From Mesoflavibacter sp. (GTDB taxonomy: Bacteria > Pseudomonadota > Alphaproteobacteria > UBA8366 > Aestuariispiraceae): a DNA stretch of 64,000 bases. Below the pieces are notes generated by a model. The model made no database searches. It had not been told where the DNA came from and saw only the letters and a program-made list of their open reading frames with translations. The DNA is taken from the NCBI GenBank assembly GCA_017792345.1, contig CP051228.1, positions 62,001 through 126,000 on the forward strand, read 5' to 3'. This document shows positions 1 to 64,000 of this stretch, piece after piece (the stretch's first letter is position 1; every line of letters starts with the position of its first letter). The translations under genes and the position numbers were made by a program.

Positions 1-93
1 CTGCTGGGCCTGACCGCCGACAAGACTGCAACCCTGATGGAGCAGTTGCGGCAACTGGATTTCTCCATCGATTTTGGCGGAAAGCTGGGCTGA
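1..93 (+). CDS. 3' end of an unidentified gene
   Basis: The first 30 codons of the window form an open frame that ends in TGA four bases before the next ATG. The peptide ends in LDFSIDFGGKLG and is amphipathic. The close spacing suggests it is co-transcribed with the following msrC gene. Too little remains to name a family, and the gene continues beyond the left edge. Confidence 0.5.
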   Translation: MLGLTADKTATLMEQLRQLDFSIDFGGKLG

Positions 94-97
94 GACC

Positions 98-559
98 ATG
101 AGCAAGGATCGCTATCGCGAAGTCGTTCAACGCATCACCGCCCTGGCCGAGGGCGAGACGGACGCCATCGCCCTTATGGCAACGACCGTCTGCGAGCTGT
201 ACCAGGAGGACGAACGCTTCGACTGGGTCGGCTTCTACCGCAACATCGGCAACGACACGTTGAAGATCGGACCCTATCAAGGCGGGCATGGCTGCCTGAC
301 CATCCCGTTCTCCCGCGGCGTCTGCGGCGCCTGCGCCACGACGGGCGAGGTGCAATTGGTCCCCGATGTCGACGCCTTCCCGGATCACATCGCCTGCGCG
401 TCCAGCACGCGGTCCGAATTGGTCCTGCCGGTCCGGGATGCGAAAGGCAAACTGCTGGCAGTCCTGGACATCGACAGCGATCAGCCCGACGCCTTCGACC
501 AGGAAGACGTCACCGCCCTGGAAAGCCTGATGCGGGACCTCTTCGCCAAAGCACAGTGA
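98..559 (+). CDS. msrC: Free methionine-(R)-sulfoxide reductase (GAF domain)
   Basis: This 153-residue single GAF-domain protein should reduce free L-methionine-(R)-sulfoxide in the cytoplasm, using thioredoxin as electron donor. The three cysteines typical of the fRMsr family are present: C66 in HGC, C76 in the GVCG turn and C100 in HIAC. The family blocks around them (RGVCG, LVPDV, PDHIAC, SELVLPV) are also there, and the length is close to the usual 150-165. The ATG at 98 is preferred over an in-frame TTG at 74, because that one lies inside the upstream gene. Only 4 bases separate it from the preceding stop, so the two are probably one transcript. Confidence 0.92.
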   Translation: MSKDRYREVVQRITALAEGETDAIALMATTVCELYQEDERFDWVGFYRNIGNDTLKIGPYQGGHGCLTIPFSRGVCGACATTGEVQLVPDVDAFPDHIACASSTRSELVLPVRDAKGKLLAVLDIDSDQPDAFDQEDVTALESLMRDLFAKAQ

Positions 560-565
560 CCGAGT

Positions 566-997
566 CTATACGTCCCCGTCTTCCAGGGTGCGCGCGTCAT
601 AGCGCATCCGCGCCTCGATGATATTGGCCTGGTGCGTTTCGGTCCAATCGACCAGCGCCTGCACCGTCATCAGCAATGAACAGCCCAGCGGCGTCAGCGC
701 GTATTCGACCTTGGGCGGGACCGTCGGATAGACCGTCCGTTCGATAATCCCGTCCCGCTCCAGATGGCGCACGGTCGTGGTCAGCATCCGCTTGCTGATC
801 CCGTCGATATTCCGGCGCAGTTCGGAGAACCGCAGCGTCCGCTTTTCCAACAGGGCGATGACCAGCAACGACCATTTGTCGGCGATCCGGTCCAGGATCT
901 GCCGCACCTCGCACCCTTCCCGGCTGTCCCACTGCAACACATCGTAGTCGCAGGTGAGTTTGCAGTTACCCGGTGAATTTGAAGTGCCTTCTTCCAT
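566..997 (-). CDS. HxlR-family winged-helix transcriptional regulator
   Basis: This 143-residue protein has the HxlR (DUF24) layout. A cysteine-containing N-terminus (NCKLTCDYDV, REGCEV) leads into the ILDRIADKWSLLVI helix. A winged helix follows (RFSELRRNIDGISKRMLTTTVRHLERDGII) with the wing RTVYPTVPPKVEYALTPLG. The ATG at 997 gives the family length; an upstream in-frame extension would run into the divergent MFS gene. HxlR regulators often respond to reactive electrophiles or xenobiotics and repress a neighbouring gene. Here that neighbour is the divergent MFS efflux gene, which makes it the probable target. The ligand is unknown. Confidence 0.88.
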   Translation of the reverse strand: MEEGTSNSPGNCKLTCDYDVLQWDSREGCEVRQILDRIADKWSLLVIALLEKRTLRFSELRRNIDGISKRMLTTTVRHLERDGIIERTVYPTVPPKVEYALTPLGCSLLMTVQALVDWTETHQANIIEARMRYDARTLEDGDV

Positions 998-1012
998 AGC
1001 GGCAGACCATGC

Positions 1013-1061
1013 CTTACCTAGGCCGTGGTTACAAGTTGGAACCGGGTGCGGATAAGTAACC
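1013..1061. promoter_or_regulatory. Candidate operator between HxlR and MFS genes
   Basis: The 107-base divergent spacer holds an inverted repeat, GGTTAC at 1027-1032 and GTAACC at 1056-1061, with a related CTTACC at 1013. The position suits HxlR autoregulation together with control of the MFS gene. No clear -35/-10 pair was identified, and the assignment rests on symmetry alone. Confidence 0.35.
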
Positions 1062-1104
1062 GCCCACATCCGGTCCCGTTCAATCGCCCAAAGGAACCCA
1101 CCCA

Positions 1105-2517
1105 ATGACTGCGACCGCAACCGAGCCGGCGGACGGCCGGACCGTGCGAATGAGCGCCCGTGCAAAGGGCGCACTGCTTGTTCTATGCAGCGCGATCTTT
1201 CTGGAAGGCATCGACATTGCGATGCTGAACGTCGCCCTGCCATCCATCCGGGCCGAGCTTGGCCTGTCGACGACCATGCTCAGCGCCGTCGTCAGCGCCT
1301 ATGTCATCGGCTATGCCGGTTTTATGCTGTTGGGCGGGCGGATCGCCGATCTGTTCGGGCGCCGACGGGTCTTTCTGGCGGCACTCAGCGTCTTTCTCGT
1401 TTTCTCCGGTCTCGGCGGTTTCGCGACGGAGGGTTGGATGCTGATCACCGCACGCTTCGTAACCGGCCTTGCCGCCGCCTTCATGACACCGGCGGGCCTG
1501 TCGCTGATCACCACGAATTTCCCGGAGGGGCCGCTGCGGAACAAGGCGATCCTGATCTATGCCGGAACGGCCGCCGCCGGCTTCTCACTGGGCCTCGTCG
1601 CGGGCGGGTTCCTGACGGCGATTAGCTGGCGCTGGGTCTTCTTCGCACCGGTCATCCTGACCGCCCTGATCCTGTGCCTCGCACCCCGGCTGATCGTCGA
1701 TCAGGCACCGCCGCCGGAACGCCGCAAGTTCGACTTCCTGGGCGCCATCCTGATGACCAGCGCAATGTTGAGCGCCACCTTCGGCGTCACCCAGTTGGAA
1801 CGCCCGGACGAAATCACCGTCGCCCTATTGTCCTTCGCACTCAGCCTGGTGCTATGGATTGCCTTTCTGATCGTTGAGCGAAACACGGCAGTCCCGCTAC
1901 TTCGTCTGGGAATCTTCCGGTCGCCGGCATTGGTCCGGACAAACACTGCCACCCTGCTGTTCGCCGGTTCCTTTTTCGGCTTTCAGTTCCTGGTGACGCT
2001 ATACCTCCAGGAAGTGATGAACTGGACCCCGGTTGAGACCAGCTTTGCCCTGTTGCTGATGGGCGTCGACGCCATCCTGGCCCCGACCCTGACACCATGG
2101 CTGGTCAGCAAATGGGGCAATGTGAAAGTGATCTTCGGCGGCCTTGTCCTGGCGGTGGTCGGCTATGCGTTGTTCCTGGGCATGGGATTGGACTGGACCT
2201 ATGCCGCGATGTTCCCGTCCATGCTGGCGCTGGGCATGGCGTTTGCCTTGGCCTACGGACCGCTGACCATCGCCGCGACGGACGGCATCGAGGCGGAGGA
2301 ACAGGGGCTTGCCAGCAGCCTGGTCAATACGGCGTTCCAGTTCGGTGCCGCGCTGGGACTGTCCGCGGTGAGTGCGCTGGTGGTCTACAACCTCGGGATT
2401 GAGGACCATCCCGAAGCACGAATCGAGGCGCTGCGGACCGCGTTGCTGATCCCGGTTGCCGCTGCCACGTTGGCCGCTTTGATCATGATGACCGGCTTCG
2501 GCCGTCGCGCCGCCTAG
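1105..2517 (+). CDS. MFS drug transporter, DHA2 (EmrB/QacA-like) family
   Basis: This 470-residue polytopic inner-membrane protein has the length of DHA2 multidrug exporters. The first membrane helix carries LDG/LEGIDIAMLNVALPSI, the variant of the DHA2 motif 'D-x-T-ivNvALP'. The loop after helix 2 carries the MFS signature GGRIADLFGRRRVF, and the motif C-like region GTAAAGFSLGLVAGGFL lies near residue 160. It probably exports toxic organics by proton antiport. It is divergent from the HxlR gene and ends just before a strong bidirectional terminator. Substrate specificity cannot be read from sequence. Confidence 0.9.
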   Translation: MTATATEPADGRTVRMSARAKGALLVLCSAIFLEGIDIAMLNVALPSIRAELGLSTTMLSAVVSAYVIGYAGFMLLGGRIADLFGRRRVFLAALSVFLVFSGLGGFATEGWMLITARFVTGLAAAFMTPAGLSLITTNFPEGPLRNKAILIYAGTAAAGFSLGLVAGGFLTAISWRWVFFAPVILTALILCLAPRLIVDQAPPPERRKFDFLGAILMTSAMLSATFGVTQLERPDEITVALLSFALSLVLWIAFLIVERNTAVPLLRLGIFRSPALVRTNTATLLFAGSFFGFQFLVTLYLQEVMNWTPVETSFALLLMGVDAILAPTLTPWLVSKWGNVKVIFGGLVLAVVGYALFLGMGLDWTYAAMFPSMLALGMAFALAYGPLTIAATDGIEAEEQGLASSLVNTAFQFGAALGLSAVSALVVYNLGIEDHPEARIEALRTALLIPVAAATLAALIMMTGFGRRAA

Positions 2518-2534
2518 ACCTTAGGCCCAAAAGC

Positions 2535-2570
2535 GAAAACGCCGGCCACACGCTTGGGGCCGGCGTTTTC
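2535..2570. terminator. Bidirectional intrinsic terminator between MFS gene and glnS
   Basis: Perfect 13-base arms (2535-2547 and 2558-2570) enclose a 10-base loop. The arms contain GCCGGCC/GGCCGGC and are flanked by AAAA on one side and TTTT on the other, so the structure can end transcripts from both convergent genes, which stop at 2517 (+) and 2591 (-). Confidence 0.9.
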
Positions 2571-2590
2571 TCATTCAGACTCCGGAACGG

Positions 2591-4264
<1,674 letters not shown>

Positions 4265-4268
4265 GGGA

Positions 4269-5397
4269 TCAATCCAGATCTTCGACGTCGCTCTGATTGC
4301 CGTCCAGCTTGGAGGCCAGCGACGCTTCCAGGAAGTCGTCCAGGTCGCCGTCTAGCACCGCGCCGGTATTGCTCGTTTCCACGCCCGTGCGCAGATCCTT
4401 CACCATCTGATAGGGCTGCAGGACATAGGACCGGATCTGCCGGCCCCAGCCGATTTCGGTCTCGGCCTCAAAATTCTCCTGGGCCGCCGCTTCGCGCTTT
4501 TTCAGTTCCATCTCATAGAGACGGGCCTGCAGCATTTTCATCGCCGTCGCGCGGTTCTTGTGCTGTGACCGGTCGTTCTGACATTGCACCACGATACCGG
4601 TCGGCTGGTGCGTGATGCGGACGGCGGAATCGGTCCGGTTGACGTGCTGACCGCCGGCCCCGGACGCGCGATAGGTATCGACGCGCAGATCGCCGTCATT
4701 GATTTCGATTTCGATGGAATCGTCGATTTCCGGATAGACCTTCACCGACGAGAAGCTGGTATGCCGCCGCGCCGAGGAATCGTAAGGCGAGATCCGGACC
4801 AGGCGGTGAACGCCGCCTTCGGTCTTCAGCCAGCCATAGGCGTCCTGACCGACCACTTTCAAGGTCACGGATTTGATGCCGGCTTCTTCACCGGGGCTTT
4901 CTTCCATCAGCTCCGTCTTGTAGCCGCGCTTGTCGCACCAGCGCGAATACATGCGCGTGAGCATCTGCGCCCAATCCTGGCTTTCCGTACCGCCGGCGCC
5001 GGCATGCACTTCCAGGAAGCAGTTGTTGCCGTCGGCCTCGCCGGACAGCAGGCTCTGCAATTGCAGCTTACCGGCGGTGTCGCGCAGCGCCGACAGGGCG
5101 GCTTCGGCGTCGGCGATCATCGACTGATCGTCTTCCATCTCCGCCAGTTCGATCAGCTCGACATTGTCCTTCAGACCGTTCTGCAGCTCCAGAAAGCCGT
5201 TGATACGGCTTTCCAGCGACGCACGTTCGCGCATCACCTTCTGGGCGGCTTCAGGGTCATTCCAAAGGCTTGGGTCTTCCGACCGGGCATTCAATTCTTC
5301 CAGGCGTTTCGTCGAAACATCCCAGTCAAAGATGCCTCCTCAGCAGTACCAGCGACTGCTTGAGTTCGTCGACCACCGCTTGCGTCTCGGCGCGCAT
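4269..5397 (-). CDS. prfB: Peptide chain release factor 2, expressed by programmed +1 frameshift
   Basis: RF2 releases nascent chains at UGA and UAA. The gene is split into a 23-codon first frame starting at ATG 5397 and ending with an in-frame TGA (5328-5326), and a second frame that continues to 4269. Joined by +1 slippage at CTT-TGA-C the product is about 375 residues. The tripeptide that reads the stop codon is SPY (about 203-205), where E. coli has SPF. The catalytic GGQ is at about 248-250 ([10 protein letters not shown]). Coordinates span both frames. It is co-transcribed with glnS. Confidence 0.95.
5325..5340 (-). promoter_or_regulatory. prfB programmed +1 frameshift site
   Basis: On the minus strand an internal Shine-Dalgarno AGGAGG (5340-5335) is followed after three bases by CTTTGAC (5331-5325). 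This is the same arrangement as the E. coli RF2 autoregulatory site. When RF2 is scarce the ribosome pauses at TGA and slips onto the second frame. Confidence 0.95.
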
Positions 5398-5547
5398 TCA
5401 ACCGCGTCCTTTCCAAATTCGGATTTTCGGTCCTGCACTTAGGCGATGCGGCGCAAACAGGCAAGCCCGGCGGCTATCGAAGGCGAGACACATCATGAAG
5501 GTATACATTGTCAACAATTGATATGTAACGTTGTGGGTCGCGGATCT

Positions 5548-5568
5548 GAACCGCCGGGCGGGCGGTTC
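5548..5568 (+). other. Hairpin in the 5' leader of the chemoreceptor gene
   Basis: GAACCGCC at 5548-5555 and GGCGGTTC at 5561-5568 pair perfectly around a 5-base loop. The hairpin lies just upstream of the AAGGGGGG ribosome site of the next gene. There is no T-run, so it is more likely to affect mRNA stability or initiation than to terminate. The rest of the 190-base spacer is AT-rich around 5505-5530, with an ATTGT/ACAAT inverted repeat, and no promoter could be assigned securely. Confidence 0.4.
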
Positions 5569-5588
5569 ACCAAAAGGGGGGATTTGCC

Positions 5589-7535
5589 ATGAACTTGACC
5601 ATCGGTACCCGCATTCTGCTGCTGACTGCCGTTACCGTTCTGGCGGTTTTCGTCGCCTTCATCGTCTACTTCACCTTCAAACAGCAGGTGGAGACACGGA
5701 ACACGCTGCAATCCCATGTATCCGAAACCGGAAGCCTCGCTTCTTTGAGCGTCGCCAATTGGGTTTCCGCGCGCAGGCTTCTGATCGAAAACCTTGCCGA
5801 CAACATCGAAAAGCAGAGTGCCCCCGATCAGGTCCGCGAATTGGTCAACGCCAAGGTGCTGGAGGACAATTTCCTCTATGCCTATTTCGGATCGAACCAG
5901 GGCGAGATGATCATGTATCCGAATGAGGCCCTGCCCGCCGACTATGACCCGCGAAAGCGACCCTGGTATATCGACGCAACGGCGGCACGGGCCAGCACGC
6001 TGACAGAACCCTATGCCGATGCCACGTCCGGCGCGTTGGTGGTCACGGTCACGACCCCCGCGGTGAAAGGCAGCGATGTCCTGGGCGTCGTCGGCGGCGA
6101 CCTGACGCTCACCACATTGTCCGAGGTCATTCGCGGCATCGATGTCGGTGGGATCGGCCACGCCTTCATGGTCAATGGCGAGGGCACGGTCCTGATCCAC
6201 CCGGACCCCGAACTGTCGTTGAAACCGATTGCCGAGGTCTATGAAGGCGAGAATCTGACCTTCGACGCCAATACCGGCCGCCTGATTGACGGGTCGGGCG
6301 ATCAGATGTTTGCCTTCTTCAAGGTCGAGGGCCTGCCGACGGTACAATGGTATCTGGGCTTCGCCATCGACCGGGACCTCGCCTTCGCCGAACTGGCGGA
6401 GTTCCAGAGGAATGCCGTTGTCGCGGCGGTCCTTGCGGTGCTGATCACCGTTGGCGTCCTGTTCCTGCTGGTGCGCGGATCCGTGTCACGACCGATCGTT
6501 TCCATGACGGACGCCATGACGCGGCTGGCGGACGGCGACCTGCAGGTCTCGATACCGGGTGCCAACCGCCGGGACGAGATCGGGTCGATGGCCAATGCCG
6601 TTACCGTGTTCCAGCGCAACGCCGTCGAAAACCAGCGGCTGCAGGAGGAAACCAAGCGCCTGGAGGAAGATGCCGAGAAGAAGCGCCAGAAAACCCTTCT
6701 GGAAACCGCCGACCGGTTCCAGAGTCAGGTCAGGGGATCGATCGACAAGGCCAGCACGGCGGCCAATGCCATTACCCTGACCAGTCGAGATGTCGAGGAA
6801 ACCTGCGGCCACGCCCAGGGCCGCAGTCAGATCGCGGCGGAATCCGCGTCCGACGTCAACGAGAACGTCGCCATGGTGGCGGCGGCGGTCGAGCAACTTC
6901 GCGCTTCGATCCAGGAGATCAGCGGGCAGACCCAGTATTCGCGGGATGTGTGCCAGAATGCCGAGGATCGCGCGAACCAAGCAGTCGAACAGGTCGAAGG
7001 GCTGGTTCAGTCGGTCAGCCGAATCAACGAAATCGGGACGCTGATTCAGGACATCGCCGCGCAGACCAATCTTCTGGCTCTGAATGCCACGATCGAGGCC
7101 GCCCGTGCCGGCGAGGCCGGGAAAGGTTTCGCCGTCGTCGCAAACGAGGTGAAGAGCCTGGCCAGCCAGACCGCGAAAGCGACCGAGGAAATCTCGCAGC
7201 AGGTGGCCGAGGTGCAAAGCAAGACGTCGGTCACCTCCGACGGGATCAGTCAGACCGTGGACGTCATCGCCAACATCTCCAATGTGATGATGACCATCGC
7301 CACGGCGGTTGAGGAGCAGAACGCCGCGACTGCCGAGATCAGCCGCGCCGTGACCGAGGCCTCGTCGCGTACCAGCAGCCTGAGCGAGGCGGTGCACGAT
7401 TCCCTGGATTCGGCGGTAAAGAGCCAGAAGTCGGCACAGGAAGCAGGCCAGGCCGGCGCCGAACTGGCCGTGCGGTTCAAGGAATTGACCGCGGCGGTCG
7501 ATGACTTCCTGGCCGGATTCCGGGCACAACAATAA
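5589..7535 (+). CDS. Methyl-accepting chemotaxis protein with dCache-type sensor
   Basis: This 648-residue transmembrane chemoreceptor signals to CheA/CheW. It has a first membrane helix at about 8-30 and a periplasmic double-Cache region at about 40-275 ([13 protein letters not shown] and [10 protein letters not shown] are typical Cache blocks). A second membrane helix spans about 277-297 and a HAMP domain follows ([19 protein letters not shown]). The cytoplasmic signalling coil has its tip at [20 protein letters not shown]. dCache sensors commonly bind amino acids, polyamines or other small organics, but the ligand here is unknown. No C-terminal CheR-tethering pentapeptide is seen. The start has a strong AAGGGGGG site 7-8 bases upstream. 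It stands alone, not in a che operon. Confidence 0.95.
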
Positions 7536-7541
7536 GAAGGG

Positions 7542-8147
7542 TTACCGGCGCGTCCGGGACGCCAGATTGATCAGAACGACCCCGGCCAATGCCGTGGCGA
7601 TTCCGCCCCAGACCGTCGGCTCTATCGTCTCGCCCAGAAGCACGACGCCCAGGACCACGCCGATTCCCGCACGCAGATAGCTCTGGCTGGCGACGCCGGC
7701 CGGGCCCAGCGTGCGGATCAGGCGGAAGTATATCGTCATGGCGAAAGCCGTGCTGAACAGCGCCAGGGCGACGGCGGCGGCGAGACTTTCCGCGCTGGGG
7801 TTCAACGTCCAGGGTCGGTCGACGATGACAGCCGCAGGGATCAGCCAAACCGACGCCCAGATCATGGTGCCCGCCGCCGTCACCCGCGCGGAAAGGTGGG
7901 ACAGTTGCCGACCGTATAGGGCAGCACCGGCATAGAGCATGGCCCCCAGGATCACCGCGCCCTGCGCCAGGACATCGCGGCCCAGCCCGTTCAGCACATC
8001 CGGTCCGACGATCAGGACCACGCCAACCAATCCCGCCCCAGCCCCGGCGCAACGCAGTACGACCGAGATCAACGGATAGGACCCGCCCCATAGCAGGGCG
8101 AGCACCCCCAGCAGGGCGAATTCCCGCCCGTTCGAAGTCTGCGTCAT
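7542..8147 (-). CDS. EamA/DMT-family transporter, internally shortened
   Basis: The 201 residues match the first helix of an EamA transporter (FALLGVLALLWGGSYPLI) and then pass directly into what is normally the end of the first repeat (LVGVVLIVGPDVLNGLG). The second EamA repeat follows complete. A normal DMT exporter of this class has about 290-300 residues and ten helices. About 90 residues, corresponding to helices 2-4, appear to be missing in frame near residues 31-37. The protein may be inactive, or a five-to-seven-helix half transporter. Its ATG overlaps the stop of the upstream gene (ATGA), so it is translationally coupled to the two small genes before it. Confidence 0.75.
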   Translation of the reverse strand: MTQTSNGREFALLGVLALLWGGSYPLISVVLRCAGAGAGLVGVVLIVGPDVLNGLGRDVLAQGAVILGAMLYAGAALYGRQLSHLSARVTAAGTMIWASVWLIPAAVIVDRPWTLNPSAESLAAAVALALFSTAFAMTIYFRLIRTLGPAGVASQSYLRAGIGVVLGVVLLGETIEPTVWGGIATALAGVVLINLASRTRR

Positions 8148-8491
8148 GCGCCGTGCTTTTCGCGCGAGTCCACCGGGGCCTGTTCGCGATCGGTCATGCC
8201 GTAATCGCGGATGACGCTGGCGATCCGCAGACGGTAATCCCGAAACACCCCGTCCCGGCCGGCGGATTGCGCGCCGCGATGGGCCGTCCGGTTACGCCAG
8301 GCCGCCACGGCCTCCTCATCCCGGAAGAATGACAAGGACAGCAGCTTCGACGGGTCGGACAGGCTCTGAAACCGCTCCACCGACAGGAAGCCGTCATGGT
8401 CCTTCAATTCCTCGAACAGGCGTGCGGCAATATCCAGATAGGCCGCCTTGCCGTCTGCGCTGGGCTTTACCTCAAAGATGACCGCGATCAT
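8144..8491 (-). CDS. Antibiotic biosynthesis monooxygenase (ABM) domain protein
   Basis: This 115-residue ferredoxin-like alpha+beta protein begins [11 protein letters not shown]. It contains the family blocks [22 protein letters not shown] and [13 protein letters not shown]. Such proteins act as small cofactor-free monooxygenases or dimeric stress proteins in the cytoplasm. The ATG at 8491 was chosen because the family begins directly with the first beta strand. The gene overlaps the NIPSNAP gene upstream by 4 bases and the shortened DMT gene downstream by 4 bases, so three genes form one tightly coupled operon. Substrate unknown. Confidence 0.85.
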
Positions 8492-8817
8492 GACGACACC
8501 GTCCCGCCATGGGGCAATGACACGCATTTCAGGAAAGTCCGATCCTCGCGCAGAAGGAATTTCTCACGCTGCGCGAATTCATAATTCTCGCGGCCCAGCG
8601 GATCGGCAGCTAGGCGTGCCCGATAAGCCTCATAGGCAGCCAGGCTTTCAATATTGTAAACGCCATAGGCCAGCGTGGACGATCCTTCATGCGGCGCGAA
8701 ATAGCCGACTAGATCGGCGCCGCAGCGCGGGATGGCCTGGCCCCAATTGCGGGCGTATTCTGCGAAGGCGTCCTTCTTGGTCGGGTCGATATGATAACGA
8801 ATGAAACAGGTCAGCAT
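8488..8817 (-). CDS. NIPSNAP-family protein
   Basis: This 109-residue dimeric alpha+beta barrel protein opens with [25 protein letters not shown], the usual beginning of the bacterial NIPSNAP group. The conserved [24 protein letters not shown] and DRTFL blocks follow. Function is not established; the fold resembles that of the ABM protein encoded next to it. It is the first gene of a three-gene unit and is divergent from an ArsR-type regulator whose candidate operator lies in the shared 74-base spacer, so regulation by that protein is likely. Confidence 0.85.
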
Positions 8818-8869
8818 CGGTGCCTCCATCAGGTTGCGATGCCCCTGTTTGCCACGTTGCCGACCGACA

Positions 8870-8890
8870 ATGCTTCGGCTAGCATCGAAG
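8870..8890. promoter_or_regulatory. Candidate ArsR-type operator
   Basis: Two interleaved inverted repeats, ATGCT/AGCAT (8870-8885) and CTTCG/CGAAG (8873-8890), end one base before the start codon of the regulator gene. The location fits autorepression and control of the divergent NIPSNAP operon. It is inferred from symmetry and position only. Confidence 0.4.
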
Positions 8891-8891
8891 T

Positions 8892-9575
8892 ATGAAAGAA
8901 GGCCCCGACATAGCCCTGATCGCGTCACTGATCGGCGATCCCGCCCGCGCCAACATGCTGACCGCCATGATGGACGGGAAGGCTTATACCGCCACCGAAC
9001 TGGCGGCCGAGGCCGGGATCACCCAGCAGACCGCCAGTACGCATCTGAAGAAATTGGAAACCGGCGGCCTGATTCTGCAGCGCAAGCAGGGCCGCCATCG
9101 GTATTTCGCCCTGTCCGACGATCAGGTCGGCAATCTGTTGGAATCCATGATGGGGCTGGCGGCGGCTCGAGGGCATGTCCGCACCCGCACCGGCCCGAAA
9201 GATCCGGCCCTGCGGCGGGCGCGCGTCTGTTACGACCACATGGCCGGTGAACTGGCGGTGTCGCTGCTGGACAGCCTGATCGGGCGGGATCTTATTGTTT
9301 CCGAAGGCGAGGATCTGTCGCTGACCGATTCGGGGGGCGCTTATTTCAGTCGGTTCGGAATCGACCTGGACAGCCTGAACACCAGCCGACGCCCCGTCTG
9401 CAAATCCTGCTTGGATTGGAGCATGCGCCGCAGTCACTTGGCCGGCGGCCTGGGTAAGGCGGTGCTGGACCACACCTATGCGGCCGGATGGGCCCGCCGG
9501 GTCGACGGCACGCGCATCGTCGAGTTCACCCGCACCGGCGAGACCGCGTTCCGAAAAGCCTTCGACCTGATCTGA
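8892..9575 (+). CDS. ArsR-type winged-helix transcriptional regulator with C-terminal CxxC domain
   Basis: This 227-residue protein has an N-terminal ArsR-like winged helix ([48 protein letters not shown], about 14-60). A longer C-terminal domain includes [16 protein letters not shown] and [23 protein letters not shown]. Classical ArsR repressors have about 100 residues, so this belongs to the long subgroup in which a C-terminal domain senses an organic ligand or redox state. The cysteine pair CKSC could be a thiol switch or a metal site. It diverges from the NIPSNAP-ABM-DMT unit and probably represses it. Confidence 0.85.
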
Positions 9576-9601
9576 CGCTCCAATAGACCTGACGCCCCGT
9601 A

Positions 9602-9651
9602 TTGACGCAGCCCGGCGTTAGGGTACCTATATCCGCAATCAAAAATTTGAT
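9602..9651 (+). promoter_or_regulatory. Candidate promoter and palindrome before the class V aminotransferase
   Basis: TTGACG at 9602-9607 and TACCTA at 9624-9629 are 16 bases apart and could serve as -35 and -10. Downstream, ATCAAA-AA-TTTGAT (9638-9651) is a perfect palindrome close to the start codon, in a good place for an operator. The CGGAGG ribosome site follows at 9661. Confidence 0.4.
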
Positions 9652-9674
9652 CATACAAATCGGAGGACGGCCCA

Positions 9675-10895
9675 ATGGCGTCTGATCGCGGGGTTCAATT
9701 TCTGCTCAGCCCGGGCCCGACGCCCATTCCGGATCGCATCCTCCGGGCCATGCACCGTCAATCGGTTGACTTCTCCGGCCCCGATTTCATCGCCCTGTGC
9801 GACGAGGTTTTCCGGGATGTGAAAGAGATTTTCCGCACCAAGGGGATCGTTCACCTCTATACCGCGAATGGCCACGGCGCCTGGGAAGCCGCCCTGACCA
9901 ACGTTCTGTCGCCGGGCGACACCGTCCTGATCCCGGAGGTCGGCGTCTTCTCCGAAGCCTGGCGCAGCATGGCCGAGGCCCTCGGCCTGAAATGCGAGAC
10001 GGTGCCGAACGACTGGCGTCATGCCATCGACCCCAACCAGCTGGAAGAAAAGCTGCGGGCCGATACAGAACGGAAAATCAAGGCCGTGCTGTTCGTCCAT
10101 GTGGACACGGCCACCAGCCTGAAGAGCGACGTTCCGGCCGCCCGCGCGGCCATCGACGCCGCCGGGCATCCGGCCCTGTTCTGCGTCGACACCATCGCCT
10201 CCCTGGGCACGACCCATTTCCCGATGGACGACTGGGGCGTCGACATCACCGTTGCGGCCTCTCAGAAAGGCCTGATGATGCCTCCCGGCCTCGCCATGGT
10301 CGGCGCCAATGACCGGGCCATGCAGATCGGCAAGAAAACCACGATGCCGCGCCGCTATTGGGATTGGCAGGAACGCGTCGCGGGAGAGCACTACCAGCGA
10401 TTCTGTGGCACCGCGCCGGAACATCACATTTTCGGCCTGCGCGAAGCCCTGAACATGATCGCCGAAGAAACCCTGGACGGGGTCGTCGCCCGCCACGCGC
10501 GTCTGGCGCGGACCGTGCGCGCGGCGGTCGGCCGCTGGTGTCAAGGCGGTGCGCTGCAGTTCAACGCCGTGGACCCGGATCAACGCGCGGATTCCGTGAC
10601 GTCGATCCTGATGCCCGAAGGCATGGACGCCGAGGCCGTACGCGCGACCGGGCGCGAGATGAACCTGCATATCGGTTCCGGCATTGGCCCCTTCCGGGGT
10701 CGCGCCTTCCGCATCGGCCATATGGGCGATATAAACGAACCAATGATCCTGGGCGCGCTGGCCGCCATCGAAACCGTGCTGCGCCGCCACGGCATACCGC
10801 TGGGCAACGGCGCCATGGACGCCGCCATCGCCGAGTTGAGCGCCGCCAACAACGACGCCACTCTGGCCGACAGGTCCATCAAGGCAGCGGAATAG
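9675..10895 (+). CDS. Class V PLP-dependent aminotransferase (alanine/serine-glyoxylate type)
   Basis: This 406-residue fold-type I enzyme resembles alanine-glyoxylate and serine-glyoxylate aminotransferases, and also pyridoxamine-pyruvate aminotransferase. It has the N-terminal FLLSPGPTPIPDRIL signature, YTANGHGAWEAAL in the cofactor phosphate region, and VDTIASLGTTHFPMDDWGVD. The Schiff-base lysine is K198 in AASQKGLMMPPG. The C-terminal RIGHMGDIN block is characteristic of the family. The start has a CGGAGG site 8 bases upstream. It stands alone between a regulator and a minus-strand gene, so the pathway cannot be told from context. Confidence 0.9.
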   Translation: MASDRGVQFLLSPGPTPIPDRILRAMHRQSVDFSGPDFIALCDEVFRDVKEIFRTKGIVHLYTANGHGAWEAALTNVLSPGDTVLIPEVGVFSEAWRSMAEALGLKCETVPNDWRHAIDPNQLEEKLRADTERKIKAVLFVHVDTATSLKSDVPAARAAIDAAGHPALFCVDTIASLGTTHFPMDDWGVDITVAASQKGLMMPPGLAMVGANDRAMQIGKKTTMPRRYWDWQERVAGEHYQRFCGTAPEHHIFGLREALNMIAEETLDGVVARHARLARTVRAAVGRWCQGGALQFNAVDPDQRADSVTSILMPEGMDAEAVRATGREMNLHIGSGIGPFRGRAFRIGHMGDINEPMILGALAAIETVLRRHGIPLGNGAMDAAIAELSAANNDATLADRSIKAAE

Positions 10896-10900
10896 ACCGT

Positions 10901-12109
10901 TCAGGGTTCCGGAAAAAGACTGCGCACCGCGTCGTCCACGGCCTGCCGGGCGGCACGGTCCCACGCTTTTGCCGCCGCCTCCGCCTGTGGAGTCGTCGCG
11001 ATCGGATCATAGGCAGCGCGCAGGACCGGGTCATGGGCATAGGCCGCAACTGCCATCATTCCATGGCGTGGGTGCAGGGCATATCCTGCGAGCCCGACGC
11101 CGTAATGCATCGTTCCGGTCTTTGCCCAGACGGCCAGCGCCGTCGGCGGGCCGGTCAGGCGGTTGCGCAAGCCGCCGTCCCACCCGGCAGGGGTCAGAAT
11201 CGCCGGCAGCGGCGCCTCCCCGACCGGCCGGACCGCCTCCCGTGCCAGCAGCTGCGCCATTGACCGGGCAGTAACACGGGAGCGGTCGCTCAACCCGGAG
11301 AAATTCTCCAAATCGAACGCAGCCAAATCAGGATGGGCGCCGGCAAGCCAGCGGCCGGGACTTTCCGACACCGTACCGAAGCGTCCCAGCATTTCCGCCA
11401 TCAAATTGCTGGAGGTCCACAGCATCTCGCGGATCAAATCGGAGACTGGGCGGCTACTGTGCCGGGCCAGTTCGCGCCCGCATGTTTCGCTGCCGGGGGT
11501 CGGTTGCGGCAGGACGATGCCAATCCCATGCGCATAGTGTCGAAACAGATCGGCGGCCTGACGCGGCGGGTCGGGATGGGCGAACCATCCCTCGCCTTCG
11601 GCGGCAGGCGGTGGAGACTCCGCCGGAGTGGTCCAGGCGCGCGTTCCCGTCACACCGGCGCGATACGCGCCTTCGGCGACGATCAATCCGGCCAGGACGG
11701 GATTATAGGCCGCATCCGCAGGTTGGTCTGGATTGATGGGTTCGCCCGTGCGCGCCGGGGCATATCGGAATCCTGTCGCGCCTCGCAATCCCGGCCCCGC
11801 CGCCAGCGCGAGCGCCAGCAGATCTTCGACATCCAGCGACGGATCGCCGCCGCCGATCAAGGTTACCGTGTCCTCCGCCCGGCATACCCGTGTGACGAAG
11901 CGGTGATCCAGCCCCGCCCCGTCGGCGAGCGCGATCGCCGTTACCAGCTTGGCGGTCGACGCGGGCAGCACCGGCCGGTCCGCGTCGGCTTCGTGCACCG
12001 TCTCCCCCGTCTCCACGACGATTGCCGCCACGGATACGGATATCTCGGGAACCGCAGGACCGGCGGCGCAGCCGGCGAGCATAAGGGCTAGGATCGGAAG
12101 AAAACGCAT
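10901..12109 (-). CDS. dacB: D-alanyl-D-alanine carboxypeptidase/endopeptidase (PBP4, S13 family) lipoprotein
   Basis: This 402-residue low-molecular-weight penicillin-binding protein trims or cuts peptidoglycan cross-links in the periplasm. The N-terminus is a lipoprotein signal (LMLAGC, lipidated C14). The three active-site motifs are present: S51-TAK54, SSN at 233-235 and KTG at 330-332. The spacing between SxxK and SxN holds the extra S13 domain, shorter than in E. coli DacB (477 residues). Most family members have an ordinary signal peptide, so the lipobox is slightly unusual. It is convergent with the aminotransferase, 5 bases apart, with no terminator between. Confidence 0.88.
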   Translation of the reverse strand: MRFLPILALMLAGCAAGPAVPEISVSVAAIVVETGETVHEADADRPVLPASTAKLVTAIALADGAGLDHRFVTRVCRAEDTVTLIGGGDPSLDVEDLLALALAAGPGLRGATGFRYAPARTGEPINPDQPADAAYNPVLAGLIVAEGAYRAGVTGTRAWTTPAESPPPAAEGEGWFAHPDPPRQAADLFRHYAHGIGIVLPQPTPGSETCGRELARHSSRPVSDLIREMLWTSSNLMAEMLGRFGTVSESPGRWLAGAHPDLAAFDLENFSGLSDRSRVTARSMAQLLAREAVRPVGEAPLPAILTPAGWDGGLRNRLTGPPTALAVWAKTGTMHYGVGLAGYALHPRHGMMAVAAYAHDPVLRAAYDPIATTPQAEAAAKAWDRAARQAVDDAVRSLFPEP

Positions 12110-12361
12110 CCCGAAACGCTAGAGGGATAGGCGCTAAAATGGAAGCGCCTGAGACGCCGTCTTCGGTTTCCTGGCTAGGAGCGGCGCGCGTGGCGATGCG
12201 GGGCATCGTCCAGCCATCGCGACGACACCGACAGCCCGCCATACCGATCTCAGGTGATTGCATTTTAACGCCTACCCCTCTCGCGCCTTATCCCGCCGCT
12301 TGAAAGCACGGGACAATGCGTCCGCTTGCCTGCCCCGCAAGCGCAGTCTAAATCTGAGGCC

Positions 12362-13825
12362 ATGACGGAGATGCCCTACACACCGACACCGGAGGAGCAG
12401 GACGCCCTGCGCCGGATTCGCGACCGGCTTGGCCCGAAGGGCTGGGTCGACGATCCCGAGGCGCTGGCCCCGTGGCTGATTGATTCCCGCAACGTATATG
12501 AGGGCCGCTGCCTGGGCATGGCCAAGCCGGCGACCACGCAGGAAGTCTCCGACATCCTCGCCATCGCCTATGAGGCGGGCATTCAGATCGTCCCCCAGGG
12601 CGGCAACACCAGCCGCGTCGGCGGCGCGACGCCGGACCCGAGCGGCCGGCAGTTGCTGATCAATCTGGGCCGGATGAATGCGGTGCGCGATATCGACGCC
12701 GCCAATTACACGATGACGGTCGAGGCCGGCTGCATCCTGAAGGACCTGCAGGACAAGGCGGAATCGGCCGACCGGCTGTTTCCGCTGAGCCTGGGCGCCG
12801 AAGGGTCGTGTCAGATCGGCGGCAATCTCGCCTCCAATGCGGGCGGTATCAACGTTCTTCGCTACGGCAATGCCCGCGATCTTGTCCTGGGTCTGGAAGC
12901 GGTGCTGCCGGACGGCCGCATCTGGAACGGCCTGCGGCGGCTGCGCAAGGACAATACCGGCTACGATCTGAAGCAGTTGTTCCTGGGGTCGGAAGGCACG
13001 CTGTGCATTATCACCGCGGCGGTGCTGAAACTCTTCCCGTTGCCAAAGGAACGCGCGGCGGCCCTGGTCGCCCTGTCGGATCTGGACGCGGCGGTGACCT
13101 TGCTGGAGCAGGCCCGCACGGCCAGCGCCGACGCGCTGATGTCCTTCGAACTGATGCCCGGTTTCGCCCTGGATTGGGCGGAACGCCATGTCGAGGGCGC
13201 CAAACAGCCTTTCGACACCACCTATGACTGGACCGTGCTGTTGGAAATCGGCGGCACCCGCGCCGACGGATCGGCCGGCCAGGCGCTGGAAGGGTTGCTG
13301 GAACGCGCTTACGAAGACGGCCATATCGTCGATGCGGTCCTGCCCCAATCGGAAGAGCAGCGCAGCCAGATCTGGTTCCTGCGCGAGGCCATCGTCGACG
13401 CCCAGGTGCGGGAAGGCGCGCAGGTGAAGCACGATGTCTCCGTCCCGGTCAGCCGCGTGCCCGACTTCATACGCCAAGCGAATGCCGCCGTGATCGAAAT
13501 GATGCCGGGCATCCGCCCTTACCCGTTCGGTCATGTCGGCGACGGCAACATCCATTATAACCTGTCCCAACCGGTCGACATGGCCGCCGCCGATTTCGCG
13601 ACCCATCGTGAGGCGCTGCAGCGGCGCGTGCACGATGTGGCCCTGTCGCTGGACGGGTCCATCTCGGCCGAACACGGCATCGGCCTGTCGAAACGCGAAG
13701 AGATGCTACGGTGTAAATCGGACGTCGAATTGGAAACCATGCGCGCCCTCAAGAACCTGTTCGATCCGAAGGGATTGATGAATCCGGGCAAGACCATTCC
13801 GGCGGCGCGGGCGGAGACAAAGTAG
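12362..13825 (+). CDS. FAD-binding D-2-hydroxyacid (D-2-hydroxyglutarate-type) dehydrogenase
   Basis: This 487-residue flavoprotein belongs to the VAO/GlcD group. The N-terminal FAD-binding domain has VPQGGNTSRVGGATPD (about 85-100), AGCILKDLQ, and SLGAEGSCQIGGNLASNAGG in the pyrophosphate-binding region. The C-terminal oxidase domain has PFGHVGDGNIHYN and the late SAEHGIGLSKR. These blocks match D-2-hydroxyglutarate and D-lactate dehydrogenases that pass electrons to quinone or ETF. The ATG at 12362 was chosen over a start 36 bases upstream. It precedes an acyl-CoA dehydrogenase gene by 12 bases. Such dehydrogenases often share ETF, which fits co-expression. The exact substrate is open. Confidence 0.88.
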   Translation: MTEMPYTPTPEEQDALRRIRDRLGPKGWVDDPEALAPWLIDSRNVYEGRCLGMAKPATTQEVSDILAIAYEAGIQIVPQGGNTSRVGGATPDPSGRQLLINLGRMNAVRDIDAANYTMTVEAGCILKDLQDKAESADRLFPLSLGAEGSCQIGGNLASNAGGINVLRYGNARDLVLGLEAVLPDGRIWNGLRRLRKDNTGYDLKQLFLGSEGTLCIITAAVLKLFPLPKERAAALVALSDLDAAVTLLEQARTASADALMSFELMPGFALDWAERHVEGAKQPFDTTYDWTVLLEIGGTRADGSAGQALEGLLERAYEDGHIVDAVLPQSEEQRSQIWFLREAIVDAQVREGAQVKHDVSVPVSRVPDFIRQANAAVIEMMPGIRPYPFGHVGDGNIHYNLSQPVDMAAADFATHREALQRRVHDVALSLDGSISAEHGIGLSKREEMLRCKSDVELETMRALKNLFDPKGLMNPGKTIPAARAETK

Positions 13826-13837
13826 GGGGAGATCCCG

Positions 13838-15625
13838 ATGAGCGCTTACACGGCCCCAGTGCGGGATATGCAGTTCGTCCTGAAGGATATGGGCGTTCTG
13901 GAACAAGTGATGCAGCTTCCCGGCTGCGAAGAGATTACGCCCGACCTGGTCGACGCCATTCTGGAAGAGGCCGCGAAATTCGCGGCGGAACAACTGGCCC
14001 CGATCAACCATTCCGGCGACCGTCAGGGCGCGCGTTACGAGAACGGCGTCGTACGCGTGCCGGACGGTTTCGGCGAAGCCTATAAGGCCTTTGTCGACGG
14101 CGGCTGGAACGCGGTCCCCTTTGAAGCGGAATTCGGCGGTCAGGAACTGCCCTGGACCGTGTCGACCGCCATTGCCGAGATGTGGCAATCCGCCAATCTG
14201 GCCTGGGCGCTGTGCCCATTGCTGAACCAGGGCGCGGTGGAAGCGCTGCAGGCCCATGGATCGCCCGAACAGAAGGAAACCTATCTGCCGAAGATGGTGT
14301 CCGGGGAATGGTCCGGGACCATGAACCTGACCGAACCGCAGGCCGGATCGGACCTGTCGCAGGTGAAGACCAAGGCGGAGCGTCGTGGCGACCATTACCG
14401 CATTCGCGGCAGCAAGATCTTCATCACCTATGGCGAACACGAGATGGCAGAGAACATCATCCATCTCGTCCTCGCCCGCTGCGAGGATGCGCCGGCGGGA
14501 ACGCGGGGCATTTCGTTGTTCATCGTGCCGAAATATCTGCCGAAGGACGACGGCTCGCCGGGTGAGCGGAATGACCTGCGCTGCGTCTCGATCGAGCATA
14601 AGCTGGGCATCATGGGGTCGCCGACCTGCGTCATGTCTTACGGCGACAATGACGGGGCGATCGGTTATCTGGTCGGCGAAGAAAACCGCGGCCTGGAATA
14701 CATGTTCACCATGATGAACAACGCCCGGCTGGCGGTCGGGCTGCAGGGCCTCAGCATCGTTGAACGCGCCTATCAGCAGGCGCGCGGCTATGCCTTGGAC
14801 CGCAAACAGGGCCGCGCCGGCGACAAGGCACTGGCCCCCATCGTCGATCACGCCGATGTGCGCCGCATGCTGATGACGATGCGCAGCCACGCCGAAGCGA
14901 TGCGCGGCCTCGTGCTGGAAGCGATGGTGGCCCTGGACCAACAGAAACGGCATCCGGACGAATCCTGGCGCAAATGGGGCGAACGCCGCGTCGGCCTGCT
15001 GACACCGGTCATCAAGGGCTGGTTCACGGATATGGCCGTCGAATTGTCGTCGATGGGCGTACAGATCCATGGCGGGATGGGTTTCATCGAGGAAACCGGC
15101 GCCGCCCAGCATTTCCGCGACAGCCGCATCCTGCCGATCTATGAGGGCACCAACGGCATTCAGGCTCTGGACCTCGTCGGACGCAAACTGTTGCGGGACG
15201 AAGGCAGGGCAGCCGGGGAATATCTGGACGAGTTGCATGTCCAGATCACCGGATTGAACAATGTCGAGGGCGACGACATGGCGGCGATCCGCAAGCGCTT
15301 CGCCAAGGCGGTCGACGTTCTGGAAGACGCAACGGAATGGCTGCTGGAGAACGCGGCGAACGATCCGGATGTCGCGGGCGGCACCGCCGCCTATTATCTG
15401 CGCGCCTTCGGCATCACCGCCGGCGGAGCGTCCCTGGCCCAGGCCGCCCGGATTGCGATCGAAACGCTTGAGACAGACCCTCAGGCGGACCGGGATTTCC
15501 TGCGCGCCAAGATCGCCACCGCGCGGTTCTATGCCGACAATGTCCTGACGCAGGTACCGGGCCTGGCGAAGTCCATGGAAAACGGCTGGGAAACCCTGCG
15601 CGCGATTCCCGACGACGCGCTCTGA
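13838..15625 (+). CDS. Acyl-CoA dehydrogenase, DmdC/long-form family
   Basis: This 595-residue flavoprotein has the length of 3-methylmercaptopropionyl-CoA dehydrogenase-like enzymes, not the 380-400 of short acyl-CoA dehydrogenases. The extra C-terminal region (about 460-595) is the domain that marks this subfamily. The FAD/substrate blocks MNLTEPQAGSDLSQVKT (about 160-176), GSKIFITYGEH and MGVQIHGGMGFIEET are present. The catalytic glutamate lies in IYEGTNGIQALDL near 433. It oxidises an acyl-CoA to the enoyl-CoA and passes electrons to ETF. Without DmdA, DmdB or DmdD nearby, DMSP degradation cannot be claimed. A GGGGGAG site precedes the ATG. Confidence 0.92.
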   Translation: MSAYTAPVRDMQFVLKDMGVLEQVMQLPGCEEITPDLVDAILEEAAKFAAEQLAPINHSGDRQGARYENGVVRVPDGFGEAYKAFVDGGWNAVPFEAEFGGQELPWTVSTAIAEMWQSANLAWALCPLLNQGAVEALQAHGSPEQKETYLPKMVSGEWSGTMNLTEPQAGSDLSQVKTKAERRGDHYRIRGSKIFITYGEHEMAENIIHLVLARCEDAPAGTRGISLFIVPKYLPKDDGSPGERNDLRCVSIEHKLGIMGSPTCVMSYGDNDGAIGYLVGEENRGLEYMFTMMNNARLAVGLQGLSIVERAYQQARGYALDRKQGRAGDKALAPIVDHADVRRMLMTMRSHAEAMRGLVLEAMVALDQQKRHPDESWRKWGERRVGLLTPVIKGWFTDMAVELSSMGVQIHGGMGFIEETGAAQHFRDSRILPIYEGTNGIQALDLVGRKLLRDEGRAAGEYLDELHVQITGLNNVEGDDMAAIRKRFAKAVDVLEDATEWLLENAANDPDVAGGTAAYYLRAFGITAGGASLAQAARIAIETLETDPQADRDFLRAKIATARFYADNVLTQVPGLAKSMENGWETLRAIPDDAL

Positions 15626-15811
15626 CCGGCCCGAATATTTTATCGCGGCGATCTGGCGGAAGCGCGCTTCGCACCACATGTGATTAGGGACAGCGAATTC
15701 TCGCTGCCGGCGGTTCGCGAGAACCGACCCTTCTCTGCTCTGGGTCGCGTCGGAAAACTCCGCGCGGGCGATATGAGTAGCGCGACGATCTTCCCCCGCT
15801 TTGTTGCGGCC

Positions 15812-15832
15812 CGGCGGCCTTTGGTGCCGCCG
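15812..15832 (+). other. GC-rich hairpin in a 269-base intergenic region
   Basis: CGGCGGC (15812-15818) and GCCGCCG (15826-15832) pair perfectly around a 7-base loop. A second smaller palindrome, GGTTCGCGAGAACC, lies near 15711. There is no T-run, so neither is a convincing terminator for the acyl-CoA dehydrogenase gene. No supported gene was seen in 15626-15894. Confidence 0.3.
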
Positions 15833-15894
15833 CTGTGGGCATGTTTGTCGCATCGCCGCCGAACGGCACGCCAGGCCTCCTTCGGAGACATTCC

Positions 15895-16290
15895 ATGACT
15901 GATTTGCTGATGGCCGCGGCCTTGCTCTGCGGCGGGCTCGCTTTCGCCTGGATATGGTTGCGACTGCAACCGGCCAACGGCGCCCCGGTTTCCGAATGGG
16001 CGGAAATGGGCACGATCCTGTTCTGCGTTCTGTTGACGGGAATGGTGTCGATCGGCACGGCCTATTCGTTCAGCGGCGCCCTTACGTTCGGCCTGGACGG
16101 CTGGCCCGGCAATGCCTTGCAGGCCAGCGTGTTCATCCTCCCGGTACTTTGGCTGGTTCTGTTGGGCCGGATCGTCCGGTTCTTCGACCATGATGCGGTG
16201 CCGGAAACCCCGACCGCGCCGGTGAACGACAATCGCGACCCGGCTCGCGATCAGACCGCCCGCCGCCCGGCGCGTCGCAAGGCCGCCTAG
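15895..16290 (+). CDS. Small integral membrane protein, function unknown
   Basis: This 131-residue protein has three predicted membrane segments at about 3-21, 38-62 and 76-95, followed by a basic, proline-containing cytoplasmic tail (DQTARRPARRKAA). I do not recognise a family. GGAG at 15884-15887, seven bases before the ATG at 15895, supports this start over an in-frame ATG at 15835. It lies 98 bases before the TIM-barrel regulator gene on the same strand; no promoter was identified between them. Confidence 0.6.
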   Translation: MTDLLMAAALLCGGLAFAWIWLRLQPANGAPVSEWAEMGTILFCVLLTGMVSIGTAYSFSGALTFGLDGWPGNALQASVFILPVLWLVLLGRIVRFFDHDAVPETPTAPVNDNRDPARDQTARRPARRKAA

Positions 16291-16388
16291 GCGAACCACG
16301 CACGCCCTTCGCGGATCGACCGCCGGGTTTCCATTTGGGCGAATACCGCTTTAGTCTGCTCCCGGACCAGCCGGACCGGGAGCCCGCC

Positions 16389-18146
16389 TTGACCGCCGCG
16401 ACACGTATCAGGATCGCCGAATCCGACACCCCTTTCCTGATCGGGGCGGCCATCGGATCGGGCAGTACCGGCCTGGCGGCGGCGCGCGGCGGGGCAGACT
16501 TCCTGCTGGCCATCAATGCCGGCCGGTTGCGCAGCATGGGCGCGCCGTCCATCGCCTGTATGCTGCCGATCTTCGACGCGACAAGCCTGACAGAGGCCTT
16601 CGCGCGCGACGAGTTGCTGCCGCAATGCGATATTCCGGTCTTGCTGGGCGTAGATGTCTGGGGCGGTGCGCTGGATCCCGCCCGGCGTGCCTCTGAAATC
16701 GCCGCGGCTGGCTTCGCCGGGGCGGTCAATTTCCCAAGCTGCATGCATTATCCCCGTCCCATGCAGCAGCTACTCAGCCGAACCGGACGCGGCATCGAAC
16801 GGGAAGTGGCGCAGCTGCGCGCGGTACAGGATGCCGGGCTGACCTCCATGTTCTATTGCGCCACCCGCACCCAGGCCCGTCTCGCGGCGGATGCCGGCAT
16901 CGACATGGTCTGCCTGAATCTGGGGTGGAATGTGGGCGGGGCGGTCGGCCACCGTCGCCGCGCGTCTATCGAGGAAGTCGCGACGGCCGTCCGGGAAATC
17001 GGGCGTCTGATCAAACGGATCAATCCCCGCATCCGATTTCTGTTGGAAGGCGGTCCCATCGCCACCGCGGAGGATCTGGGACAGCTACTGCGCCTGGCCC
17101 CCATCGACGGTTATGTCGGCGGATCGACATTTGAAAGGATGCCGCTCGAGGCCTCCGTCGCGGATCAGATCGACCGGTTCCGGCATGCCGGCAGGCGGGT
17201 CGAAACCCTGAATGACGAAAGCGCCGGACTGCTGGCCTGGGGGCGGCGTTTCGGTCTGACCGGCCGCGCCAAGGCACAGCTAGCCTATCTGGAACGTCTG
17301 CGCCTGCTATCATCGGTATCGGCACCGGTACTGATCCATATCGGCCAGGGTCAGGACCCGATGCCCACGCTGCGCGCCTTGGCCTCCCGGACGGCCGGGA
17401 CGCCGGTCCTGTTTCAGATCGATCTGGCCGGAGAGGACTTTCCCGCCCGCGCTAGGGCAATGATGTTCGGTCATGCCGATCCGGCGGCCCGCCGCCGTCC
17501 TGCATTGGGCGATCCGGAAATCGACCTTCTGATCATTCACGCGCCGGAACGGCTGCCGAACGGGGCCCAACGTCGACTGGCCCGGGCGCTTTCGGACGGC
17601 GTTTTCCGCGCGACGGGCCAAAGACGGCCCAACTCGGTCGCGCCCCGCGTCGCCCTGGTGCGTGACGGGGCCCACGCCGACAGTCGCGATTCCGAAGCGC
17701 TGGACGGTCTGGACCCGGCCCTCAGCACCCTCTTTGCCGGCACCGTTCTGCGTCCGCCCCCCTTGGCGGCCCGGATTGACGATCTGATGGGACTGATCGA
17801 GGGGCTGTCCGAAGACCGGTTGGGGCGGCCACTGCACCGCGAAGCCTTCTCCGCAGAGGCGATGCAGGCCTTGGAGGCCCATCCCTGGCCCGGCAACGAA
17901 GCGGAACTCCAATCGGTTCTAGGCAAACTCCGCCATCCCGGAAGCGGTCAGCCGATTCAACGCGCCGAGCTTGCGCCGTTGCTGCGCGGAAACGCCGACC
18001 GACCGACCACCGGTCGCAGCGAGAAGGACCGGATCGTCGACGCGCTGTGGCGACATGGATTCAGTCGCGGCAAGACCGCCGAAGCCCTCGGGATTTCACG
18101 CAAGACGCTCTACAACAAAATCCGAAAATTCGGACTGGCCGACTAG
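16389..18146 (+). CDS. Transcriptional regulator: PEP_hydrolase-type TIM barrel + degenerate sigma-54 AAA+ domain + Fis HTH
   Basis: This 585-residue protein has three parts. Residues 1 to about 270 are a TIM barrel of the Tm-1 C-half/'phosphoenolpyruvate hydrolase' family (IGAAIGSGSTGLAAARGGADFLLAINAGR, GAVNFPS, LLEGGPIATAEDL). From about 310 to 520 it keeps the skeleton of an NtrC AAA+ domain (MMFGH near 357, LPNGAQRRLARALSDGVF, HPWPGNEAELQSVL near 497). Walker A and the GAFTGA loop are lost, so ATP-driven activation of sigma-54 is unlikely. The last 45 residues are a Fis-type helix-turn-helix (GKTAEALGISRKTLYNKIRKFG). The TTG at 16389 has GGGAG 6 bases upstream; TTG 16335 is an alternative. 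It probably senses a ligand handled by the paralogous enzyme at 26.5 kb. Confidence 0.82.
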   Translation: MTAATRIRIAESDTPFLIGAAIGSGSTGLAAARGGADFLLAINAGRLRSMGAPSIACMLPIFDATSLTEAFARDELLPQCDIPVLLGVDVWGGALDPARRASEIAAAGFAGAVNFPSCMHYPRPMQQLLSRTGRGIEREVAQLRAVQDAGLTSMFYCATRTQARLAADAGIDMVCLNLGWNVGGAVGHRRRASIEEVATAVREIGRLIKRINPRIRFLLEGGPIATAEDLGQLLRLAPIDGYVGGSTFERMPLEASVADQIDRFRHAGRRVETLNDESAGLLAWGRRFGLTGRAKAQLAYLERLRLLSSVSAPVLIHIGQGQDPMPTLRALASRTAGTPVLFQIDLAGEDFPARARAMMFGHADPAARRRPALGDPEIDLLIIHAPERLPNGAQRRLARALSDGVFRATGQRRPNSVAPRVALVRDGAHADSRDSEALDGLDPALSTLFAGTVLRPPPLAARIDDLMGLIEGLSEDRLGRPLHREAFSAEAMQALEAHPWPGNEAELQSVLGKLRHPGSGQPIQRAELAPLLRGNADRPTTGRSEKDRIVDALWRHGFSRGKTAEALGISRKTLYNKIRKFGLAD

Positions 18147-18832
18147 GCACCAGAGTTGGCGGCGCGAGGCCGGACAAGAAGCCCGTCCACGCCTTCGGGC
18201 CAGAGACCGGGATGCGACGCCTCCGTTTCGTCGCCGAGCCCCAGTATCGGTCCATGCCATGCCGTTTCGGACAGGGCGGCCCGGATATCCTGAATCGCCG
18301 CGCCGCGCTGACGTGACGACGGAAAGCCGACGGCGAAGTCGGACACACGCGGCAGAACGATCAGGCATTCCGCCCCCATCTCCGCGACACGGCACGCCCC
18401 GGCGGCGTCGGTCGCGACCGCCGCGATCCGAAGCCCCGCCGAACGCAAGGCATCCAATCGCTTCAACTCGCCACCGAGATCCAGACCGACATCTTCCAAT
18501 TGCTGAGCGAATTCCGGCTCCTGTTGCGATACGCTGGGCAGGTTCGCCACCCAATCGATCCCGGCAGCGCGGCAAGCCGCCACCAGGGGTCCGATACGCA
18601 GAAACGGATTGGCCAGAAACAGACCCAGCGCCACACCGGGCTCCGTCAATCGCCCCACCACCTCCGCCAAAGCAAGTTCCGCGGCTTGAGAATTGCGGTT
18701 GGGTAGCAACAGACCAACCTCCGCCGGCAAACCGTCGGCGATCAGCATCGGTACCGGCGTCGCCAATGCCCGGAAAACACCCGGAAAGGCAGCGGCATCC
18801 CGCCATGTCACCGTCCAAATGAGGTGGGGCAA
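18143..18832 (-). CDS. Shortened TIM-barrel paralogue (PEP_hydrolase/Tm-1 C-half family)
   Basis: This 229-residue protein is a divergent relative of the TIM barrels encoded at 16.4 and 26.5 kb. AEVGLLLPNRNSQA aligns with the ADFLLAINAGR strand, AGIDWVANLPSV with the [10 protein letters not shown] strand, and LRSAGLRIAAVATDAAGACRVAEMGAECLIV with the AGLTSMFYCATRTQARLAADAGIDMV segment. The glycine-rich first strand (GxGSGSTG) is absent and the protein is about 45 residues short, so catalysis is doubtful. A ligand-binding or regulatory role is an inference. It begins at TTG 18832 with only a weak GAAGAAG upstream, follows gntR on the same strand by 58 bases, and overlaps the convergent regulator gene by 4 bases. 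Confidence 0.65.
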   Translation of the reverse strand: MPHLIWTVTWRDAAAFPGVFRALATPVPMLIADGLPAEVGLLLPNRNSQAAELALAEVVGRLTEPGVALGLFLANPFLRIGPLVAACRAAGIDWVANLPSVSQQEPEFAQQLEDVGLDLGGELKRLDALRSAGLRIAAVATDAAGACRVAEMGAECLIVLPRVSDFAVGFPSSRQRGAAIQDIRAALSETAWHGPILGLGDETEASHPGLWPEGVDGLLVRPRAANSGA

Positions 18833-18890
18833 ACTTCTTCTCTACACCAATTAATACCCAATATTACCCATATCTGTATGTTCTTGGCCA

Positions 18891-19574
18891 TTACCCTTCC
18901 AGGAGGGCGCGCCGAACTTCTTCCAGATGGAGCATCATTGCCTCGCGGGCGGCCTTCGGGGAACGGCGGCGAACCGCGTCAATGATGGCCGCGTGCTGCG
19001 CGACATAGCGGGCCTTCAACTCGCTGGAATAGGCGTTCCGTTTCGCGGCCAGCCAATCGGCGTTGTCCCGCATCGACCGCAACATCTCGTCGATTCGTTG
19101 GACAAGCTGGTTATGGGTCATCGCAAAGATCAGTTGATGGATCTCGGCGTCATAGCGTTCGAACTCCTCCATGACGCTGGTATCTTCGGACGCCGCCTGG
19201 GCCTTCATCAGCAATTCGATATCGGCGTCGGTCGCGTTCGCGGCGGCTGCGGCCGCGGCGGCGGGCTCAATCATCATCCGTGCCTCGATCAAGTCGCGCG
19301 GACTGATGTCCGCCGGGACGACCCCCAGGGCGGCGGCCAGGGCGGCATTCTCGCCGGATGGCGTGTTGGTCACGAACGTGCCACGCCCAACCTGTCGGGT
19401 GATATGACCATCGTTTTCCAGCGAATCCATCGCCCGGCGCACGGTGTTCCGGGCGACACCGAACCTTTCCGCCAAATCCCGTTCCGTCGGGAACCGGCCA
19501 TCCGGACCGAAGGCACCGGATTCGATGTCCCGGCGCAGAAGTTCGCTGATCCTTGTCGAAACCGTATTGCGCAC
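18891..19574 (-). CDS. GntR-family regulator, FadR/FCD subgroup
   Basis: This 227-residue repressor has an N-terminal GntR winged helix (FPTERDLAERFGVARNTVRRAMDSLENDGHITRQVGRGTFV, about 27-70). An FCD effector domain (about 90-215) follows, with the usual ligand or metal-site residues scattered through RDLIEARMMIEP, DAEIHQLIF and QHAAIIDAV. FCD regulators bind small organic acids or fatty-acyl ligands. It is divergent from the Liv/Tm-1 operon. The spacer carries six copies of a TTGGWWC-like motif that are its probable operators, so it likely controls itself and the operon. Confidence 0.9.
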   Translation of the reverse strand: MRNTVSTRISELLRRDIESGAFGPDGRFPTERDLAERFGVARNTVRRAMDSLENDGHITRQVGRGTFVTNTPSGENAALAAALGVVPADISPRDLIEARMMIEPAAAAAAAANATDADIELLMKAQAASEDTSVMEEFERYDAEIHQLIFAMTHNQLVQRIDEMLRSMRDNADWLAAKRNAYSSELKARYVAQHAAIIDAVRRRSPKAAREAMMLHLEEVRRALLEG

Positions 19575-20068
19575 GCGCTTCCCCTTAACCGCTCTTACCT
19601 TGGCAGAATAGGCTCAATTGGATCAAAAACACAAGATGTTGGTTCCTACTGGTACAAATCAATTGACAAAGGATCTATTGGTACTTCACAATCACATCAA
19701 TTGGTTCATTAATTGGATCAAAAAAGGCTGTTTCGGTACAGAAAACAGCGCGGAACATCGGTTTCCATGCCGTTGAACCGGAATAAAACAGGGAGTTGAA
19801 GCGCGTGTTCTCCTTAGCGTTCCCGGTTTTCCTGAGCCGTTCGGGCAATCGCATGGATGTGTGCGAGTCCGATGAATCAAAATTATTGCCCCTTTCATTA
19901 CCCAATTTTTCCCAGAAGTTTTGGAATCTTCGTTGCGGCGATTTCAAGAGACGATCAAGCTTGTCCTCAACCGCCGGATACAGGCGGCGCGATGAAACAT
20001 CGCAATGGAGAGCCGCCAGGGTCGCAAGCGCGCCAACCGGGCCGGCCAAACGGGAGGAAACGGATCGC
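19575..20068. other. Long AT-rich regulatory spacer before the Liv/Tm-1 operon
   Basis: Nearly 500 bases separate gntR from the operon. The first 170 are markedly AT-rich compared with the surroundings and contain the motif cluster described separately. The second half returns to normal composition. A 101-codon frame at 19796-20101 is open but lacks a ribosome site and convincing codon use, so it is not called as a gene. Promoters for both directions must lie here, but no single -35/-10 pair stands out. Confidence 0.55.
19616..19720. promoter_or_regulatory. Cluster of six TTGGWWC-like repeats, probable GntR operator array
   Basis: The core occurs at 19618 (TTGGATC), 19639 (TTGGTTC), 19649 (CTGGTAC), 19678 (TTGGTAC), 19701 (TTGGTTC) and 19713 (TTGGATC), all in the same orientation. 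Two copies are identical over AATTGGATCAAAAA. Neighbouring copies are 21, 10, 29, 23 and 12 bases apart, mostly near whole helical turns. They lie between gntR and the operon it faces. Confidence 0.55.
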
Positions 20069-20101
20069 ATGTCGCACCGAACCGGTGAGCGACTGCCATG
20101 A
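20069..20101 (+). CDS. Possible 10-residue leader peptide overlapping livH
   Basis: An ATG at 20069 sits ten bases after a strong GGGAGGA site (20052-20058). It opens a frame of ten codons (MSHRTGERLP) whose TGA (20099-20101) overlaps the livH ATG at 20098. livH has no comparably good ribosome site of its own, so translation of the short frame probably feeds livH by coupling. The peptide has no recognisable attenuation codons. It could also be an accident of an alternative livH start. Confidence 0.4.
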   Translation: MSHRTGERLP

Positions 20102-21108
20102 GGCAGTTCGTCGAACGTCATACCTTCTGGGCGATCGTGATCTTCCTGATCGCGGCGGCCTTCCTGTGGATGATCTTCGCGGTCTGGCCGGATTGGCTGG
20201 AAGACGCGATCGGCCGCAAGAAGACCTTCGTGAACACCTTTTTGAACGGCATTACGCTGGGCGGTCTGTATTTTCTGGTGGCCAGCGGGTTCACCCTGGT
20301 CTTCGGCCTGATGCGTAACGTGAATCTCGCCCATGGGTCGATGTACCTGCTGGGCGCCTATATCGGCTATGAGGTCGCGGAGGCTAGCGGATCCTGGTTC
20401 CTGGGTCTGGCCGTCGCCTTCCTGGCCATCGCCGCCAGCGGCATCCTGTTGCAGGTTCTGATTTTCCGTCGAATGGAAGGCGACGACCTGCGCCAGACGC
20501 TTGTGACCATCGGCATCTCCATCATTGCCGCCGATCTGATGTTGGCGGTCTGGACCGGGACGACCTATCAGTTTGCGCCGCCGGAATGGCTGTTCGGTGC
20601 GGCCACCCTGCCCGTCATCTCGACCCTTAAATCCTCCGGTGATGCCGTCTTCATCAAGTATCCGGTCTACCGGCTTGCGGTGCTGGCGGTTGCGGTGGCG
20701 GTCGGGATCGCGCTCTGGCTGTTCCTCAACCGCACCCGGATCGGCATGATGATCCGGGCCGGCGTGAACGACCGCGACATGCTGGCCGCGTCCGGCGTGA
20801 ACGTGCAGTTGGTCTTCGCCCTGGTCTTCGCCATCGGCGCCGGGCTGGCCGGGTTTGCCGGCGTCATCGGGGGGACGGCGCTGTCCATCGCACCGGGTGA
20901 GGATATCCGCTATCTGCTGGCCTCGCTCATCGTCGTCATTGTCGGCGGGCTGGGTTCCGTTACCGGCGCAGCCATCGGTGCGCTGCTGATCGGCCTCGCG
21001 GAACAGTTCGGCCTGGCCTACTTCCCAACATACGGCGTCGTCCTGACCTTCCTGATCATGGTCGTCACCCTGGCGGTGCGTCCGCAGGGCATCATGGGAG
21101 GGCGCTGA
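20098..21108 (+). CDS. livH: Branched-chain amino acid-type ABC transporter permease (LivH)
   Basis: This 336-residue inner-membrane permease has eight or more hydrophobic segments and the LivH signature NGITLGGLYFLVASGFTLVFGLMRNVNLAHGSMYLLGAY near 45-85. The late block GLGSVTGAAIGALLIGLAEQFG is also present. It forms the channel with LivM. An N-terminal helix (about 9-31) precedes the core, an extension often seen in HAAT family members that transport compounds other than amino acids. It is the first main gene of a twelve-gene operon, coupled to a tiny upstream frame and followed by livM after 4 bases. Confidence 0.92.
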   Translation: MRQFVERHTFWAIVIFLIAAAFLWMIFAVWPDWLEDAIGRKKTFVNTFLNGITLGGLYFLVASGFTLVFGLMRNVNLAHGSMYLLGAYIGYEVAEASGSWFLGLAVAFLAIAASGILLQVLIFRRMEGDDLRQTLVTIGISIIAADLMLAVWTGTTYQFAPPEWLFGAATLPVISTLKSSGDAVFIKYPVYRLAVLAVAVAVGIALWLFLNRTRIGMMIRAGVNDRDMLAASGVNVQLVFALVFAIGAGLAGFAGVIGGTALSIAPGEDIRYLLASLIVVIVGGLGSVTGAAIGALLIGLAEQFGLAYFPTYGVVLTFLIMVVTLAVRPQGIMGGR

Positions 21109-21112
21109 GGCC

Positions 21113-22177
21113 ATGGACACGCGGCGTCTGTTTTCCGGCGAATTCTCCTTCAAGGACATCCATCCGGCCAAGCTGGCTCTGGCTGTCTTCCTGATCGCCT
21201 ATCCGACTTTCGCGACCGACTTCTTCACCTATCAGATCGGGGCCTATTCCCTGATCCTGGGCACCATCGCCCTGTCGCTGGTCATGCTGGCCGGCTATGG
21301 CGGCATGGTCAGTCTGGCGCAGCTGACGGTGGCCGGATTTGCCGGCTATATGATGGCGATCTTCGGTCACAACAGCGTCGAGGTGATGGGGCTGGGCTGG
21401 CCCTGGTGGATCTGTGCGCCCTTCGCGATTTTCACGGCGGCGGTCTTCAGCGCCTTTATCGGCGCCATCTCGGTTCGCACCGAAGGCATCTATACGATTA
21501 TGATCACGCTGGCGATCGCCGTCGCCTTCTTCTACTTCGTGCGTCAGAACTATGTCCTGTTCAACGGCTTCACCGGTTATGCCGGGGTCGAGCCCCCGAC
21601 CTTTCTGGGCGTCTACTGGCGCGATCCGATTCCGTTCTACTACCTGACCCTCGCCATCGCAGCCGCCTTCTACGGCGCGATCGTCTACGCCTCGCGGGCG
21701 CCTTTCGGGCTCAGCCTACAGGCGATCCGGGACAATCCGCGCCGCATGCGGGCCCTGGGATACGATGTCACACTGCATCGCATCACCGCGTACTTCTTCT
21801 CCGGCATCATCGCCGGGACGGCGGGCGTGCTGATGGTCTGGTTCAACGGCCGGGTGTCCCCCGGTTCCGTCGGGGTGGACGTTGCCATCGACATTCTGGT
21901 GATCGCGGTGGTCGGCGGTCTGCGCCATCCGATCGGCCCATTCCTCGGCGCAATTGCCTTTGTCCTGCTGGAAAACTTCGCCATCGACCTGATCGACCGC
22001 GAACGCTTCAACACCGTGATCGGGTTGGCGTTCCTGCTGGTCGTCCTGTTCTCGCCCGATGGCCTCTTAGGAATATGGAACCGCCTGCGTGAGCGGGTTC
22101 GGTTCTCACGAAATGCGCAGCGATCGGCTGAACGCATGGCAAGAGACGACCGGCAATCCGCCGGATCTCTCGAATAA
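21113..22177 (+). CDS. livM: Branched-chain amino acid-type ABC transporter permease (LivM)
   Basis: This 354-residue permease is partner of LivH. It carries LSLVMLAGYGGMVSLAQLTVAGFAGYMMAIFG near 60-90 and QAIRDNPRRMRALGYDVTLHRITAYFFSGIIAGTAGVLM near 200-240, the cytoplasmic loop and helix that contact the ATPases. VVGGLRHPIGPFLGAIAF is the LivM C-terminal block. It is spaced 4 bases from livH and 26 from the binding-protein gene, consistent with one transcript. The transported compound is not known; Liv-type permeases also import urea, amides, aromatic acids and other metabolites. Confidence 0.92.
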   Translation: MDTRRLFSGEFSFKDIHPAKLALAVFLIAYPTFATDFFTYQIGAYSLILGTIALSLVMLAGYGGMVSLAQLTVAGFAGYMMAIFGHNSVEVMGLGWPWWICAPFAIFTAAVFSAFIGAISVRTEGIYTIMITLAIAVAFFYFVRQNYVLFNGFTGYAGVEPPTFLGVYWRDPIPFYYLTLAIAAAFYGAIVYASRAPFGLSLQAIRDNPRRMRALGYDVTLHRITAYFFSGIIAGTAGVLMVWFNGRVSPGSVGVDVAIDILVIAVVGGLRHPIGPFLGAIAFVLLENFAIDLIDRERFNTVIGLAFLLVVLFSPDGLLGIWNRLRERVRFSRNAQRSAERMARDDRQSAGSLE

Positions 22178-22203
22178 ACCTAGAAATAGGGAGGAAGGAA
22201 GAG

Positions 22204-23451
22204 ATGTTCGGTATAGGAAAGAAGGCTCTAATTGCCGCGGCGGCCCTGTCCATCGCCGGTCCGGCAATGGCGCAGGACACGATCAAGATGGGGGCGCTGG
22301 CGACGCTGGAAGGGGCCTTCACGGTTCTCGGCGAAGACGGCATGCGCGGTGTCAAACTGGCGCTCGAGGAATTCGGCTATGAAGCCGGCGGCAAGAAGAT
22401 CGAACTGATTACCGGTTCGTCGGACGCCTCGCCGGACAGCGCGGTTCGTGCCGCCCGTAAGCTGGTGGAACAGGACGGTGTGCCGATCCTGGTCGGTCCG
22501 CTGTCGGGGTCTGAAGGTCTGGCCGTAAAAGACTATGCCAAGACGCAGCCGGATGTGACCTTCCTGAACGGTTCGTCGGCGGCGCAGGATACGACGCTGC
22601 GCAACCCGTCGGACAACTTCTTCCGCTTCGGCACCGAAGGTGCTCAGTGGATGGCCGGTCTCGGCGAGTATGTCTATGAGGAAAAGGGCTACCGCAAGGT
22701 TGCGGTCCTGGCGGAAGACTATTCCTTCCCCTACACGCAGGTCTTCGGCTTTCTGGAGCCGTTCTGCCGTCTGGGCGGCGAAGCCCCGGTCGACGCGCGC
22801 TTCTGGGTTCCGATCGGCAACAAGGACTATTCCTCGGTCATCGCCGCGCTGCCGGACGATGTCGACGCCATCTATGTCGCCCTGGGCGGTGCGGATGCCG
22901 TCAACTTCCTGACGCAGTACGAGCAGGCCGGCGGTGAATTGCCCCTGATCGGCGGTTCGATCACGGTCGACCAGTCGGTGCTCGGCTCCAAGGGCCGTAC
23001 CCGGGACTTCATCATCGGCACGCCGTCGGCGGGTCCGATTTCCGACACCTGGGACGATCCGCGTTGGAGCGCCTTCGTTGATGCCTACAAGGCCCAGTTC
23101 CCGGATGGCTTCCCGTCACCGTCGCTGTTCGCGCATGCCTATTACATCAACACCAAAGCGGCTCTGCTGGCGCTTGATGAAGTCGGCGGCGATCTGTCGG
23201 ACGGCGGCAAGAAGTACCGCGAGGCCCTGTCCAACCTGTCCTTCGAAACGCCGACGGGCATGGTGGCGCTGGACGAACGCCGCAACGCGGTTGCCGATAT
23301 CTTCCTGACCGAAGTCATCGAAGGTCCGGAAGGCAACCTCGTCAACAAGACCATCAAGGTCATTCCGCAGGTCAGCCAGACCCTGGGTCTCTCCTACGAG
23401 AAGTTCCTGGAATACGGTCAGGTCGGCCGCGACAACCCGAGCTGCGAATAA
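22204..23451 (+). CDS. Liv-type ABC transporter periplasmic binding protein
   Basis: This 415-residue protein has a cleavable Sec signal (hydrophobic 8-20, AMA-QD cleavage near 23). A type I periplasmic-binding fold follows: IKMGALATLEGAFTVLGEDGMRGVKLALEE opens domain 1, and ARKLVEQDGVPILVGPLSGSEGLAVKDYA covers the ligand cleft. It captures the substrate for LivHMGF. A strong AGGGAGGAAGG ribosome site suggests high expression, as expected for a binding protein. The family blocks resemble those annotated for aromatic or other non-amino-acid ligands as much as leucine-binding proteins, so the ligand is left open. Confidence 0.9.
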   Translation: MFGIGKKALIAAAALSIAGPAMAQDTIKMGALATLEGAFTVLGEDGMRGVKLALEEFGYEAGGKKIELITGSSDASPDSAVRAARKLVEQDGVPILVGPLSGSEGLAVKDYAKTQPDVTFLNGSSAAQDTTLRNPSDNFFRFGTEGAQWMAGLGEYVYEEKGYRKVAVLAEDYSFPYTQVFGFLEPFCRLGGEAPVDARFWVPIGNKDYSSVIAALPDDVDAIYVALGGADAVNFLTQYEQAGGELPLIGGSITVDQSVLGSKGRTRDFIIGTPSAGPISDTWDDPRWSAFVDAYKAQFPDGFPSPSLFAHAYYINTKAALLALDEVGGDLSDGGKKYREALSNLSFETPTGMVALDERRNAVADIFLTEVIEGPEGNLVNKTIKVIPQVSQTLGLSYEKFLEYGQVGRDNPSCE

Positions 23452-23474
23452 GCACGTAGTCGGGGACGGATACC

Positions 23475-24269
23475 ATGCCGATGGCCAAGACCGACGCCCT
23501 TTCCCGCCTTCAAAGCGCCGGACGCTATGCGCTGGAGCTTGAAGCCGTCAGCCGCCATTTCGGCGCGCTGGTAGCCCTTGCCGACATCAACATGACGGTC
23601 AGGGCCGGGGAACGGCGTGCGGTTCTGGGGTCGAACGGGGCCGGCAAGACCACCCTGTTCAACGCGATCACGGGGGACTTCCCCCCGACCACCGGCCGTG
23701 TCCGCCTGTTTGGCGAGGACGTGACGGATCTGCCCGCCCATGAGCGGATCCGTCGCGGCCTGCGCCGCACCTATCAGATTTCCCTGCTGTTTCATGGGCT
23801 CAGCGTCATAGACAACATTTATCTCGCCTGTCGCGGGGTCGGCCGAGGCCGTTTCTCCCTGTGGCGGCCCAAGCGGGACGACGCGACGATGCAGATGGCC
23901 GAAACCCTGTTGGCGGCGGTCCATCTGGAGGCGGTGCGCGAGACGCAGGTGGCGACCCTCAGCTATGGCCAGCAGCGCCAGTTGGAGATCGCTCTTGCGC
24001 TCGCGGGCGCCCCGCGCCTGATCCTTTTCGACGAGCCGGCGGCCGGCCTGTCCCCGACCGAGCGGACGGAGCTGATCGAAATCCTCCAGTCGCTGCCGGA
24101 TCATATCGGCTACATCATCATCGAACACGACATGGACGTCGCCCTGCGCGTGTCCGAAAGCGTGACCATGATGCATAACGGCCGCATCTTCAAAGAAGGC
24201 ACCCCGGCCGAGATCGAAAGCGATCCCGAGGTGCAGGAACTCTATCTGGGGCAGGGCCATGGCGGATAG
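23475..24269 (+). CDS. livG: Liv-type ABC transporter ATPase (LivG)
   Basis: This 264-residue ATPase energises the LivHM channel. Walker A is GSNGAGKT (about 52-59), the Q-loop region reads RRTYQISLLF, the signature is LSYGQQRQLEIALAL, and Walker B is LILFDEPAAGLSPTE with the H-loop in IIIEHDMD. The C-terminus (GTPAEIESDPEVQELYLG) is the standard LivG tail. The signature has SYGQQ in place of SGGQQ, which is common in LivG. It overlaps the start of the next gene by 11 bases, indicating translational coupling with the fused LivF. Confidence 0.93.
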   Translation: MPMAKTDALSRLQSAGRYALELEAVSRHFGALVALADINMTVRAGERRAVLGSNGAGKTTLFNAITGDFPPTTGRVRLFGEDVTDLPAHERIRRGLRRTYQISLLFHGLSVIDNIYLACRGVGRGRFSLWRPKRDDATMQMAETLLAAVHLEAVRETQVATLSYGQQRQLEIALALAGAPRLILFDEPAAGLSPTERTELIEILQSLPDHIGYIIIEHDMDVALRVSESVTMMHNGRIFKEGTPAEIESDPEVQELYLGQGHGG

Positions 24270-26520
24270 ACGCAACAACCGCCCCGCCACCTCGGCCGTC
24301 CTGCAGATCCGCGATCTGCATGTCTATTACGGCCAGTCCCACGCCCTGCAAGGCGTCGACCTGACCCTGGAACACGGCGTCCACGCCGTCGTCGGGCGCA
24401 ATGGGATGGGCAAGACCACCCTGTGCAACGCGATTATGGGCCTGCAGCCGGCACGGCGCGGTTCCATTCGGTTCAAGGGTGAGGAACTGACCGGTCAGCA
24501 GCCCTACAAGATCGCTGGCAAGGGTGTCGGCTACACGCCGCAGGGCCGCCGGCTTTGGCCGTCCCTGACCGTCGACGAACACCTGCGTCTGGCCGATACC
24601 GGCAGCGGCGCCTGGACCATCGACCGCATCTACGACACCTTCCCGCGCCTGGCCGAAAGACGGCGCAATGGCGGTGGTCAACTGTCCGGCGGCGAACAGC
24701 AGATGCTGGCGATCTCCCGCGCGTTGCTGCAAGACCCGCAACTGCTGGTCCTGGACGAGCCGACGGAGGGCCTCGCCCCCGTCATCGTCGATCATGTCGA
24801 ACAGTTGCTGTCGACCCTCGCCGAGGAAAGCGATGTCGCGATCCTGCTGATCGAACAGAACATCTCCGTCGCCACCTCGATTTCTGAAGATGTGGCGATC
24901 ATGGTCAACGGCCGGATCAGCCGCGTCATGCCCGCGAAGCAATTGGCCAATGATCGTGCGCTGCAGGAACGCCTGCTGGGTGTCGGGCGCCATTCCCACG
25001 ACGATATGGAAATCGACGTTCCGGCTTACGAACCGGCGGCGGAAGTGCCCACCGAACCGGAACAAGCGGCAGACGCGACAGAGGCGAAAAGCGAGGCGGC
25101 GGAGAACCCGAAAGGCCTCGTCTATGTGCCGCCGACGCGCTGGTCCAGCGCCGCATGGAAAGAAGGCAAGGCCGCGACCGCGCCGGTTTCGAAACCGGCC
25201 GATCCGCCAACCCGCCCCTTCGATGCCGCACCCGAGCCGATCTATCGCGAGAAGCCGACCGCGCTCGATGCCTTGCGCGGCGATGATGTGCTGGTCGTCG
25301 GGACCTTCGACACCAAGGGGGCGGAACTGCGATACATCCGGGACTGCATTGCCGAACAGGGCTTGCGCATCCGCACGGTCGACCTTTCCACATCCGGAAA
25401 GCCGTCTTCCGCGGATGTTCCCCCACACGTGATCGCGGCCTATCACCCGCGCGGGACAACCGGTGTCTTCTCCGGCGACCGTGGCGCCTCGGTTCGGGCC
25501 ATGGCCGACGCATTCGAGAGATGGATCGTCCGGCAGCACGGAATTGGCGGCATCATTTCGGCGGCCGGATCCGGCGGCACCGCCCTTGCCACACCGGCGA
25601 TGCGGCGTCTGCCTATCGGAATTCCGAAGGTGATGATCTCCACCATCGCATCCGGCGATGTCGGCCAGTATGTCGGCCCGTCCGACATCATGATGATGTA
25701 TCCGGTGACCGACGTGCAGGGCCTGAATCGAATTTCCAGACAGGTTCTGCGCAACGGGGCGACGGCCCTGGCCGGCATGGTCCGTAACGCGCAGGTCAAA
25801 CAGGCTCAAAAGGCCGACAAGCCGGGTCTGGGCCTGACCATGTTCGGCGTCACGACGACAGCCATCCAGCAGATTTCCGCACAATTGGAAGACAGCTATG
25901 ACTGCCTGATCTTCCACGCCACCGGCGTCGGTGGGCGGTCGATGGAGAAGCTGGCCGACAGCGGGCTTTTGTCCGCGGCGGTCGATCTGACCACGACCGA
26001 AATCTGCGACATGATGTTCGATGGGGTCTTTGCGGCGGATGAAGACCGGTTCGGCGCCTTTATCCGGACTCGAATCCCCTATGTCGGCTCCGTCGGGGCC
26101 CTGGACATGGTGAATTTCCGCGCGCCCGAAACGGTGCCGGAGAAATACGCGTCCCGAACCTTCGTCGAACACAATCCGCAGGTGACGCTGATGCGCACCA
26201 CGGCTGAGGAAAACGCCAGGATGGGCGTCTGGATCGCCGAGCGGCTGAACCAGATGACCGGGCCGGTGCGGTTCCTGATCCCGGAAGGGGGCGTGTCGGC
26301 TCTGGATGCACCGGGGCAGCCGTTCCACGATCCGGCCGCCGATCGGGCGCTGTTCGATGCCATTACCCGAACCTTCCGGGAAGACGGGAACCGGCGGTTG
26401 ATCCGCCTGCCCCACCACATAAACGATCCGGCCTTCGCCAAGGCGACGGTCGATGCCTTGAACGAGATCAATCCGATACGGAATGCAACGGAGAGGACGG
26501 CCCGCCATGCCGCGATTTGA
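24259..26520 (+). CDS. LivF-type ABC ATPase fused to a Tm-1-like (UPF0261) ATP-binding domain
   Basis: This 753-residue protein joins two normally separate parts. Residues 1 to about 240 are LivF (Walker A GRNGMGKT 46-53, signature LSGGEQQ 142-148, Walker B LLVLDEP 172-178). An acidic, Ala/Pro-rich linker follows (about 245-340). Residues 341-750 are a complete Tm-1-like domain ([71 protein letters not shown]). UPF0261 is the N-half of the tomato Tm-1 protein and binds ATP; its bacterial role is unproven. LivF alone has about 235 residues. The next gene encodes the matching Tm-1 C-half TIM barrel. The fusion tethers the enzyme-like domain to the transporter. Confidence 0.9.
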
Positions 26521-27340
26521 ACGAAAAGACCTTCTGGCGAAGTTCCACGACATGAAGGCGCGGGGCGAACCCATCGTCGGCGGCGGTGCGGGCACCGGCC
26601 TGTCGGCGAAATGCGAGGAAGCCGGCGGCATCGACCTGATCGTCATCTACAATTCCGGCCGTTACCGCATGGCGGGACGCGGGTCGCTGTCCGGCCTGAT
26701 GGCCTATGGCAATGCCAATGAGGTTGTCATGGAAATGGCTCATGAGGTCCTGCCGGTCACCAAGAAGACCCCGGTTCTGGCAGGCGTCAACGGAACGGAC
26801 CCGTTCTGCATTTTCGACCACTATCTGGATCAGGTGAAGGCGATCGGATTCTCCGGCGTCCAGAACTTCCCGACAGTCGGCCTGATCGACGGCACCTTCC
26901 GGGCGAATCTGGAAGAGACCGGCATGTCCTATGGCCAGGAGGTCGACATGATCCGGATGGCGCATGACAAGGACATGTTCACCACGCCCTATGTCTTCAA
27001 CGAGGACGACGCCAAAGCGATGGCCGCGGCCGGGGCGGATATCGTTGTCTGCCATATGGGCCTGACCACCGGCGGTTCCATCGGCGCGGAAACGGCACTG
27101 AAACTGGAAGACTGCCCGGCCCTGGTGAATTCCTGGGCCGAGGCCGCCCTGTCCGTGAACCCCGACGTGCTGGTCCTGGTTCATGGCGGCCCGGTCGCGA
27201 TGCCGGCGGATGCGGAATACGTTCTGAAAAACACCGATAATTGCCACGGTTTCTACGGCGCCTCTTCCATGGAGCGGCTGCCGACGGAAAAGGCACTGAC
27301 CGAACAAACAAAAGCGTTCAAAGCGCTGCGAACGGGCTGA
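26507..27340 (+). CDS. TIM-barrel protein of the PEP_hydrolase/Tm-1 C-half family
   Basis: This 277-residue soluble TIM barrel corresponds to the C-terminal half of plant Tm-1 and to bacterial proteins labelled 'phosphoenolpyruvate hydrolase family'. Visible blocks are [39 protein letters not shown] at the first strands, [43 protein letters not shown], and [17 protein letters not shown] at the phosphate-binding end. The glycine-rich strand is intact, unlike in the two paralogues near 16-18 kb, so this one is likely the working enzyme. It overlaps the Tm-1-like gene by 14 bases. UPF0261 and this family co-occur or are fused elsewhere, which supports a functional pair. The reaction is unknown. 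Confidence 0.88.
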
Positions 27341-27357
27341 TAGGGAGGATTGAGACC

Positions 27358-29427
27358 ATGACGACCGGCCTGATCGGATCCATCATTCTCTGGCTGATCA
27401 TCGCGATCATCGCGATTGTGGTGATCGTTTATCTGTTGAACTGGCTCTACCACCGTTCGACGAAGGAAGTCGCCTTTGTGCGCACCGGCTTCGGCGGGGA
27501 GACCGTGGTGATAAATGGCGGGGCATTGGTCCTGCCCATCATTCACGAGGTGACGCCGGTCAACCTGAACGTCGTGCGCATTCCCGTCGCCCGAAAGGAA
27601 GGCAGCGCGGTCATCACCCGCGATCGGATGCGCGTCGATATCGAGGCGGAATTCTTCGTCCGCGTCATCCAGAAGCCCGACGCCGTCGCGGCCGCCGCCT
27701 CCACCCTGGGCCGGCGCACGATGGATCAGGAAAGCCTGGCGGACCTGCTGAACGGGAAGTTCGTCGGTGCCCTGCGTTCCGTCGCCGCGGAGATGTCCCT
27801 GGACGAAATGCATGAGAAGCGCGGTGACTTCGTCTCCATCGTCGAAGCCCGTGCCGCCGAGGCCCTGGCCCGAAACGGGTTGGAACTGGAATCCGTCGCG
27901 ATCACCGACCTGGACCAGACGGATCTGGAATACTTCAACCCGGCCAACCGCTTCGATGCCGAAGGTCTGACCCAGTTGATCGAGACTATCGAGTCGCGCC
28001 GCAAGCTGCGCAACGACATCGAGCAATCGTCGATGCTGGCCATCCGCAGCCGCAATCTGGAGGCGGAAAAGGAAACCCTGAAGCTTGAGCAGGAAAGCGA
28101 AAGCTCCCGCCTGGATCAGGAACGGGCGCTGGAATCCCTGCGCGCCGCCCAACGGATGGAGGTCATCCGCGACCGCGTCGCCCGTGAGGCGGAGGCCGAG
28201 AAGTCCCGGATCGCCAGCGAGCGCGAAACCCGGGAGTTCGACATCGAACGCCGCCGCGCGCTGGAAGAAATCGAAATCCGCGCCCAGCAGCAGATCGAAT
28301 CCGCCCGCATCGCCCAGGAAGAGGCGCTGGAACAGGCGCGCATCGACCGCGAGAAGCAGATCCGCACCCTGCAGATCAAACAGCGCCACGAGGTGGAAAC
28401 GGCGGAAATCGCATCCTCCGAAGATGTCGAACGGGCCAAGATCGTATCCGAGCGGCAATTGCGCGAAGCCCGTATCGCGGCCGAGGAGGAAACCGAATCC
28501 CGCGAAATCGCCCGCGGTCAGCAATTGGAGACGGCCCGTATCTCCGCAACCAAGACCGTGGAATCGGCCCGCATCGCGCAGGAGCAGATCCTCGACAAGG
28601 CCCGGATCGAACGCGACCGTCTGTTGCGTGCCCAGCAGATCGCCCAGCGCCAGTCGCTGGAGGAAACCGAGATTTCCGCAAATGAGGAAATCGAACGGGC
28701 CCGCATCGCATCCAATCGCGGCCTGGAGGAGGCCCGAATCCTTCAGGATCGGGACCTGAAGCGCCTGGAAATCGAACGCGCCATGGCCCTGGAACTGGCC
28801 GATATCGAGCGCGAGATCGCGCGGCTGGGCAAACAGTCGGAAGAGGCCGGCGTCCGAACCAGCACCGAAGCCGCCCGCGCCGAGGCCGTCGCGGCAACGG
28901 AGAAGGTCACGACAATCCGCGAACGCGAGATCGCCGAACGGGTCGCCGCCGTCGACAAGCTGCTGGCCCAGAAGAATGCCGACGCGGCCGTCATCGCGGC
29001 CGAGGCCGAGAAGATTTCCGCAGCCGTTGCCGCGGAAGCCGAGCGCCTGCGCAACGAGGCCGAGAACGTGTTGAGCGACGACGCCCGTGCCGCCCGGATC
29101 CGGTCGAAGATGATCGACCGACTGGAAGGCATCGTGCGCGAGAGCGTCAAGCCGATGGAAAAGATCGAAGGCATCAAGATCCTGCATGTCGACGGTCTGA
29201 CCGGTCATGGCGGAGACGGCGGCCACCGCTCCCCCACCGACGAAGTGATCGAGAGCGCGCTGCGCTATCGCGCCCAGGCCCCGCTGATCGACGAAATGAT
29301 GAAGGAAATCGGCGTCGAGAATGCGGGTGTGGCCAAGATGGGCGACATCTTCCGGTCGGCCAAAGATGCGCAATCCCTGGCAAAGGAAGCCCAGGCTGCC
29401 AAGAAAAAGAAGGATGACGAGGCATGA
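27358..29427 (+). CDS. Flotillin-like SPFH-domain membrane protein with hendecad coiled coil
   Basis: This 689-residue protein resembles YqiK-type flotillins. An N-terminal membrane helix (about 5-28) precedes an SPFH/band-7 domain (about 35-215; FVRTGFGGETVVINGGALVLPIIHE, DLDQTDLEYFNPANRFDAEG). Then come 23 consecutive 11-residue repeats (about 239-491; units such as ARIAQEEALEQ and ARIERDRLLRA). A second Ala/Glu-rich coil and the flotillin C-terminus (LIDEMMKEIGV) follow. SPFH proteins assemble into membrane cages or lipid-domain scaffolds. Its place in a transport/catabolic operon suggests it organises the fused transporter or enzymes. The ATG at 27358 has AGGGAGGA upstream. It overlaps the next gene by 4 bases. 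Confidence 0.9.
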   Translation: MTTGLIGSIILWLIIAIIAIVVIVYLLNWLYHRSTKEVAFVRTGFGGETVVINGGALVLPIIHEVTPVNLNVVRIPVARKEGSAVITRDRMRVDIEAEFFVRVIQKPDAVAAAASTLGRRTMDQESLADLLNGKFVGALRSVAAEMSLDEMHEKRGDFVSIVEARAAEALARNGLELESVAITDLDQTDLEYFNPANRFDAEGLTQLIETIESRRKLRNDIEQSSMLAIRSRNLEAEKETLKLEQESESSRLDQERALESLRAAQRMEVIRDRVAREAEAEKSRIASERETREFDIERRRALEEIEIRAQQQIESARIAQEEALEQARIDREKQIRTLQIKQRHEVETAEIASSEDVERAKIVSERQLREARIAAEEETESREIARGQQLETARISATKTVESARIAQEQILDKARIERDRLLRAQQIAQRQSLEETEISANEEIERARIASNRGLEEARILQDRDLKRLEIERAMALELADIEREIARLGKQSEEAGVRTSTEAARAEAVAATEKVTTIREREIAERVAAVDKLLAQKNADAAVIAAEAEKISAAVAAEAERLRNEAENVLSDDARAARIRSKMIDRLEGIVRESVKPMEKIEGIKILHVDGLTGHGGDGGHRSPTDEVIESALRYRAQAPLIDEMMKEIGVENAGVAKMGDIFRSAKDAQSLAKEAQAAKKKKDDEA

Positions 29428-29861
29428 CCGAGGTCTATGCGTCCTCCGTCATTGGGGCTCCGGCAGATCAGGTCTGGGCGGCGATCCGGAACTTCAACGG
29501 TCTGCCCTCCTGGCATCCGGCCATTGCGGAGAGCCGCATCGAAGGCGGCGCCCCGGCGGACCAGGTCGGCTGCGTCCGGGCGTTCCGGCTGAAAGACGGC
29601 GGGTTTATCCGGGAGAAGCTTCTGGCCCTGTCCGATTACGACTTCGCTTGCACCTATTCGATCCTGGAAAGCCCGATGGGCGTCGAAAACTATATCGCGA
29701 CCCTGAAACTGTCGCCGATCACCGATGGCGGCCGGACCTTCGCGGAATGGTCGGCGGAGTTCGACTGCGCCCCTGAACGCGCGGACGAGCTTACGGACCT
29801 GATCGGCAACAATGTGTTCCAGGGCGGCTTCGACGCGCTGAAAGGCCGTTTCGGAGGCTGA
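29424..29861 (+). CDS. SRPBCC-family (polyketide cyclase/Bet v 1-like) protein
   Basis: This 145-residue single-domain protein has the helix-grip fold that binds hydrophobic ligands. It begins with VYASSVIGAPADQVWAAIRNFNGLPSWHPAI, the classical SRPBCC opening with the WHP motif, and ends in a long C-terminal helix (ADELTDLIGNNVFQGGFDALKGRF). It overlaps the SPFH gene by ATGA and is followed 4 bases later by a second SRPBCC domain fused to an oxidoreductase, so two such domains are made together. It may bind the pathway intermediate or act as a cyclase; there is no direct evidence. Confidence 0.88.
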   Translation: MTEVYASSVIGAPADQVWAAIRNFNGLPSWHPAIAESRIEGGAPADQVGCVRAFRLKDGGFIREKLLALSDYDFACTYSILESPMGVENYIATLKLSPITDGGRTFAEWSAEFDCAPERADELTDLIGNNVFQGGFDALKGRFGG

Positions 29862-29865
29862 TGAC

Positions 29866-31341
29866 ATGGTCGCCGTCCGTCGCAGCACCGTAATCGACGC
29901 GCCGATATCGGCGGTCTGGGACGTGCTGCGCGATTTCAATGGTCACGAAAGCTGGCACCCGGCGGTCCGCCGCAGCGATCTGGAAGACGGGCGCCGCACC
30001 GATCAGATCGGCGCGGTCCGCAATTTCAGCCTGGAATCCGGCGACCGCATCCGCGAGCGGCTGCTGTCCCTGTCCGACAAGGACAAGCGATTGCGCTACT
30101 GCATCGTCGATGCCGATGTACCGCTGCAGAACTATGTCGCCGAAATCGCCCTGAAACCGGTCACAGACGGCAACCGCACCTTCTGGTCCTGGACGTCTAC
30201 TTTCGGCACGCCCAAGGGCCGCGAGAACGAATTGGCGAAGCTGGTCGCCGAAGGCGTCTATGAGGCCGGGTTCGATGCCGTCCGGCAACGGGTCGAGAGG
30301 GTCGGACGCCCCGCCGCGCCCGCCATCCGGAACGGCGCGTCCCTACCCGGCACGGCCATGGTCATCGACCGGCACGGCGGACCGGAAGAACTGCATGCCC
30401 GGCCCGTCGACGCCCTCCCGCCCGGCCCCGGTCAGGTCCGCCTGCGCCAGACGGCCATCGGTGTGAACTTCATCGACGTCTATTGCCGCAGCGGCTATTT
30501 CGACCTGCTGAATCCGCCTGGCGCGCCGGGTATGGAGGCAGCCGGGGTGGTGGAAAGTATCGGACCCGATGTCCGGCATTTGAAGCCGGGCCAGCGTGTC
30601 GGCTATGCCTGCCCGCCGGTCGGGGCCTATGCCAGCGTACGGACGATGGATGCCCACCTGGTTTTCCCGCTGCCCGATTTCCTGGATGACCGGCAGGCGG
30701 CTGCGATCCTGCTGAAGGGGATCAGCGCCGAATTCCTGCTCCACCGCGTCCATCCGGTTCGCGAGGGCGAGACGGTGCTGGTCTATGCCCCGGCGGGCGG
30801 CGTCGGGCAATTGCTCTGCCGCTGGGCCAACCGCTTGGGGGCGACCGTAATCGGCGCGACCAGCAGCGAAGACAAGGCGCGGATCGCCCGCGCAGCCGGG
30901 GCACACCATGTAATCCTGCCGGGCCGCGACAGTCTGGAGAAGCAGGTGCGCGACCTGACGCAGGGGCGCGGCGCGGATGTCATCTATGACGCTGTCGGGC
31001 GCGACACCTTCGATCATTCCGTCGCCGCCCTGGCGAATTGCGGGCATCTGGTCAGTTTCGGTCAGGCATCCGGCGATATCGGCCCGCGCGATATCGGCGC
31101 ACTGGCAAGCCGGTCCGTCACCTTGTCCCGCCCCAATTACGGCCACTACACCGACACGCCGCAGAAGCTGTCCGCGATCACGGGCCGCCTGTTCGACGCC
31201 CTGCGCAACGGCATTCTGCGCGTCGAAATCGGCCGCACCCTGCCCCTCAGCGCTGCCGCAACGGCCCACCGGGCTCTCGAAGACCGGGAAACCACCGGCG
31301 CCACAATTCTGATCCCCGACGATCTGTACGAGAAAGGATAA
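29866..31341 (+). CDS. SRPBCC domain fused to quinone oxidoreductase (zeta-crystallin-like MDR)
   Basis: This 491-residue protein has an N-terminal SRPBCC domain (about 1-145; STVIDAPISAVWDVLRDFNGHESWHPAV) closely resembling the preceding gene product. A linker leads to an NADPH:quinone reductase of the MDR superfamily (about 165-491). That part shows GVNFIDVYCRSGYF, GMEAAGVVESIGP, the nucleotide-binding VLVYAPAGGVGQLLCRWANRLGATVIG, and GRGADVIYDAVG. Zinc ligands of alcohol dehydrogenases are absent, as expected for this branch. The fusion suggests that a ligand bound by the SRPBCC domain is reduced by the neighbour domain. The GTG-like internal starts at about 30350 lack a ribosome site, so the fusion appears real. 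Confidence 0.9.
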   Translation: MVAVRRSTVIDAPISAVWDVLRDFNGHESWHPAVRRSDLEDGRRTDQIGAVRNFSLESGDRIRERLLSLSDKDKRLRYCIVDADVPLQNYVAEIALKPVTDGNRTFWSWTSTFGTPKGRENELAKLVAEGVYEAGFDAVRQRVERVGRPAAPAIRNGASLPGTAMVIDRHGGPEELHARPVDALPPGPGQVRLRQTAIGVNFIDVYCRSGYFDLLNPPGAPGMEAAGVVESIGPDVRHLKPGQRVGYACPPVGAYASVRTMDAHLVFPLPDFLDDRQAAAILLKGISAEFLLHRVHPVREGETVLVYAPAGGVGQLLCRWANRLGATVIGATSSEDKARIARAAGAHHVILPGRDSLEKQVRDLTQGRGADVIYDAVGRDTFDHSVAALANCGHLVSFGQASGDIGPRDIGALASRSVTLSRPNYGHYTDTPQKLSAITGRLFDALRNGILRVEIGRTLPLSAAATAHRALEDRETTGATILIPDDLYEKG

Positions 31342-31346
31342 GACGT

Positions 31347-32213
31347 ATGAAACTGGCCACCTTCGATTGGAACGGGGAACGCCATGTCGGCCGCGTATCG
31401 GACGATGGCAGCACGGTGACACGGTTGAACCTTCCCGCAGGCGCCGCCGACAGGGACGGCGTAGCGGCGCTGATCGGATCGGACCTGCCCGCCGAAGCGG
31501 AACAGCTGTCCGTCTCGGACATCAAACTGGTCGCGCCGGTGCCGCGCCCCCATCGCAACATCTTCTGCGTCGGGAAGAATTATTTCGAACACGCCCATGA
31601 ATTCGCCTCTTCCGGCTTTGACAGCAGCGCCGCCAAGGGCGCGGTGCCGGAAGCGCCCATTGTCTTCTCCAAACTGCCGGAAAGCGTGATCCCGCACGAA
31701 GCCGCGGTAAAGGTCGATGCCGGTGTCACCACGGCGGTCGATTACGAGGCCGAACTGGCGGTCATCATCGGGAAGGGCGGCCGCAACATTTCCAAGGAAG
31801 ACGCCCTGTCTCATGTCTGGGGCTACACCATCGTCAACGACGTGACCGCCCGCGATCTGCAGGGCATTCACAGCCAATGGCTGATCGGCAAGTCCCAAGA
31901 CACCTTCTGCCCAATGGGCCCGGTCGCAGTCACCGCCGACGAGATCGACCTGGAAGACACGGCGGTCCGGTGCTGGGTCAATGGCGAGCTTCGCCAGGAT
32001 TCGAACACGAAGCTGCTGATCTTCGATGTGCCGACAATCATTGCGGCGATTTCGAACGGGATCACCTTGATGCCGGGCGATGTGATCGCCACCGGCACGC
32101 CCGCCGGGGTCGGGATCGGCTTCAAGCCCCCGAAATATCTGACGCCCGGCGACACGGTGCGTGTCGAGATCGCGGGTATCGGTATCCTGGAGAACCCGGT
32201 GGAGGCCTATTGA
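31347..32213 (+). CDS. Fumarylacetoacetate hydrolase-family protein
   Basis: This 288-residue metal-dependent hydrolase/decarboxylase-type enzyme has NIFCVGKNYFEHAHEF (about 72-87), VDYEAELAVIIGKGGRNIS with the metal-binding Glu residues, and GYTIVNDVTARDLQ. The catalytic-domain blocks MPGDVIATGTPAGVGIGFKPPKYLTPGDTVRVEIAGIG close the fold. Members hydrolyse C-C bonds of acylpyruvates or decarboxylate and isomerise ring-cleavage products. This is the last-step chemistry one expects in an aromatic or heterocyclic degradation route. The start is the ATG with AAAGGA upstream, 5 bases after the previous stop. Confidence 0.92.
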   Translation: MKLATFDWNGERHVGRVSDDGSTVTRLNLPAGAADRDGVAALIGSDLPAEAEQLSVSDIKLVAPVPRPHRNIFCVGKNYFEHAHEFASSGFDSSAAKGAVPEAPIVFSKLPESVIPHEAAVKVDAGVTTAVDYEAELAVIIGKGGRNISKEDALSHVWGYTIVNDVTARDLQGIHSQWLIGKSQDTFCPMGPVAVTADEIDLEDTAVRCWVNGELRQDSNTKLLIFDVPTIIAAISNGITLMPGDVIATGTPAGVGIGFKPPKYLTPGDTVRVEIAGIGILENPVEAY

Positions 32214-32215
32214 TC

Positions 32216-32992
32216 ATGGCCGAACTCCGCTTGGGCAGCATGATTGCGGAACGCAGCGGCGAGGGCCCGGCCGTGGTAATGATCCACGGTCTGGGCGGCA
32301 CGTCGAACACGTTCCAGCCGCAAATGGCGGCCCTCAACGGATTTGACGTCTTGCGCCCGGACCTGCCCGGCGCGGGCCGGTCGGCACTGCGCCCCGGTAA
32401 GCCGGGCCTGAAGGCGATGGCCCAGGACGTTAAGGACATGATGCGTGCGGCCGGAATCTCCCGGGCCCATCTGGTCGGGCATTCCATGGGCACGTTGATC
32501 TGTCAGTATCTCGCGGCCGACCGAGACTTTCAGGCCCTCAGCCTGACCCTATTCGGCGCCATTCTGGAACCGCCGGAAGCTGCGCGGGCGGGATTGAAGG
32601 ACCGGGCCGCAGCGGCGCGGGAAAAGGGCATGACCGGCATTGCCGACGCCGTTTCCCAGGCAAGCGTCTCCGCCGCATCCCGCAAGGCGAACCCGGTTGT
32701 ACCGGCCTTCGTGCGCGAAAGCCTAATGCGTCAGGACCCCGCCGGTTACGCCGCCCATTGCGAGGCGTTGAGCGGCGCCCAGGCGGCGAACCACGCCGTG
32801 ATCGCCTGCCCGACTCTGATGATCGCGGGCAGCGACGACCCCGTTGCGCCCGTTGCGATGGCGCAGGAACTGAAACGCCGCATCACCGGCGCAACGGTCG
32901 AGACCCTTTCCGGGATCGGTCACTGGATGACAATGGAAGACCCGCAACGGTCGGCGGACCTGTTGCGGCAACATTTGGACGCGGCCGCATAA
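32216..32992 (+). CDS. Alpha/beta-hydrolase
   Basis: This 258-residue alpha/beta-fold hydrolase has an oxyanion region MIHGLGG (23-29), nucleophile S90 in GHSMG, acid D207 or D208 in AGSDDP, and H236 in GIGHWM. The overall arrangement resembles 3-oxoadipate enol-lactonases and other meta-cleavage or ester hydrolases. The ATG lies two bases after the FAA-hydrolase stop, with coupling likely. In this operon it could open a lactone or cleave a C-C bond upstream of the FAA-hydrolase. The substrate cannot be assigned from sequence. Confidence 0.9.
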   Translation: MAELRLGSMIAERSGEGPAVVMIHGLGGTSNTFQPQMAALNGFDVLRPDLPGAGRSALRPGKPGLKAMAQDVKDMMRAAGISRAHLVGHSMGTLICQYLAADRDFQALSLTLFGAILEPPEAARAGLKDRAAAAREKGMTGIADAVSQASVSAASRKANPVVPAFVRESLMRQDPAGYAAHCEALSGAQAANHAVIACPTLMIAGSDDPVAPVAMAQELKRRITGATVETLSGIGHWMTMEDPQRSADLLRQHLDAAA

Positions 32993-33022
32993 AAGAACGG
33001 CCGCCACGAAGGGAGAGATATC

Positions 33023-34366
33023 ATGGCTGACAATGGCTTCGGCGGTTGGGGCGGATCCGGCGGTGGTGCGCCACGCGCGCCCGAAATCGTCTTCAGCAAT
33101 GTCCGAATTCTGGATGGGACGGGCGAGAAACTCTATTCGGGCGAAGTCACCGTTTCCGGCAACCGGATCAAATCGATCTCTCGCTCCGGCTCCGGCGGTT
33201 TCGGCTGGAACAGTCAGAGCAACGGCGGCTCGCAACGCATCGACGGGCGCGGCATGACCCTGATGCCCGGCCTGATCGACGCGCATTTGCACCTCAGCTG
33301 GAACAATGCGCCCGGGATCAATCCCATCCAGATGATGCCGGTCGAAGAGCATATGCTGAACTGCGTCTATATGGCGAAGCTGCTGCTGGATGCCGGGTTC
33401 ACCGCCGGCTATGGCGCGGCAGCCGCGAAGCCGCGCCTGGACGTGGTGATCCGCGACGCCATCCGGTCGGGCAAGGTGCCGGGTCCGCGGTACACCGCTG
33501 CCGGGCCGGAACTGACCTCGGTCGGCGGGCTGGGCGATGCGTCCCTGCCGCATATTCCGCATGAAGGCCTCAATCTCGGGATTGTCGTCTCCGGTGCGGA
33601 AGACATGCGCCGCAAGGTGCGCGAGCTGATGAAATGGGGCGTCGACACGATCAAGATCAACCTGTCCGGTGAGGAAATCACCGGCATGGGCGCCGAGGAA
33701 AACCAGTTCACGGACGAGGAAGTCCGGGTCGCCTGTGAAGAAGCCAAGGGGCGTCACCGCCGTTTGGCAGCCCATGCGCGGTCCAAGGAATCGATCCAAC
33801 GCTGCGTGAAGTTCGGCATCGACATCATCTACCATGCGTCCTTCACCGACGAGCAGACGCTGGACATGCTGGAGGCCAACAAGGACAAGCATTTCGTGGC
33901 GCCCGGCCTCGCCTGGCTGATCAACACGGCGCGCAACGCGGCCGAATATGGCATCAAGCCCGGCACACCGATGACCGAAGCTTACGAACGGGAATTGGAA
34001 CACGCGGTCGAATCCATGCGCCAGATGCACAAGCGCGGCATCCGCGTCCTGATCGGCGGCGATTACGGCTTTGCCTGGACCCCGCATGGGACGAACGCGA
34101 AGGACCTGCAGTATTTCGTCGAAATGGTCGGCATGTCGCCGATGGAAGCGATCCAGGCGGGCACCAAACTGGGCGGCGAGATCATGGGCATGGGCCACGA
34201 ACTGGGCATGATCAAGGAAGGATATCTGGCCGACATGCTGTTGGTCGACGGCGATCCCAGCACGGATGTCCGCGTCCTGCAGGACCACAAGCGTATTGTG
34301 GCCATCATGCAGGACGGCGCCTTTCACAAGGCGCCGTCTGCACAAACCGTCGGAATGCGTCTGTAG
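33023..34366 (+). CDS. Metal-dependent amidohydrolase (imidazolonepropionase/prolidase-like)
   Basis: This 447-residue cytoplasmic TIM-barrel hydrolase has the metal motif HLH at 88-90 (LIDAHLHLSW), followed by AAHAR, IIYHASF and the late GGDYGF aspartate. The gapped N- and C-terminal beta-sandwich is present (IVFSNVRILDGTGE; GYLADMLLVDGDPSTDVRVL). Two glycine/serine-rich insertions, at 4-16 (NGFGGWGGSGGGA) and 53-70, are unusual for the family and predicted flexible. It hydrolyses a cyclic amide, lactam or ester; the exact substrate is unknown. It is the last gene of the Liv/Tm-1 operon and is convergent with the RidA gene 3 bases away. Confidence 0.9.
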   Translation: MADNGFGGWGGSGGGAPRAPEIVFSNVRILDGTGEKLYSGEVTVSGNRIKSISRSGSGGFGWNSQSNGGSQRIDGRGMTLMPGLIDAHLHLSWNNAPGINPIQMMPVEEHMLNCVYMAKLLLDAGFTAGYGAAAAKPRLDVVIRDAIRSGKVPGPRYTAAGPELTSVGGLGDASLPHIPHEGLNLGIVVSGAEDMRRKVRELMKWGVDTIKINLSGEEITGMGAEENQFTDEEVRVACEEAKGRHRRLAAHARSKESIQRCVKFGIDIIYHASFTDEQTLDMLEANKDKHFVAPGLAWLINTARNAAEYGIKPGTPMTEAYERELEHAVESMRQMHKRGIRVLIGGDYGFAWTPHGTNAKDLQYFVEMVGMSPMEAIQAGTKLGGEIMGMGHELGMIKEGYLADMLLVDGDPSTDVRVLQDHKRIVAIMQDGAFHKAPSAQTVGMRL

Positions 34367-34369
34367 AAT

Positions 34370-34720
34370 TTAAGGCAGGGCGGCGACGATGATGACCTCA
34401 TAGAGGTAATCCGGCGTCGCCAGCTTTGCTTCGCCGCACGCACGGGTCGGGGGATTGCCGGGTTCGACCCAGGCATCCCAGACTTCGTTCGCCGCCGCGA
34501 AATCCTTCATATCGGCCAGCCACACCGTGGCTTGCAGCAGGCGCGACTTGTCGGTGCCTGCCTCGGCCAACAAGGCATCGACGCTTTGAAGCGCCGTGCG
34601 GGCCTGGGTCTGAATGTCGGCGCCGGGCGTGCCGACCTGACCGGCCAGATAGACGATGCCGTTATGGATGACGGCCTGGCTCATCCGGGTGCCGGGTTTG
34701 ATGCGTTTGATATCGCTCAT
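34370..34720 (-). CDS. RidA-family (YjgF) enamine/imine deaminase
   Basis: This 116-residue protein belongs to the YjgF/YER057c/UK114 group. It shows SQAVIHNGIVYLAGQVGTPGADIQTQARTALQSVDALLAEAGTDKSRLLQATVWLADM and the C-terminal PTRACGEAKLATPDYLYEVIIVAA. The arginine of the PTRAC motif is the active-site residue that drives imine hydrolysis. RidA relatives scavenge reactive imines made by PLP enzymes and amine oxidases. Both activities are encoded in the same operon (FAD oxidoreductase at 34.7 kb, aminotransferase at 37.8 kb), so a helper role in that pathway is likely. It is the last gene of the minus-strand operon. Confidence 0.9.
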   Translation of the reverse strand: MSDIKRIKPGTRMSQAVIHNGIVYLAGQVGTPGADIQTQARTALQSVDALLAEAGTDKSRLLQATVWLADMKDFAAANEVWDAWVEPGNPPTRACGEAKLATPDYLYEVIIVAALP

Positions 34721-34740
34721 CGGGGTTTCCTCATTTTGGG

Positions 34741-35847
34741 TCAGTTGGCTCGGAACCGGCGGGGCGACAGGGCCGCGACCGTTTCTGCGGCCAGGGAAGG
34801 CGTTCGTCCATTGCACAGATCCGCCGCCAGTTGCGACAGCGCGGGCGCGGTCTGGATACCATATCCGCCCTGCCCCGCGAGCCAGAAAAATCCATCGGCT
34901 TCCGGGTCGTAGCCGACGACCGGCGTCCGGTCCGGCGCGAAAGTCCGCAGTCCCGCCCAGTTGCGCACGACCCTGGTCACTTCCATCGTGACAGCTTGTT
35001 CGAAGCGGAACAGACCTTCCGCCAGGACCATCTCGTCGGCCCAGGCGTCATGCGGCTCCACCGGATCCTCTTCGGCGGGGGAGACCATCAGCATCCCGGC
35101 CTCCGGCTTGGCATACCATTGTTCCGACGCACTGGCGATCAGCGGCCAGCGGGTGATGTCCATGCCCTCCGGCGGCGGCAGAATGGCGGCCGACCGACGG
35201 AAGGGCGTCAGACCGACCGGTGTCACACCGGCCAGCGCGGCGACCTTGTCCGCCCAGGCCCCGGCGGCGTTGATCAGAACAGGCGCTTCGAAATCGCCCT
35301 TGGCCGTCGTGACGCGCCAGACGCCGTTGGACCGTTCGACCGCGCCGACCCCGGCATCGCAATGAACGCCGCCGCCCCGTGCCTTCAGCATGCGGGCATA
35401 CCCCTGGAACAGACGGTCGACATCGATGTCCCGTGCGTCGCGTTCGATGGCCGCGCCGGCAATCACCTCCGGGCGCAGAATGGGGCAAAGGTCGACCGCC
35501 TCCTGCGCCGTCAGCCGCTCAATCGCCTCGGCGCCGTCCAGATAGGCTTCCAGATCGGGCAGTTCCTCACGGGTCGCCACCAGCATCTCGCCGCGCGGGG
35601 TCAGGACCGTGCTGTCGGCGATCCCGTCCGGATTCTCGAAGACCGGCTCCGACGCGGCATTCAGGGCACGCAGGGTCGCATTGCCGTAATTCAGGATGAA
35701 GATCGCGGCAGAACGGCCCGTCGCATGGCGCCCGATCGCATCCTCGCTCTCCAGCACCCGCACCGACGCATCCGCGGCGATCATCGCCCCGGCGCCGATC
35801 CCGGCAATCCCACCGCCGATCACCAAGACATCGCTGCGTTCCGTCAT
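34741..35847 (-). CDS. FAD-dependent amine/amino-acid oxidoreductase (DAO family)
   Basis: This 368-residue flavoprotein has the N-terminal dinucleotide fold VLVIGGGIAGIGAGAMIA (7-24), followed by ATGRSAAIF. The substrate-domain NAAGAWADKVAALAGV and the C-terminal GQGGYGIQTAPALSQLAADL complete the DAO pattern seen in glycine, D-amino acid and secondary-amine oxidases. It should oxidise a C-N bond to an imine, which then hydrolyses to an aldehyde or keto acid. Its ATG overlaps the stop of the acetylpolyamine amidohydrolase gene (ATGA), so both are made together. RidA, encoded next, may clear the imine. Confidence 0.9.
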   Translation of the reverse strand: MTERSDVLVIGGGIAGIGAGAMIAADASVRVLESEDAIGRHATGRSAAIFILNYGNATLRALNAASEPVFENPDGIADSTVLTPRGEMLVATREELPDLEAYLDGAEAIERLTAQEAVDLCPILRPEVIAGAAIERDARDIDVDRLFQGYARMLKARGGGVHCDAGVGAVERSNGVWRVTTAKGDFEAPVLINAAGAWADKVAALAGVTPVGLTPFRRSAAILPPPEGMDITRWPLIASASEQWYAKPEAGMLMVSPAEEDPVEPHDAWADEMVLAEGLFRFEQAVTMEVTRVVRNWAGLRTFAPDRTPVVGYDPEADGFFWLAGQGGYGIQTAPALSQLAADLCNGRTPSLAAETVAALSPRRFRAN

Positions 35848-36866
35848 CCGTTGGTATATCCGTCCAGAAAGCTTTCCAGGTTCAGGCCCAGTTCATCGCA
35901 CAGATAGCCGCCTTCCTGAACCAGAACAGTGGGCTTGCCCAGTGTTGCGACCTTCGCCCCGATCTTCGCGAAACCGTCCGTGGAGATACTCAACCCGCCG
36001 AACGGGTCGCCTTCGTAGCCGTCGAGGCCCAGTGCCACGACGATGGCGTCCGGCGCGAAAGCTTCGATCCGCGCGACGGCCTGGTCGAGCACCGGCATGT
36101 ATTCCGCATCCGCTGTACCGCGCGGGATCGGCAGGTTCAGATTGTAGCTCAACCCCAGCCCCGTGCCACGCTCGTCCGCATGGCCCCAGAAAAACGGATA
36201 GAACCGCACCGGGTCGGCATGGATCGACACGGTCAGGACATCGGCGCGGTCATAGAAGACACCCTGCGTACCATTGCCGTGGTGCAAATCGACATCCAGG
36301 ATCGCGACCCGCTCCATCCGGGTCAGCAGTTCAGCCGCCGCTACGGCGGAGTTGTTCACGAAGCAGAAGCCGCCGGCCAGATCCTTGAAGGCATGGTGTC
36401 CGGGCGGGCGGCACAGGGCATAGGCCGCGCCCTCCCCGTCCTTCACGGCGCGTGCCGCGCCGACGGCGCTGTTCGCGCTCCAATAAATCGACTGCCAGCT
36501 CTTCGGCCCGATGGGACACGCGGTATCCGCCTGATGATAGCCCGCCTGCCCGACGGCGGAGGCCGGATAGGACCCGTCCCGGCGGTCGGGATGAATGTTC
36601 GGGATGACTTCCGGCGACGCCCCGTCGATCCGCTGCCAGCGGTCATAGATCCCGGACAGGAAGGAAACATACTCCGGGGTATGGATTCGAGCGATCGGGC
36701 CCAACCCGTAATCGTCCGGCGCGACCTGGGTCAGTCCGGCATTCTTGGCGCTCTGCAGCAGGCGTGTTGCGCGTTCCGGCTTCTCCGGACTGGGCTGCGG
36801 TGCGCCGCTGACCAGAAACGTCTGCGGGTCATGAAGGGTTTGGTCGTCGTGATAGAAGACTTTCAT
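35844..36866 (-). CDS. Acetylpolyamine amidohydrolase (histone deacetylase superfamily)
   Basis: This 340-residue zinc hydrolase removes acetyl groups from acetylated polyamines or related amides. The HDAC signature is complete: catalytic PPGHH (H157, H158), zinc ligands D193 and H195 in DVDLHHGNGT, and D282 in GLDGYEGDPFGG. The length equals that of the Mycoplana APAH enzyme (about 341). The SGAPQPSPEKPERATRLLQSA N-terminus, with its Glu-rich gate, also fits APAH better than histone deacetylases. It lies in an operon with a Pot-type polyamine importer, an FAD oxidoreductase and an aminotransferase, a strong pointer to polyamine catabolism. Confidence 0.92.
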   Translation of the reverse strand: MKVFYHDDQTLHDPQTFLVSGAPQPSPEKPERATRLLQSAKNAGLTQVAPDDYGLGPIARIHTPEYVSFLSGIYDRWQRIDGASPEVIPNIHPDRRDGSYPASAVGQAGYHQADTACPIGPKSWQSIYWSANSAVGAARAVKDGEGAAYALCRPPGHHAFKDLAGGFCFVNNSAVAAAELLTRMERVAILDVDLHHGNGTQGVFYDRADVLTVSIHADPVRFYPFFWGHADERGTGLGLSYNLNLPIPRGTADAEYMPVLDQAVARIEAFAPDAIVVALGLDGYEGDPFGGLSISTDGFAKIGAKVATLGKPTVLVQEGGYLCDELGLNLESFLDGYTNG

Positions 36867-36898
36867 GGCGATACGAACTTTCGCTTAAGTGACTGGTT

Positions 36899-37828
36899 TC
36901 AGAAGGCGACCCGGTCGCCGCCCTTCAGATCGAGGCGGCGTCGCGCCTCCTCGGGCGTTGCGATGTCCAGTGACAATCCCTCTGCGATCTTGCGGACCTG
37001 GCGCACCTGATCCGCATTGGTTTCGGCCAGTTTGCCCGGCCCGATGGTCAGACTGTCCTCCAACCCCACGCGCACATTCCCGCCCATGGACAGCGAGACG
37101 GCGGCAAGCGGCATCTGGTGACGCCCGGCCCCAAGGACCGAAAATTCGTAGTCCGAGCCAAACAGGCGGTCGGCGGTTTGCTTCATGAAAACCAGGTTCT
37201 CGCGTTCCGGCCCGATCCCGCCCAGAACGCCCAGCACGAACTGGATGAAGAATGGCGCGCGAACCAGCCCCCGGTCCACGAAATGTTTCAGCGTGTAGAG
37301 ATGGCCGACATCATAACATTCGAATTCGAAGCGGACGCCCAGTCCGGTGCCGAGACGATCCAGGGCCGTTTCGATGTCGCGGAACGTGTTCTTGAAGATG
37401 AAATCGCGGGTCGATTCCAGAAAGGGTTCTTCCCAGTCGTGGCGGAAGTCCCGCATCCGGTCCAGGGCAGGAAACAAACCAAAATTCATCGTTCCCATGT
37501 TCAGGGAACACATTTCCGGCGCATGGGTCAGGGCAGCCGCCATGCGCTCTTCCACCGTCATGGTCGCCCCGCCGCCGGTGGTGACGTTCACCACCGCATC
37601 GCAGGCCTGCTTGATGCGCGGCAGGAAGGCGCCGAACAGATCGGGGTCCGGACTGGGCCGGCCGTCCGCAGGATCGCGGGCATGCAAGTGCAGGATGGAT
37701 GCGCCGGCCTCTGCCGCGCCGATGGCGTGCTCCGCGATCTCGTCCGGGGTGACGGGCAGATGGGGCGACATGCTGGGCGTATGAACCGAACCGGTGACCG
37801 CGCAGGTAATGATAACGGAACGGGCCAT
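36899..37828 (-). CDS. 3-keto-5-aminohexanoate cleavage (BKACE, DUF849) family enzyme
   Basis: This 309-residue zinc TIM barrel condenses a beta-keto acid with acetyl-CoA, releasing a CoA ester and acetoacetate. The metal motif HLHARDP (about 47-53) is preceded by the typical MARSVIITCAVTGSVHTPSMSPHLPVTPDEIAEHA start. VNVTTGGGATMTVEERM and the late MGGNVRVGLEDSLTIGPGKLAETNADQV are diagnostic. Substrates across the family include 5-aminohexanoate, betaine-derived and beta-keto-glutarate-like acids. Its stop and start codons interlock with neighbouring genes of the polyamine-type operon (1-base overlap with the aminotransferase). Confidence 0.92.
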   Translation of the reverse strand: MARSVIITCAVTGSVHTPSMSPHLPVTPDEIAEHAIGAAEAGASILHLHARDPADGRPSPDPDLFGAFLPRIKQACDAVVNVTTGGGATMTVEERMAAALTHAPEMCSLNMGTMNFGLFPALDRMRDFRHDWEEPFLESTRDFIFKNTFRDIETALDRLGTGLGVRFEFECYDVGHLYTLKHFVDRGLVRAPFFIQFVLGVLGGIGPERENLVFMKQTADRLFGSDYEFSVLGAGRHQMPLAAVSLSMGGNVRVGLEDSLTIGPGKLAETNADQVRQVRKIAEGLSLDIATPEEARRRLDLKGGDRVAF

Positions 37829-39189
37829 TACGCGCCGCCGTCCAGTCCGGCCTTCGCCGCGAATGCCGCGATGGAATCGTCCAGCTTGGACAGGATCTCC
37901 GCGATATGGCCGTCGTCGACGATCATCGGCGGACAGACCAGGAAATGGTCCCCTGCAATGCCGCCCCGCGTGCGCCGGGAATAGACGATCAGGCCGCGCT
38001 GATAGGCTTCCTCGACCAACTCGACATGGGCGTTCAGCCCTTTGGGCAGCGGCTCCATCGTCGATCGGTCCGCGACCAGTTCGAAGGCCAGCAGCAACCC
38101 CTTGCCCCGGACATCGCCGATGAAGGGATAGCGCTGCATCAGGCTCTCAAGGCCCTCCTTCAATTTGCCGCCCATGACTTCCGCGTTGTGGACGAGCCCC
38201 TGCCGTTCGATCTCGTCCAGCACCGCCAGACCGGCGGCGCAGGCCAACGGGTTTCCGGCATAGGTATAGCCGTGGATGAAGCCGCCCGCGTCCAGGACCG
38301 GTTCGACCAGCCTGCGGGCCGCGACCATTGCCCCCAGCGGCGCATAGCCCGCCGCGAAGCCCTTCGACAGCGCGACGATATCCGGCCTGGCATCGGGCCA
38401 GTGATCGCCCCCCAGGAACCGGCCCGTCCGCCCTGCGCCAGTCATGACCTCGTCATAGATCAGCAGAATGCCGAACTCGTCGCATATCTCGCGGATGCGC
38501 GGCAGGTAGTTGTCCGGTGCCACCAGCGCCCCGGTCGACGCGCCGCCGATGGGTTCGACGATGAAGGCCAGGACCGTTTCCGGCCCTTCCTGCAGGATGC
38601 GGTCGCGCAGCATGTTGGCATAGCGCAGCCCGCGTTCTTCGTCCGACAGGTTGTCCCGGTCGAGATAACACGTCGGCGCGGGGATTTTCGGCATTTCCCG
38701 CATCATCGGTGCGAAGGGGGCCGACATGGTCGCCATGCCGGTCAGCGACAATGCCCCCAATGTGGAGCCGTGATAGGAGGGGAATCGGGAAATCACCTTC
38801 CAGCGCTGCGGCTCGCCGACGGCAATCGTGTACTGCCGGGCCAGCTTGATGCAGCTTTCCACGGCTTCCGATCCGCCGGATACGAAGAAGACCCGATCCA
38901 GTCCGTCCGGCATGTATTGCGCGGTTCGGGCGGCCAGTTTCTCCGCCGGTTCGTTTTCGAAATGCAGGCGATACCCGAAAGTCGCCTTCTCCATCTGGCG
39001 GCGCATGGCCTCCAGGACATTCGGGTTGGAATGGCCGATATTCGCGACCATGGCCCCGCTGGACCCGTCCAGATAGGCCTTGCCGTCGGTATCGTACAGA
39101 TAAACGCCCTCGCCCCGGTCCAACATCGGACGGCGCTGACGGGTCTGATAGAACAGATGCGACGGCGGTCGCGCCAGGGGTTCGCTCAT
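37828..39189 (-). CDS. Class III PLP aminotransferase (omega-amino acid/polyamine type)
   Basis: This 453-residue fold-type I aminotransferase carries YDEVMTGAGRTGRFLGGDHW around the cofactor aspartate and the Schiff-base lysine in DIVALSKGFAAGYAPLGAMV. The N-terminal block YLDGSSGAMVANIGHSNPNV and the FVSGGSEAVESCIKLARQY phosphate-binding region are also seen. Class III enzymes transfer the terminal amino group of omega-amino acids, diamines or acylated polyamines to pyruvate or 2-oxoglutarate. In this operon it would convert an amine from the Pot transporter into an aldehyde or keto acid that feeds the BKACE enzyme. The ATG at 39189 gives the family start. Confidence 0.93.
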   Translation of the reverse strand: MSEPLARPPSHLFYQTRQRRPMLDRGEGVYLYDTDGKAYLDGSSGAMVANIGHSNPNVLEAMRRQMEKATFGYRLHFENEPAEKLAARTAQYMPDGLDRVFFVSGGSEAVESCIKLARQYTIAVGEPQRWKVISRFPSYHGSTLGALSLTGMATMSAPFAPMMREMPKIPAPTCYLDRDNLSDEERGLRYANMLRDRILQEGPETVLAFIVEPIGGASTGALVAPDNYLPRIREICDEFGILLIYDEVMTGAGRTGRFLGGDHWPDARPDIVALSKGFAAGYAPLGAMVAARRLVEPVLDAGGFIHGYTYAGNPLACAAGLAVLDEIERQGLVHNAEVMGGKLKEGLESLMQRYPFIGDVRGKGLLLAFELVADRSTMEPLPKGLNAHVELVEEAYQRGLIVYSRRTRGGIAGDHFLVCPPMIVDDGHIAEILSKLDDSIAAFAAKAGLDGGA

Positions 39190-39202
39190 GTAATGCCTCG
39201 AC

Positions 39203-40294
39203 CTAAGCCGGCAGGACGACGCAGTCGCGCGCCCGGATCCGGACCGAAACCTGTTTGCCTTCACTCAAAGGATGCTCGTCGATCGGATTGATCGCCTGAA
39301 GCTGCCGCCCGCCCGCGTCCAGGAAATAGCGCGCGACCTGTCCCTGATAATCCACCGTGGTGACGCGGGCGTCCAGAACCGTCGCATCCGCTCCGGCTTC
39401 AGCCGTATCGCTCAGTGCCAGTTTTTCGGCGCGGATCGACAGCTTGACCTTCTGTCCGGCGCTCAGGGTCTGATCCCCCGTCACGCTGGCCAGGATGGGT
39501 CCCAGCCCGTCGACTTCGAGTTTCGCCACACCGCCGTCGACGCCGGTCACGGAGGCGGCGACAATGTTGGAATTGCCCAGGAAACTGGCGACGAATTCGG
39601 AGGCCGGCCGGTTATAGACTTCCTCCGGCGTGCCGACCTGCTCGACATGACCGGCGCTCATCACGACGATCTGATCCGACATGGCCAGCGCCTCGGATTG
39701 GTCGTGGGTGACGAAGACCGTCGTGATGCCCAGCGTGTCCTGGATGCGCTTCAATTCGATCCGCATGTCCTCACGCAGATTGGCATCCAGCGCGGACAGG
39801 GGTTCGTCCAGAAGCAACACATCCGGCTGCACGACGATGGCCCGGGCCAGCGCGATCCGCTGCTGTTGCCCGCCGGAAAGCTGACTGGGCATGCGATCGG
39901 CCATCTGTGGCAGTTGCACCAGTTCCAGCGCCTCCTTAACCCGTTTCGCCGCTTCGGCTTTCGCGACGCCGCGATACTTCAGACCGAAGGCGACATTCTC
40001 GAAAACCGTCTTGTGCGGGAACAGGGCGTAGTTCTGAAAGACGATGCCCAGATTGCGTTTGTGGATGGGCAGATCGTTGACCCGCCGTCCCTTGATGCGG
40101 ATTTCGCCCTCGGTGATCGAGGTCAGGCCCGCGATCATGCGCAGGGTCGTTGTCTTGCCGCAGCCCGACGGCCCCAGAAGGGTCAGAAACGATCCCTCCG
40201 GTATTTCCAAGTCCGTCTCGTGCACCGCCGTGAAGGTGCCATAGCGTTTGACCACGCTTTGCAGATCCACCGCCGTTTGCGTTCCGTCGCCCAC
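39203..40294 (-). CDS. Spermidine/putrescine-type ABC transporter ATPase (PotA-like)
   Basis: This 363-residue ATPase has Walker A GPSGCGKT (about 42-49), Q-loop FQNYALFPHKTV, signature LSGGQQQRIALARAI, Walker B VLLLDEPLSALD and the H-loop in VFVTHDQSEAL. A C-terminal TOBE regulatory domain (about 280-360; VKLSIRAEKLAL, YFLDAGGRQLQAINP) places it in the MalK/PotA group. It energises the two permeases encoded at 41.6-43.3 kb. The gene follows the binding-protein gene after a strong intercistronic hairpin and is followed by the catabolic genes, so uptake and breakdown are one transcript. Confidence 0.92.
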   Translation of the reverse strand: MGDGTQTAVDLQSVVKRYGTFTAVHETDLEIPEGSFLTLLGPSGCGKTTTLRMIAGLTSITEGEIRIKGRRVNDLPIHKRNLGIVFQNYALFPHKTVFENVAFGLKYRGVAKAEAAKRVKEALELVQLPQMADRMPSQLSGGQQQRIALARAIVVQPDVLLLDEPLSALDANLREDMRIELKRIQDTLGITTVFVTHDQSEALAMSDQIVVMSAGHVEQVGTPEEVYNRPASEFVASFLGNSNIVAASVTGVDGGVAKLEVDGLGPILASVTGDQTLSAGQKVKLSIRAEKLALSDTAEAGADATVLDARVTTVDYQGQVARYFLDAGGRQLQAINPIDEHPLSEGKQVSVRIRARDCVVLPA

Positions 40295-40327
40295 GGTACC
40301 CTCCTGATATTGTCATCCGTCCGGGAT

Positions 40328-40349
40328 GGGGGCCGGCGCACCGGCCCCC
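40328..40349 (-). other. Intercistronic hairpin after the Pot-type binding-protein gene
   Basis: GGGGGCCGG (40328-40336) and CCGGCCCCC (40341-40349) pair perfectly around a 4-base loop, 12 bases after the binding-protein stop. There is no T-run, so readthrough is expected. Such a hairpin would shield the upstream message and keep the binding protein in excess over the ATPase. Confidence 0.6.
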
Positions 40350-40361
40350 GCCCGTTCGGGA

Positions 40362-41516
40362 TCAATAGCCCTTCTGGACCCGACCGAAGGTCTTGGACCA
40401 TTCGGCTTCGTTGGAATTCCAGTAAGGCGGATCGAAGAAGTTCAGACCCGACAGCGTGCCCGTCGGATCGAAGGCCGGCAGCGCGGCGACCTTGTCGCTG
40501 AGCTTCACCTTCGTCGGGTCGAGCGCCGGCGGATAGTTCTGGCCCTCGGCCACGGCGATCGCGACTTCCGGTTCCAGCATGAAGTTCAGCAGCTCTTCGC
40601 AGGCTTCCATCGGGCTGCCCTTCAGCACGAACAGGCATTCCTGCCAGCCCAAACCGCCCGGCGGATCGTAATAGCCGATGTCGTGGCCTTCGTCCTGCAG
40701 CGCCTTGATGCGGCCGGACCAGCCTTCGGTGACGTAGATTTCCTCTTCCGCCAGCAGGCTCATCAGTTCCGCGCCCGACGCCCAGTATTTCAGGGCCAGA
40801 TCGCGGTGTTCGCGAATCGCGTCCCAGACGGCATCCATGTCTTCGATGGCATTCGGGTTCTGGTCGGTCTGAAGCGCGCCGTACCAGATGCGGGTCTTCC
40901 ATTCGCCCCAGCCGCCGATCTTGCCCTTATAGGCCGGATCGATCAGCAGCTTCGCGCCCTTTTCCTTCATCTCGTCGTCGGAGATGTATTTGCGGTTATA
41001 GGCCAGGCTGGTCGTGCCGTAATCGTAAGGCACCGCCGACAGCGTGCCGCCGGTGACATTGCGCAGGACATCCTGCAGCGCCGTGATGACGTTCTTCAGG
41101 TTCGGAATGTTGTCTTCGTTCAGTTCCGACGACAGTTCCAGATTGTGATAGCGCACATAGTCGAAAACACCGGACAGGTGCGCGATGTTGAATTCGCCCG
41201 GCTGGCTGGCCTTAACGCGCGAGATGTATTCGTCGGCACCGCCGAAAGTGCCGTCGACGACCTCAATGCCGGTCTTCGCGGTATAGGCCTTGAAGGCATG
41301 TTCCCGGAAGGCCTCGGAAACGACGCCGCCCCAACCGTCGAAGCGGACCTGGTCCGGCTTCGCGGCCATGGCGTGGCGCGTCAGTTTCGAAACCGGCAGG
41401 CCGGTGACGCCGGCGGTCACCGCCGCGGCACCCAGCAGGCCCAGGAAAGTGCGGCGTTCCAGGTCGCCGTTGCGGTACCGCTCCAGCAAACGTTCGTAAC
41501 GTTTTGTCGTATCCAT
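40362..41516 (-). CDS. Polyamine-type periplasmic binding protein (PotD/PotF-like), Tat signal
   Basis: This 384-residue protein has a twin-arginine signal (ERRTFLGLLGAAAVTAG, about 19-38) and then a type II periplasmic fold (VRFDGWGGVVSEAFREHAFKAYTAKTGIEV). It shows PotD-like blocks such as LAYNRKYI, LMSLLAEEEIYVTEGWSGRI and FVLKGSPMEACEELLNFML. It binds a cationic amine or similar solute for the adjacent permeases. Tat export means it folds in the cytoplasm. The ATG at 41516, with AGGAGG 11 bases upstream, is preferred over a TTG 9 bases earlier. Confidence 0.9.
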   Translation of the reverse strand: MDTTKRYERLLERYRNGDLERRTFLGLLGAAAVTAGVTGLPVSKLTRHAMAAKPDQVRFDGWGGVVSEAFREHAFKAYTAKTGIEVVDGTFGGADEYISRVKASQPGEFNIAHLSGVFDYVRYHNLELSSELNEDNIPNLKNVITALQDVLRNVTGGTLSAVPYDYGTTSLAYNRKYISDDEMKEKGAKLLIDPAYKGKIGGWGEWKTRIWYGALQTDQNPNAIEDMDAVWDAIREHRDLALKYWASGAELMSLLAEEEIYVTEGWSGRIKALQDEGHDIGYYDPPGGLGWQECLFVLKGSPMEACEELLNFMLEPEVAIAVAEGQNYPPALDPTKVKLSDKVAALPAFDPTGTLSGLNFFDPPYWNSNEAEWSKTFGRVQKGY

Positions 41517-41571
41517 TGTGCTCAAAGCCTCCTCTGCTCCATGTCGATCGCGTGTTTCGCAGTACGGTCTG

Positions 41572-42420
41572 TCAATGCCGCCGGAGGGTGCGATCGGATC
41601 CCGTTCCGGCGTGTCTCTTGTGTGCGGGGCAGCCCCTTTGCTTCCGCCCGAGGCGGCGTGCGGCCGCGGCGCCCAGCAGCGGCAGGGCGACGGTGACGAT
41701 GATCATCACGGTCCCCAGGGCGTTGATTTCCGGCGAGATCGAATTCCGCAGCATCGCGAAGATCTGCGTCGGCACCGTCTCTACCCCGCCCGGCTTCCAG
41801 AACAGCGTCCCGGTGATGTCGTCGAAGGAGATGGTGAAGGCGAACAGGCCGCCCGCCAGAACCGCCGGCAGGATCAGCGGCAGGGTGATCTGGAAGAAAG
41901 TTTCGATCGGCCCAGCGCCCAGGCTCATCGCCGCCTCTTCATAGTCGCGGCGCACGGAAACCAGCCGCGCCTGCACAACCAGGATGACAAAGGGCAGCGT
42001 GAAGATGACATGCCCGGCCAGCAGCAGCGGGAAGCTCTTCGGCACGCCCATGGCGCCAAGAAAGAGCAGCAGCGCGACGGCCAGCACCACTTCCGGCACC
42101 AGGATCGGCGCGATCAGCGCGGTCGCGATCAGCGTCTTGCCCGGGAAGTCGTACCGCACCATGGCCAGCGACGCGAGCACGCCCAACGTCGTCGATATGA
42201 CCGCCGTCAGCGCCCCCAGCAGCAGCGAGGTCTGGAAGGCCCGAACGATGGCCTGGTTGTCCCACAGCGCCTCGAACCAGCGCAGGCTGACACCTTCCAT
42301 CGGGAAGGAGCCAAACTGACTGGAATTGAAGGACAGCAGGACGACGACAGCGACCGGTGCAAACATGAACAGATAGATCAGCACGGTGCCCAGGCGGATC
42401 AGGTTCCAGCTTGTGAACAT
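41572..42420 (-). CDS. Spermidine/putrescine-type ABC permease (PotC-like)
   Basis: This 282-residue permease has six predicted membrane helices and the EAA-loop equivalent DYEEAAMSLGAGPIETFFQITLPLILPAV (about 170-198), which docks on the ATPase. The N-terminus VLIYLFMFAPVAVVVLLSFNSSQ is typical of PotC. It lies 12 bases downstream of the PotB-like gene and 55 bases before the binding-protein gene, in the usual B-C-D-A order. Confidence 0.92.
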   Translation of the reverse strand: MFTSWNLIRLGTVLIYLFMFAPVAVVVLLSFNSSQFGSFPMEGVSLRWFEALWDNQAIVRAFQTSLLLGALTAVISTTLGVLASLAMVRYDFPGKTLIATALIAPILVPEVVLAVALLLFLGAMGVPKSFPLLLAGHVIFTLPFVILVVQARLVSVRRDYEEAAMSLGAGPIETFFQITLPLILPAVLAGGLFAFTISFDDITGTLFWKPGGVETVPTQIFAMLRNSISPEINALGTVMIIVTVALPLLGAAAARRLGRKQRGCPAHKRHAGTGSDRTLRRH

Positions 42421-42432
42421 GGCGCCCTCCCC

Positions 42433-43308
42433 CTAACCGAAGCTCTTGGCGATCTGGCCCATGCCGGCGAAGCGGTTATAGACCGCGACGACACAGCCGA
42501 GCAGGATCAGCAGGACAAGAGATAGGGCCGAGCCGAGCGGCCAGTTCAACTGGGTGATGATCGCGTCGAAGACCAAATTGGCGAACATCGCATCCGTCGG
42601 TCCGCCCAGGACCAGCGGGGTGATGTAGGTGCCGGCGCCGAGCACGAAGCACAACAGCGAACCGGCGGCCAGCCCGGGCAGCGAAAGCGGCAACGTAACC
42701 TCGCGGAACGCCTGCCAACCCGTGCAGCCGAGGGAGCGGGCCGCGTCGACAAGGTTCCGGTCGATGCCATAAAGGCTGACATAAATGTTCAGGATCATGA
42801 AGGGCAGCAGGAAATGCACCAGCCCGACGATCACGGTCCATTGATTGTAGAGCATCTGGATCGGCTCGTCGGTCAGGCCGATCCAGATCAGCGCCGCGTT
42901 CACGATACCGCTGGAACCCAGAATGTTGATCCAGGACATGGTCCGGATGATGTAGCTGATCCAGAACGGCAGCATCAGCAGCAGCAGCAGGAAAGCCTTA
43001 TGCTTGAACTGGGTCGTCGCGATGAAATAGGCGGGGACGTAACCGGCGACGGCGCAGACCACGGTCGTCGCAAAGGCGATCCAGATCGTGAAGCCCATGA
43101 TGTCGCGATAGAAGGGATCGGTCAGAACCTCGATCCAATTGTCCAGATGGAAGCCCGCGATATCCGCGCCGGTCGCCGTGCGCAACCAAAAGGAATAGAC
43201 GACGATGAAGGCGACCGGCACCACCAGCAGCAGAAAGATGGCACTGAGCGCCGGCGCCAACAGCCGCCAGGGCCGCCAAGCATTGTCCATCGGATCGAGC
43301 GAAGCCAT
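42433..43308 (-). CDS. Spermidine/putrescine-type ABC permease (PotB-like)
   Basis: This 291-residue permease is partner of the PotC-like protein. The first helix is LLAPALSAIFLLLVVPVAFIVVYSFWL. The ATPase-docking loop is NLVDAARSLGCTGWQAFREVTLPLSLPGLAAG (about 205-236), followed by FVLGAGTYITPLVLGGP, the PotB signature. It is the first gene of the minus-strand catabolic operon. The start may be ATG 43308 or ATG 43290. It faces the LysR gene across a 128-base spacer that holds a candidate operator. Confidence 0.92.
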   Translation of the reverse strand: MASLDPMDNAWRPWRLLAPALSAIFLLLVVPVAFIVVYSFWLRTATGADIAGFHLDNWIEVLTDPFYRDIMGFTIWIAFATTVVCAVAGYVPAYFIATTQFKHKAFLLLLLMLPFWISYIIRTMSWINILGSSGIVNAALIWIGLTDEPIQMLYNQWTVIVGLVHFLLPFMILNIYVSLYGIDRNLVDAARSLGCTGWQAFREVTLPLSLPGLAAGSLLCFVLGAGTYITPLVLGGPTDAMFANLVFDAIITQLNWPLGSALSLVLLILLGCVVAVYNRFAGMGQIAKSFG

Positions 43309-43387
43309 CGAACCAGTCCCCTGTCCGCCGCCGGGTCATGCGGCGGTCGTTTGTTCTTCAGGACAGGTTTCGGCAAGCCCATACATT

Positions 43388-43426
43388 TTTCAAATAGATA
43401 ATGGAAATCCTGATCATAGTTTGAAA
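43388..43426. promoter_or_regulatory. Candidate LysR operator in the divergent spacer
   Basis: TTTCAAA (43388-43394) and TTTGAAA (43420-43426) are inverted copies 25 bases apart in an AT-rich stretch directly before the LysR start codon. This agrees with LysR autoregulation and control of the divergent pot operon. A separate CCGCCG/CGGCGG hairpin lies at about 43327-43346 near the potB side. Confidence 0.45.
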
Positions 43427-43436
43427 GAATGACTGG

Positions 43437-44408
43437 ATGAGTGATCTTGCATCGGATGAGGGTGAACGGCTCGCCCGGCAATTGGACTGGAACCTGCTGC
43501 GCACCTTCGTCGCGATCGTGCAGGAAGGCGGAATAACGCCCGCCGCCAACCGCCTGCTGCTGAAGCAGCCGACCGTCAGCAACGCCCTCAAACGGCTGGA
43601 GGACCGGATCGGGAAACGTCTGATCGACCGTGGCCCCGGGCATTTCAGAGTGACCGACGCGGGCGAAACGCTCTATCGGGAGGCGATAGAAATCTATGGG
43701 TCGATCTCCCGACTGACCATCGCGGTCCGGGATATCGAGGAGGCCGTACGCGGCCATATCGCCATCGGCATGGCCAGCCATGTCATTTTCCCGCCCTTCG
43801 ACGAAAGCCTGCGGGATTTCAGCGCCAAGCATCCCCAGGTCACCTATGACATCACTGTGGCGACCAGCGCAGAGGTGGTCGGATGGGTGCTGGAAAAGCG
43901 CGCCAGTTTCGGTGTCTGCCTGGTCCACAAGCAGCAGCCGAAACTGGATTACTTCCATCTCTACCGGCAGCATTTCGGCTTCTTCTGCGGGCCGGGGCAC
44001 CGGTATTTCGGACGGACCGATCTGACGCTTGAGGACCTGACCGGGGAACCGTCGGTCTCCTTCAGTACGGATCAGTTGCATGATGCGTTGCGACCGGTTG
44101 CGCTGCTGCGCGCCAGCATCGGATTGGACGACACGATTCGCGCCATGTCCCCGCATTTGGAAGAGGTGCGCCGGCTGATCATCGCAGGGGTCGGGATCGG
44201 CCCCCTGCCGGTCCATGTCGTGCAGCGGGATGTGCGCGACGGGCTGCTCTGGCAATTGCCGCCCTATGACGATCCGCCGGAAATCGATATCTTTCTGGCG
44301 ACCAATCCCGCGTCCCGGCTGAACCGTGCCGAGACGCAGTTCATTGAAGACCTGAGGCAGCGGGTCACGGCGCTGCCGCCGGCCGCACGGCAATTTCCCC
44401 AGCGGTAG
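43437..44408 (+). CDS. LysR-family transcriptional regulator
   Basis: This 323-residue protein has an N-terminal LysR winged helix (LDWNLLRTFVAIVQEGGITPAANRLLLKQPTVSNALKRLEDRIGKRLIDR, about 16-65) and a C-terminal substrate-binding domain (VRGHIAIGMASHVIFPPF; MSPHLEEVRRLIIAGVGIGPLPVHV). It is divergent from the Pot/polyamine-type operon and is the obvious candidate for its control, probably responding to a pathway metabolite. The start codon has only a weak GAAAG upstream. A methyltransferase gene follows after 10 bases on the same strand. Confidence 0.92.
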   Translation: MSDLASDEGERLARQLDWNLLRTFVAIVQEGGITPAANRLLLKQPTVSNALKRLEDRIGKRLIDRGPGHFRVTDAGETLYREAIEIYGSISRLTIAVRDIEEAVRGHIAIGMASHVIFPPFDESLRDFSAKHPQVTYDITVATSAEVVGWVLEKRASFGVCLVHKQQPKLDYFHLYRQHFGFFCGPGHRYFGRTDLTLEDLTGEPSVSFSTDQLHDALRPVALLRASIGLDDTIRAMSPHLEEVRRLIIAGVGIGPLPVHVVQRDVRDGLLWQLPPYDDPPEIDIFLATNPASRLNRAETQFIEDLRQRVTALPPAARQFPQR

Positions 44409-44418
44409 GAGAACGAGC

Positions 44419-45243
44419 ATGATCCAGGACGGCGAGCGGGAGGCGTCTATCGACATCGATGGCACCCGCACATTCGGCGAGACGATCGATTTCGGGAGGA
44501 CCGCAAAGGAATACGGCCGCCACCGCGCCGGATTCCCGGATGCGTTCTTCGAGGAACTGAACCGCCTTGGCGTCCTGAACCCCGGTCTGGCGGCCCTGGA
44601 TATCGGGACAGGAACCGGCACGGTCGCCCGCGGGATGGCATTGGCCGGCGCCCAGGTCCGCGCATTGGACCCTGCCCCCCATCTGATCAAACAGGCCCGC
44701 GCGCTGGACGCGGAGGCAGGTGTCGCGGTGGAGTACACCGTCGGCGCGGCGGAGAAACTGGGCTTCGATGCGGCGGCGTTCGATCTGGTCACCGCCGGAC
44801 AATGCTGGCACTGGTTCGACCGCCCCAAGGCCGCCGCCGAATGCCACCGAGTGTTGAAACCGGGCGGCCATCTGGTCATCGCCCATTTCGATTGGATTCC
44901 GGTCGACGGCAATGTCGTCGCGGCGACCGAGGCCTTGATCCGACGCTACAACCCGGCCTGGACGATGCATGGTGGAACCGGCCTCTATCCCCGCTGGACG
45001 GTGGACATGACGCAGGCCGGATTCGACGGGTTGCGCAGCTTTTCCTTCGACCTGCCCGTCCGCTACAGCCACGAGGACTGGCGCGGGCGCATACAGGCCA
45101 GCGCCGGGGTGCGCGCCAGCCTGGACGAGGAGACTTGCCGCAAGTTCGACGTCGAACTGGCCGGTATTCTGGCCGAAGATTACCCGGAAGATCCGCTGGA
45201 CATCCCGCATCGCTGCTGGGCGCTGATCGGACGCAAGGTCTAA
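44419..45243 (+). CDS. Class I SAM-dependent methyltransferase
   Basis: This 274-residue enzyme has an S-adenosylmethionine fold with motif I LDIGTGTGTVARGM (about 54-67). The acidic motif II is RALDPAPH, and AFDLVTAGQCWHWFDRPKAAAECHRVLKPGGHLVIAHFDW covers motifs III and IV. The QCWHWFD block is shared with UbiE/COQ5-like and trans-aconitate-type methyltransferases. The substrate is unknown. It is probably co-transcribed with lysR and ends at a strong terminator. A link to the polyamine genes is possible but not shown. Confidence 0.88.
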   Translation: MIQDGEREASIDIDGTRTFGETIDFGRTAKEYGRHRAGFPDAFFEELNRLGVLNPGLAALDIGTGTGTVARGMALAGAQVRALDPAPHLIKQARALDAEAGVAVEYTVGAAEKLGFDAAAFDLVTAGQCWHWFDRPKAAAECHRVLKPGGHLVIAHFDWIPVDGNVVAATEALIRRYNPAWTMHGGTGLYPRWTVDMTQAGFDGLRSFSFDLPVRYSHEDWRGRIQASAGVRASLDEETCRKFDVELAGILAEDYPEDPLDIPHRCWALIGRKV

Positions 45244-45249
45244 AGAAAA

Positions 45250-45277
45250 CGGCCCCGGACCTTTCGGTGCGGGGCCG
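45250..45277. terminator. Intrinsic terminator between methyltransferase and Dpp operon
   Basis: CGGCCCCG (45250-45257) pairs with CGGGGCCG (45270-45277). The stem extends inward by ACC/GGT after one mismatch. It lies 7 bases after the plus-strand stop and 25 bases beyond the minus-strand Dpp stop, so it can serve both. AAAGAAAA flanks the left side, giving a T-rich tract in the minus-strand transcript. Confidence 0.75.
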
Positions 45278-45301
45278 CTCTCAACATGATTGCCGGACGG
45301 A

Positions 45302-46960
45302 TCAGGCGGAAGTGTCCGCCGCCTCGCCGATATTGTCGACGCCGCGTTCGTCCACGACCCGGCTCAGCCAATCCGGATCCATTTCCGGGACCGACGACAG
45401 CAGCAGATCGGTATAGGGGTGGTGCGGCGGGGTGAACATCTCGTCCTTCGGCCCCTGCTCCACCACCTGGCCCTGTTTCATCACGACGACCTCGTCGGCG
45501 ATGGAACGCACCGTCGCCAGATCGTGGGTGATGAACATATAGGCCAGGTTCAATTCCTTCTGCAGCCGGTCCAGCAGTTTCAGAATGCCCTCCGCCACCA
45601 ACTGGTCGAGGGCGCTCGTCACCTCATCGCAGATGATGAAGGTCGGGTTCGCCGCCAGCGCCCGGGCGATGCCGATACGCTGTTTCTGGCCGCCGGACAG
45701 TTCCGTCGGATACCGGTAATAGTATTTCGACGGTTCCAGCTCGATCATATCCAGCAACTCGTCGACGCGGCTCTTCAACTCGCCGCCCTTCAGACCGCTG
45801 TAGAACTGAGCCGGACGGCCGATGATGTCGCAGATCCGGACCTTCGGGTTCAACGCCGTGTCCGCCATCTGATAGATCATCTGGGCCTGACGCAGCTGTT
45901 CCTTGCTGCGGCTCTTGTAGCTCGCGGGCAATTCCTCGCCCTTGAACAGAACCTTGCCCTTGGTCGGCGGCAGCAGGCCGGTAATGCAGCGCGCCGTCGT
46001 CGACTTGCCCGACCCGGACTCGCCCACGACCGCGACCGTCATTCCCGCATGAATGTCGAAGGACACATTGTCCAGGACCTTCGTCTTGCCATAGGCGGCA
46101 TCGACATTCTGAACCGATACGACCGGCGCGACATCGCCGGTCGGGCGGGTCTTCTGATCCCGCTGGAAGCTGCGCACAGCCCAGAGGGATTTGGTGTAAT
46201 CCTCCCTGGGGTTGGCTAGCATCGAACGGGTGTCGGATTCCTCGACCTCATTGCCTTTCAGCAGCACCTTGATCGTATCCGCCATCTGCGCCACGACGGC
46301 GAGGTCGTGGGTGATGTAGATCGCCGCGGTGTTGAACTGTTCGACAATGTCGCGGATCGCCAGCAGCACCTCGATCTGGGTCGTCACGTCGAGCGCGGTC
46401 GTCGGCTCGTCGAAGATGATCAGATCGGGGCGGCAGGCCATGGCCATGGCGGTCATGGCACGCTGAAGCTGACCGCCCGACACCTGGTGCGGATAGCGGA
46501 AGCCGATTTCCTGCGGGTTCGGAAGCCGCAGCCGCTCATAGAGCTGCATCGCGTCTTCCTGGCTCTCCATCCGCTTCATGATGCGGTAATGGGTCGGCGT
46601 TTCGGTATGCTGGTCGATCAGCCGGTGCGCCGGGTTGAATGACGCCGCCGCCGACTGGGCGACATAGGCGATGCGCGATCCGCGCAGCGCCCGCCGGTCC
46701 CGTTCGGGAGTCGTCGTCAGTTCCATCCCGTCGAATTCGACCGATCCGCCGGAAATCCGGCAACCGTCCCGGGCGAAGCCCATCGCGGCCAATCCGATCG
46801 TGGACTTGCCCGCCCCGGATTCGCCGATCAGGCCCATGACCTCACCGCGATGCAGCGTCAGGTCGACGCCGTGCACGATTTCGGTCCATTTATCGTCCGA
46901 ATAACCTTCGATGCGCAGACCCTTGATCTGAAGCAGCACCTCTTTCTTCTTCTCAGTCAT
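45302..46960 (-). CDS. Fused double ATPase of a peptide-type ABC transporter (DppD-DppF-like)
   Basis: This 552-residue protein contains two complete ATPase modules of the Opp/Dpp type. Module 1 has GESGAGKST near 50, signature VSGGQLQRAMTAMAM and DEPTTALDVT. Module 2 has GESGSGKSTT near 312, signature LSGGQKQRIGIARAL and DEVTSALDQL. Each ends in the peptide-transporter C-terminal extension, module 2 with EMFTPPHHPYTDLLLSSVPEMDPDW. The fusion replaces separate DppD and DppF subunits. In module 2 the Walker B reads DEVTSALD. It is the last gene of a four-gene operon and lies 4 bases after the permease gene. Confidence 0.93.
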   Translation of the reverse strand: MTEKKKEVLLQIKGLRIEGYSDDKWTEIVHGVDLTLHRGEVMGLIGESGAGKSTIGLAAMGFARDGCRISGGSVEFDGMELTTTPERDRRALRGSRIAYVAQSAAASFNPAHRLIDQHTETPTHYRIMKRMESQEDAMQLYERLRLPNPQEIGFRYPHQVSGGQLQRAMTAMAMACRPDLIIFDEPTTALDVTTQIEVLLAIRDIVEQFNTAAIYITHDLAVVAQMADTIKVLLKGNEVEESDTRSMLANPREDYTKSLWAVRSFQRDQKTRPTGDVAPVVSVQNVDAAYGKTKVLDNVSFDIHAGMTVAVVGESGSGKSTTARCITGLLPPTKGKVLFKGEELPASYKSRSKEQLRQAQMIYQMADTALNPKVRICDIIGRPAQFYSGLKGGELKSRVDELLDMIELEPSKYYYRYPTELSGGQKQRIGIARALAANPTFIICDEVTSALDQLVAEGILKLLDRLQKELNLAYMFITHDLATVRSIADEVVVMKQGQVVEQGPKDEMFTPPHHPYTDLLLSSVPEMDPDWLSRVVDERGVDNIGEAADTSA

Positions 46961-46964
46961 GTCA

Positions 46965-48026
46965 TTACTCCTTCAGGCCGGACGACCGGTACAGCATCCA
47001 GTCGACGACGAAGTTCACGGCGACGGTCAACAGCGCGATCGCGGCCGCCGGAATCAGCGGAGTGATCTCACCGAACGAGATCAGGGTGGCGTTGTCGCGC
47101 ACCATCGATCCCCAATCCGCCGTGGGAGGTTGAATGCCGAGACCCAGGAAGGACAGGCCGGCGATCAGCAGGAAGACGAAGCAAAATTCCAGGCCGAATT
47201 CCGCAATCAGCGGGGCCGTGGAGTTCGGCAGGATCTCCTTGCGGACCAGATACCACATGCCTTCGCCGCGCAGCCGCGCAGCCTCGATGTAATCCATCAC
47301 CACGATATTCCCCGCGACCGCCCTCGTAAGGCGGAAGACACGCGGCGAATAGATGATGGCGACGATGATGACCAGGACCGACAGGTTCGTGCCGAAGATG
47401 CTGAGCATCAGCAGCGCGAAGATCAGCGACGGGATCGACATGATCACATCCGCCAAACGACCCATGGCCTGATCGAACCAACCGCCCCGCGTCGCCGCCA
47501 GCAGTCCGGCAATGGTACCGGCCAGGAAGGCAAGCGTGGTGGCGATGAAGGCCAGACCGACCGTGTTCCGCGCACCATAGACAAGGCGGCTGAACAGGTC
47601 GCGGCCCAGCTGGTCCGCCCCCATCAGCATGTTCTCGTCCGCCGGGGCATAGGATTGCGAAATGACTTCCGCTTCGCCGAAGGGCGCGATCACGGGCGCG
47701 AAGACGCCGGCGATCAGATAAGTCATGATCACGAACAGCCCGAAAGACGCCGTCAACGGCGCCTTCGCCAGGGCCTTCGACGTTTCATAGGGCGTGACGA
47801 TCACCAGGAATTCGCGGAAGGCATAGGCCGTGCCGGCGCACAGTGCGATGACGCCCGCCGCGATCGTGATGTTCCACAGCCAGGTCTCGCCGCCGATGAT
47901 GCCGACGATGAAGGACACCAGGGTCAGTGAGAACAGCAGCAGGAACGCGCTCTTTTTTCCGTAGAACGCTGCGAGGCAGGATGCGCCGATCAACAGCGCA
48001 TAATAGCCGATTACGAAATAGTTCAT
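46965..48026 (-). CDS. Peptide-type ABC permease (DppC-like) with extra N-terminal membrane region
   Basis: This 353-residue permease is longer than usual (about 280-300). Residues from about 88 on are a normal DppC: membrane anchor ASFGLFVIMTYLIAGVFAPVIAPF, MGADQLGRDLFSRLVYGARNTVG, and the docking loop YIEAARLRGEGMWYLVRKEILPNSTAPLIAE. The first 85 residues add about three membrane segments (YALLIGASCLAAFYG, FLLLFSLTLVSFIVGIIGG, ITIAAGVIALCAGTAY) that I do not recognise from the family. They may be a fused small membrane protein. The solute is likely a peptide or related compound, but it is unproven. Confidence 0.88.
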   Translation of the reverse strand: MNYFVIGYYALLIGASCLAAFYGKKSAFLLLFSLTLVSFIVGIIGGETWLWNITIAAGVIALCAGTAYAFREFLVIVTPYETSKALAKAPLTASFGLFVIMTYLIAGVFAPVIAPFGEAEVISQSYAPADENMLMGADQLGRDLFSRLVYGARNTVGLAFIATTLAFLAGTIAGLLAATRGGWFDQAMGRLADVIMSIPSLIFALLMLSIFGTNLSVLVIIVAIIYSPRVFRLTRAVAGNIVVMDYIEAARLRGEGMWYLVRKEILPNSTAPLIAEFGLEFCFVFLLIAGLSFLGLGIQPPTADWGSMVRDNATLISFGEITPLIPAAAIALLTVAVNFVVDWMLYRSSGLKE

Positions 48027-48036
48027 CCTTCCCCCC

Positions 48037-48993
48037 TCACTTCTTATGACGCAGACGCGGATTCGTCAGAATCGAAAGCACGTCGGCCGCCAGGTTCAAC
48101 AGGATGAACGTTGCGGCGAATATCAGACAGCACGCCTGGACAATCGGGAAATCGCGCTTGGTGACACTGTCGACCAGCAGCTGCCCGATGCCCGGATAGA
48201 CGAACACGAATTCGACCAGCACCACCCCGGTGATCAGGTAGGCGAGGTTCAGCGCGATCACGTTGATGATCGGCGCCCAGGCGTTCGGCAGGGCGTGTTT
48301 CACGATGACTTTCCAGGCGGGCATCCCCTTGACCCGGGCCATCTCGATATACGGGCTGGCCAGCAGGTTGATGATCGCCGCCCGGGTCATCCGCATCATA
48401 TGCGCGACCACGACCAGAACCATGGTCAGCGCCGGCAGGAAGGTTCGATGCAACAGATCCAGGAAGGTCATGTCGGAGCTGAGCTTCGCGATCGCGGGAA
48501 AGTAGCCCGTCTTCACGGACAGATACAGGATCAGGATGTAGCCCAGGAAGAATTCCGGCGACGAGATCGCGGTCAGCGTGGCGACGTTGGCGACACGGTC
48601 GAAGATCGTGTTGCGCAGCAGCGCGACAATGACCCCCAGCGTGATTGCCAGCGGCACGGCGATGACCGCCGCGTAGCAGGCCAGGAAAAGCGTGTTGGCG
48701 AAACGCGGTCCGATCAAATCCCCGACCGGCGTATCGGTCACCGCCGAGCGTCCGAAATCGCCCAGTACGGCCCCCCCGAGCCAATCGAAATATCGAACGA
48801 TCGCGGGATCGCCCAATCCAAGCCGCGCCCGAAGCGCCGCCAGGTTTTCCGCCGTCGCACCCTGCCCCAGAATGGCTTGCGCCACATCCCCCGGCAGCAG
48901 TTCCACCATCCCGAAAATGATGATGGAAATCACCAGAAGCGTTACCGCCCCCAGTGCTAGGCGCTTGACGATGATGTCAAGTACGTCCCCCAT
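48037..48993 (-). CDS. Peptide-type ABC permease (DppB-like)
   Basis: This 318-residue inner-membrane permease opens with the long first helix LALGAVTLLVISIIIFGMVELLPGDVA. A periplasmic segment typical of DppB follows (LGLGDPAIVRYFDWLGGAVLGDFGRS). The ATPase-docking loop is SPYIEMARVKGMPAWKVIVKHALPNAWAPIINV. It pairs with the DppC-like protein encoded 10 bases downstream. A 207-base spacer with a large palindrome separates it from the binding-protein gene. Confidence 0.92.
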   Translation of the reverse strand: MGDVLDIIVKRLALGAVTLLVISIIIFGMVELLPGDVAQAILGQGATAENLAALRARLGLGDPAIVRYFDWLGGAVLGDFGRSAVTDTPVGDLIGPRFANTLFLACYAAVIAVPLAITLGVIVALLRNTIFDRVANVATLTAISSPEFFLGYILILYLSVKTGYFPAIAKLSSDMTFLDLLHRTFLPALTMVLVVVAHMMRMTRAAIINLLASPYIEMARVKGMPAWKVIVKHALPNAWAPIINVIALNLAYLITGVVLVEFVFVYPGIGQLLVDSVTKRDFPIVQACCLIFAATFILLNLAADVLSILTNPRLRHKK

Positions 48994-49120
48994 GACTAAC
49001 CCCCTTTATGAATGCCTGTTTCAGGCATGGACCGGTCGGGCTCAAACGCGCCCGTGCCCGGATTCGACCAACGCTTCGCAGGGCATTCGCGTTTAAAAGC
49101 ACGCCGGTTGCGGACACAAC

Positions 49121-49150
49121 GACCCCGCCGGGCATATGCCCGGCAGGGTC
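49121..49150 (-). other. Large palindrome between Dpp binding-protein and permease genes
   Basis: The core GCCGGGCATATGCCCGGC is a perfect palindrome, and GACCC/GGGTC extend it after one mismatch, giving a 30-base structure. It lies 50 bases after the binding-protein stop. With no T-run it probably stabilises or partly terminates the message, so that the binding protein exceeds the permeases. Confidence 0.6.
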
Positions 49151-49200
49151 GCCGATTGTCCGGTTCCGGCGAGAGCGTATCTGCCGATACGGCAGACCAC

Positions 49201-50811
49201 TTAACTGGCGAACCACCAGCGATGGTAACCGCGGCCGCCGTCCAGTTCCCAGCTCGACGCCAGGTTTCCACTGTGCTGCACCGACTTGTCGCGGGCATAG
49301 ACGAAGTTGGTGAACATCGGCAGCACCGTGCCGCCGTCGTCCTTCGCCAGCTCGCACATTTCGCGGTACATCGCCGAACGGCGTTCCTGATCCAGTTCCT
49401 TCTTGGCCAGCAGCAGCAATTCGTTGAACCGCTCGTTCTGCCAATGCGACTCGTTCCAGGCCGCGTCGTCCTTGTAGGCCAGCGTGAACATGTTGTCCGG
49501 CGTCGGGCGCGCGCCCCACTTCACGAAGCAGAACGGCTTCTTCAGCCAGACATCCGACCAATACCCGTCATTCGGCTCGCGCACGGCCTTGATATTGATG
49601 CCGGCCGGCTTGGCGTGTTCGGAATACAGCACGCACATGTCCACGGCACCCGGCAGCACGCTGTCGGCGGCGGACAGTTCGACATTCAGTTCGGTCAAAC
49701 CGGCCTGTTTCAGGTGATACTTCGCCTTGTCCAGGTCGTATTCCCGCTGCGGCAGGTCCGGGTAGTAGGGCATGCCGGGCGAGACATGATAGTCGTTCCC
49801 GACCGTCCCCGTGCCGAACAGGATCTTGTCGACCAGTTCCTGACGGTTACAGGCATATTTCAGCGCCTGGCGGACATTGACGTCGTTGAACGGCGCGACG
49901 TCGCAATGCATCGGCAGGGTGATGGCCGAGCCGCTGGGCACGTTGTCGACTTCGATGTTCGGGCTGCGCGCCAGCAGGGCCAACGTCTTCAGATCGACCG
50001 AGGTGACGGCGTGAACGTCGCCGGTGACCAGCGCGGTCTGGCGGGCGTTCGGGTCGTTGAGGACGATGATTTCGATCTTGTCGAAATACGCGCCTTCCCG
50101 GTGCCAGCCTTCATGGCGGACCAGTTCGGACACCACGCCCGGCTCGTGCTTTTCGATCTTGTAGGGACCGGCGCCAATGCCGCTTTCCCATTCGACCGAC
50201 CCGTCATCCTTCGCCGGCAGCATGACCAGGTGGTAGTCGGTCATGATCCACGGCAGGTCGGCGGAACCCTGACCCAATTCGATATGGATCGTGTGATCGC
50301 CGTCGATCTTGATGTCGGTCACGTCGGCCAGCAGCGACTTTGCCGCCGAGGTCGAGCTTTCGCCGCGATGGAAGTTCAGCGACGCGGCTGCGTCCTTCGC
50401 GGTGAATTTGCGGCCGTCGTGGAAGGTCGCGTTCTTGTTCAGCTCGAACGTCCAGACGCGGGCATCCGGCGTCGCGCTCCAGGCTTCCGCCATGTCCGGG
50501 CCAAGACCGTTTTCCGGCGTGATTTCGGTCAGATAGCTGCGGGTCGCATGCGCGATCTGGATCTGACCGACGGATTGATAGGTGCCCGGATCGTGCGAGT
50601 CGCTGGTGTTGCCGTCGTGCAGACCGACCTTGAACGTCCCGCCCTTCTGCGGCGCCGCCTTGGCGATCTTCGACGTCCAGAGCCCCGACGCGGCGGAAGC
50701 GGTCAGACCCGCCGCCACCGAATAGGCCATGAACTCACGGCGCGACAGCCGGCCGCGCCGAGCCTCCTGCGCCATCCGATTCAGCATTTCGTCCCTGTAG
50801 CTACCAGACAT
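49201..50811 (-). CDS. Peptide-type ABC transporter periplasmic binding protein (DppA/OppA-like), Tat signal
   Basis: This 536-residue cluster C binding protein has a twin-arginine signal (LSRREFMAYSVAAGLTASAASG, about 22-43). The family opening FKVGLHDGNTSDSHDPGTYQS is followed by LTEITPENGLGPDMAEAWSATPDARVWTFELNKNATFHDGRKFTAKDAAASLNF, characteristic of SBP_bac_5 proteins. It should deliver peptides or another organic solute to DppBC. It is the first gene of the operon. An upstream 480-base region without a gene must contain its promoter. Confidence 0.93.
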   Translation of the reverse strand: MSGSYRDEMLNRMAQEARRGRLSRREFMAYSVAAGLTASAASGLWTSKIAKAAPQKGGTFKVGLHDGNTSDSHDPGTYQSVGQIQIAHATRSYLTEITPENGLGPDMAEAWSATPDARVWTFELNKNATFHDGRKFTAKDAAASLNFHRGESSTSAAKSLLADVTDIKIDGDHTIHIELGQGSADLPWIMTDYHLVMLPAKDDGSVEWESGIGAGPYKIEKHEPGVVSELVRHEGWHREGAYFDKIEIIVLNDPNARQTALVTGDVHAVTSVDLKTLALLARSPNIEVDNVPSGSAITLPMHCDVAPFNDVNVRQALKYACNRQELVDKILFGTGTVGNDYHVSPGMPYYPDLPQREYDLDKAKYHLKQAGLTELNVELSAADSVLPGAVDMCVLYSEHAKPAGINIKAVREPNDGYWSDVWLKKPFCFVKWGARPTPDNMFTLAYKDDAAWNESHWQNERFNELLLLAKKELDQERRSAMYREMCELAKDDGGTVLPMFTNFVYARDKSVQHSGNLASSWELDGGRGYHRWWFAS

Positions 50812-51292
50812 GATACCCCCTTGGTTTTTGAACGTTGCGTAGCGACTGTTTCATATTTCCGGCGACGGAAGGCCGGGCCGAAAAGCGACCGATTATCGAC
50901 TTTGCGACCATGTAGTTCCGTCACGCTCCCATTCGGCATTGCGATGGTTACACCACCCGCCTTCTATATATGCGGGTCGAATGGCATGTCGCCGCTATCT
51001 CGTTAGGCCACGAATTCTTTCTATACGCGACGCAATGCGGCCAATAGCTGGCCGTAATATCCAACGAGATCGGGGCAACTGTATTCAGTTTAGAACAGCA
51101 TTGCTGACCTATTCGTCACCCCGGACGGCATTCTCCGACACCGTGCTCATGGATGAAATTATACAAGTCGGGGTGGATGGCCAATGGGGTCACGGAAGTT
51201 TTATTATCGAAGCCGGGTTCGATTATTATCGTAACCTTGAAATACTCAGGTAAATCCGACCTGAAAATCGGCGCTGGGCCTCGCGGAAATCC
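50812..51292. other. 480-base low-GC intergenic region without a supported gene
   Basis: Between the Dpp binding-protein start and the vWA gene stop, base composition falls clearly from about 50950 to 51290, with runs such as CTATATAT and ATTATTATCG. A 104-codon plus frame (50939-51253), or its last 34 codons from ATG 51149, is open, but it has no ribosome site and no recognised family. The minus-strand dpp promoter must lie here. The composition may mark old transferred DNA. Confidence 0.45.
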
Positions 51293-53557
51293 CTAGGTCG
51301 TCAGCCGGAAATACAGCTTTGGCAGCACATCCGGCAAGGCGGCGACGCGGTCGATATGCAGAATATTGCGACGTCCGAAGATTCGGTTCAGCTGGCTCTC
51401 CCCTGCCCCAGTCAGGCCGACACAGAACACGTCCACCCCCAACCGCGCGATCTCCTGAACCGCTTTCCGGGCGTCTTCGACAAGGTAATGCGGGTCCGGC
51501 GCGTCGACATCCGACGGCTCGCCATCCGTCACCAGCAGGATCAACCGGCGATGGGTTGGGCGCGCCGCGATTTCCGCCCCCGCATACCGCAACGCGGCAC
51601 CGAGGCGGGTCGACAGGCCGGGTTTCAATGCCGCCAGGCGCGCGCGGCTCACCGCGGCGAAAGGCATGTCGAAATCCTTCACACGATAGATCCGCACATC
51701 CTCCCGTCCGTCAGAGCAGAAGGCCCGAAGCGCGAAGGGATCGCCGATCGCCGACATCGCGTCCGCCAGCAGGGCCGCTGCGGCGCGTTCGATCGAAAAG
51801 ACGGATTCCATTGTCCCCGCGATTGTGTCCTTGGTCGATTCCGAGATGTCGAGCAGCAGCAGCACCGAAAGATCGCGATGCAGGCGGGCGGTCACTTCAT
51901 AGACTCGCCGATCCGGCTCCGCCCCGGCGCGCCGGTCGATCACGGCCCGAATGCAGGCGTCGATGTCCAACCTGTCCCCCTCCGGCTGCCGGCGTTGCCG
52001 GACCGGACGACTGACCCGCGCCCGATCGACCAGCGCGGCGACGCGGGCGCGGGTATCGCGATAACGCGCCAGGATCGCATCGATCACCCCGGCAGAGGCC
52101 GGCCTGAAGCCGTATTCCAGAACGGTCGTCCAATCCGGGCGCAGCCGCTCCGCCCGCCGGTCCCATTCGGGATAGCGCGCCACCGGAATGCCGGTATCGG
52201 GATCCGGTTCCACCGGCCGCACCGGCGCCGTCTCTTCGCCTTCTTCCGGCGCGGTATCGTTGCGATCCTTACCGCCGGTTTCCTCCTTTTGCGTCAAACG
52301 CACGGAAAGCAGAATTTCCTCCTGCGGCGCGGCGGCATCCGTCGGCGGGTCGCCGAAATCCCATAAGCCGTTCCCGTCATCACGATAGGGCGGTTGAACG
52401 ACATAGGTCTTGGGATTGAACTGGACGCGCATCTGGCCGAGATCGTTCCCCAGCATGCCGCCGATCTCGCGCGACAGGGACGGGTCTTCCAGATTTCCTT
52501 GCCGTTCCTGGAACAGGTCGACGCCCTTCTGTACCCAGGGGCTGGGATCGTCGAAATCCGGATCGATCAGGGCGCGGGCCAATCTGGCCATCAACCCGTC
52601 GGCAATGTTCGGGCCTTCCGGCCGGGCGTCATGAAACCGCCGCCACAAACGGGCAAGACCCGGATAGCGGCGGGCGGCCAAGGTTTCAACCCGCGCATCC
52701 TCGATCAACGAGACCAATGCGACCTGCAGCGGACGAAGGGAGCCGACGGCGAACCGCGTCCCGGAAAAGGTCAGATGCGCGCCCATATGAGCGACGGCGG
52801 CAAAATAAAGTAGCCGCTCCTCATCCGCGCTGAACCCGCCGAAGGAATCCGGCAGCCAGAACACCGCGCCGTCGAAGGCGGGCCGGCGCGGCGTGTGCAG
52901 ATCCGCGGGGGCGGCCACGGGACGCAAGGCGGGTTCGACACGCCAGAGCGCGGTCGCGAAGGCCTTGATCGCGCCGGACGCCGCATCCAACCCACCTTGC
53001 CCGGCTTCTTGATCCAGAACCCGGCGCGCATGAGGGATGGAAAGCTGGAAATAAGCCGTGCGCCCTCGCGTCGAGACCAGCCCCGCCGACACCCAAGCCG
53101 CGAACCCTTTGGCATCGACCGTCGACAGCAAGCCTTCCATTCGGTCGAGCACCGGGCGCAACAGCGAGGCGTCCGCCGACACGAGCGCATCGACCGCGCC
53201 CAACCACTCGGTGAAGTCCCCCGGCATCTCAAGCTTCGGGACGGCCTTCGTAGACTGGACCAAAAGCAGCCGCGCCAAATCGGAACTGTCGGGCTGGCAG
53301 AGGAACAGCGCGCGCGTACCCAACATCAGCGCGGCGGCAGGCGACACATGGCGGGCGCAGGTCAAGGACGCGTGGACATAGGCTGTCGCCATCGTCGGCC
53401 CCGACGTCGCGCAGAGCCGGTCGAACTGGTCGGTCCAGCTTTCCAGGTCGGGACCGGAGAATTGCCGGTAAACGGCGGTCCATGTCGGACCGCTGATCCT
53501 GTCGAACGCGGCCAACCGGCGGTCACGCCGGCCCGCGCGATCCCCGATCGGATCCAT
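51293..53557 (-). CDS. Large von Willebrand A domain protein (NorD/CbbO-like)
   Basis: This 754-residue cytoplasmic protein is partner of the MoxR ATPase encoded just upstream. The C-terminal vWA domain (about 555-750) has the metal-binding MIDAS motif DISES (about 568), the conserved threonine in GLSTRLGAALRYAG, and LVTDGEPSDVD. The long N-terminal helical region is typical of NorD/CbbO proteins, which work with CbbQ/NorQ ATPases to remodel or insert metal into a client enzyme. The middle (about 415-450) is acidic and disordered. Only 6 bases separate the two genes. Here the client would be encoded nearby, with the amidase or the amide transporter the candidates. Confidence 0.88.
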   Translation of the reverse strand: MDPIGDRAGRRDRRLAAFDRISGPTWTAVYRQFSGPDLESWTDQFDRLCATSGPTMATAYVHASLTCARHVSPAAALMLGTRALFLCQPDSSDLARLLLVQSTKAVPKLEMPGDFTEWLGAVDALVSADASLLRPVLDRMEGLLSTVDAKGFAAWVSAGLVSTRGRTAYFQLSIPHARRVLDQEAGQGGLDAASGAIKAFATALWRVEPALRPVAAPADLHTPRRPAFDGAVFWLPDSFGGFSADEERLLYFAAVAHMGAHLTFSGTRFAVGSLRPLQVALVSLIEDARVETLAARRYPGLARLWRRFHDARPEGPNIADGLMARLARALIDPDFDDPSPWVQKGVDLFQERQGNLEDPSLSREIGGMLGNDLGQMRVQFNPKTYVVQPPYRDDGNGLWDFGDPPTDAAAPQEEILLSVRLTQKEETGGKDRNDTAPEEGEETAPVRPVEPDPDTGIPVARYPEWDRRAERLRPDWTTVLEYGFRPASAGVIDAILARYRDTRARVAALVDRARVSRPVRQRRQPEGDRLDIDACIRAVIDRRAGAEPDRRVYEVTARLHRDLSVLLLLDISESTKDTIAGTMESVFSIERAAAALLADAMSAIGDPFALRAFCSDGREDVRIYRVKDFDMPFAAVSRARLAALKPGLSTRLGAALRYAGAEIAARPTHRRLILLVTDGEPSDVDAPDPHYLVEDARKAVQEIARLGVDVFCVGLTGAGESQLNRIFGRRNILHIDRVAALPDVLPKLYFRLTT

Positions 53558-53563
53558 CGCCGT

Positions 53564-54364
53564 CTATCCGATACAAGCGGCGACGGTTTCGGTCAGCGCG
53601 CCGCGCAGATCCGGGTCGTCGGTGATCGGCAGGATCATGGTCGCCCGGCAAGCCTCCGCCAGTGGCACGCCCCGCCCGGCGAGGCGCCCCGCCTGGATCA
53701 GGGTACGGGTCGACGCGCCTTCCGACAGGCCATGGCCCTTAAGATTCCGGGAGCGTCCGGCAATCGCCACCAGCGTGTCTGCCAGGGCGGTATCGACACC
53801 GGATTCCCGGGCTACGATCTCCGCTTCGGCATCCGGATCGGGATAGGTGAAATCCAAGGCGGCGAAACGCTGCTTGGTCGATTCCTTCAGATCCTTCACC
53901 ACGCTCTGATATCCGGGATTGTAGGAGATCACGAGTTGGAAATCGGGATGCGCCGGGACCAGCTCGTTCTTCTTTTCCAGCGGCAGCAGACGGCGTTCGT
54001 CGGTCAAAGGATGGATCACGACCGTCGTGTCCTGCCGCGCCTCGACGATCTCGTCCAGGTAACAGATGCCGCCATGACGCACCGCGAGGGTCAGCGGCCC
54101 GTCATGCCAGACGGTTCCGTCCGCATCCAAAAGGAACCGTCCGACCAGATCCGACGCCGTCATGTCCTCATGGCAGGCAACCGTGATCAGCGGTTTCTTC
54201 AGGCGCGCCGCCATATGTTCGACGAACCGTGTCTTGCCGCAGCCCGTCGGCCCTTTCAGCATGACCGGCATCCGGGCGTCATAGGCAGCGGCAAACAGGT
54301 CGACCTCATTGGCGACGGGCCGGTAATACGGGGTCCCGTCGATCAGATACGCATCCAGAGACAT
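53564..54364 (-). CDS. MoxR-type AAA+ ATPase (CbbQ/NirQ/NorQ family)
   Basis: This 266-residue AAA+ chaperone has Walker A GPTGCGKT (38-45), Walker [12 protein letters not shown] (about 104-114), sensor 1 VISYNPGYQ, and the C-terminal [15 protein letters not shown] sensor 2 block. CbbQ-like proteins form hexamers that act on a target through a vWA adaptor, which is the next gene. In Pseudomonas the amidase operon also contains an ATP-binding chaperone-like gene (amiB), and this gene occupies that place. The ATG at 54364 was chosen over a TTG at 54379. An attenuator-like hairpin separates it from amiE. Confidence 0.9.
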
Positions 54365-54386
54365 TGAACTACTCTTCAAACAAGAG

Positions 54387-54426
54387 GAACCGGACGGGGC
54401 GGAGGGAGTTCACGCCCCGTCCGTTC
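54387..54426 (-). terminator. Hairpin attenuator between amiE and the MoxR ATPase gene
   Basis: GGACGGGGC (54392-54400) pairs with GCCCCGTCC (54414-54422), and GAAC/GTTC extends the stem past a single bulged base. It lies 5 bases after the amiE stop. The minus strand then reads CTCTTGTTT, a weak T-tract, so partial termination is likely, giving much more amidase than chaperone. Confidence 0.7.
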
Positions 54427-54430
54427 GGAC

Positions 54431-55471
54431 TCAGCGATGTTTCGCCGTGGATTCGTTCGGAATGCCGTCGATCGGGCATTCCTCCGTCCCGGCGGTGGAT
54501 CGCGTCATCGCCTCGACCATCTCGCGGGTGCCTTCGGGGTCCGTAACCCATTTGCTGTAGAAGTCGTACGGACAGGCCGCCACGCCCTTGTCGCTCTCGC
54601 CGGACCCGATCATGCCCGTATAGCCGCGGTGAACCAGCTTATAGAGGTGGTTCTGCGACTGCATGTTCTTGCGGGCATCGCGGATCAGGGATGTCGACAG
54701 CTGGGCATACTGGATCCCCATGTCTTCTTCGCCGCATTCCCCGAGCGTACGGCCGTCGAAACCGATGATCGCCGAATGGCCGAAATAGGAATAGACGCCG
54801 TCGAAGCCGGCGGCGTTCGCCACCGCGACATAGCAGTTGTTGGCCCAGGCCATGGCCTTGGACATGATCACCTGCTGATCCTTGGACGGGTACATATAGC
54901 CCTGGCAGCGGACAATCAGTTCGGCCCCCTTCATCGCGCAATCGCGCCAGATTTCCGGATAGTTGCCGTCGTCGCAGATGATCAGGCTGACCTTCAGCCC
55001 CTTCGGGCCTTCCGAGACATAGGTGCAGTTGCCCGGATACCAGCCTTCGATCGGCACCCAGGGCATGATCTTGCGATACTTCTGGACGATCTCGCCCTTG
55101 TCGTTCATCAGGATCAGCGTGTTGTAGGGCGCCTTGTTCGGGTGTTCCTCATGCCGTTCGCCGGTCAGGGAGAACACGCCCCAGACCTTTGCATTGCGGC
55201 AGGCCTCGGCGAAGATTTCCGTCTCCTCGCCCGGGCAGGAGGAGGCGGTTTCGTACATCTCCTTCTGGTCGTACATGATGCCGTGGGTGCTGTATTCCGG
55301 GAAGATCACCAGATCCATTCCCGGCAGGCCGACCTTCATGCCCTCGACCATCTTTGCGATGTTGCGGGCGTTATCCAGAACCTCCGCCCGGGTATGCAGG
55401 CGGGGCATTTTGTAATTGACGACAGCGACCCCGACCGTGTCGCGGCTGCTGGAAATATCACCGTGAATCAT
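54431..55471 (-). CDS. amiE: Aliphatic amidase
   Basis: This 346-residue nitrilase-superfamily enzyme hydrolyses short aliphatic amides such as acetamide and propionamide to the acid and ammonia. The length and most blocks match the P. aeruginosa enzyme ([51 protein letters not shown]). The catalytic set is E59, K134, E142 and C166 ([12 protein letters not shown]). It forms cytoplasmic hexamers in the family. It follows the five urt genes on the same strand and precedes the MoxR-vWA pair, so it is part of the amiC/amiR-controlled transcript. Confidence 0.97.
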
Positions 55472-55530
55472 AGCGTCCTCCGTTCTGTGTTTAGCTACTC
55501 GGTCCGGTCCGGCTGCGCCTGTTTCCGCCC

Positions 55531-56229
55531 CTAGACCGCCATGTGCCGATGGACGAGGTCGTCCGTTAGCTCGGCGATGGCTCCTGTCGCCACGGCGCAG
55601 CCCTTCTCCATGATCACGAAGGTGTTGCTGGCGCGGCGCGCGAATTCGACGTCCTGTTCCACCAGCACGATGGCAATCCCGTGCTTGCGGTTCAGGGCGA
55701 CGATCGATTCCTCGATCTGTTCGACGATGTTCGGCTGGATCCCCTCGGCGGGCTCATCCAGCAGGATGATCTTCGGATCGGTCAGCAAGGCCCGCGCGAT
55801 GGCGAGTTGCTGTTGCTGACCGCCGGAAAGGTTGCCGCCTGCCCGCCCGATATGTTCCTTCAGGGCCGGGAACAGGTCGAAGACGATATCCTCCAGGTCC
55901 TGCCGGTCGCCGGGGCCGCGAGCGAAGCCCCCGACCCTCAGGTTCTCCATGACGGAAAAGCGCGGCAGGATTCCCCGCCCCTGCGGGACATAGCCGATCC
56001 CGGCCCGCGCCCGCATATGGGTGGCCAGGCCCGTCATCTCCTCGCCGTCCAGCCGGATCGATCCGACCGTCCGGTCCAGCAGCCCCAGCACGGCGCGCAT
56101 CAGGGTCGTCTTGCCGACCCCGTTGCGGCCCAGCACGCTGACGAAACCGCCATCCGGGACATTGACATTGACTTGCTGCAGGACGTGGGAATTGCCGTAG
56201 AACCCGTCCAAGCCGTTGATCTCAAGCAT
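55531..56229 (-). CDS. urtE: Urea/short-chain amide ABC transporter ATPase UrtE
   Basis: This 232-residue LivF-like ATPase has Walker A GRNGVGKT (about 35-42), signature [15 protein letters not shown], and Walker [20 protein letters not shown]. The last is the EPAEGIQP variant that marks UrtE among LivF relatives. It begins [21 protein letters not shown], as UrtE proteins do. The start codon overlaps the end of urtD by 8 bases. It powers uptake through UrtBC. Confidence 0.93.
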
Positions 56230-56974
56230 GACCGATCCCCACTTTTCCAAGATAGACTTCGCGAACCTTCTGGTTGGCGCTGACTTCGTCGGCGCGGCCC
56301 TCCGCCAGCATGGATCCCTGGTGCATGACCGAGATCACGTCGCCGATTTCCTTCACGAAACCCATGTCGTGTTCGACCACGATGATCGTGTGCCGCCCCT
56401 TCAGGCGATTGCAGATATCCGCAGTCTTCTGGGTTTCCTGGGACGTCATGCCCGCCGTCGGTTCGTCGAGCAGGATCAGTTCGCTGTCCTGAGCCAACAG
56501 CAGCGCGATCTCCAGCCATTGCGTCTGTCCGTGCGACAGGTAGGACGCCGGATGATCCAGGAAGTCGACTAGCCCGACAAAGTCGGCCAGTTTCTCCAAC
56601 CCATCGCTTTCCGGCGTGCGGCCGATCCGGATCAGGTTGGCGAAGACGCCGGTCCGCTTGCAGTAGGCGACCTCCAGGTTCTCCCGCACCGTCAATTGCT
56701 TGAAGACGCTGGGCACCTGGAACTTCCGGCCGACCCCGGAACGGGCGATCAGATGTTCCTCCATCTGTGCCAATTCCTGACCGCGATAGCGGATCGAGCC
56801 CGAGGTGGGTTTGGTCTTGCCGCAGATCAGATCCAGCGCGGTGGTCTTGCCTGCCCCGTTGGGTCCGATCAAACACCGCAATTCGCCCTTCGCGACTTTC
56901 AGGTTCAGACCGTCCACCGCCTTGAAGCCGTTGAAGCTGACGGCGAGGTTCGAGAGTTCGAGATGTGTGGTCAT
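56222..56974 (-). CDS. urtD: Urea/short-chain amide ABC transporter ATPase UrtD
   Basis: This 250-residue LivG-like ATPase has Walker A GPNGAGKT (about 36-43), the Q-loop RKFQVPSVF, signature LSHGQTQWLEIALLL (the HGQ-QWLEI variant seen in UrtD), and Walker B LILLDEPTAGMT. TSQETQKTADI and VVEHDMGFVKEIG follow as in UrtD. The ATG overlaps the urtC stop by 4 bases and the end overlaps urtE, so ATPases and permease are translationally coupled. Confidence 0.94.
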   Translation of the reverse strand: MTTHLELSNLAVSFNGFKAVDGLNLKVAKGELRCLIGPNGAGKTTALDLICGKTKPTSGSIRYRGQELAQMEEHLIARSGVGRKFQVPSVFKQLTVRENLEVAYCKRTGVFANLIRIGRTPESDGLEKLADFVGLVDFLDHPASYLSHGQTQWLEIALLLAQDSELILLDEPTAGMTSQETQKTADICNRLKGRHTIIVVEHDMGFVKEIGDVISVMHQGSMLAEGRADEVSANQKVREVYLGKVGIGHA

Positions 56975-58122
56975 GACCGTTCCGCCGCCCCCTTGTCGGC
57001 AAGGACGGCGGCGTCCGTCGCGCCTTCCGTCGGTTTTTCCGCAGGCTGGGCCGCCAGCCGCCGGCGCAGCATTTCGAACAGCCCGGCCAATCCGTTCGGC
57101 AGGAACAGAACGACCAGCACGAAGGCCGCGCCCATGATCAGGGTCCAGGTGTCCAGGAAGGTTTCGGATTCCGACAGGGTGCCTTCCATGCCGGCGACAA
57201 GGATCGCCCCCAGAAGCGCGCCCAGCAGGCTCTGCCGGCCGCCGACCGCGCACCAGATGACGATGGACAGGCTGAGCGGCACGCCGAGGAAGGTCGGCGA
57301 GGCGAATTCCATCACCACCGTGTAGAGCATGCCCGCCACACCGGCGATCCCGGCGGAGACGGAGAAGGCCAGCACCTTGTACCAGGCGACGTCGTAGCCG
57401 AAGAACCGTACCCGGTCCTCATGGTCGCGCACGGCCTGCAGGATCATGCCGGCCTTGCTCTTGGTTACGGCCAGCGCCAGGAACAGGCAGACCGTCATGC
57501 AGACCGCGACCAGGTAATAGGTCGACTTGCTGTAGGCGTCGAATTCGATGCCGAACAGTTCCAACTGCGCCAGATCGGTAATGCCGTTGAAACCGCCGGT
57601 AAAGCGCTGCTGGTCGATGATCAGCAGGTTGCCGACCACCAGCGTGGCGAGCGTGATGATCGCGACATAGACGCCGGTCACCCGCCCCCGGAACATGAAC
57701 CAGCCCAAGATGACGGCCAGGAAGACCGGGACGACAATCCCCGCCAGCAGGGCGAAGGGCATGGAATGAAAGGGCTGCCAGAACCAGGGCAGGGTTTCGA
57801 CATTGTTCCAGACCATGAAGTCCGGCAGGCCGCCCTCCCCGGTATGGACCGGAACCGTGCGCAGTTTCAGCGCCATGGCCATGCAGTAGGACCCGATGCC
57901 GAAACTGAGCGCCTGACCCAGATTGAGGATCCCGGCATAGCCCCAGGACAGGCTGAGCGCCATGGCGGCCATGCCGAGAACCAGATAGCGGGCATACCGG
58001 TTCAGCAGGAAGTCATTGTCCAGAACCAGCGGGAACAGGAAGATCGCGCCGCAGACAATGGCGTAGACCGTGATCTGGACCGCCGTCCGGTTGTTCAGGA
58101 ATGTGGTGAATGCGTTAGACAT
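56971..58122 (-). CDS. urtC: Urea/short-chain amide ABC transporter permease UrtC
   Basis: This 383-residue LivM-like permease has about ten membrane segments. YLVLGMAAMALSLSWGYAGILNLGQALSFGIGSYCMAM (about 45-82) and QAVRDHEDRVRFFGYDVAWYKVLAFSVSAGIAGVAGMLY (the ATPase-docking region) are the UrtC blocks. MEFASPTFLGVPLSLSIVIWCAVGGRQSLLGALLGAILV closes the core. It pairs with UrtB, encoded 12 bases upstream. Confidence 0.94.
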   Translation of the reverse strand: MSNAFTTFLNNRTAVQITVYAIVCGAIFLFPLVLDNDFLLNRYARYLVLGMAAMALSLSWGYAGILNLGQALSFGIGSYCMAMALKLRTVPVHTGEGGLPDFMVWNNVETLPWFWQPFHSMPFALLAGIVVPVFLAVILGWFMFRGRVTGVYVAIITLATLVVGNLLIIDQQRFTGGFNGITDLAQLELFGIEFDAYSKSTYYLVAVCMTVCLFLALAVTKSKAGMILQAVRDHEDRVRFFGYDVAWYKVLAFSVSAGIAGVAGMLYTVVMEFASPTFLGVPLSLSIVIWCAVGGRQSLLGALLGAILVAGMEGTLSESETFLDTWTLIMGAAFVLVVLFLPNGLAGLFEMLRRRLAAQPAEKPTEGATDAAVLADKGAAERS

Positions 58123-58134
58123 GACGGCGCCTCC

Positions 58135-59004
58135 TCACGACCGGATACGGGAGACGAACAGGCCCTGGGGCCGGAAGCGGATCAGCACGATGATCGCCAG
58201 CAGCACCAGCGCTTTCGCGATCGTGTCGTTCCACAGATAGGCCAGACCGCCGGTCAACTCGCCCAGCATCAGGGCGCTGGCGACCGTGCCGAACAGGCTC
58301 TGTACCCCGCCCAGGACGACGACGAAGAAGGCATCGACGACATAGGTCGTCCCCATTTCGGGCGAGACGCTCTTCAACGGCGCGACCAGCGCGCCCGCCA
58401 GGCCGGCGAGACCGGCGCCGTAAGCGAATGTCAGGCTGTAGACCTTGTCGGCGTCGATCCCGAAGCAGGAGGCGACGCTGCGGTCCTGAACCACGGCACG
58501 CAGTTTGGTGCCGAAAGTCGTCCGGAACATCAGATACCAGGTCACCGCGAACAGGGCGGCGACGAAGACGAAAATGAACACGCGATAGCCGGGCACGTCG
58601 ACGCCCAGAATGCCGACCGTCCCGGTCAGCACGGAGGGCATTTCGACATAGCGCAGCTCACCGCCGGCCGAGAGGCGAATCATCTGCTGCAGCATGACGC
58701 CCAAGCCCCAGGTCGCCAGGATCGTGTCCAAGGTGCGCCGGTAGAGGAAGCGGATCACCCCGCGTTCGACCAGCCAGCCCAGGGCGCCCACGCCCAGAAA
58801 GACGACGATGAGGCTGGGCAGAAGGCCGACACCGAAGAAGGCGTTCATCGCCCAGGCGCCATAGGCCCCCAGCATCACGAATTCGCCATGCGCCATGTTG
58901 ATGACGCCCATCGACCCGTAGATGATCGCGAGACCGAGCGCGATCAGCAGCAGGATCGACCCGATGCTGAGCCCGGTCATGATTTGTTGAAGAAAGAATT
59001 CCAT
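58135..59004 (-). CDS. urtB: Urea/short-chain amide ABC transporter permease UrtB
   Basis: This 289-residue LivH-like permease starts MEFFLQQIMTGLSIGSILLLIALGLAIIYGSMGVINMAHGEFVMLGAYGAW, the standard UrtB core. It lacks the long periplasmic N-terminal region present in cyanobacterial and many proteobacterial UrtB proteins. RFLYRRTLDTILATWGLGVMLQQMIRL and GAGLAGLAGALVAPLKSVSPEMG are further matches. It follows urtA after about 90 bases. Confidence 0.93.
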   Translation of the reverse strand: MEFFLQQIMTGLSIGSILLLIALGLAIIYGSMGVINMAHGEFVMLGAYGAWAMNAFFGVGLLPSLIVVFLGVGALGWLVERGVIRFLYRRTLDTILATWGLGVMLQQMIRLSAGGELRYVEMPSVLTGTVGILGVDVPGYRVFIFVFVAALFAVTWYLMFRTTFGTKLRAVVQDRSVASCFGIDADKVYSLTFAYGAGLAGLAGALVAPLKSVSPEMGTTYVVDAFFVVVLGGVQSLFGTVASALMLGELTGGLAYLWNDTIAKALVLLAIIVLIRFRPQGLFVSRIRS

Positions 59005-59093
59005 CTGATGTCCCGATCTGTCCGGGTGCGGCGCGTCCCGGTCCCGAAGGACACGGGACGCCACCGCACGGGGGTTCAGCGGCTATCCGCGCG

Positions 59094-60329
59094 TCAGCTC
59101 TGCACCAGGCCGTCGGCGGTGCAGTGCTGGTTGGGATAGGCGGCATAGGGTTCGGGTTTCAGCCATTCCTTGGAATCGCGCAGCACCTCGAACTGGCCGT
59201 CCGACTTCGCCATCGCGATCTTCGGCCACAGCCAGGTGTGCAGGTTCTCGGCTTCCAGATGGACCTTGCCCTGCGGCGCGATCAGTTCCTGGCCCTTCAC
59301 CGCCTCGCGGATCGTGGTCGGATCGATATCGCTCGCCGCCAATTGCTCGACCGCCTGCTTGAACAGATAGATCTGGAAGTAGGACGGCTCCGACACGAAG
59401 TGGGTGACCTTGTCGCCGCCCCAGCGGGACTTGTAGGCCTCCACGAAGCGTTCGTTCTCAGGCGACTGGTGGACCATGAAATACGGCGCGGAGGTGAAGT
59501 GACCGGCCGCCGCGTCGCCGCCCATGGCCGCAACTTCGTTTTCCGACGTCGTCAGGCTGGCCATCGGCATCTTGTCCGGATCGAGGCCGGCCGCCCGGTA
59601 CTGGCGGTGCAGCGCGACGACGGAATCGCCGACGACGGTGGAAAAGATGACGTTCGGCTGGGTGCTTTGGATCTTGTTGATGACCGAACTGAATTCGGAA
59701 TGGCCCAGCGGGACGTATTCCTCGTTCACGACCTCGGCGCCAAGCTCTTCCAGCAGCTTCTTGCAGTAATTGTTCTCTTCCTTCGGATAGATGTAATTCG
59801 ATCCGATCAGATAGAATTTCTTGCCGAACTTCTCGACCAGCCACGGGATGAATTCATCCTGCTGCTGGTTCGGCACGGCGCCGGTGTAGATGACGTTCTT
59901 GGAGCATTCGCGGCCCTCATAGAGCGTCGGATACCAGTACAGGTTATCCCGCTTTTCGAAGACCGGCAGGACCGCCTTGCGGCTGGCCGAGGTATAGGAA
60001 CCGAAGACCGAAACGCATTTGTCGCCGACGACCAGTTTGCGTGCCTTGACCGCGAAGGTCGCGGGGTCGGAAGCCGGATCCTCGACCACCGGCACGATCT
60101 TCATGCCGTTGATCCCGCCGGCATCGTTGATCTCTTCGATCGCCAGCAGTGTCGCCTTGTTCAGAGATTCCTCGATGATGCCGGTCGTACCGGTCAACGA
60201 AAACAGAACCCCGACCTTGATCTCGCCATTCGAGGCGCGCGCCAGGGACGTGTCCTTGCGCCAGATATGCGGGGCCGCGGTGAAGGCGCCGGTTGCCGCG
60301 GCGCCGATCAGAAAGTCTCTTCTCTTCAT
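59094..60329 (-). CDS. urtA: Urea/short-chain amide periplasmic binding protein UrtA
   Basis: This 411-residue type I binding protein has a twin-arginine signal (KRRDFLIGAAATGAFTAAPHI) followed by IKVGVLFSLTGTTGIIEESLNKATLLAIEEINDAGGING, the UrtA/FmdD/AmiC opening. The pocket region YTSASRKAVLPVFEKRDNLYWYPTLYEGRECSKNVIYTGAVPNQQQ is nearly the same as in AmiC encoded upstream, so both probably bind the same class of small amides. The ATG at 60329 has GGGAG at a good 7-base distance. Expression is likely gated by two leader terminators. Urea as substrate is possible, but no urease gene is in the window. Confidence 0.93.
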   Translation of the reverse strand: MKRRDFLIGAAATGAFTAAPHIWRKDTSLARASNGEIKVGVLFSLTGTTGIIEESLNKATLLAIEEINDAGGINGMKIVPVVEDPASDPATFAVKARKLVVGDKCVSVFGSYTSASRKAVLPVFEKRDNLYWYPTLYEGRECSKNVIYTGAVPNQQQDEFIPWLVEKFGKKFYLIGSNYIYPKEENNYCKKLLEELGAEVVNEEYVPLGHSEFSSVINKIQSTQPNVIFSTVVGDSVVALHRQYRAAGLDPDKMPMASLTTSENEVAAMGGDAAAGHFTSAPYFMVHQSPENERFVEAYKSRWGGDKVTHFVSEPSYFQIYLFKQAVEQLAASDIDPTTIREAVKGQELIAPQGKVHLEAENLHTWLWPKIAMAKSDGQFEVLRDSKEWLKPEPYAAYPNQHCTADGLVQS

Positions 60330-60353
60330 GCTCATTCTCCCTGTCCGAAACAC

Positions 60354-60397
60354 AAAAAGCCCCGAGCCGATCCGCGGGATGCGGTCGTTCTCGGGGC
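60354..60397 (-). terminator. Second leader terminator before urtA
   Basis: On the minus strand GCCCCGAG (60397-60390) and CTCGGGGC (60366-60359) form an 8-base stem followed directly by TTTTT. It ends 24 bases before the urtA start codon, so read-through must be actively allowed for urtA to be expressed. Confidence 0.88.
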
Positions 60398-60463
60398 GCC
60401 ATTGCCAACACTGTGTTATGGACGGCCGCGCGGCCGCCGGAATCGAATCTTGGGGGAAGCAAC

Positions 60464-60507
60464 AAAAAGCCCCACGGACTCGCGCATCGGCGGAATCATC
60501 GTGGGGC
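60464..60507 (-). terminator. First leader terminator before urtA
   Basis: On the minus strand GCCCCACG (60507-60500) and CGTGGGGC (60476-60469) form a perfect 8-base stem followed by TTTTT. It lies 84 bases after the amiR stop, and downstream of two small hairpins that resemble an ANTAR-protein target. Confidence 0.88.
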
Positions 60508-60528
60508 GGCTTCGCCTTAGATTTTCAG

Positions 60529-60580
60529 GACGGCATCCTTGCCGTCGGCACTCTCGTTCGGATCGTTCTTTTCACGATCC
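60529..60580 (-). promoter_or_regulatory. Candidate ANTAR-protein RNA target (tandem hairpins) in the urtA leader
   Basis: Directly after the amiR stop the minus-strand RNA can form GGATCGT/ACGATCC (loop GAAAAGA). Twelve or thirteen bases later it can form GACGGC/GCCGTC with a hexanucleotide loop AAGGAU, which has A at position 1 and G at position 4. Known ANTAR targets are two such hairpins with A1/G4 hexaloops placed before an intrinsic terminator. The second hairpin fits; the first has a 7-base loop and fits less well. AmiR is the presumed ligand. Confidence 0.6.
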
Positions 60581-60590
60581 GGGTAAAAGA

Positions 60591-61256
60591 CTAACCGAGG
60601 ATCTCCTGGGAGTCAATCAGTGCGTTCGCGACACTGCCGATCGACACCCGGCGTTCCATCGCCTGACGGCGCAGGAAATGATACGCGTCCTCCTCGTTCA
60701 GGTTCTTCATGCGCATGACGATGGCCTTGGCCCGTTCGACGCTGCGCATGGTGCGAAGGTTCTCGTCCAACCGATCGATCCGGCCGCGCAGGCGGCGTTC
60801 GTAAAGGAAATGTTCGCGCGCCAGAAACAGGCTGGACTGAACCCCTGCCGGCTGCAGCGGATAATGCAGTATGGACTGCGCCGCGCAATTCCGGACCAGT
60901 GCAAAATCCAATGGCGCTTTCCCGGTCGAGACCAGCACCAGCGCCGCCTCCGGTTCGCCCGGGACCCACGGCAGGCGGCTGGGCAGATCGTCGGTCAGCT
61001 CGCAGAATATCACATCGAAATCGACGGGCAGTTGCGGCGGCACCGGCCAGATATGCTGAACCCGGACCCGCGCGCGTTGCAACTCGCGGATCAACCGCTC
61101 GCCGTCATCCCCGCGATCCACGATCACGGCGACCGACATGTTTGCAAAGCGGAAGGACGATGCCGTCTCCTTGCCTTGTTGGGCGCCCTGGCTTCGTCCG
61201 GCCGCTCCGCCGCGTGGCCGGGCCGGGCCTTCCTGCCGATGGATCATACCGCTCAT
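60591..61256 (-). CDS. amiR: ANTAR-domain transcription antiterminator AmiR
   Basis: This 221-residue protein has a pseudo-receiver domain (about 40-150; VAVIVDRGDDGERLIRELQRARVRVQHIWPVPPQL) with no phosphorylatable aspartate pattern. A coiled coil follows, then a C-terminal ANTAR RNA-binding domain (about 158-215; RTMRSVERAKAIVMRMKNLNEEDAYHFLRRQAMERRVSIGSVANAL). In Pseudomonas AmiR is held inactive by AmiC and, once amide binds AmiC, lets polymerase read through leader terminators. An N-terminal extension of about 35 residues relative to that AmiR is present if ATG 61256 is used; AAGGAG upstream supports it. It lies 14 bases after amiC. Confidence 0.9.
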   Translation of the reverse strand: MSGMIHRQEGPARPRGGAAGRSQGAQQGKETASSFRFANMSVAVIVDRGDDGERLIRELQRARVRVQHIWPVPPQLPVDFDVIFCELTDDLPSRLPWVPGEPEAALVLVSTGKAPLDFALVRNCAAQSILHYPLQPAGVQSSLFLAREHFLYERRLRGRIDRLDENLRTMRSVERAKAIVMRMKNLNEEDAYHFLRRQAMERRVSIGSVANALIDSQEILG

Positions 61257-61270
61257 CGCCGCCGTCTCCT

Positions 61271-62410
61271 TCAGCCGAACGCCAGGTTTCGGCTATAGCC
61301 GATCAAATAAGGATCGGCCTTCACCCGGTCTTTCGATTCGAAGACCAGATCGAACTGTCCGTTCTGATTGGCACGGCCGATCCGGGTCCACAGATCGGCG
61401 TGACCGCAAACCGGGTTGATTGAAATCTCGCCTTGCGGCGCTTCATATTCCGACCCGATGACCGAGGCGCGCAGAATTTCAGTGTCGATGGAGTTCGTCT
61501 CCCCCAGCGCCTTGGCGAAGACATGGACCTGAAAATAGGACGCTTCCAGACACATATTGGTCGGCTCGTCCTCGCCATAGCGCCGCTTGTAGAGATCCAC
61601 GAAGGATGAGTTCCGGTCATTCCCGATGCCCTGGAAATAGGGGGCGGCGGTAATGTGACCCTCCCCGACATCGTATCCCATGGCCTTGATCTCGGCCTCG
61701 GTCGTAGTCAGGCTCGCGATCGGTGTGACCTTCGGGTTGAAGCCGAAATCATTGTAGGCCTGATAGAGATGCACCGTCGCATCGCCGACAACGGTCGAGA
61801 AGATCACGTCGGGTTGCGCGTTCTTCATTTCCCGCAGGATCTCATTGAACTCCCGCCGGTCCGCACCGAGGCGCACATAGCGTTCGCCGACCACTTCGCC
61901 GCCGCTATTCTTGACCAGTTCGCGCATGATCCGGTTGGATTCGCGCGGATAGATGTAATCGGAGCCGACGAAGAAGAAGCGCTTGCCATACATTTCCATC
62001 AGAACACGGCATAGTTCCACGCTGTTCTGGTTCGGCGCGGCACCGGTATAGATCACGTTCGGAGAATACTCGAAGCCTTCATAGAGGGTCGGATACCACA
62101 GCAACCCGTTCAGCCGTTCGACCACCGGCAGGACCGCTTTCCGGCTGCTGGACGTGTAGCAGCCGAAGATCGTATTGACTCCGTCCTCCACCATCAGGCG
62201 CTTCGCCAGACGCCCGAAGGCGCGGGATTCCGATCCCGGGTCATAGATGACCGGCTCCACCTCGCGGCCGTTTATGCCTCCGGCCGCGTTGATTTCCTCA
62301 ATGGCCGTCAAGGTGCCGCGAAGCTGCGTCTCCTCGATCACCGCCATGAAGCCGCTTTGAGAGAACAGTACGCCGACACGCCAAGGTTCGGTCGTCTTCG
62401 TTGTTTCCAT
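61271..62410 (-). CDS. amiC: Amide-sensing negative regulator AmiC
   Basis: This 379-residue type I periplasmic-binding-fold protein has no signal peptide (METTKTTEPWRVGVLFSQSGFMAVIEETQLRGTLTAIEEINAAGG), so it acts in the cytoplasm as an amide sensor. The ligand region YTSSSRKAVLPVVERLNGLLWYPTLYEG matches AmiC and the exported UrtA paralogue. Without amide it should sequester AmiR; with amide it releases it. It is the first gene of the amide regulon. Its own leader contains a promoter and a terminator, which suggests feedback by AmiR. Confidence 0.94.
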   Translation of the reverse strand: METTKTTEPWRVGVLFSQSGFMAVIEETQLRGTLTAIEEINAAGGINGREVEPVIYDPGSESRAFGRLAKRLMVEDGVNTIFGCYTSSSRKAVLPVVERLNGLLWYPTLYEGFEYSPNVIYTGAAPNQNSVELCRVLMEMYGKRFFFVGSDYIYPRESNRIMRELVKNSGGEVVGERYVRLGADRREFNEILREMKNAQPDVIFSTVVGDATVHLYQAYNDFGFNPKVTPIASLTTTEAEIKAMGYDVGEGHITAAPYFQGIGNDRNSSFVDLYKRRYGEDEPTNMCLEASYFQVHVFAKALGETNSIDTEILRASVIGSEYEAPQGEISINPVCGHADLWTRIGRANQNGQFDLVFESKDRVKADPYLIGYSRNLAFG

Positions 62411-62638
62411 CCCGGTCGTCTCCCGTCGTCGGACTGCCTGTTACAGTCAACACGATTGGACAGGTCTTGCCGCCTTGTATTTTTGCGGTCATTGCACCCG
62501 TCCAACTTGCGGAACGTCGATTTCCCGGCCGATCGTTCCCCTGCCCCCTCCCCAAATCCAGACCGGAGGATGCGGGAGCAGGACATCCGGGCCGTCGTCT
62601 CATTACCGGCCGGATGGACAAACCAGCGGCAGATAATG

Positions 62639-62705
62639 AAAAAGGGCGAAGGGGCTTCCACACGGCCCTGCGCAATGCAGAGTCATCCGGAGGCCACTTC
62701 GCCCT
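62639..62705 (-). terminator. Intrinsic terminator in the amiC leader
   Basis: On the minus strand AGGGCGAAG (62705-62697) pairs perfectly with CTTCGCCCT (62651-62643), followed by TTTT. The 45-base loop contains an inner CTGC/GCAG hairpin. It lies about 45 bases downstream of the predicted start of transcription and over 200 before amiC, so read-through must be controlled. Confidence 0.75.
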
Positions 62706-62715
62706 GATATTTTGC

Positions 62716-62731
62716 GCGGCGCCAATGCCGC
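62716..62731 (-). promoter_or_regulatory. Candidate ANTAR-type hairpin in the amiC leader
   Basis: On the minus strand GCGGC/GCCGC enclose a hexanucleotide loop AUUGGC, with A at position 1 and G at position 4. A second hairpin (CTGC/GCAG, loop ATTGC) lies inside the following terminator loop. The pair resembles ANTAR targets but the second loop has five bases, so the call is tentative. Confidence 0.4.
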
Positions 62732-62756
62732 CGGCCCGCATCGCGAACCATCTGAA

Positions 62757-62785
62757 ACGCTAACCCCGCCAGAAAGGCAAGTCAA
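62757..62785 (-). promoter_or_regulatory. Predicted sigma-70 promoter for amiC
   Basis: TTGACT (62785-62780) and TAGCGT (62762-62757) on the minus strand are separated by 17 bases. The promoter lies just after the marR stop and points at amiC. It is the best -35/-10 match seen in the amide region. Confidence 0.55.
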
Positions 62786-62799
62786 CGCCCTTACGCGGA

Positions 62800-63297
62800 T
62801 CAGGATTTCAGGGGATAGGTGTCCAGATTGGCGCGCATGACGGAAATCAATCGTTCCAGCGCCGATTTCTCTTCTTCGGACAGATTCAACAGGGCGCGTT
62901 CCGCGTGCGCCATGGTGATCGACTGAACCTGCGTATAGATCTCCCGGCCCTTATCCGTCATGGAGATGGAACGAACCCGACCGTCCTGATCGATACGGTC
63001 CCGCCGGACCAAGCCCTCCTCCTCCATCCGCGTGATCAGGCGACTGACGGTCGATTGCTCAATCATCGCATAGGAGACGAGTTCATTGATCGAGGCGGAT
63101 TCGTTGTAGTCCAGCACCGCCAAAAGGCGCCAATTGGAAATCGTCAGCCCCAGCTTGCGCAAATCCTGGTTCAAGAGCTGGTTCATCCGGAATGTCAGGC
63201 AGTTCATCAGATAGGGCAGAATGCTTTCCAGCACGATCCCCGATTTGGGCTGCTCAGGCATTGCCGCAACATCCATCTTTTCCGCCGTATCCGCCAT
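62800..63297 (-). CDS. MarR-family transcriptional regulator
   Basis: This 165-residue winged-helix dimer has LRKLGLTISNWRLLAVLDYNESASINELVSYAMIEQSTVSRLITRMEEEGLVRRDRIDQDGRVRSISMTDKGREIYTQV (about 45-125). That span includes the MarR recognition helix and the wing with the DxR(S)-type turn. The ATG at 63297 has GGGAGGGGG 9 bases upstream and is preferred over ATG 63324. MarR proteins respond to phenolic or other small organics. It sits between the iorB-like gene and amiC on the same strand; the target is unclear. Confidence 0.9.
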   Translation of the reverse strand: MADTAEKMDVAAMPEQPKSGIVLESILPYLMNCLTFRMNQLLNQDLRKLGLTISNWRLLAVLDYNESASINELVSYAMIEQSTVSRLITRMEEEGLVRRDRIDQDGRVRSISMTDKGREIYTQVQSITMAHAERALLNLSEEEKSALERLISVMRANLDTYPLKS

Positions 63298-63367
63298 GGG
63301 TTCGAACCCCCTCCCATCATTCATTCAAAACCGCCTATACCGGAATATCAGGAGTCCAGAAAGCCGA

Positions 63368-64000
63368 TCAATTCGTAGCGCCGGGCACGGAGTCGTCGAT
63401 GAAGCTGCGGATGGTCGCCAGCGCCCCGTCCAACGCCTCCCCCTTTTCGTCGGCCAGGGCGGCCTCGCGCAGTCGCCGCACCCAGTCGGCGGCATCCGGT
63501 CGACCGGCCACCAGATCGGCGCCGTCCAACACTCGGTCGAACTTCGACAGGCTCCGCGCATGCGTATCGCTGTAGCCCTTCACCAAGCGGCGGCAGGTCA
63601 GAATCTCGACGGCAAATGCGTAATCCAGTCGCAATGCGGTTTGCGCCCGGTCAATCCAGCTTTCCCAATGCGCCTTCTCCCGGCGATGGCGCAGGGTACC
63701 GCGCCGCCACCGCCTCAGACCGCCGACGTAATAAAGGCTGAGAAACGGCAGAAGCGAGTCCGTCCGGATTCTGCGGCCCCGGTTCACCAACCGGTCCACC
63801 AGACGATACAGGCCCGGCCGCGCCTCGACCGCCGCGCCTATGCGCCAGGGCATCAGGCCGCAGATCTCGGCGGCACCGGGATGCATGAATTCGGTAATCC
63901 GGAGCAAATTGCCGTCGGACGCGCCGGCATGATCGCGCACCCGGCGGAACCGGGCCGACCGAACCTTCAGATCCGCGACCCGGATAACATCGTCATAGGC
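63368..64000 (-). CDS. C-terminal part of indolepyruvate oxidoreductase subunit (IorB-type, DUF6537)
   Basis: The 210 visible residues run off the right edge. They match the C-terminal DUF6537 region of indolepyruvate/2-oxoacid:acceptor oxidoreductases (YDDVIRVADLKVRSARF, LLRITEFMHPGAAEICGLMP, CRRLVKGYSDTHARSLSKFDRVL). The full enzyme decarboxylates aryl-pyruvates to aryl-acetyl-CoA and passes electrons to a small acceptor. The gene precedes marR on the minus strand by 70 bases, so the regulator may control or be co-expressed with it. The catalytic and Fe-S portions lie outside the window. Confidence 0.85.
   Translation of the reverse strand, partial: AYDDVIRVADLKVRSARFRRVRDHAGASDGNLLRITEFMHPGAAEICGLMPWRIGAAVEARPGLYRLVDRLVNRGRRIRTDSLLPFLSLYYVGGLRRWRRGTLRHRREKAHWESWIDRAQTALRLDYAFAVEILTCRRLVKGYSDTHARSLSKFDRVLDGADLVAGRPDAADWVRRLREAALADEKGEALDGALATIRSFIDDSVPGATN

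What the first reader, a model, noticed from the sequence alone, without database searches (positions are those of the whole stretch)
16389..34366. Candidate undescribed system: Liv transporter fused to a Tm-1 half, Tm-1 TIM-barrel enzyme, SPFH scaffold, SRPBCC pair and hydrolases, sensed by a TIM-barrel regulator
Seen: twelve plus-strand genes with overlaps or very short gaps (livH, livM, binding protein, livG, livF-UPF0261 fusion, PEP_hydrolase-family TIM barrel, SPFH protein, SRPBCC, SRPBCC-quinone oxidoreductase, FAA-hydrolase, alpha/beta hydrolase, amidohydrolase). They are preceded by two TIM-barrel paralogues and a GntR regulator. Known: UPF0261 and the TIM barrel are the two halves of plant Tm-1, whose bacterial function is not established. 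Inference: the two halves form one enzyme or carrier that receives the imported compound at the membrane. The SPFH protein scaffolds it, the hydrolases finish degradation, and the enzyme fold has been reused as the sensor.
Basis: partly seen in the sequence, partly recalled or inferred. Interest (0 to 1): 0.88.

Follow-up and report, generated by a model that had tools for sequence, protein, structure and literature searches.

The report
Importer fused to a Tm-1 kinase-like domain
A widespread bacterial uptake operon has its transport motor fused to a protein half best known from a plant virus-resistance gene, probably a small-molecule kinase, so that an imported compound may be phosphorylated as it enters the cell.

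Summary
A 12-gene plus-strand operon (20098-34366) encodes a Liv-type ABC importer whose LivF ATPase is fused to a UPF0261 (Tm-1 N-half) domain, then the PF09370 TIM barrel, a flotillin, SRPBCC domains and hydrolases. Among 80 kept relatives (best of 559, a capped list), 59 of the 60 loci of at least 20 kb keep the core livH-livM-livG-livF-UPF0261-TIM-SPFH-SRPBCC1-SRPBCC2 in order, in Alpha-, Beta- and Gammaproteobacteria. The fused UPF0261 sequences (66 of 66) form one clade. The hydrolases are swappable; 31 of 60 loci carry a molybdenum hydroxylase instead. Decisive clue: PDB 9mpy is a UPF0261 protein of Novosphingobium aromaticivorans with bound acetovanillone, whose catabolism there starts with the kinase MarK. 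I read the fusion as an import-coupled small-molecule kinase, with the TIM barrel acting on the phosphorylated product. The regulator is a second TIM barrel: it keeps the phosphate-type motifs, has lost six residues invariant in the enzymes, and carries an AAA remnant without Walker A or GAFTGA. Kinase activity, substrate and coupling are inferred, not shown. My ten literature searches found no description of this importer-kinase fusion.

The parts
16335..18146 (+). TIM-barrel regulator: PF09370 barrel + degenerate sigma-54-type AAA + Fis-type HTH (start may be TTG 16389)
   Evidence: Pfam PF09370 2.2e-56 at aa 26-283, AAA_lid_14, HTH_8; no Walker A or GAFTGA; six residues invariant in the enzymes lost
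18143..18832 (-). Partial TIM barrel of the same family, next to the regulator
   Evidence: PF09370 1.9e-10, profile positions 60-175 of 267; homologues beside the regulator in other loci
18891..19574 (-). GntR/FCD regulator, divergent from the operon
   Evidence: Pfam GntR 2.1e-19 and FCD 4.9e-20
19616..19724 (.). Cluster of TTGGWTCA repeats (exact tandem pair at 19701-19720), candidate operator
   Evidence: Repeats; the exact tandem pair occurs once in the whole genome, plus one 1-mismatch site elsewhere; TTGGWTCA in 6 of 8 upstream regions compared
20098..21108 (+). LivH-type permease
   Evidence: BPD_transp_2 5.1e-34
21113..22177 (+). LivM-type permease
   Evidence: BPD_transp_2 1.1e-34
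22204..23451 (+). Periplasmic binding protein
   Evidence: Peripla_BP_6 3.1e-53
23475..24269 (+). LivG-type ATPase
   Evidence: ABC_tran 1.5e-29, BCA_ABC_TP_C
24259..26520 (+). LivF ATPase fused to UPF0261: ABC part about 24259-24990, linker about 24991-25284, UPF0261 about 25285-26469
   Evidence: Pfam; fused in 89 of 90 adjacent cases; one clade; NBD motifs [22 protein letters not shown] present
25132..25146 (+). Conserved PTRWS motif in the otherwise variable linker
   Evidence: [TN]RW in 89 of 89 fused linkers, 85 TRW and 4 NRW; position
26483..27340 (+). PF09370 TIM barrel (enzyme form)
   Evidence: PF09370 4.6e-131; PDB 2p10 1e-121
27358..29427 (+). SPFH/flotillin with an 11-residue coiled-coil repeat
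   Evidence: Band_7 1.2e-19, Flot 1.1e-34; periodicity 11, 22, 33, 44, 55
29424..29861 (+). SRPBCC1
   Evidence: Frame; alignment A2; relatives
29866..31341 (+). SRPBCC2 fused to an NADPH:quinone-oxidoreductase-like domain
   Evidence: Polyketide_cyc2 1.7e-25, ADH_zinc_N 7.9e-23
31341..32213 (+). Fumarylacetoacetate-hydrolase-family protein (accessory, swappable)
   Evidence: FAA_hydrolase 5.8e-73
32207..32992 (+). Alpha/beta hydrolase, PcaD-like (accessory, swappable)
   Evidence: Abhydrolase_1 1.8e-27; NCBIfam PcaDC/PcaD below cut-off
33023..34366 (+). Amidohydrolase of the carboxypeptidase/prolidase/ochratoxinase group (accessory, swappable)
   Evidence: Amidohydro_1 1.2e-29; PDB 3mtw, 3be7, 4c5y

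Best explanation
The core is an ABC importer with a built-in small-molecule kinase. Step 1: the binding protein and LivHM/LivG/LivF bring in a small organic compound, perhaps aromatic (family-level inference). Step 2: the UPF0261 domain, a Tm-1/MarK-type kinase domain tethered to LivF by a linker of about 80-160 residues, phosphorylates the compound with ATP as it arrives, trapping it (inferred). Step 3: the PF09370 TIM barrel, translated from an overlapping gene, binds the phosphate through its GGP and GAS motifs and carries out the next step, most likely a lyase/aldolase-type reaction (inferred from fold and motifs). Step 4: the flotillin and the SRPBCC proteins keep this assembly, or a poorly soluble ligand, at the membrane (inferred). 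Step 5: interchangeable hydrolases, reductases or a molybdenum hydroxylase finish catabolism. A catalytically dead TIM barrel on a sigma-54-type scaffold that has lost its ATPase and sigma-54 contacts senses the phosphorylated intermediate, together with a GntR repressor (inferred). Shown by computation: architecture, conserved order, single origin of the fusion, residue loss in the regulator.
For: Core order in 59 of 60 loci; fusion in 89 of 90 adjacent livF-UPF0261 cases, in 12 of 33 UPF0261 genomes of an alphaproteobacterial sample and as one clade, 66 of 66 rows, 1 change in 100% of 200 bootstrap trees. PDB 9mpy: UPF0261 protein Saro_1862 with bound acetovanillone, Foldseek 5.4e-31 to the window domain model, profile 2.2e-71. 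[quoted passage not shown] NCBI names the family Tm-1-like ATP-binding. Free UPF0261-TIM pairs sit with sugar-type, BMP-type and Liv-type ABC importers, as expected of a kinase that follows uptake. TIM genomes nearly always have UPF0261 (26 of 27), UPF0261 can lack TIM (7 of 33): TIM depends on UPF0261, not the reverse. GGP and Gx S motifs after beta 7 and beta 8 are invariant in enzymes and kept in 14 of 14 regulators, which lose K43, E45, S58, R66, H191 and H234 in 14 of 14. Linker motif [TN]RW in 89 of 89. Trapping by phosphorylation is proposed for another aromatic kinase in PMC12167813 (passages).
Against: Saro_1862 = MarK is my inference; the MarK paper is not held. The window domain is only 31% identical to 9mpy and 41% to Tm-1, whose normal activity is unknown to me. 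MarK is called single-component, so it gives no role for the TIM barrel. No substrate is known; contexts with sugar importers argue against a purely aromatic role. TIM-barrel fold neighbours beyond 2p10 are generic (TM about 0.5, 746 matches at E <= 0.001). No promoter support for one transcript: 1 sigma-70-like site against 3.5 expected, and terminator-like sites lie inside the operon. Two genomes have livF and UPF0261 adjacent but unfused (L073/G043, L198/G626), so fusion is not essential. Order is not absolute: L070 has the hydrolases upstream and in G550 the TIM gene lies about 4 kb upstream of the fusion.
Confidence: 0.5

Rival explanations
1. UPF0261 and the TIM barrel are two subunits of one enzyme, with a reaction other than simple phosphorylation (for example an ATP-dependent C-C cleavage or carboxyl transfer). 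The fusion to LivF only brings this enzyme to the importer.
For: The halves are one protein in plants and co-evolve in prokaryotes (PMC5028733, parts 1-3 of 5 read); 26 of 27 PF09370 genomes have UPF0261; genes overlap by 38 nt in the window; TIM fold neighbours include methylisocitrate lyase and ketopantoate hydroxymethyltransferase; active-site loops of the TIM model have low confidence, as if ordered by a partner.
Against: 7 of 33 UPF0261 genomes have no PF09370; 9mpy binds an aromatic without a TIM partner in the entry title; MarK is reported as a single-component kinase.
Confidence: 0.25
2. The UPF0261 domain is an ATP- and ligand-binding regulatory domain of the transporter, like C-terminal regulatory domains on other importer ATPases, and closes or opens the importer according to internal substrate.
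For: Other ABC ATPases carry C-terminal regulatory domains (recalled, from no call); the domain is tethered to the ATPase by a long linker.
Against: The fused domain keeps the invariant residues of free-standing UPF0261 proteins that are not attached to any transporter, and it is always followed by the TIM enzyme in the loci counted (60 of 60).
Confidence: 0.12
3. An ordinary catabolic operon: the genes are co-regulated but the proteins do not form an assembly, and the fusion is neutral.
For: Hydrolases, reductase and binding protein are standard catabolic parts; two unfused adjacent cases exist.
Against: A fusion kept in 89 of 90 adjacent cases with a conserved linker motif, and a flotillin and SRPBCC pair kept in order in 60 of 60 long loci, are not what loose co-regulation predicts.
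Confidence: 0.1

Closest known systems
Tm-1 / UPF0261 family (PDB 3wrw, 3wrx, 3wry; 9mpy Saro_1862; probably MarK)
   Same: Full-length homology of the fused domain: phmmer 3.6e-91 to Tm-1 and 3.4e-53 to 9mpy; same fold.
   Different: Here it is the C-terminal half of an ABC importer ATPase; 31% identical to 9mpy, 41% to Tm-1.
PF09370 TIM barrel (PDB 2p10, Mll9387)
   Same: 63-64% identical over the whole length; same motifs.
   Different: 2p10 is titled a putative phosphonopyruvate hydrolase; I found no activity report in the papers listed.
Liv/HAAT branched-chain amino acid type ABC importers
   Same: Two BPD_transp_2 permeases, Peripla_BP_6, LivG-like and LivF-like ATPases.
   Different: LivF is fused to UPF0261; scores are far below the NCBIfam cut-offs for LivF, LivG and urea UrtDE.
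Aromatic dikinases HpeHI / AcvAB / PpsAB
   Same: Phosphorylate an aromatic compound at the start of catabolism; trapping after uptake was proposed (PMC12167813 passages).
   Different: Unrelated domains (ATP-grasp plus swivel), no link to an importer in the passages read.
Sigma-54 enhancer-binding proteins with an N-terminal sensor
   Same: AAA lid and Fis-type HTH, weak match to PspF and NtrC families.
   Different: No Walker A, no GAFTGA; the sensor is a PF09370 barrel.

Membership tests
UPF0261 / Tm-1 N-half family | Both Pfam domains (PF06792 and PF23189) over their cut-offs | tested here: met
   205 and 296 bits against a cut-off of 27 each
UPF0261 / Tm-1 N-half family | Same fold as solved members | tested here: met
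   Foldseek 2.4e-38 to 3wrx, 5.4e-31 to 9mpy
MarK-type aromatic kinase | ATP-dependent phosphorylation of an aromatic substrate | not testable with these tools
   Needs an assay; identity of Saro_1862 with MarK is itself inferred
PF09370 enzyme-type TIM barrel | Conserved polar residues of the family present | tested here: met
   Window protein carries all invariant columns of A1 (18 rows) and A3 (35 rows)
PF09370 enzyme-type TIM barrel | Same residues in the regulator 16335-18146 | tested here: not met
   K43, E45, S58, R66, H191, H234 replaced in 14 of 14 regulators; D106 kept in 5 and D136 in 4 of 14
Liv-type ABC importer | Two permeases, two ATPases, periplasmic binding protein | tested here: met
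   binding protein inside 27 of 60 long loci, lying upstream of livH in 8 of 8 fetched Bradyrhizobium-type genome loci
Flotillin | SPFH domain plus C-terminal flotillin domain | tested here: met
   Band_7 1.2e-19 and Flot 1.1e-34
Sigma-54 enhancer-binding protein | Walker A and GAFTGA loop in the AAA domain | tested here: not met
   Neither in the window protein; GAFTGA-like in 0 of 14, Walker A-like in 1 of 14 (L073). Functionally it may still bind DNA: HTH_8 2.7e-11
Group translocation (chemical change coupled to uptake) | Substrate modified as part of, or directly tied to, transport | not testable with these tools
   Only the covalent fusion and its conservation are shown

The most novel reading that the evidence does not exclude
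An ABC-type group-translocation system: the importer's own ATPase subunit carries a Tm-1/MarK-type kinase that phosphorylates the substrate as it leaves the channel, hands it to a phosphate-binding TIM-barrel enzyme docked through the conserved linker motif, all held on a flotillin raft, while a dead copy of that enzyme reads the level of the phosphorylated product.
Probability: 0.33. Interest if true: 0.9.

Novelty: new variant of a known kind. Interest (0 to 1): 0.72.

Why it matters
Coupling of uptake to phosphorylation is the hallmark of the PTS (recalled); I know of no ABC importer with a metabolic kinase fused to its ATPase. The system occurs in soil, root-nodule and marine bacteria and gives a direct way to find out what the two Tm-1 halves, conserved in land plants, fungi and bacteria, really do: here they sit beside a binding protein that can be screened for its ligand. 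It also makes the role of bacterial flotillins testable with a defined partner set.

Tried and rejected
Considered and set aside: anti-phage or other defence role (PADLOC gives only generic ATPase matches for the fusion, none for TIM, SPFH, SRPBCC1 or SRPBCC2-QOR, and an AAA/HTH match, RtcR_PspF2-type at 2e-12, for the regulator). Urea or leucine transport (NCBIfam scores far below cut-offs). Substrate prediction from the binding protein: closest solved relatives are assorted Liv-type proteins, 4zpj first; not decisive. Chemistry of the TIM barrel from fold neighbours: after six 2p10 chains the list mixes aldolases, PdxS, triose-phosphate isomerase, methylisocitrate lyase and KPHMT at about 1e-8; not decisive. 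GntR operator: TTGGW-type sites exceed shuffles in 5 of 8 upstream regions (window, L064, L067, L068, L069) and not in L066, L071, L074; L071 has no GntR hit, but L074 has one and no site, so the assignment to GntR is open. Promoter and terminator scans gave no support for or against one transcript. Literature: ten searches of an open-access library only; none listed a paper on a UPF0261-ABC fusion.

The tree used 95 of 143 sequences after removing near-copies and fragments; its bootstrap had not fully settled (0.988) and its root is a midpoint. The structure alignments used 34 of 56 TIM and 34 of 69 UPF0261 sequences plus the window. A broken regulator fragment in L083 was left out of the 14 regulators. 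In one search two of the four rows labelled adjacent (L086, L109) carry that label because of another transporter's ATPase nearby.


Full report
What is there. The window holds twelve plus-strand genes from 20098 to 34366 with gaps of -38 to +30 nt: livH, livM, a binding protein, livG, a 753-aa LivF-UPF0261 fusion, a PF09370 TIM barrel, an SPFH/flotillin protein, SRPBCC1, SRPBCC2 fused to a quinone-oxidoreductase-like domain, an FAA hydrolase, an alpha/beta hydrolase and an amidohydrolase. Upstream are a regulator made of a PF09370 barrel, a sigma-54-type AAA remnant and a Fis-type HTH (16335-18146, +), a partial PF09370 barrel (18143-18832, -) and a GntR/FCD regulator (18891-19574, -). The genome has one UPF0261 and three PF09370 matches, all in this region.

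Conservation. Full-length relatives of the fusion occur in 9 of 59 related genomes searched (9 of 14 in the same family); the other genomes match only through their ABC ATPases. Of the 60 loci of at least 20 kb, 59 hold livH, livM, livG, livF, UPF0261, TIM, SPFH, SRPBCC1 and SRPBCC2 in that order; L135 lacks the liv genes. The binding protein is inside 27 of 60; in 8 of 8 Bradyrhizobium-type loci taken from whole genomes it lies upstream of livH, beyond the edge of the shorter named loci. The list is biased to close relatives. In a sample of 289 alphaproteobacterial genomes 33 have UPF0261 and 12 of these 33 have it fused to LivF. Exceptions to the order: L070 has the three hydrolases upstream, and in G550 the TIM gene lies about 4 kb upstream of the fusion.

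The fusion. livF and UPF0261 are one open frame in 89 of 90 adjacent cases; the exception is L073 (gap 51); L198, seen later, is a second unfused neighbour. In a tree of 95 UPF0261 sequences the 66 fused ones form one side of a branch (99/92), with one change in 100% of 200 bootstrap trees (midpoint root, bootstrap not fully settled). The linker between the two aligned parts is 78-160 residues (68 loci) and variable, except for a [TN]RW motif in 89 of 89 linkers (85 TRW, 4 NRW). The ABC part has its usual motifs.

Accessory genes differ. Among the 60 long loci, 31 carry CO-dehydrogenase-type molybdenum hydroxylase genes downstream, 14 have QOR, FAH, ABH and AMH as in the window, 6 the same without FAH, 8 have QOR with the amidohydrolase upstream, and 1 has none of these. 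In Bradyrhizobium L169 the downstream genes are the flavoprotein, iron-sulphur and a split molybdopterin subunit, MoxR- and CoxE-like proteins, an Amidohydro_2 and a metallo-beta-lactamase-fold protein. So the core is import + UPF0261 + TIM + SPFH + SRPBCC; catabolic finishing is interchangeable.

What UPF0261 does. By sequence the fused domain matches tomato Tm-1 (3.6e-91) and PDB 9mpy (3.4e-53), and the predicted fold agrees. 9mpy is titled Saro_1862, a UPF0261 protein of Novosphingobium aromaticivorans with bound acetovanillone. [quoted passage not shown] 2025. I could not read that paper; that Saro_1862 is MarK is my inference. Together with the family name Tm-1-like ATP-binding domain in public annotation this makes a small-molecule kinase the most likely activity. 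Passages of PMC12167813 propose, for the unrelated dikinase HpeHI, that phosphorylation traps compounds that diffuse in.

UPF0261 and TIM. In the same-sized class samples, 26 of 27 genomes with PF09370 have UPF0261 (the exception, G057, is a weak match under the cut-off), while 7 of 33 UPF0261 genomes have no PF09370. PMC5028733 (parts 1-3 of 5 read) reports 491 of 504 bacterial genomes with both and correlated distances (r 0.77), and that plants hold them as one protein. The pair also occurs on plasmids beside sugar-type (L107, L108, L113), BMP-type (L109) and Liv-type (L104, L105) importers, and without an importer close by in the stretches shown of L110, L111 and L112, in several cases followed directly by SRPBCC (L106-L109). 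A kinase that works just after uptake, followed by an enzyme for the phosphorylated product, fits these facts; a single two-subunit enzyme also fits.

The TIM barrel and its regulator copy. The enzyme is 63-64% identical to PDB 2p10. Its GGP after strand 7 and GAS after strand 8 are where phosphate-binding TIM barrels hold phosphate (recalled). In 14 of 14 regulators GGP and the final serine are kept, as are R60, R62 and N128, but K43, E45, S58, R66, H191 and H234, invariant in the enzyme alignments of 18 and 35 rows, are all replaced. D106 and D136 are kept in 5 and 4 of 14. The AAA part lacks a GAFTGA loop in 14 of 14 and Walker A in 13 of 14. I infer a ligand sensor that no longer catalyses and that probably cannot act as a sigma-54 activator. 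The partial barrel beside it has no assigned role.

Regulation. TTGGWTCA repeats lie between the GntR gene and livH; the exact tandem TTGGTTCATTAATTGGATCA at 19701-19720 occurs once in the genome, with one further site at one mismatch and none in the control pattern. The half-site occurs in 6 of 8 upstream regions, not in L071 or L074. Whether GntR or the TIM regulator binds is open. Consensus scans neither support nor exclude one transcript.

Verdict. The most likely mechanism is import-coupled phosphorylation by an ABC importer carrying a Tm-1/MarK-type kinase, at about even odds; architecture and conservation are shown, activity, substrate, docking and scaffolding are inferred.

Noticed in passing
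window 25132-25146: A PTRW/NRW motif is the only strongly conserved spot in the long LivF-UPF0261 linker (89 of 89 linkers); it looks like a docking peptide.
   Followed up: partly
window 27358-29427; L104, L105, L169: The SPFH protein has an 11-residue repeat and varies in length: 562 aa in Variovorax L105 and 1129 aa in Yoonia L104 as annotated, 975 aa in Bradyrhizobium L169.
   Followed up: partly
window 18143-18832: A partial PF09370 barrel is kept next to the TIM regulator in several loci; it cannot form a whole barrel and has no known role.
   Followed up: partly
L104 about 10001-10900: In Yoonia sp. SS1-5 the TIM gene matches in two pieces in different frames and is not in the annotation table: broken gene or sequencing error.
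   Followed up: no
L104, L105: Public annotation calls the LivF-UPF0261 fusion an ABC transporter permease, which hides it from text searches.
   Followed up: no
window 34741-39264; L081: The minus-strand block after the operon (FAD oxidoreductase, acetylpolyamine-deacetylase-like, BKACE, aminotransferase) has three of its four genes also beside a UPF0261-TIM pair in an unrelated genome, L081 (60-70% identity).
   Followed up: no
G507 contig 77: One alphaproteobacterial contig holds five PF09370 and two UPF0261 matches, possibly several versions of the system side by side.
   Followed up: no
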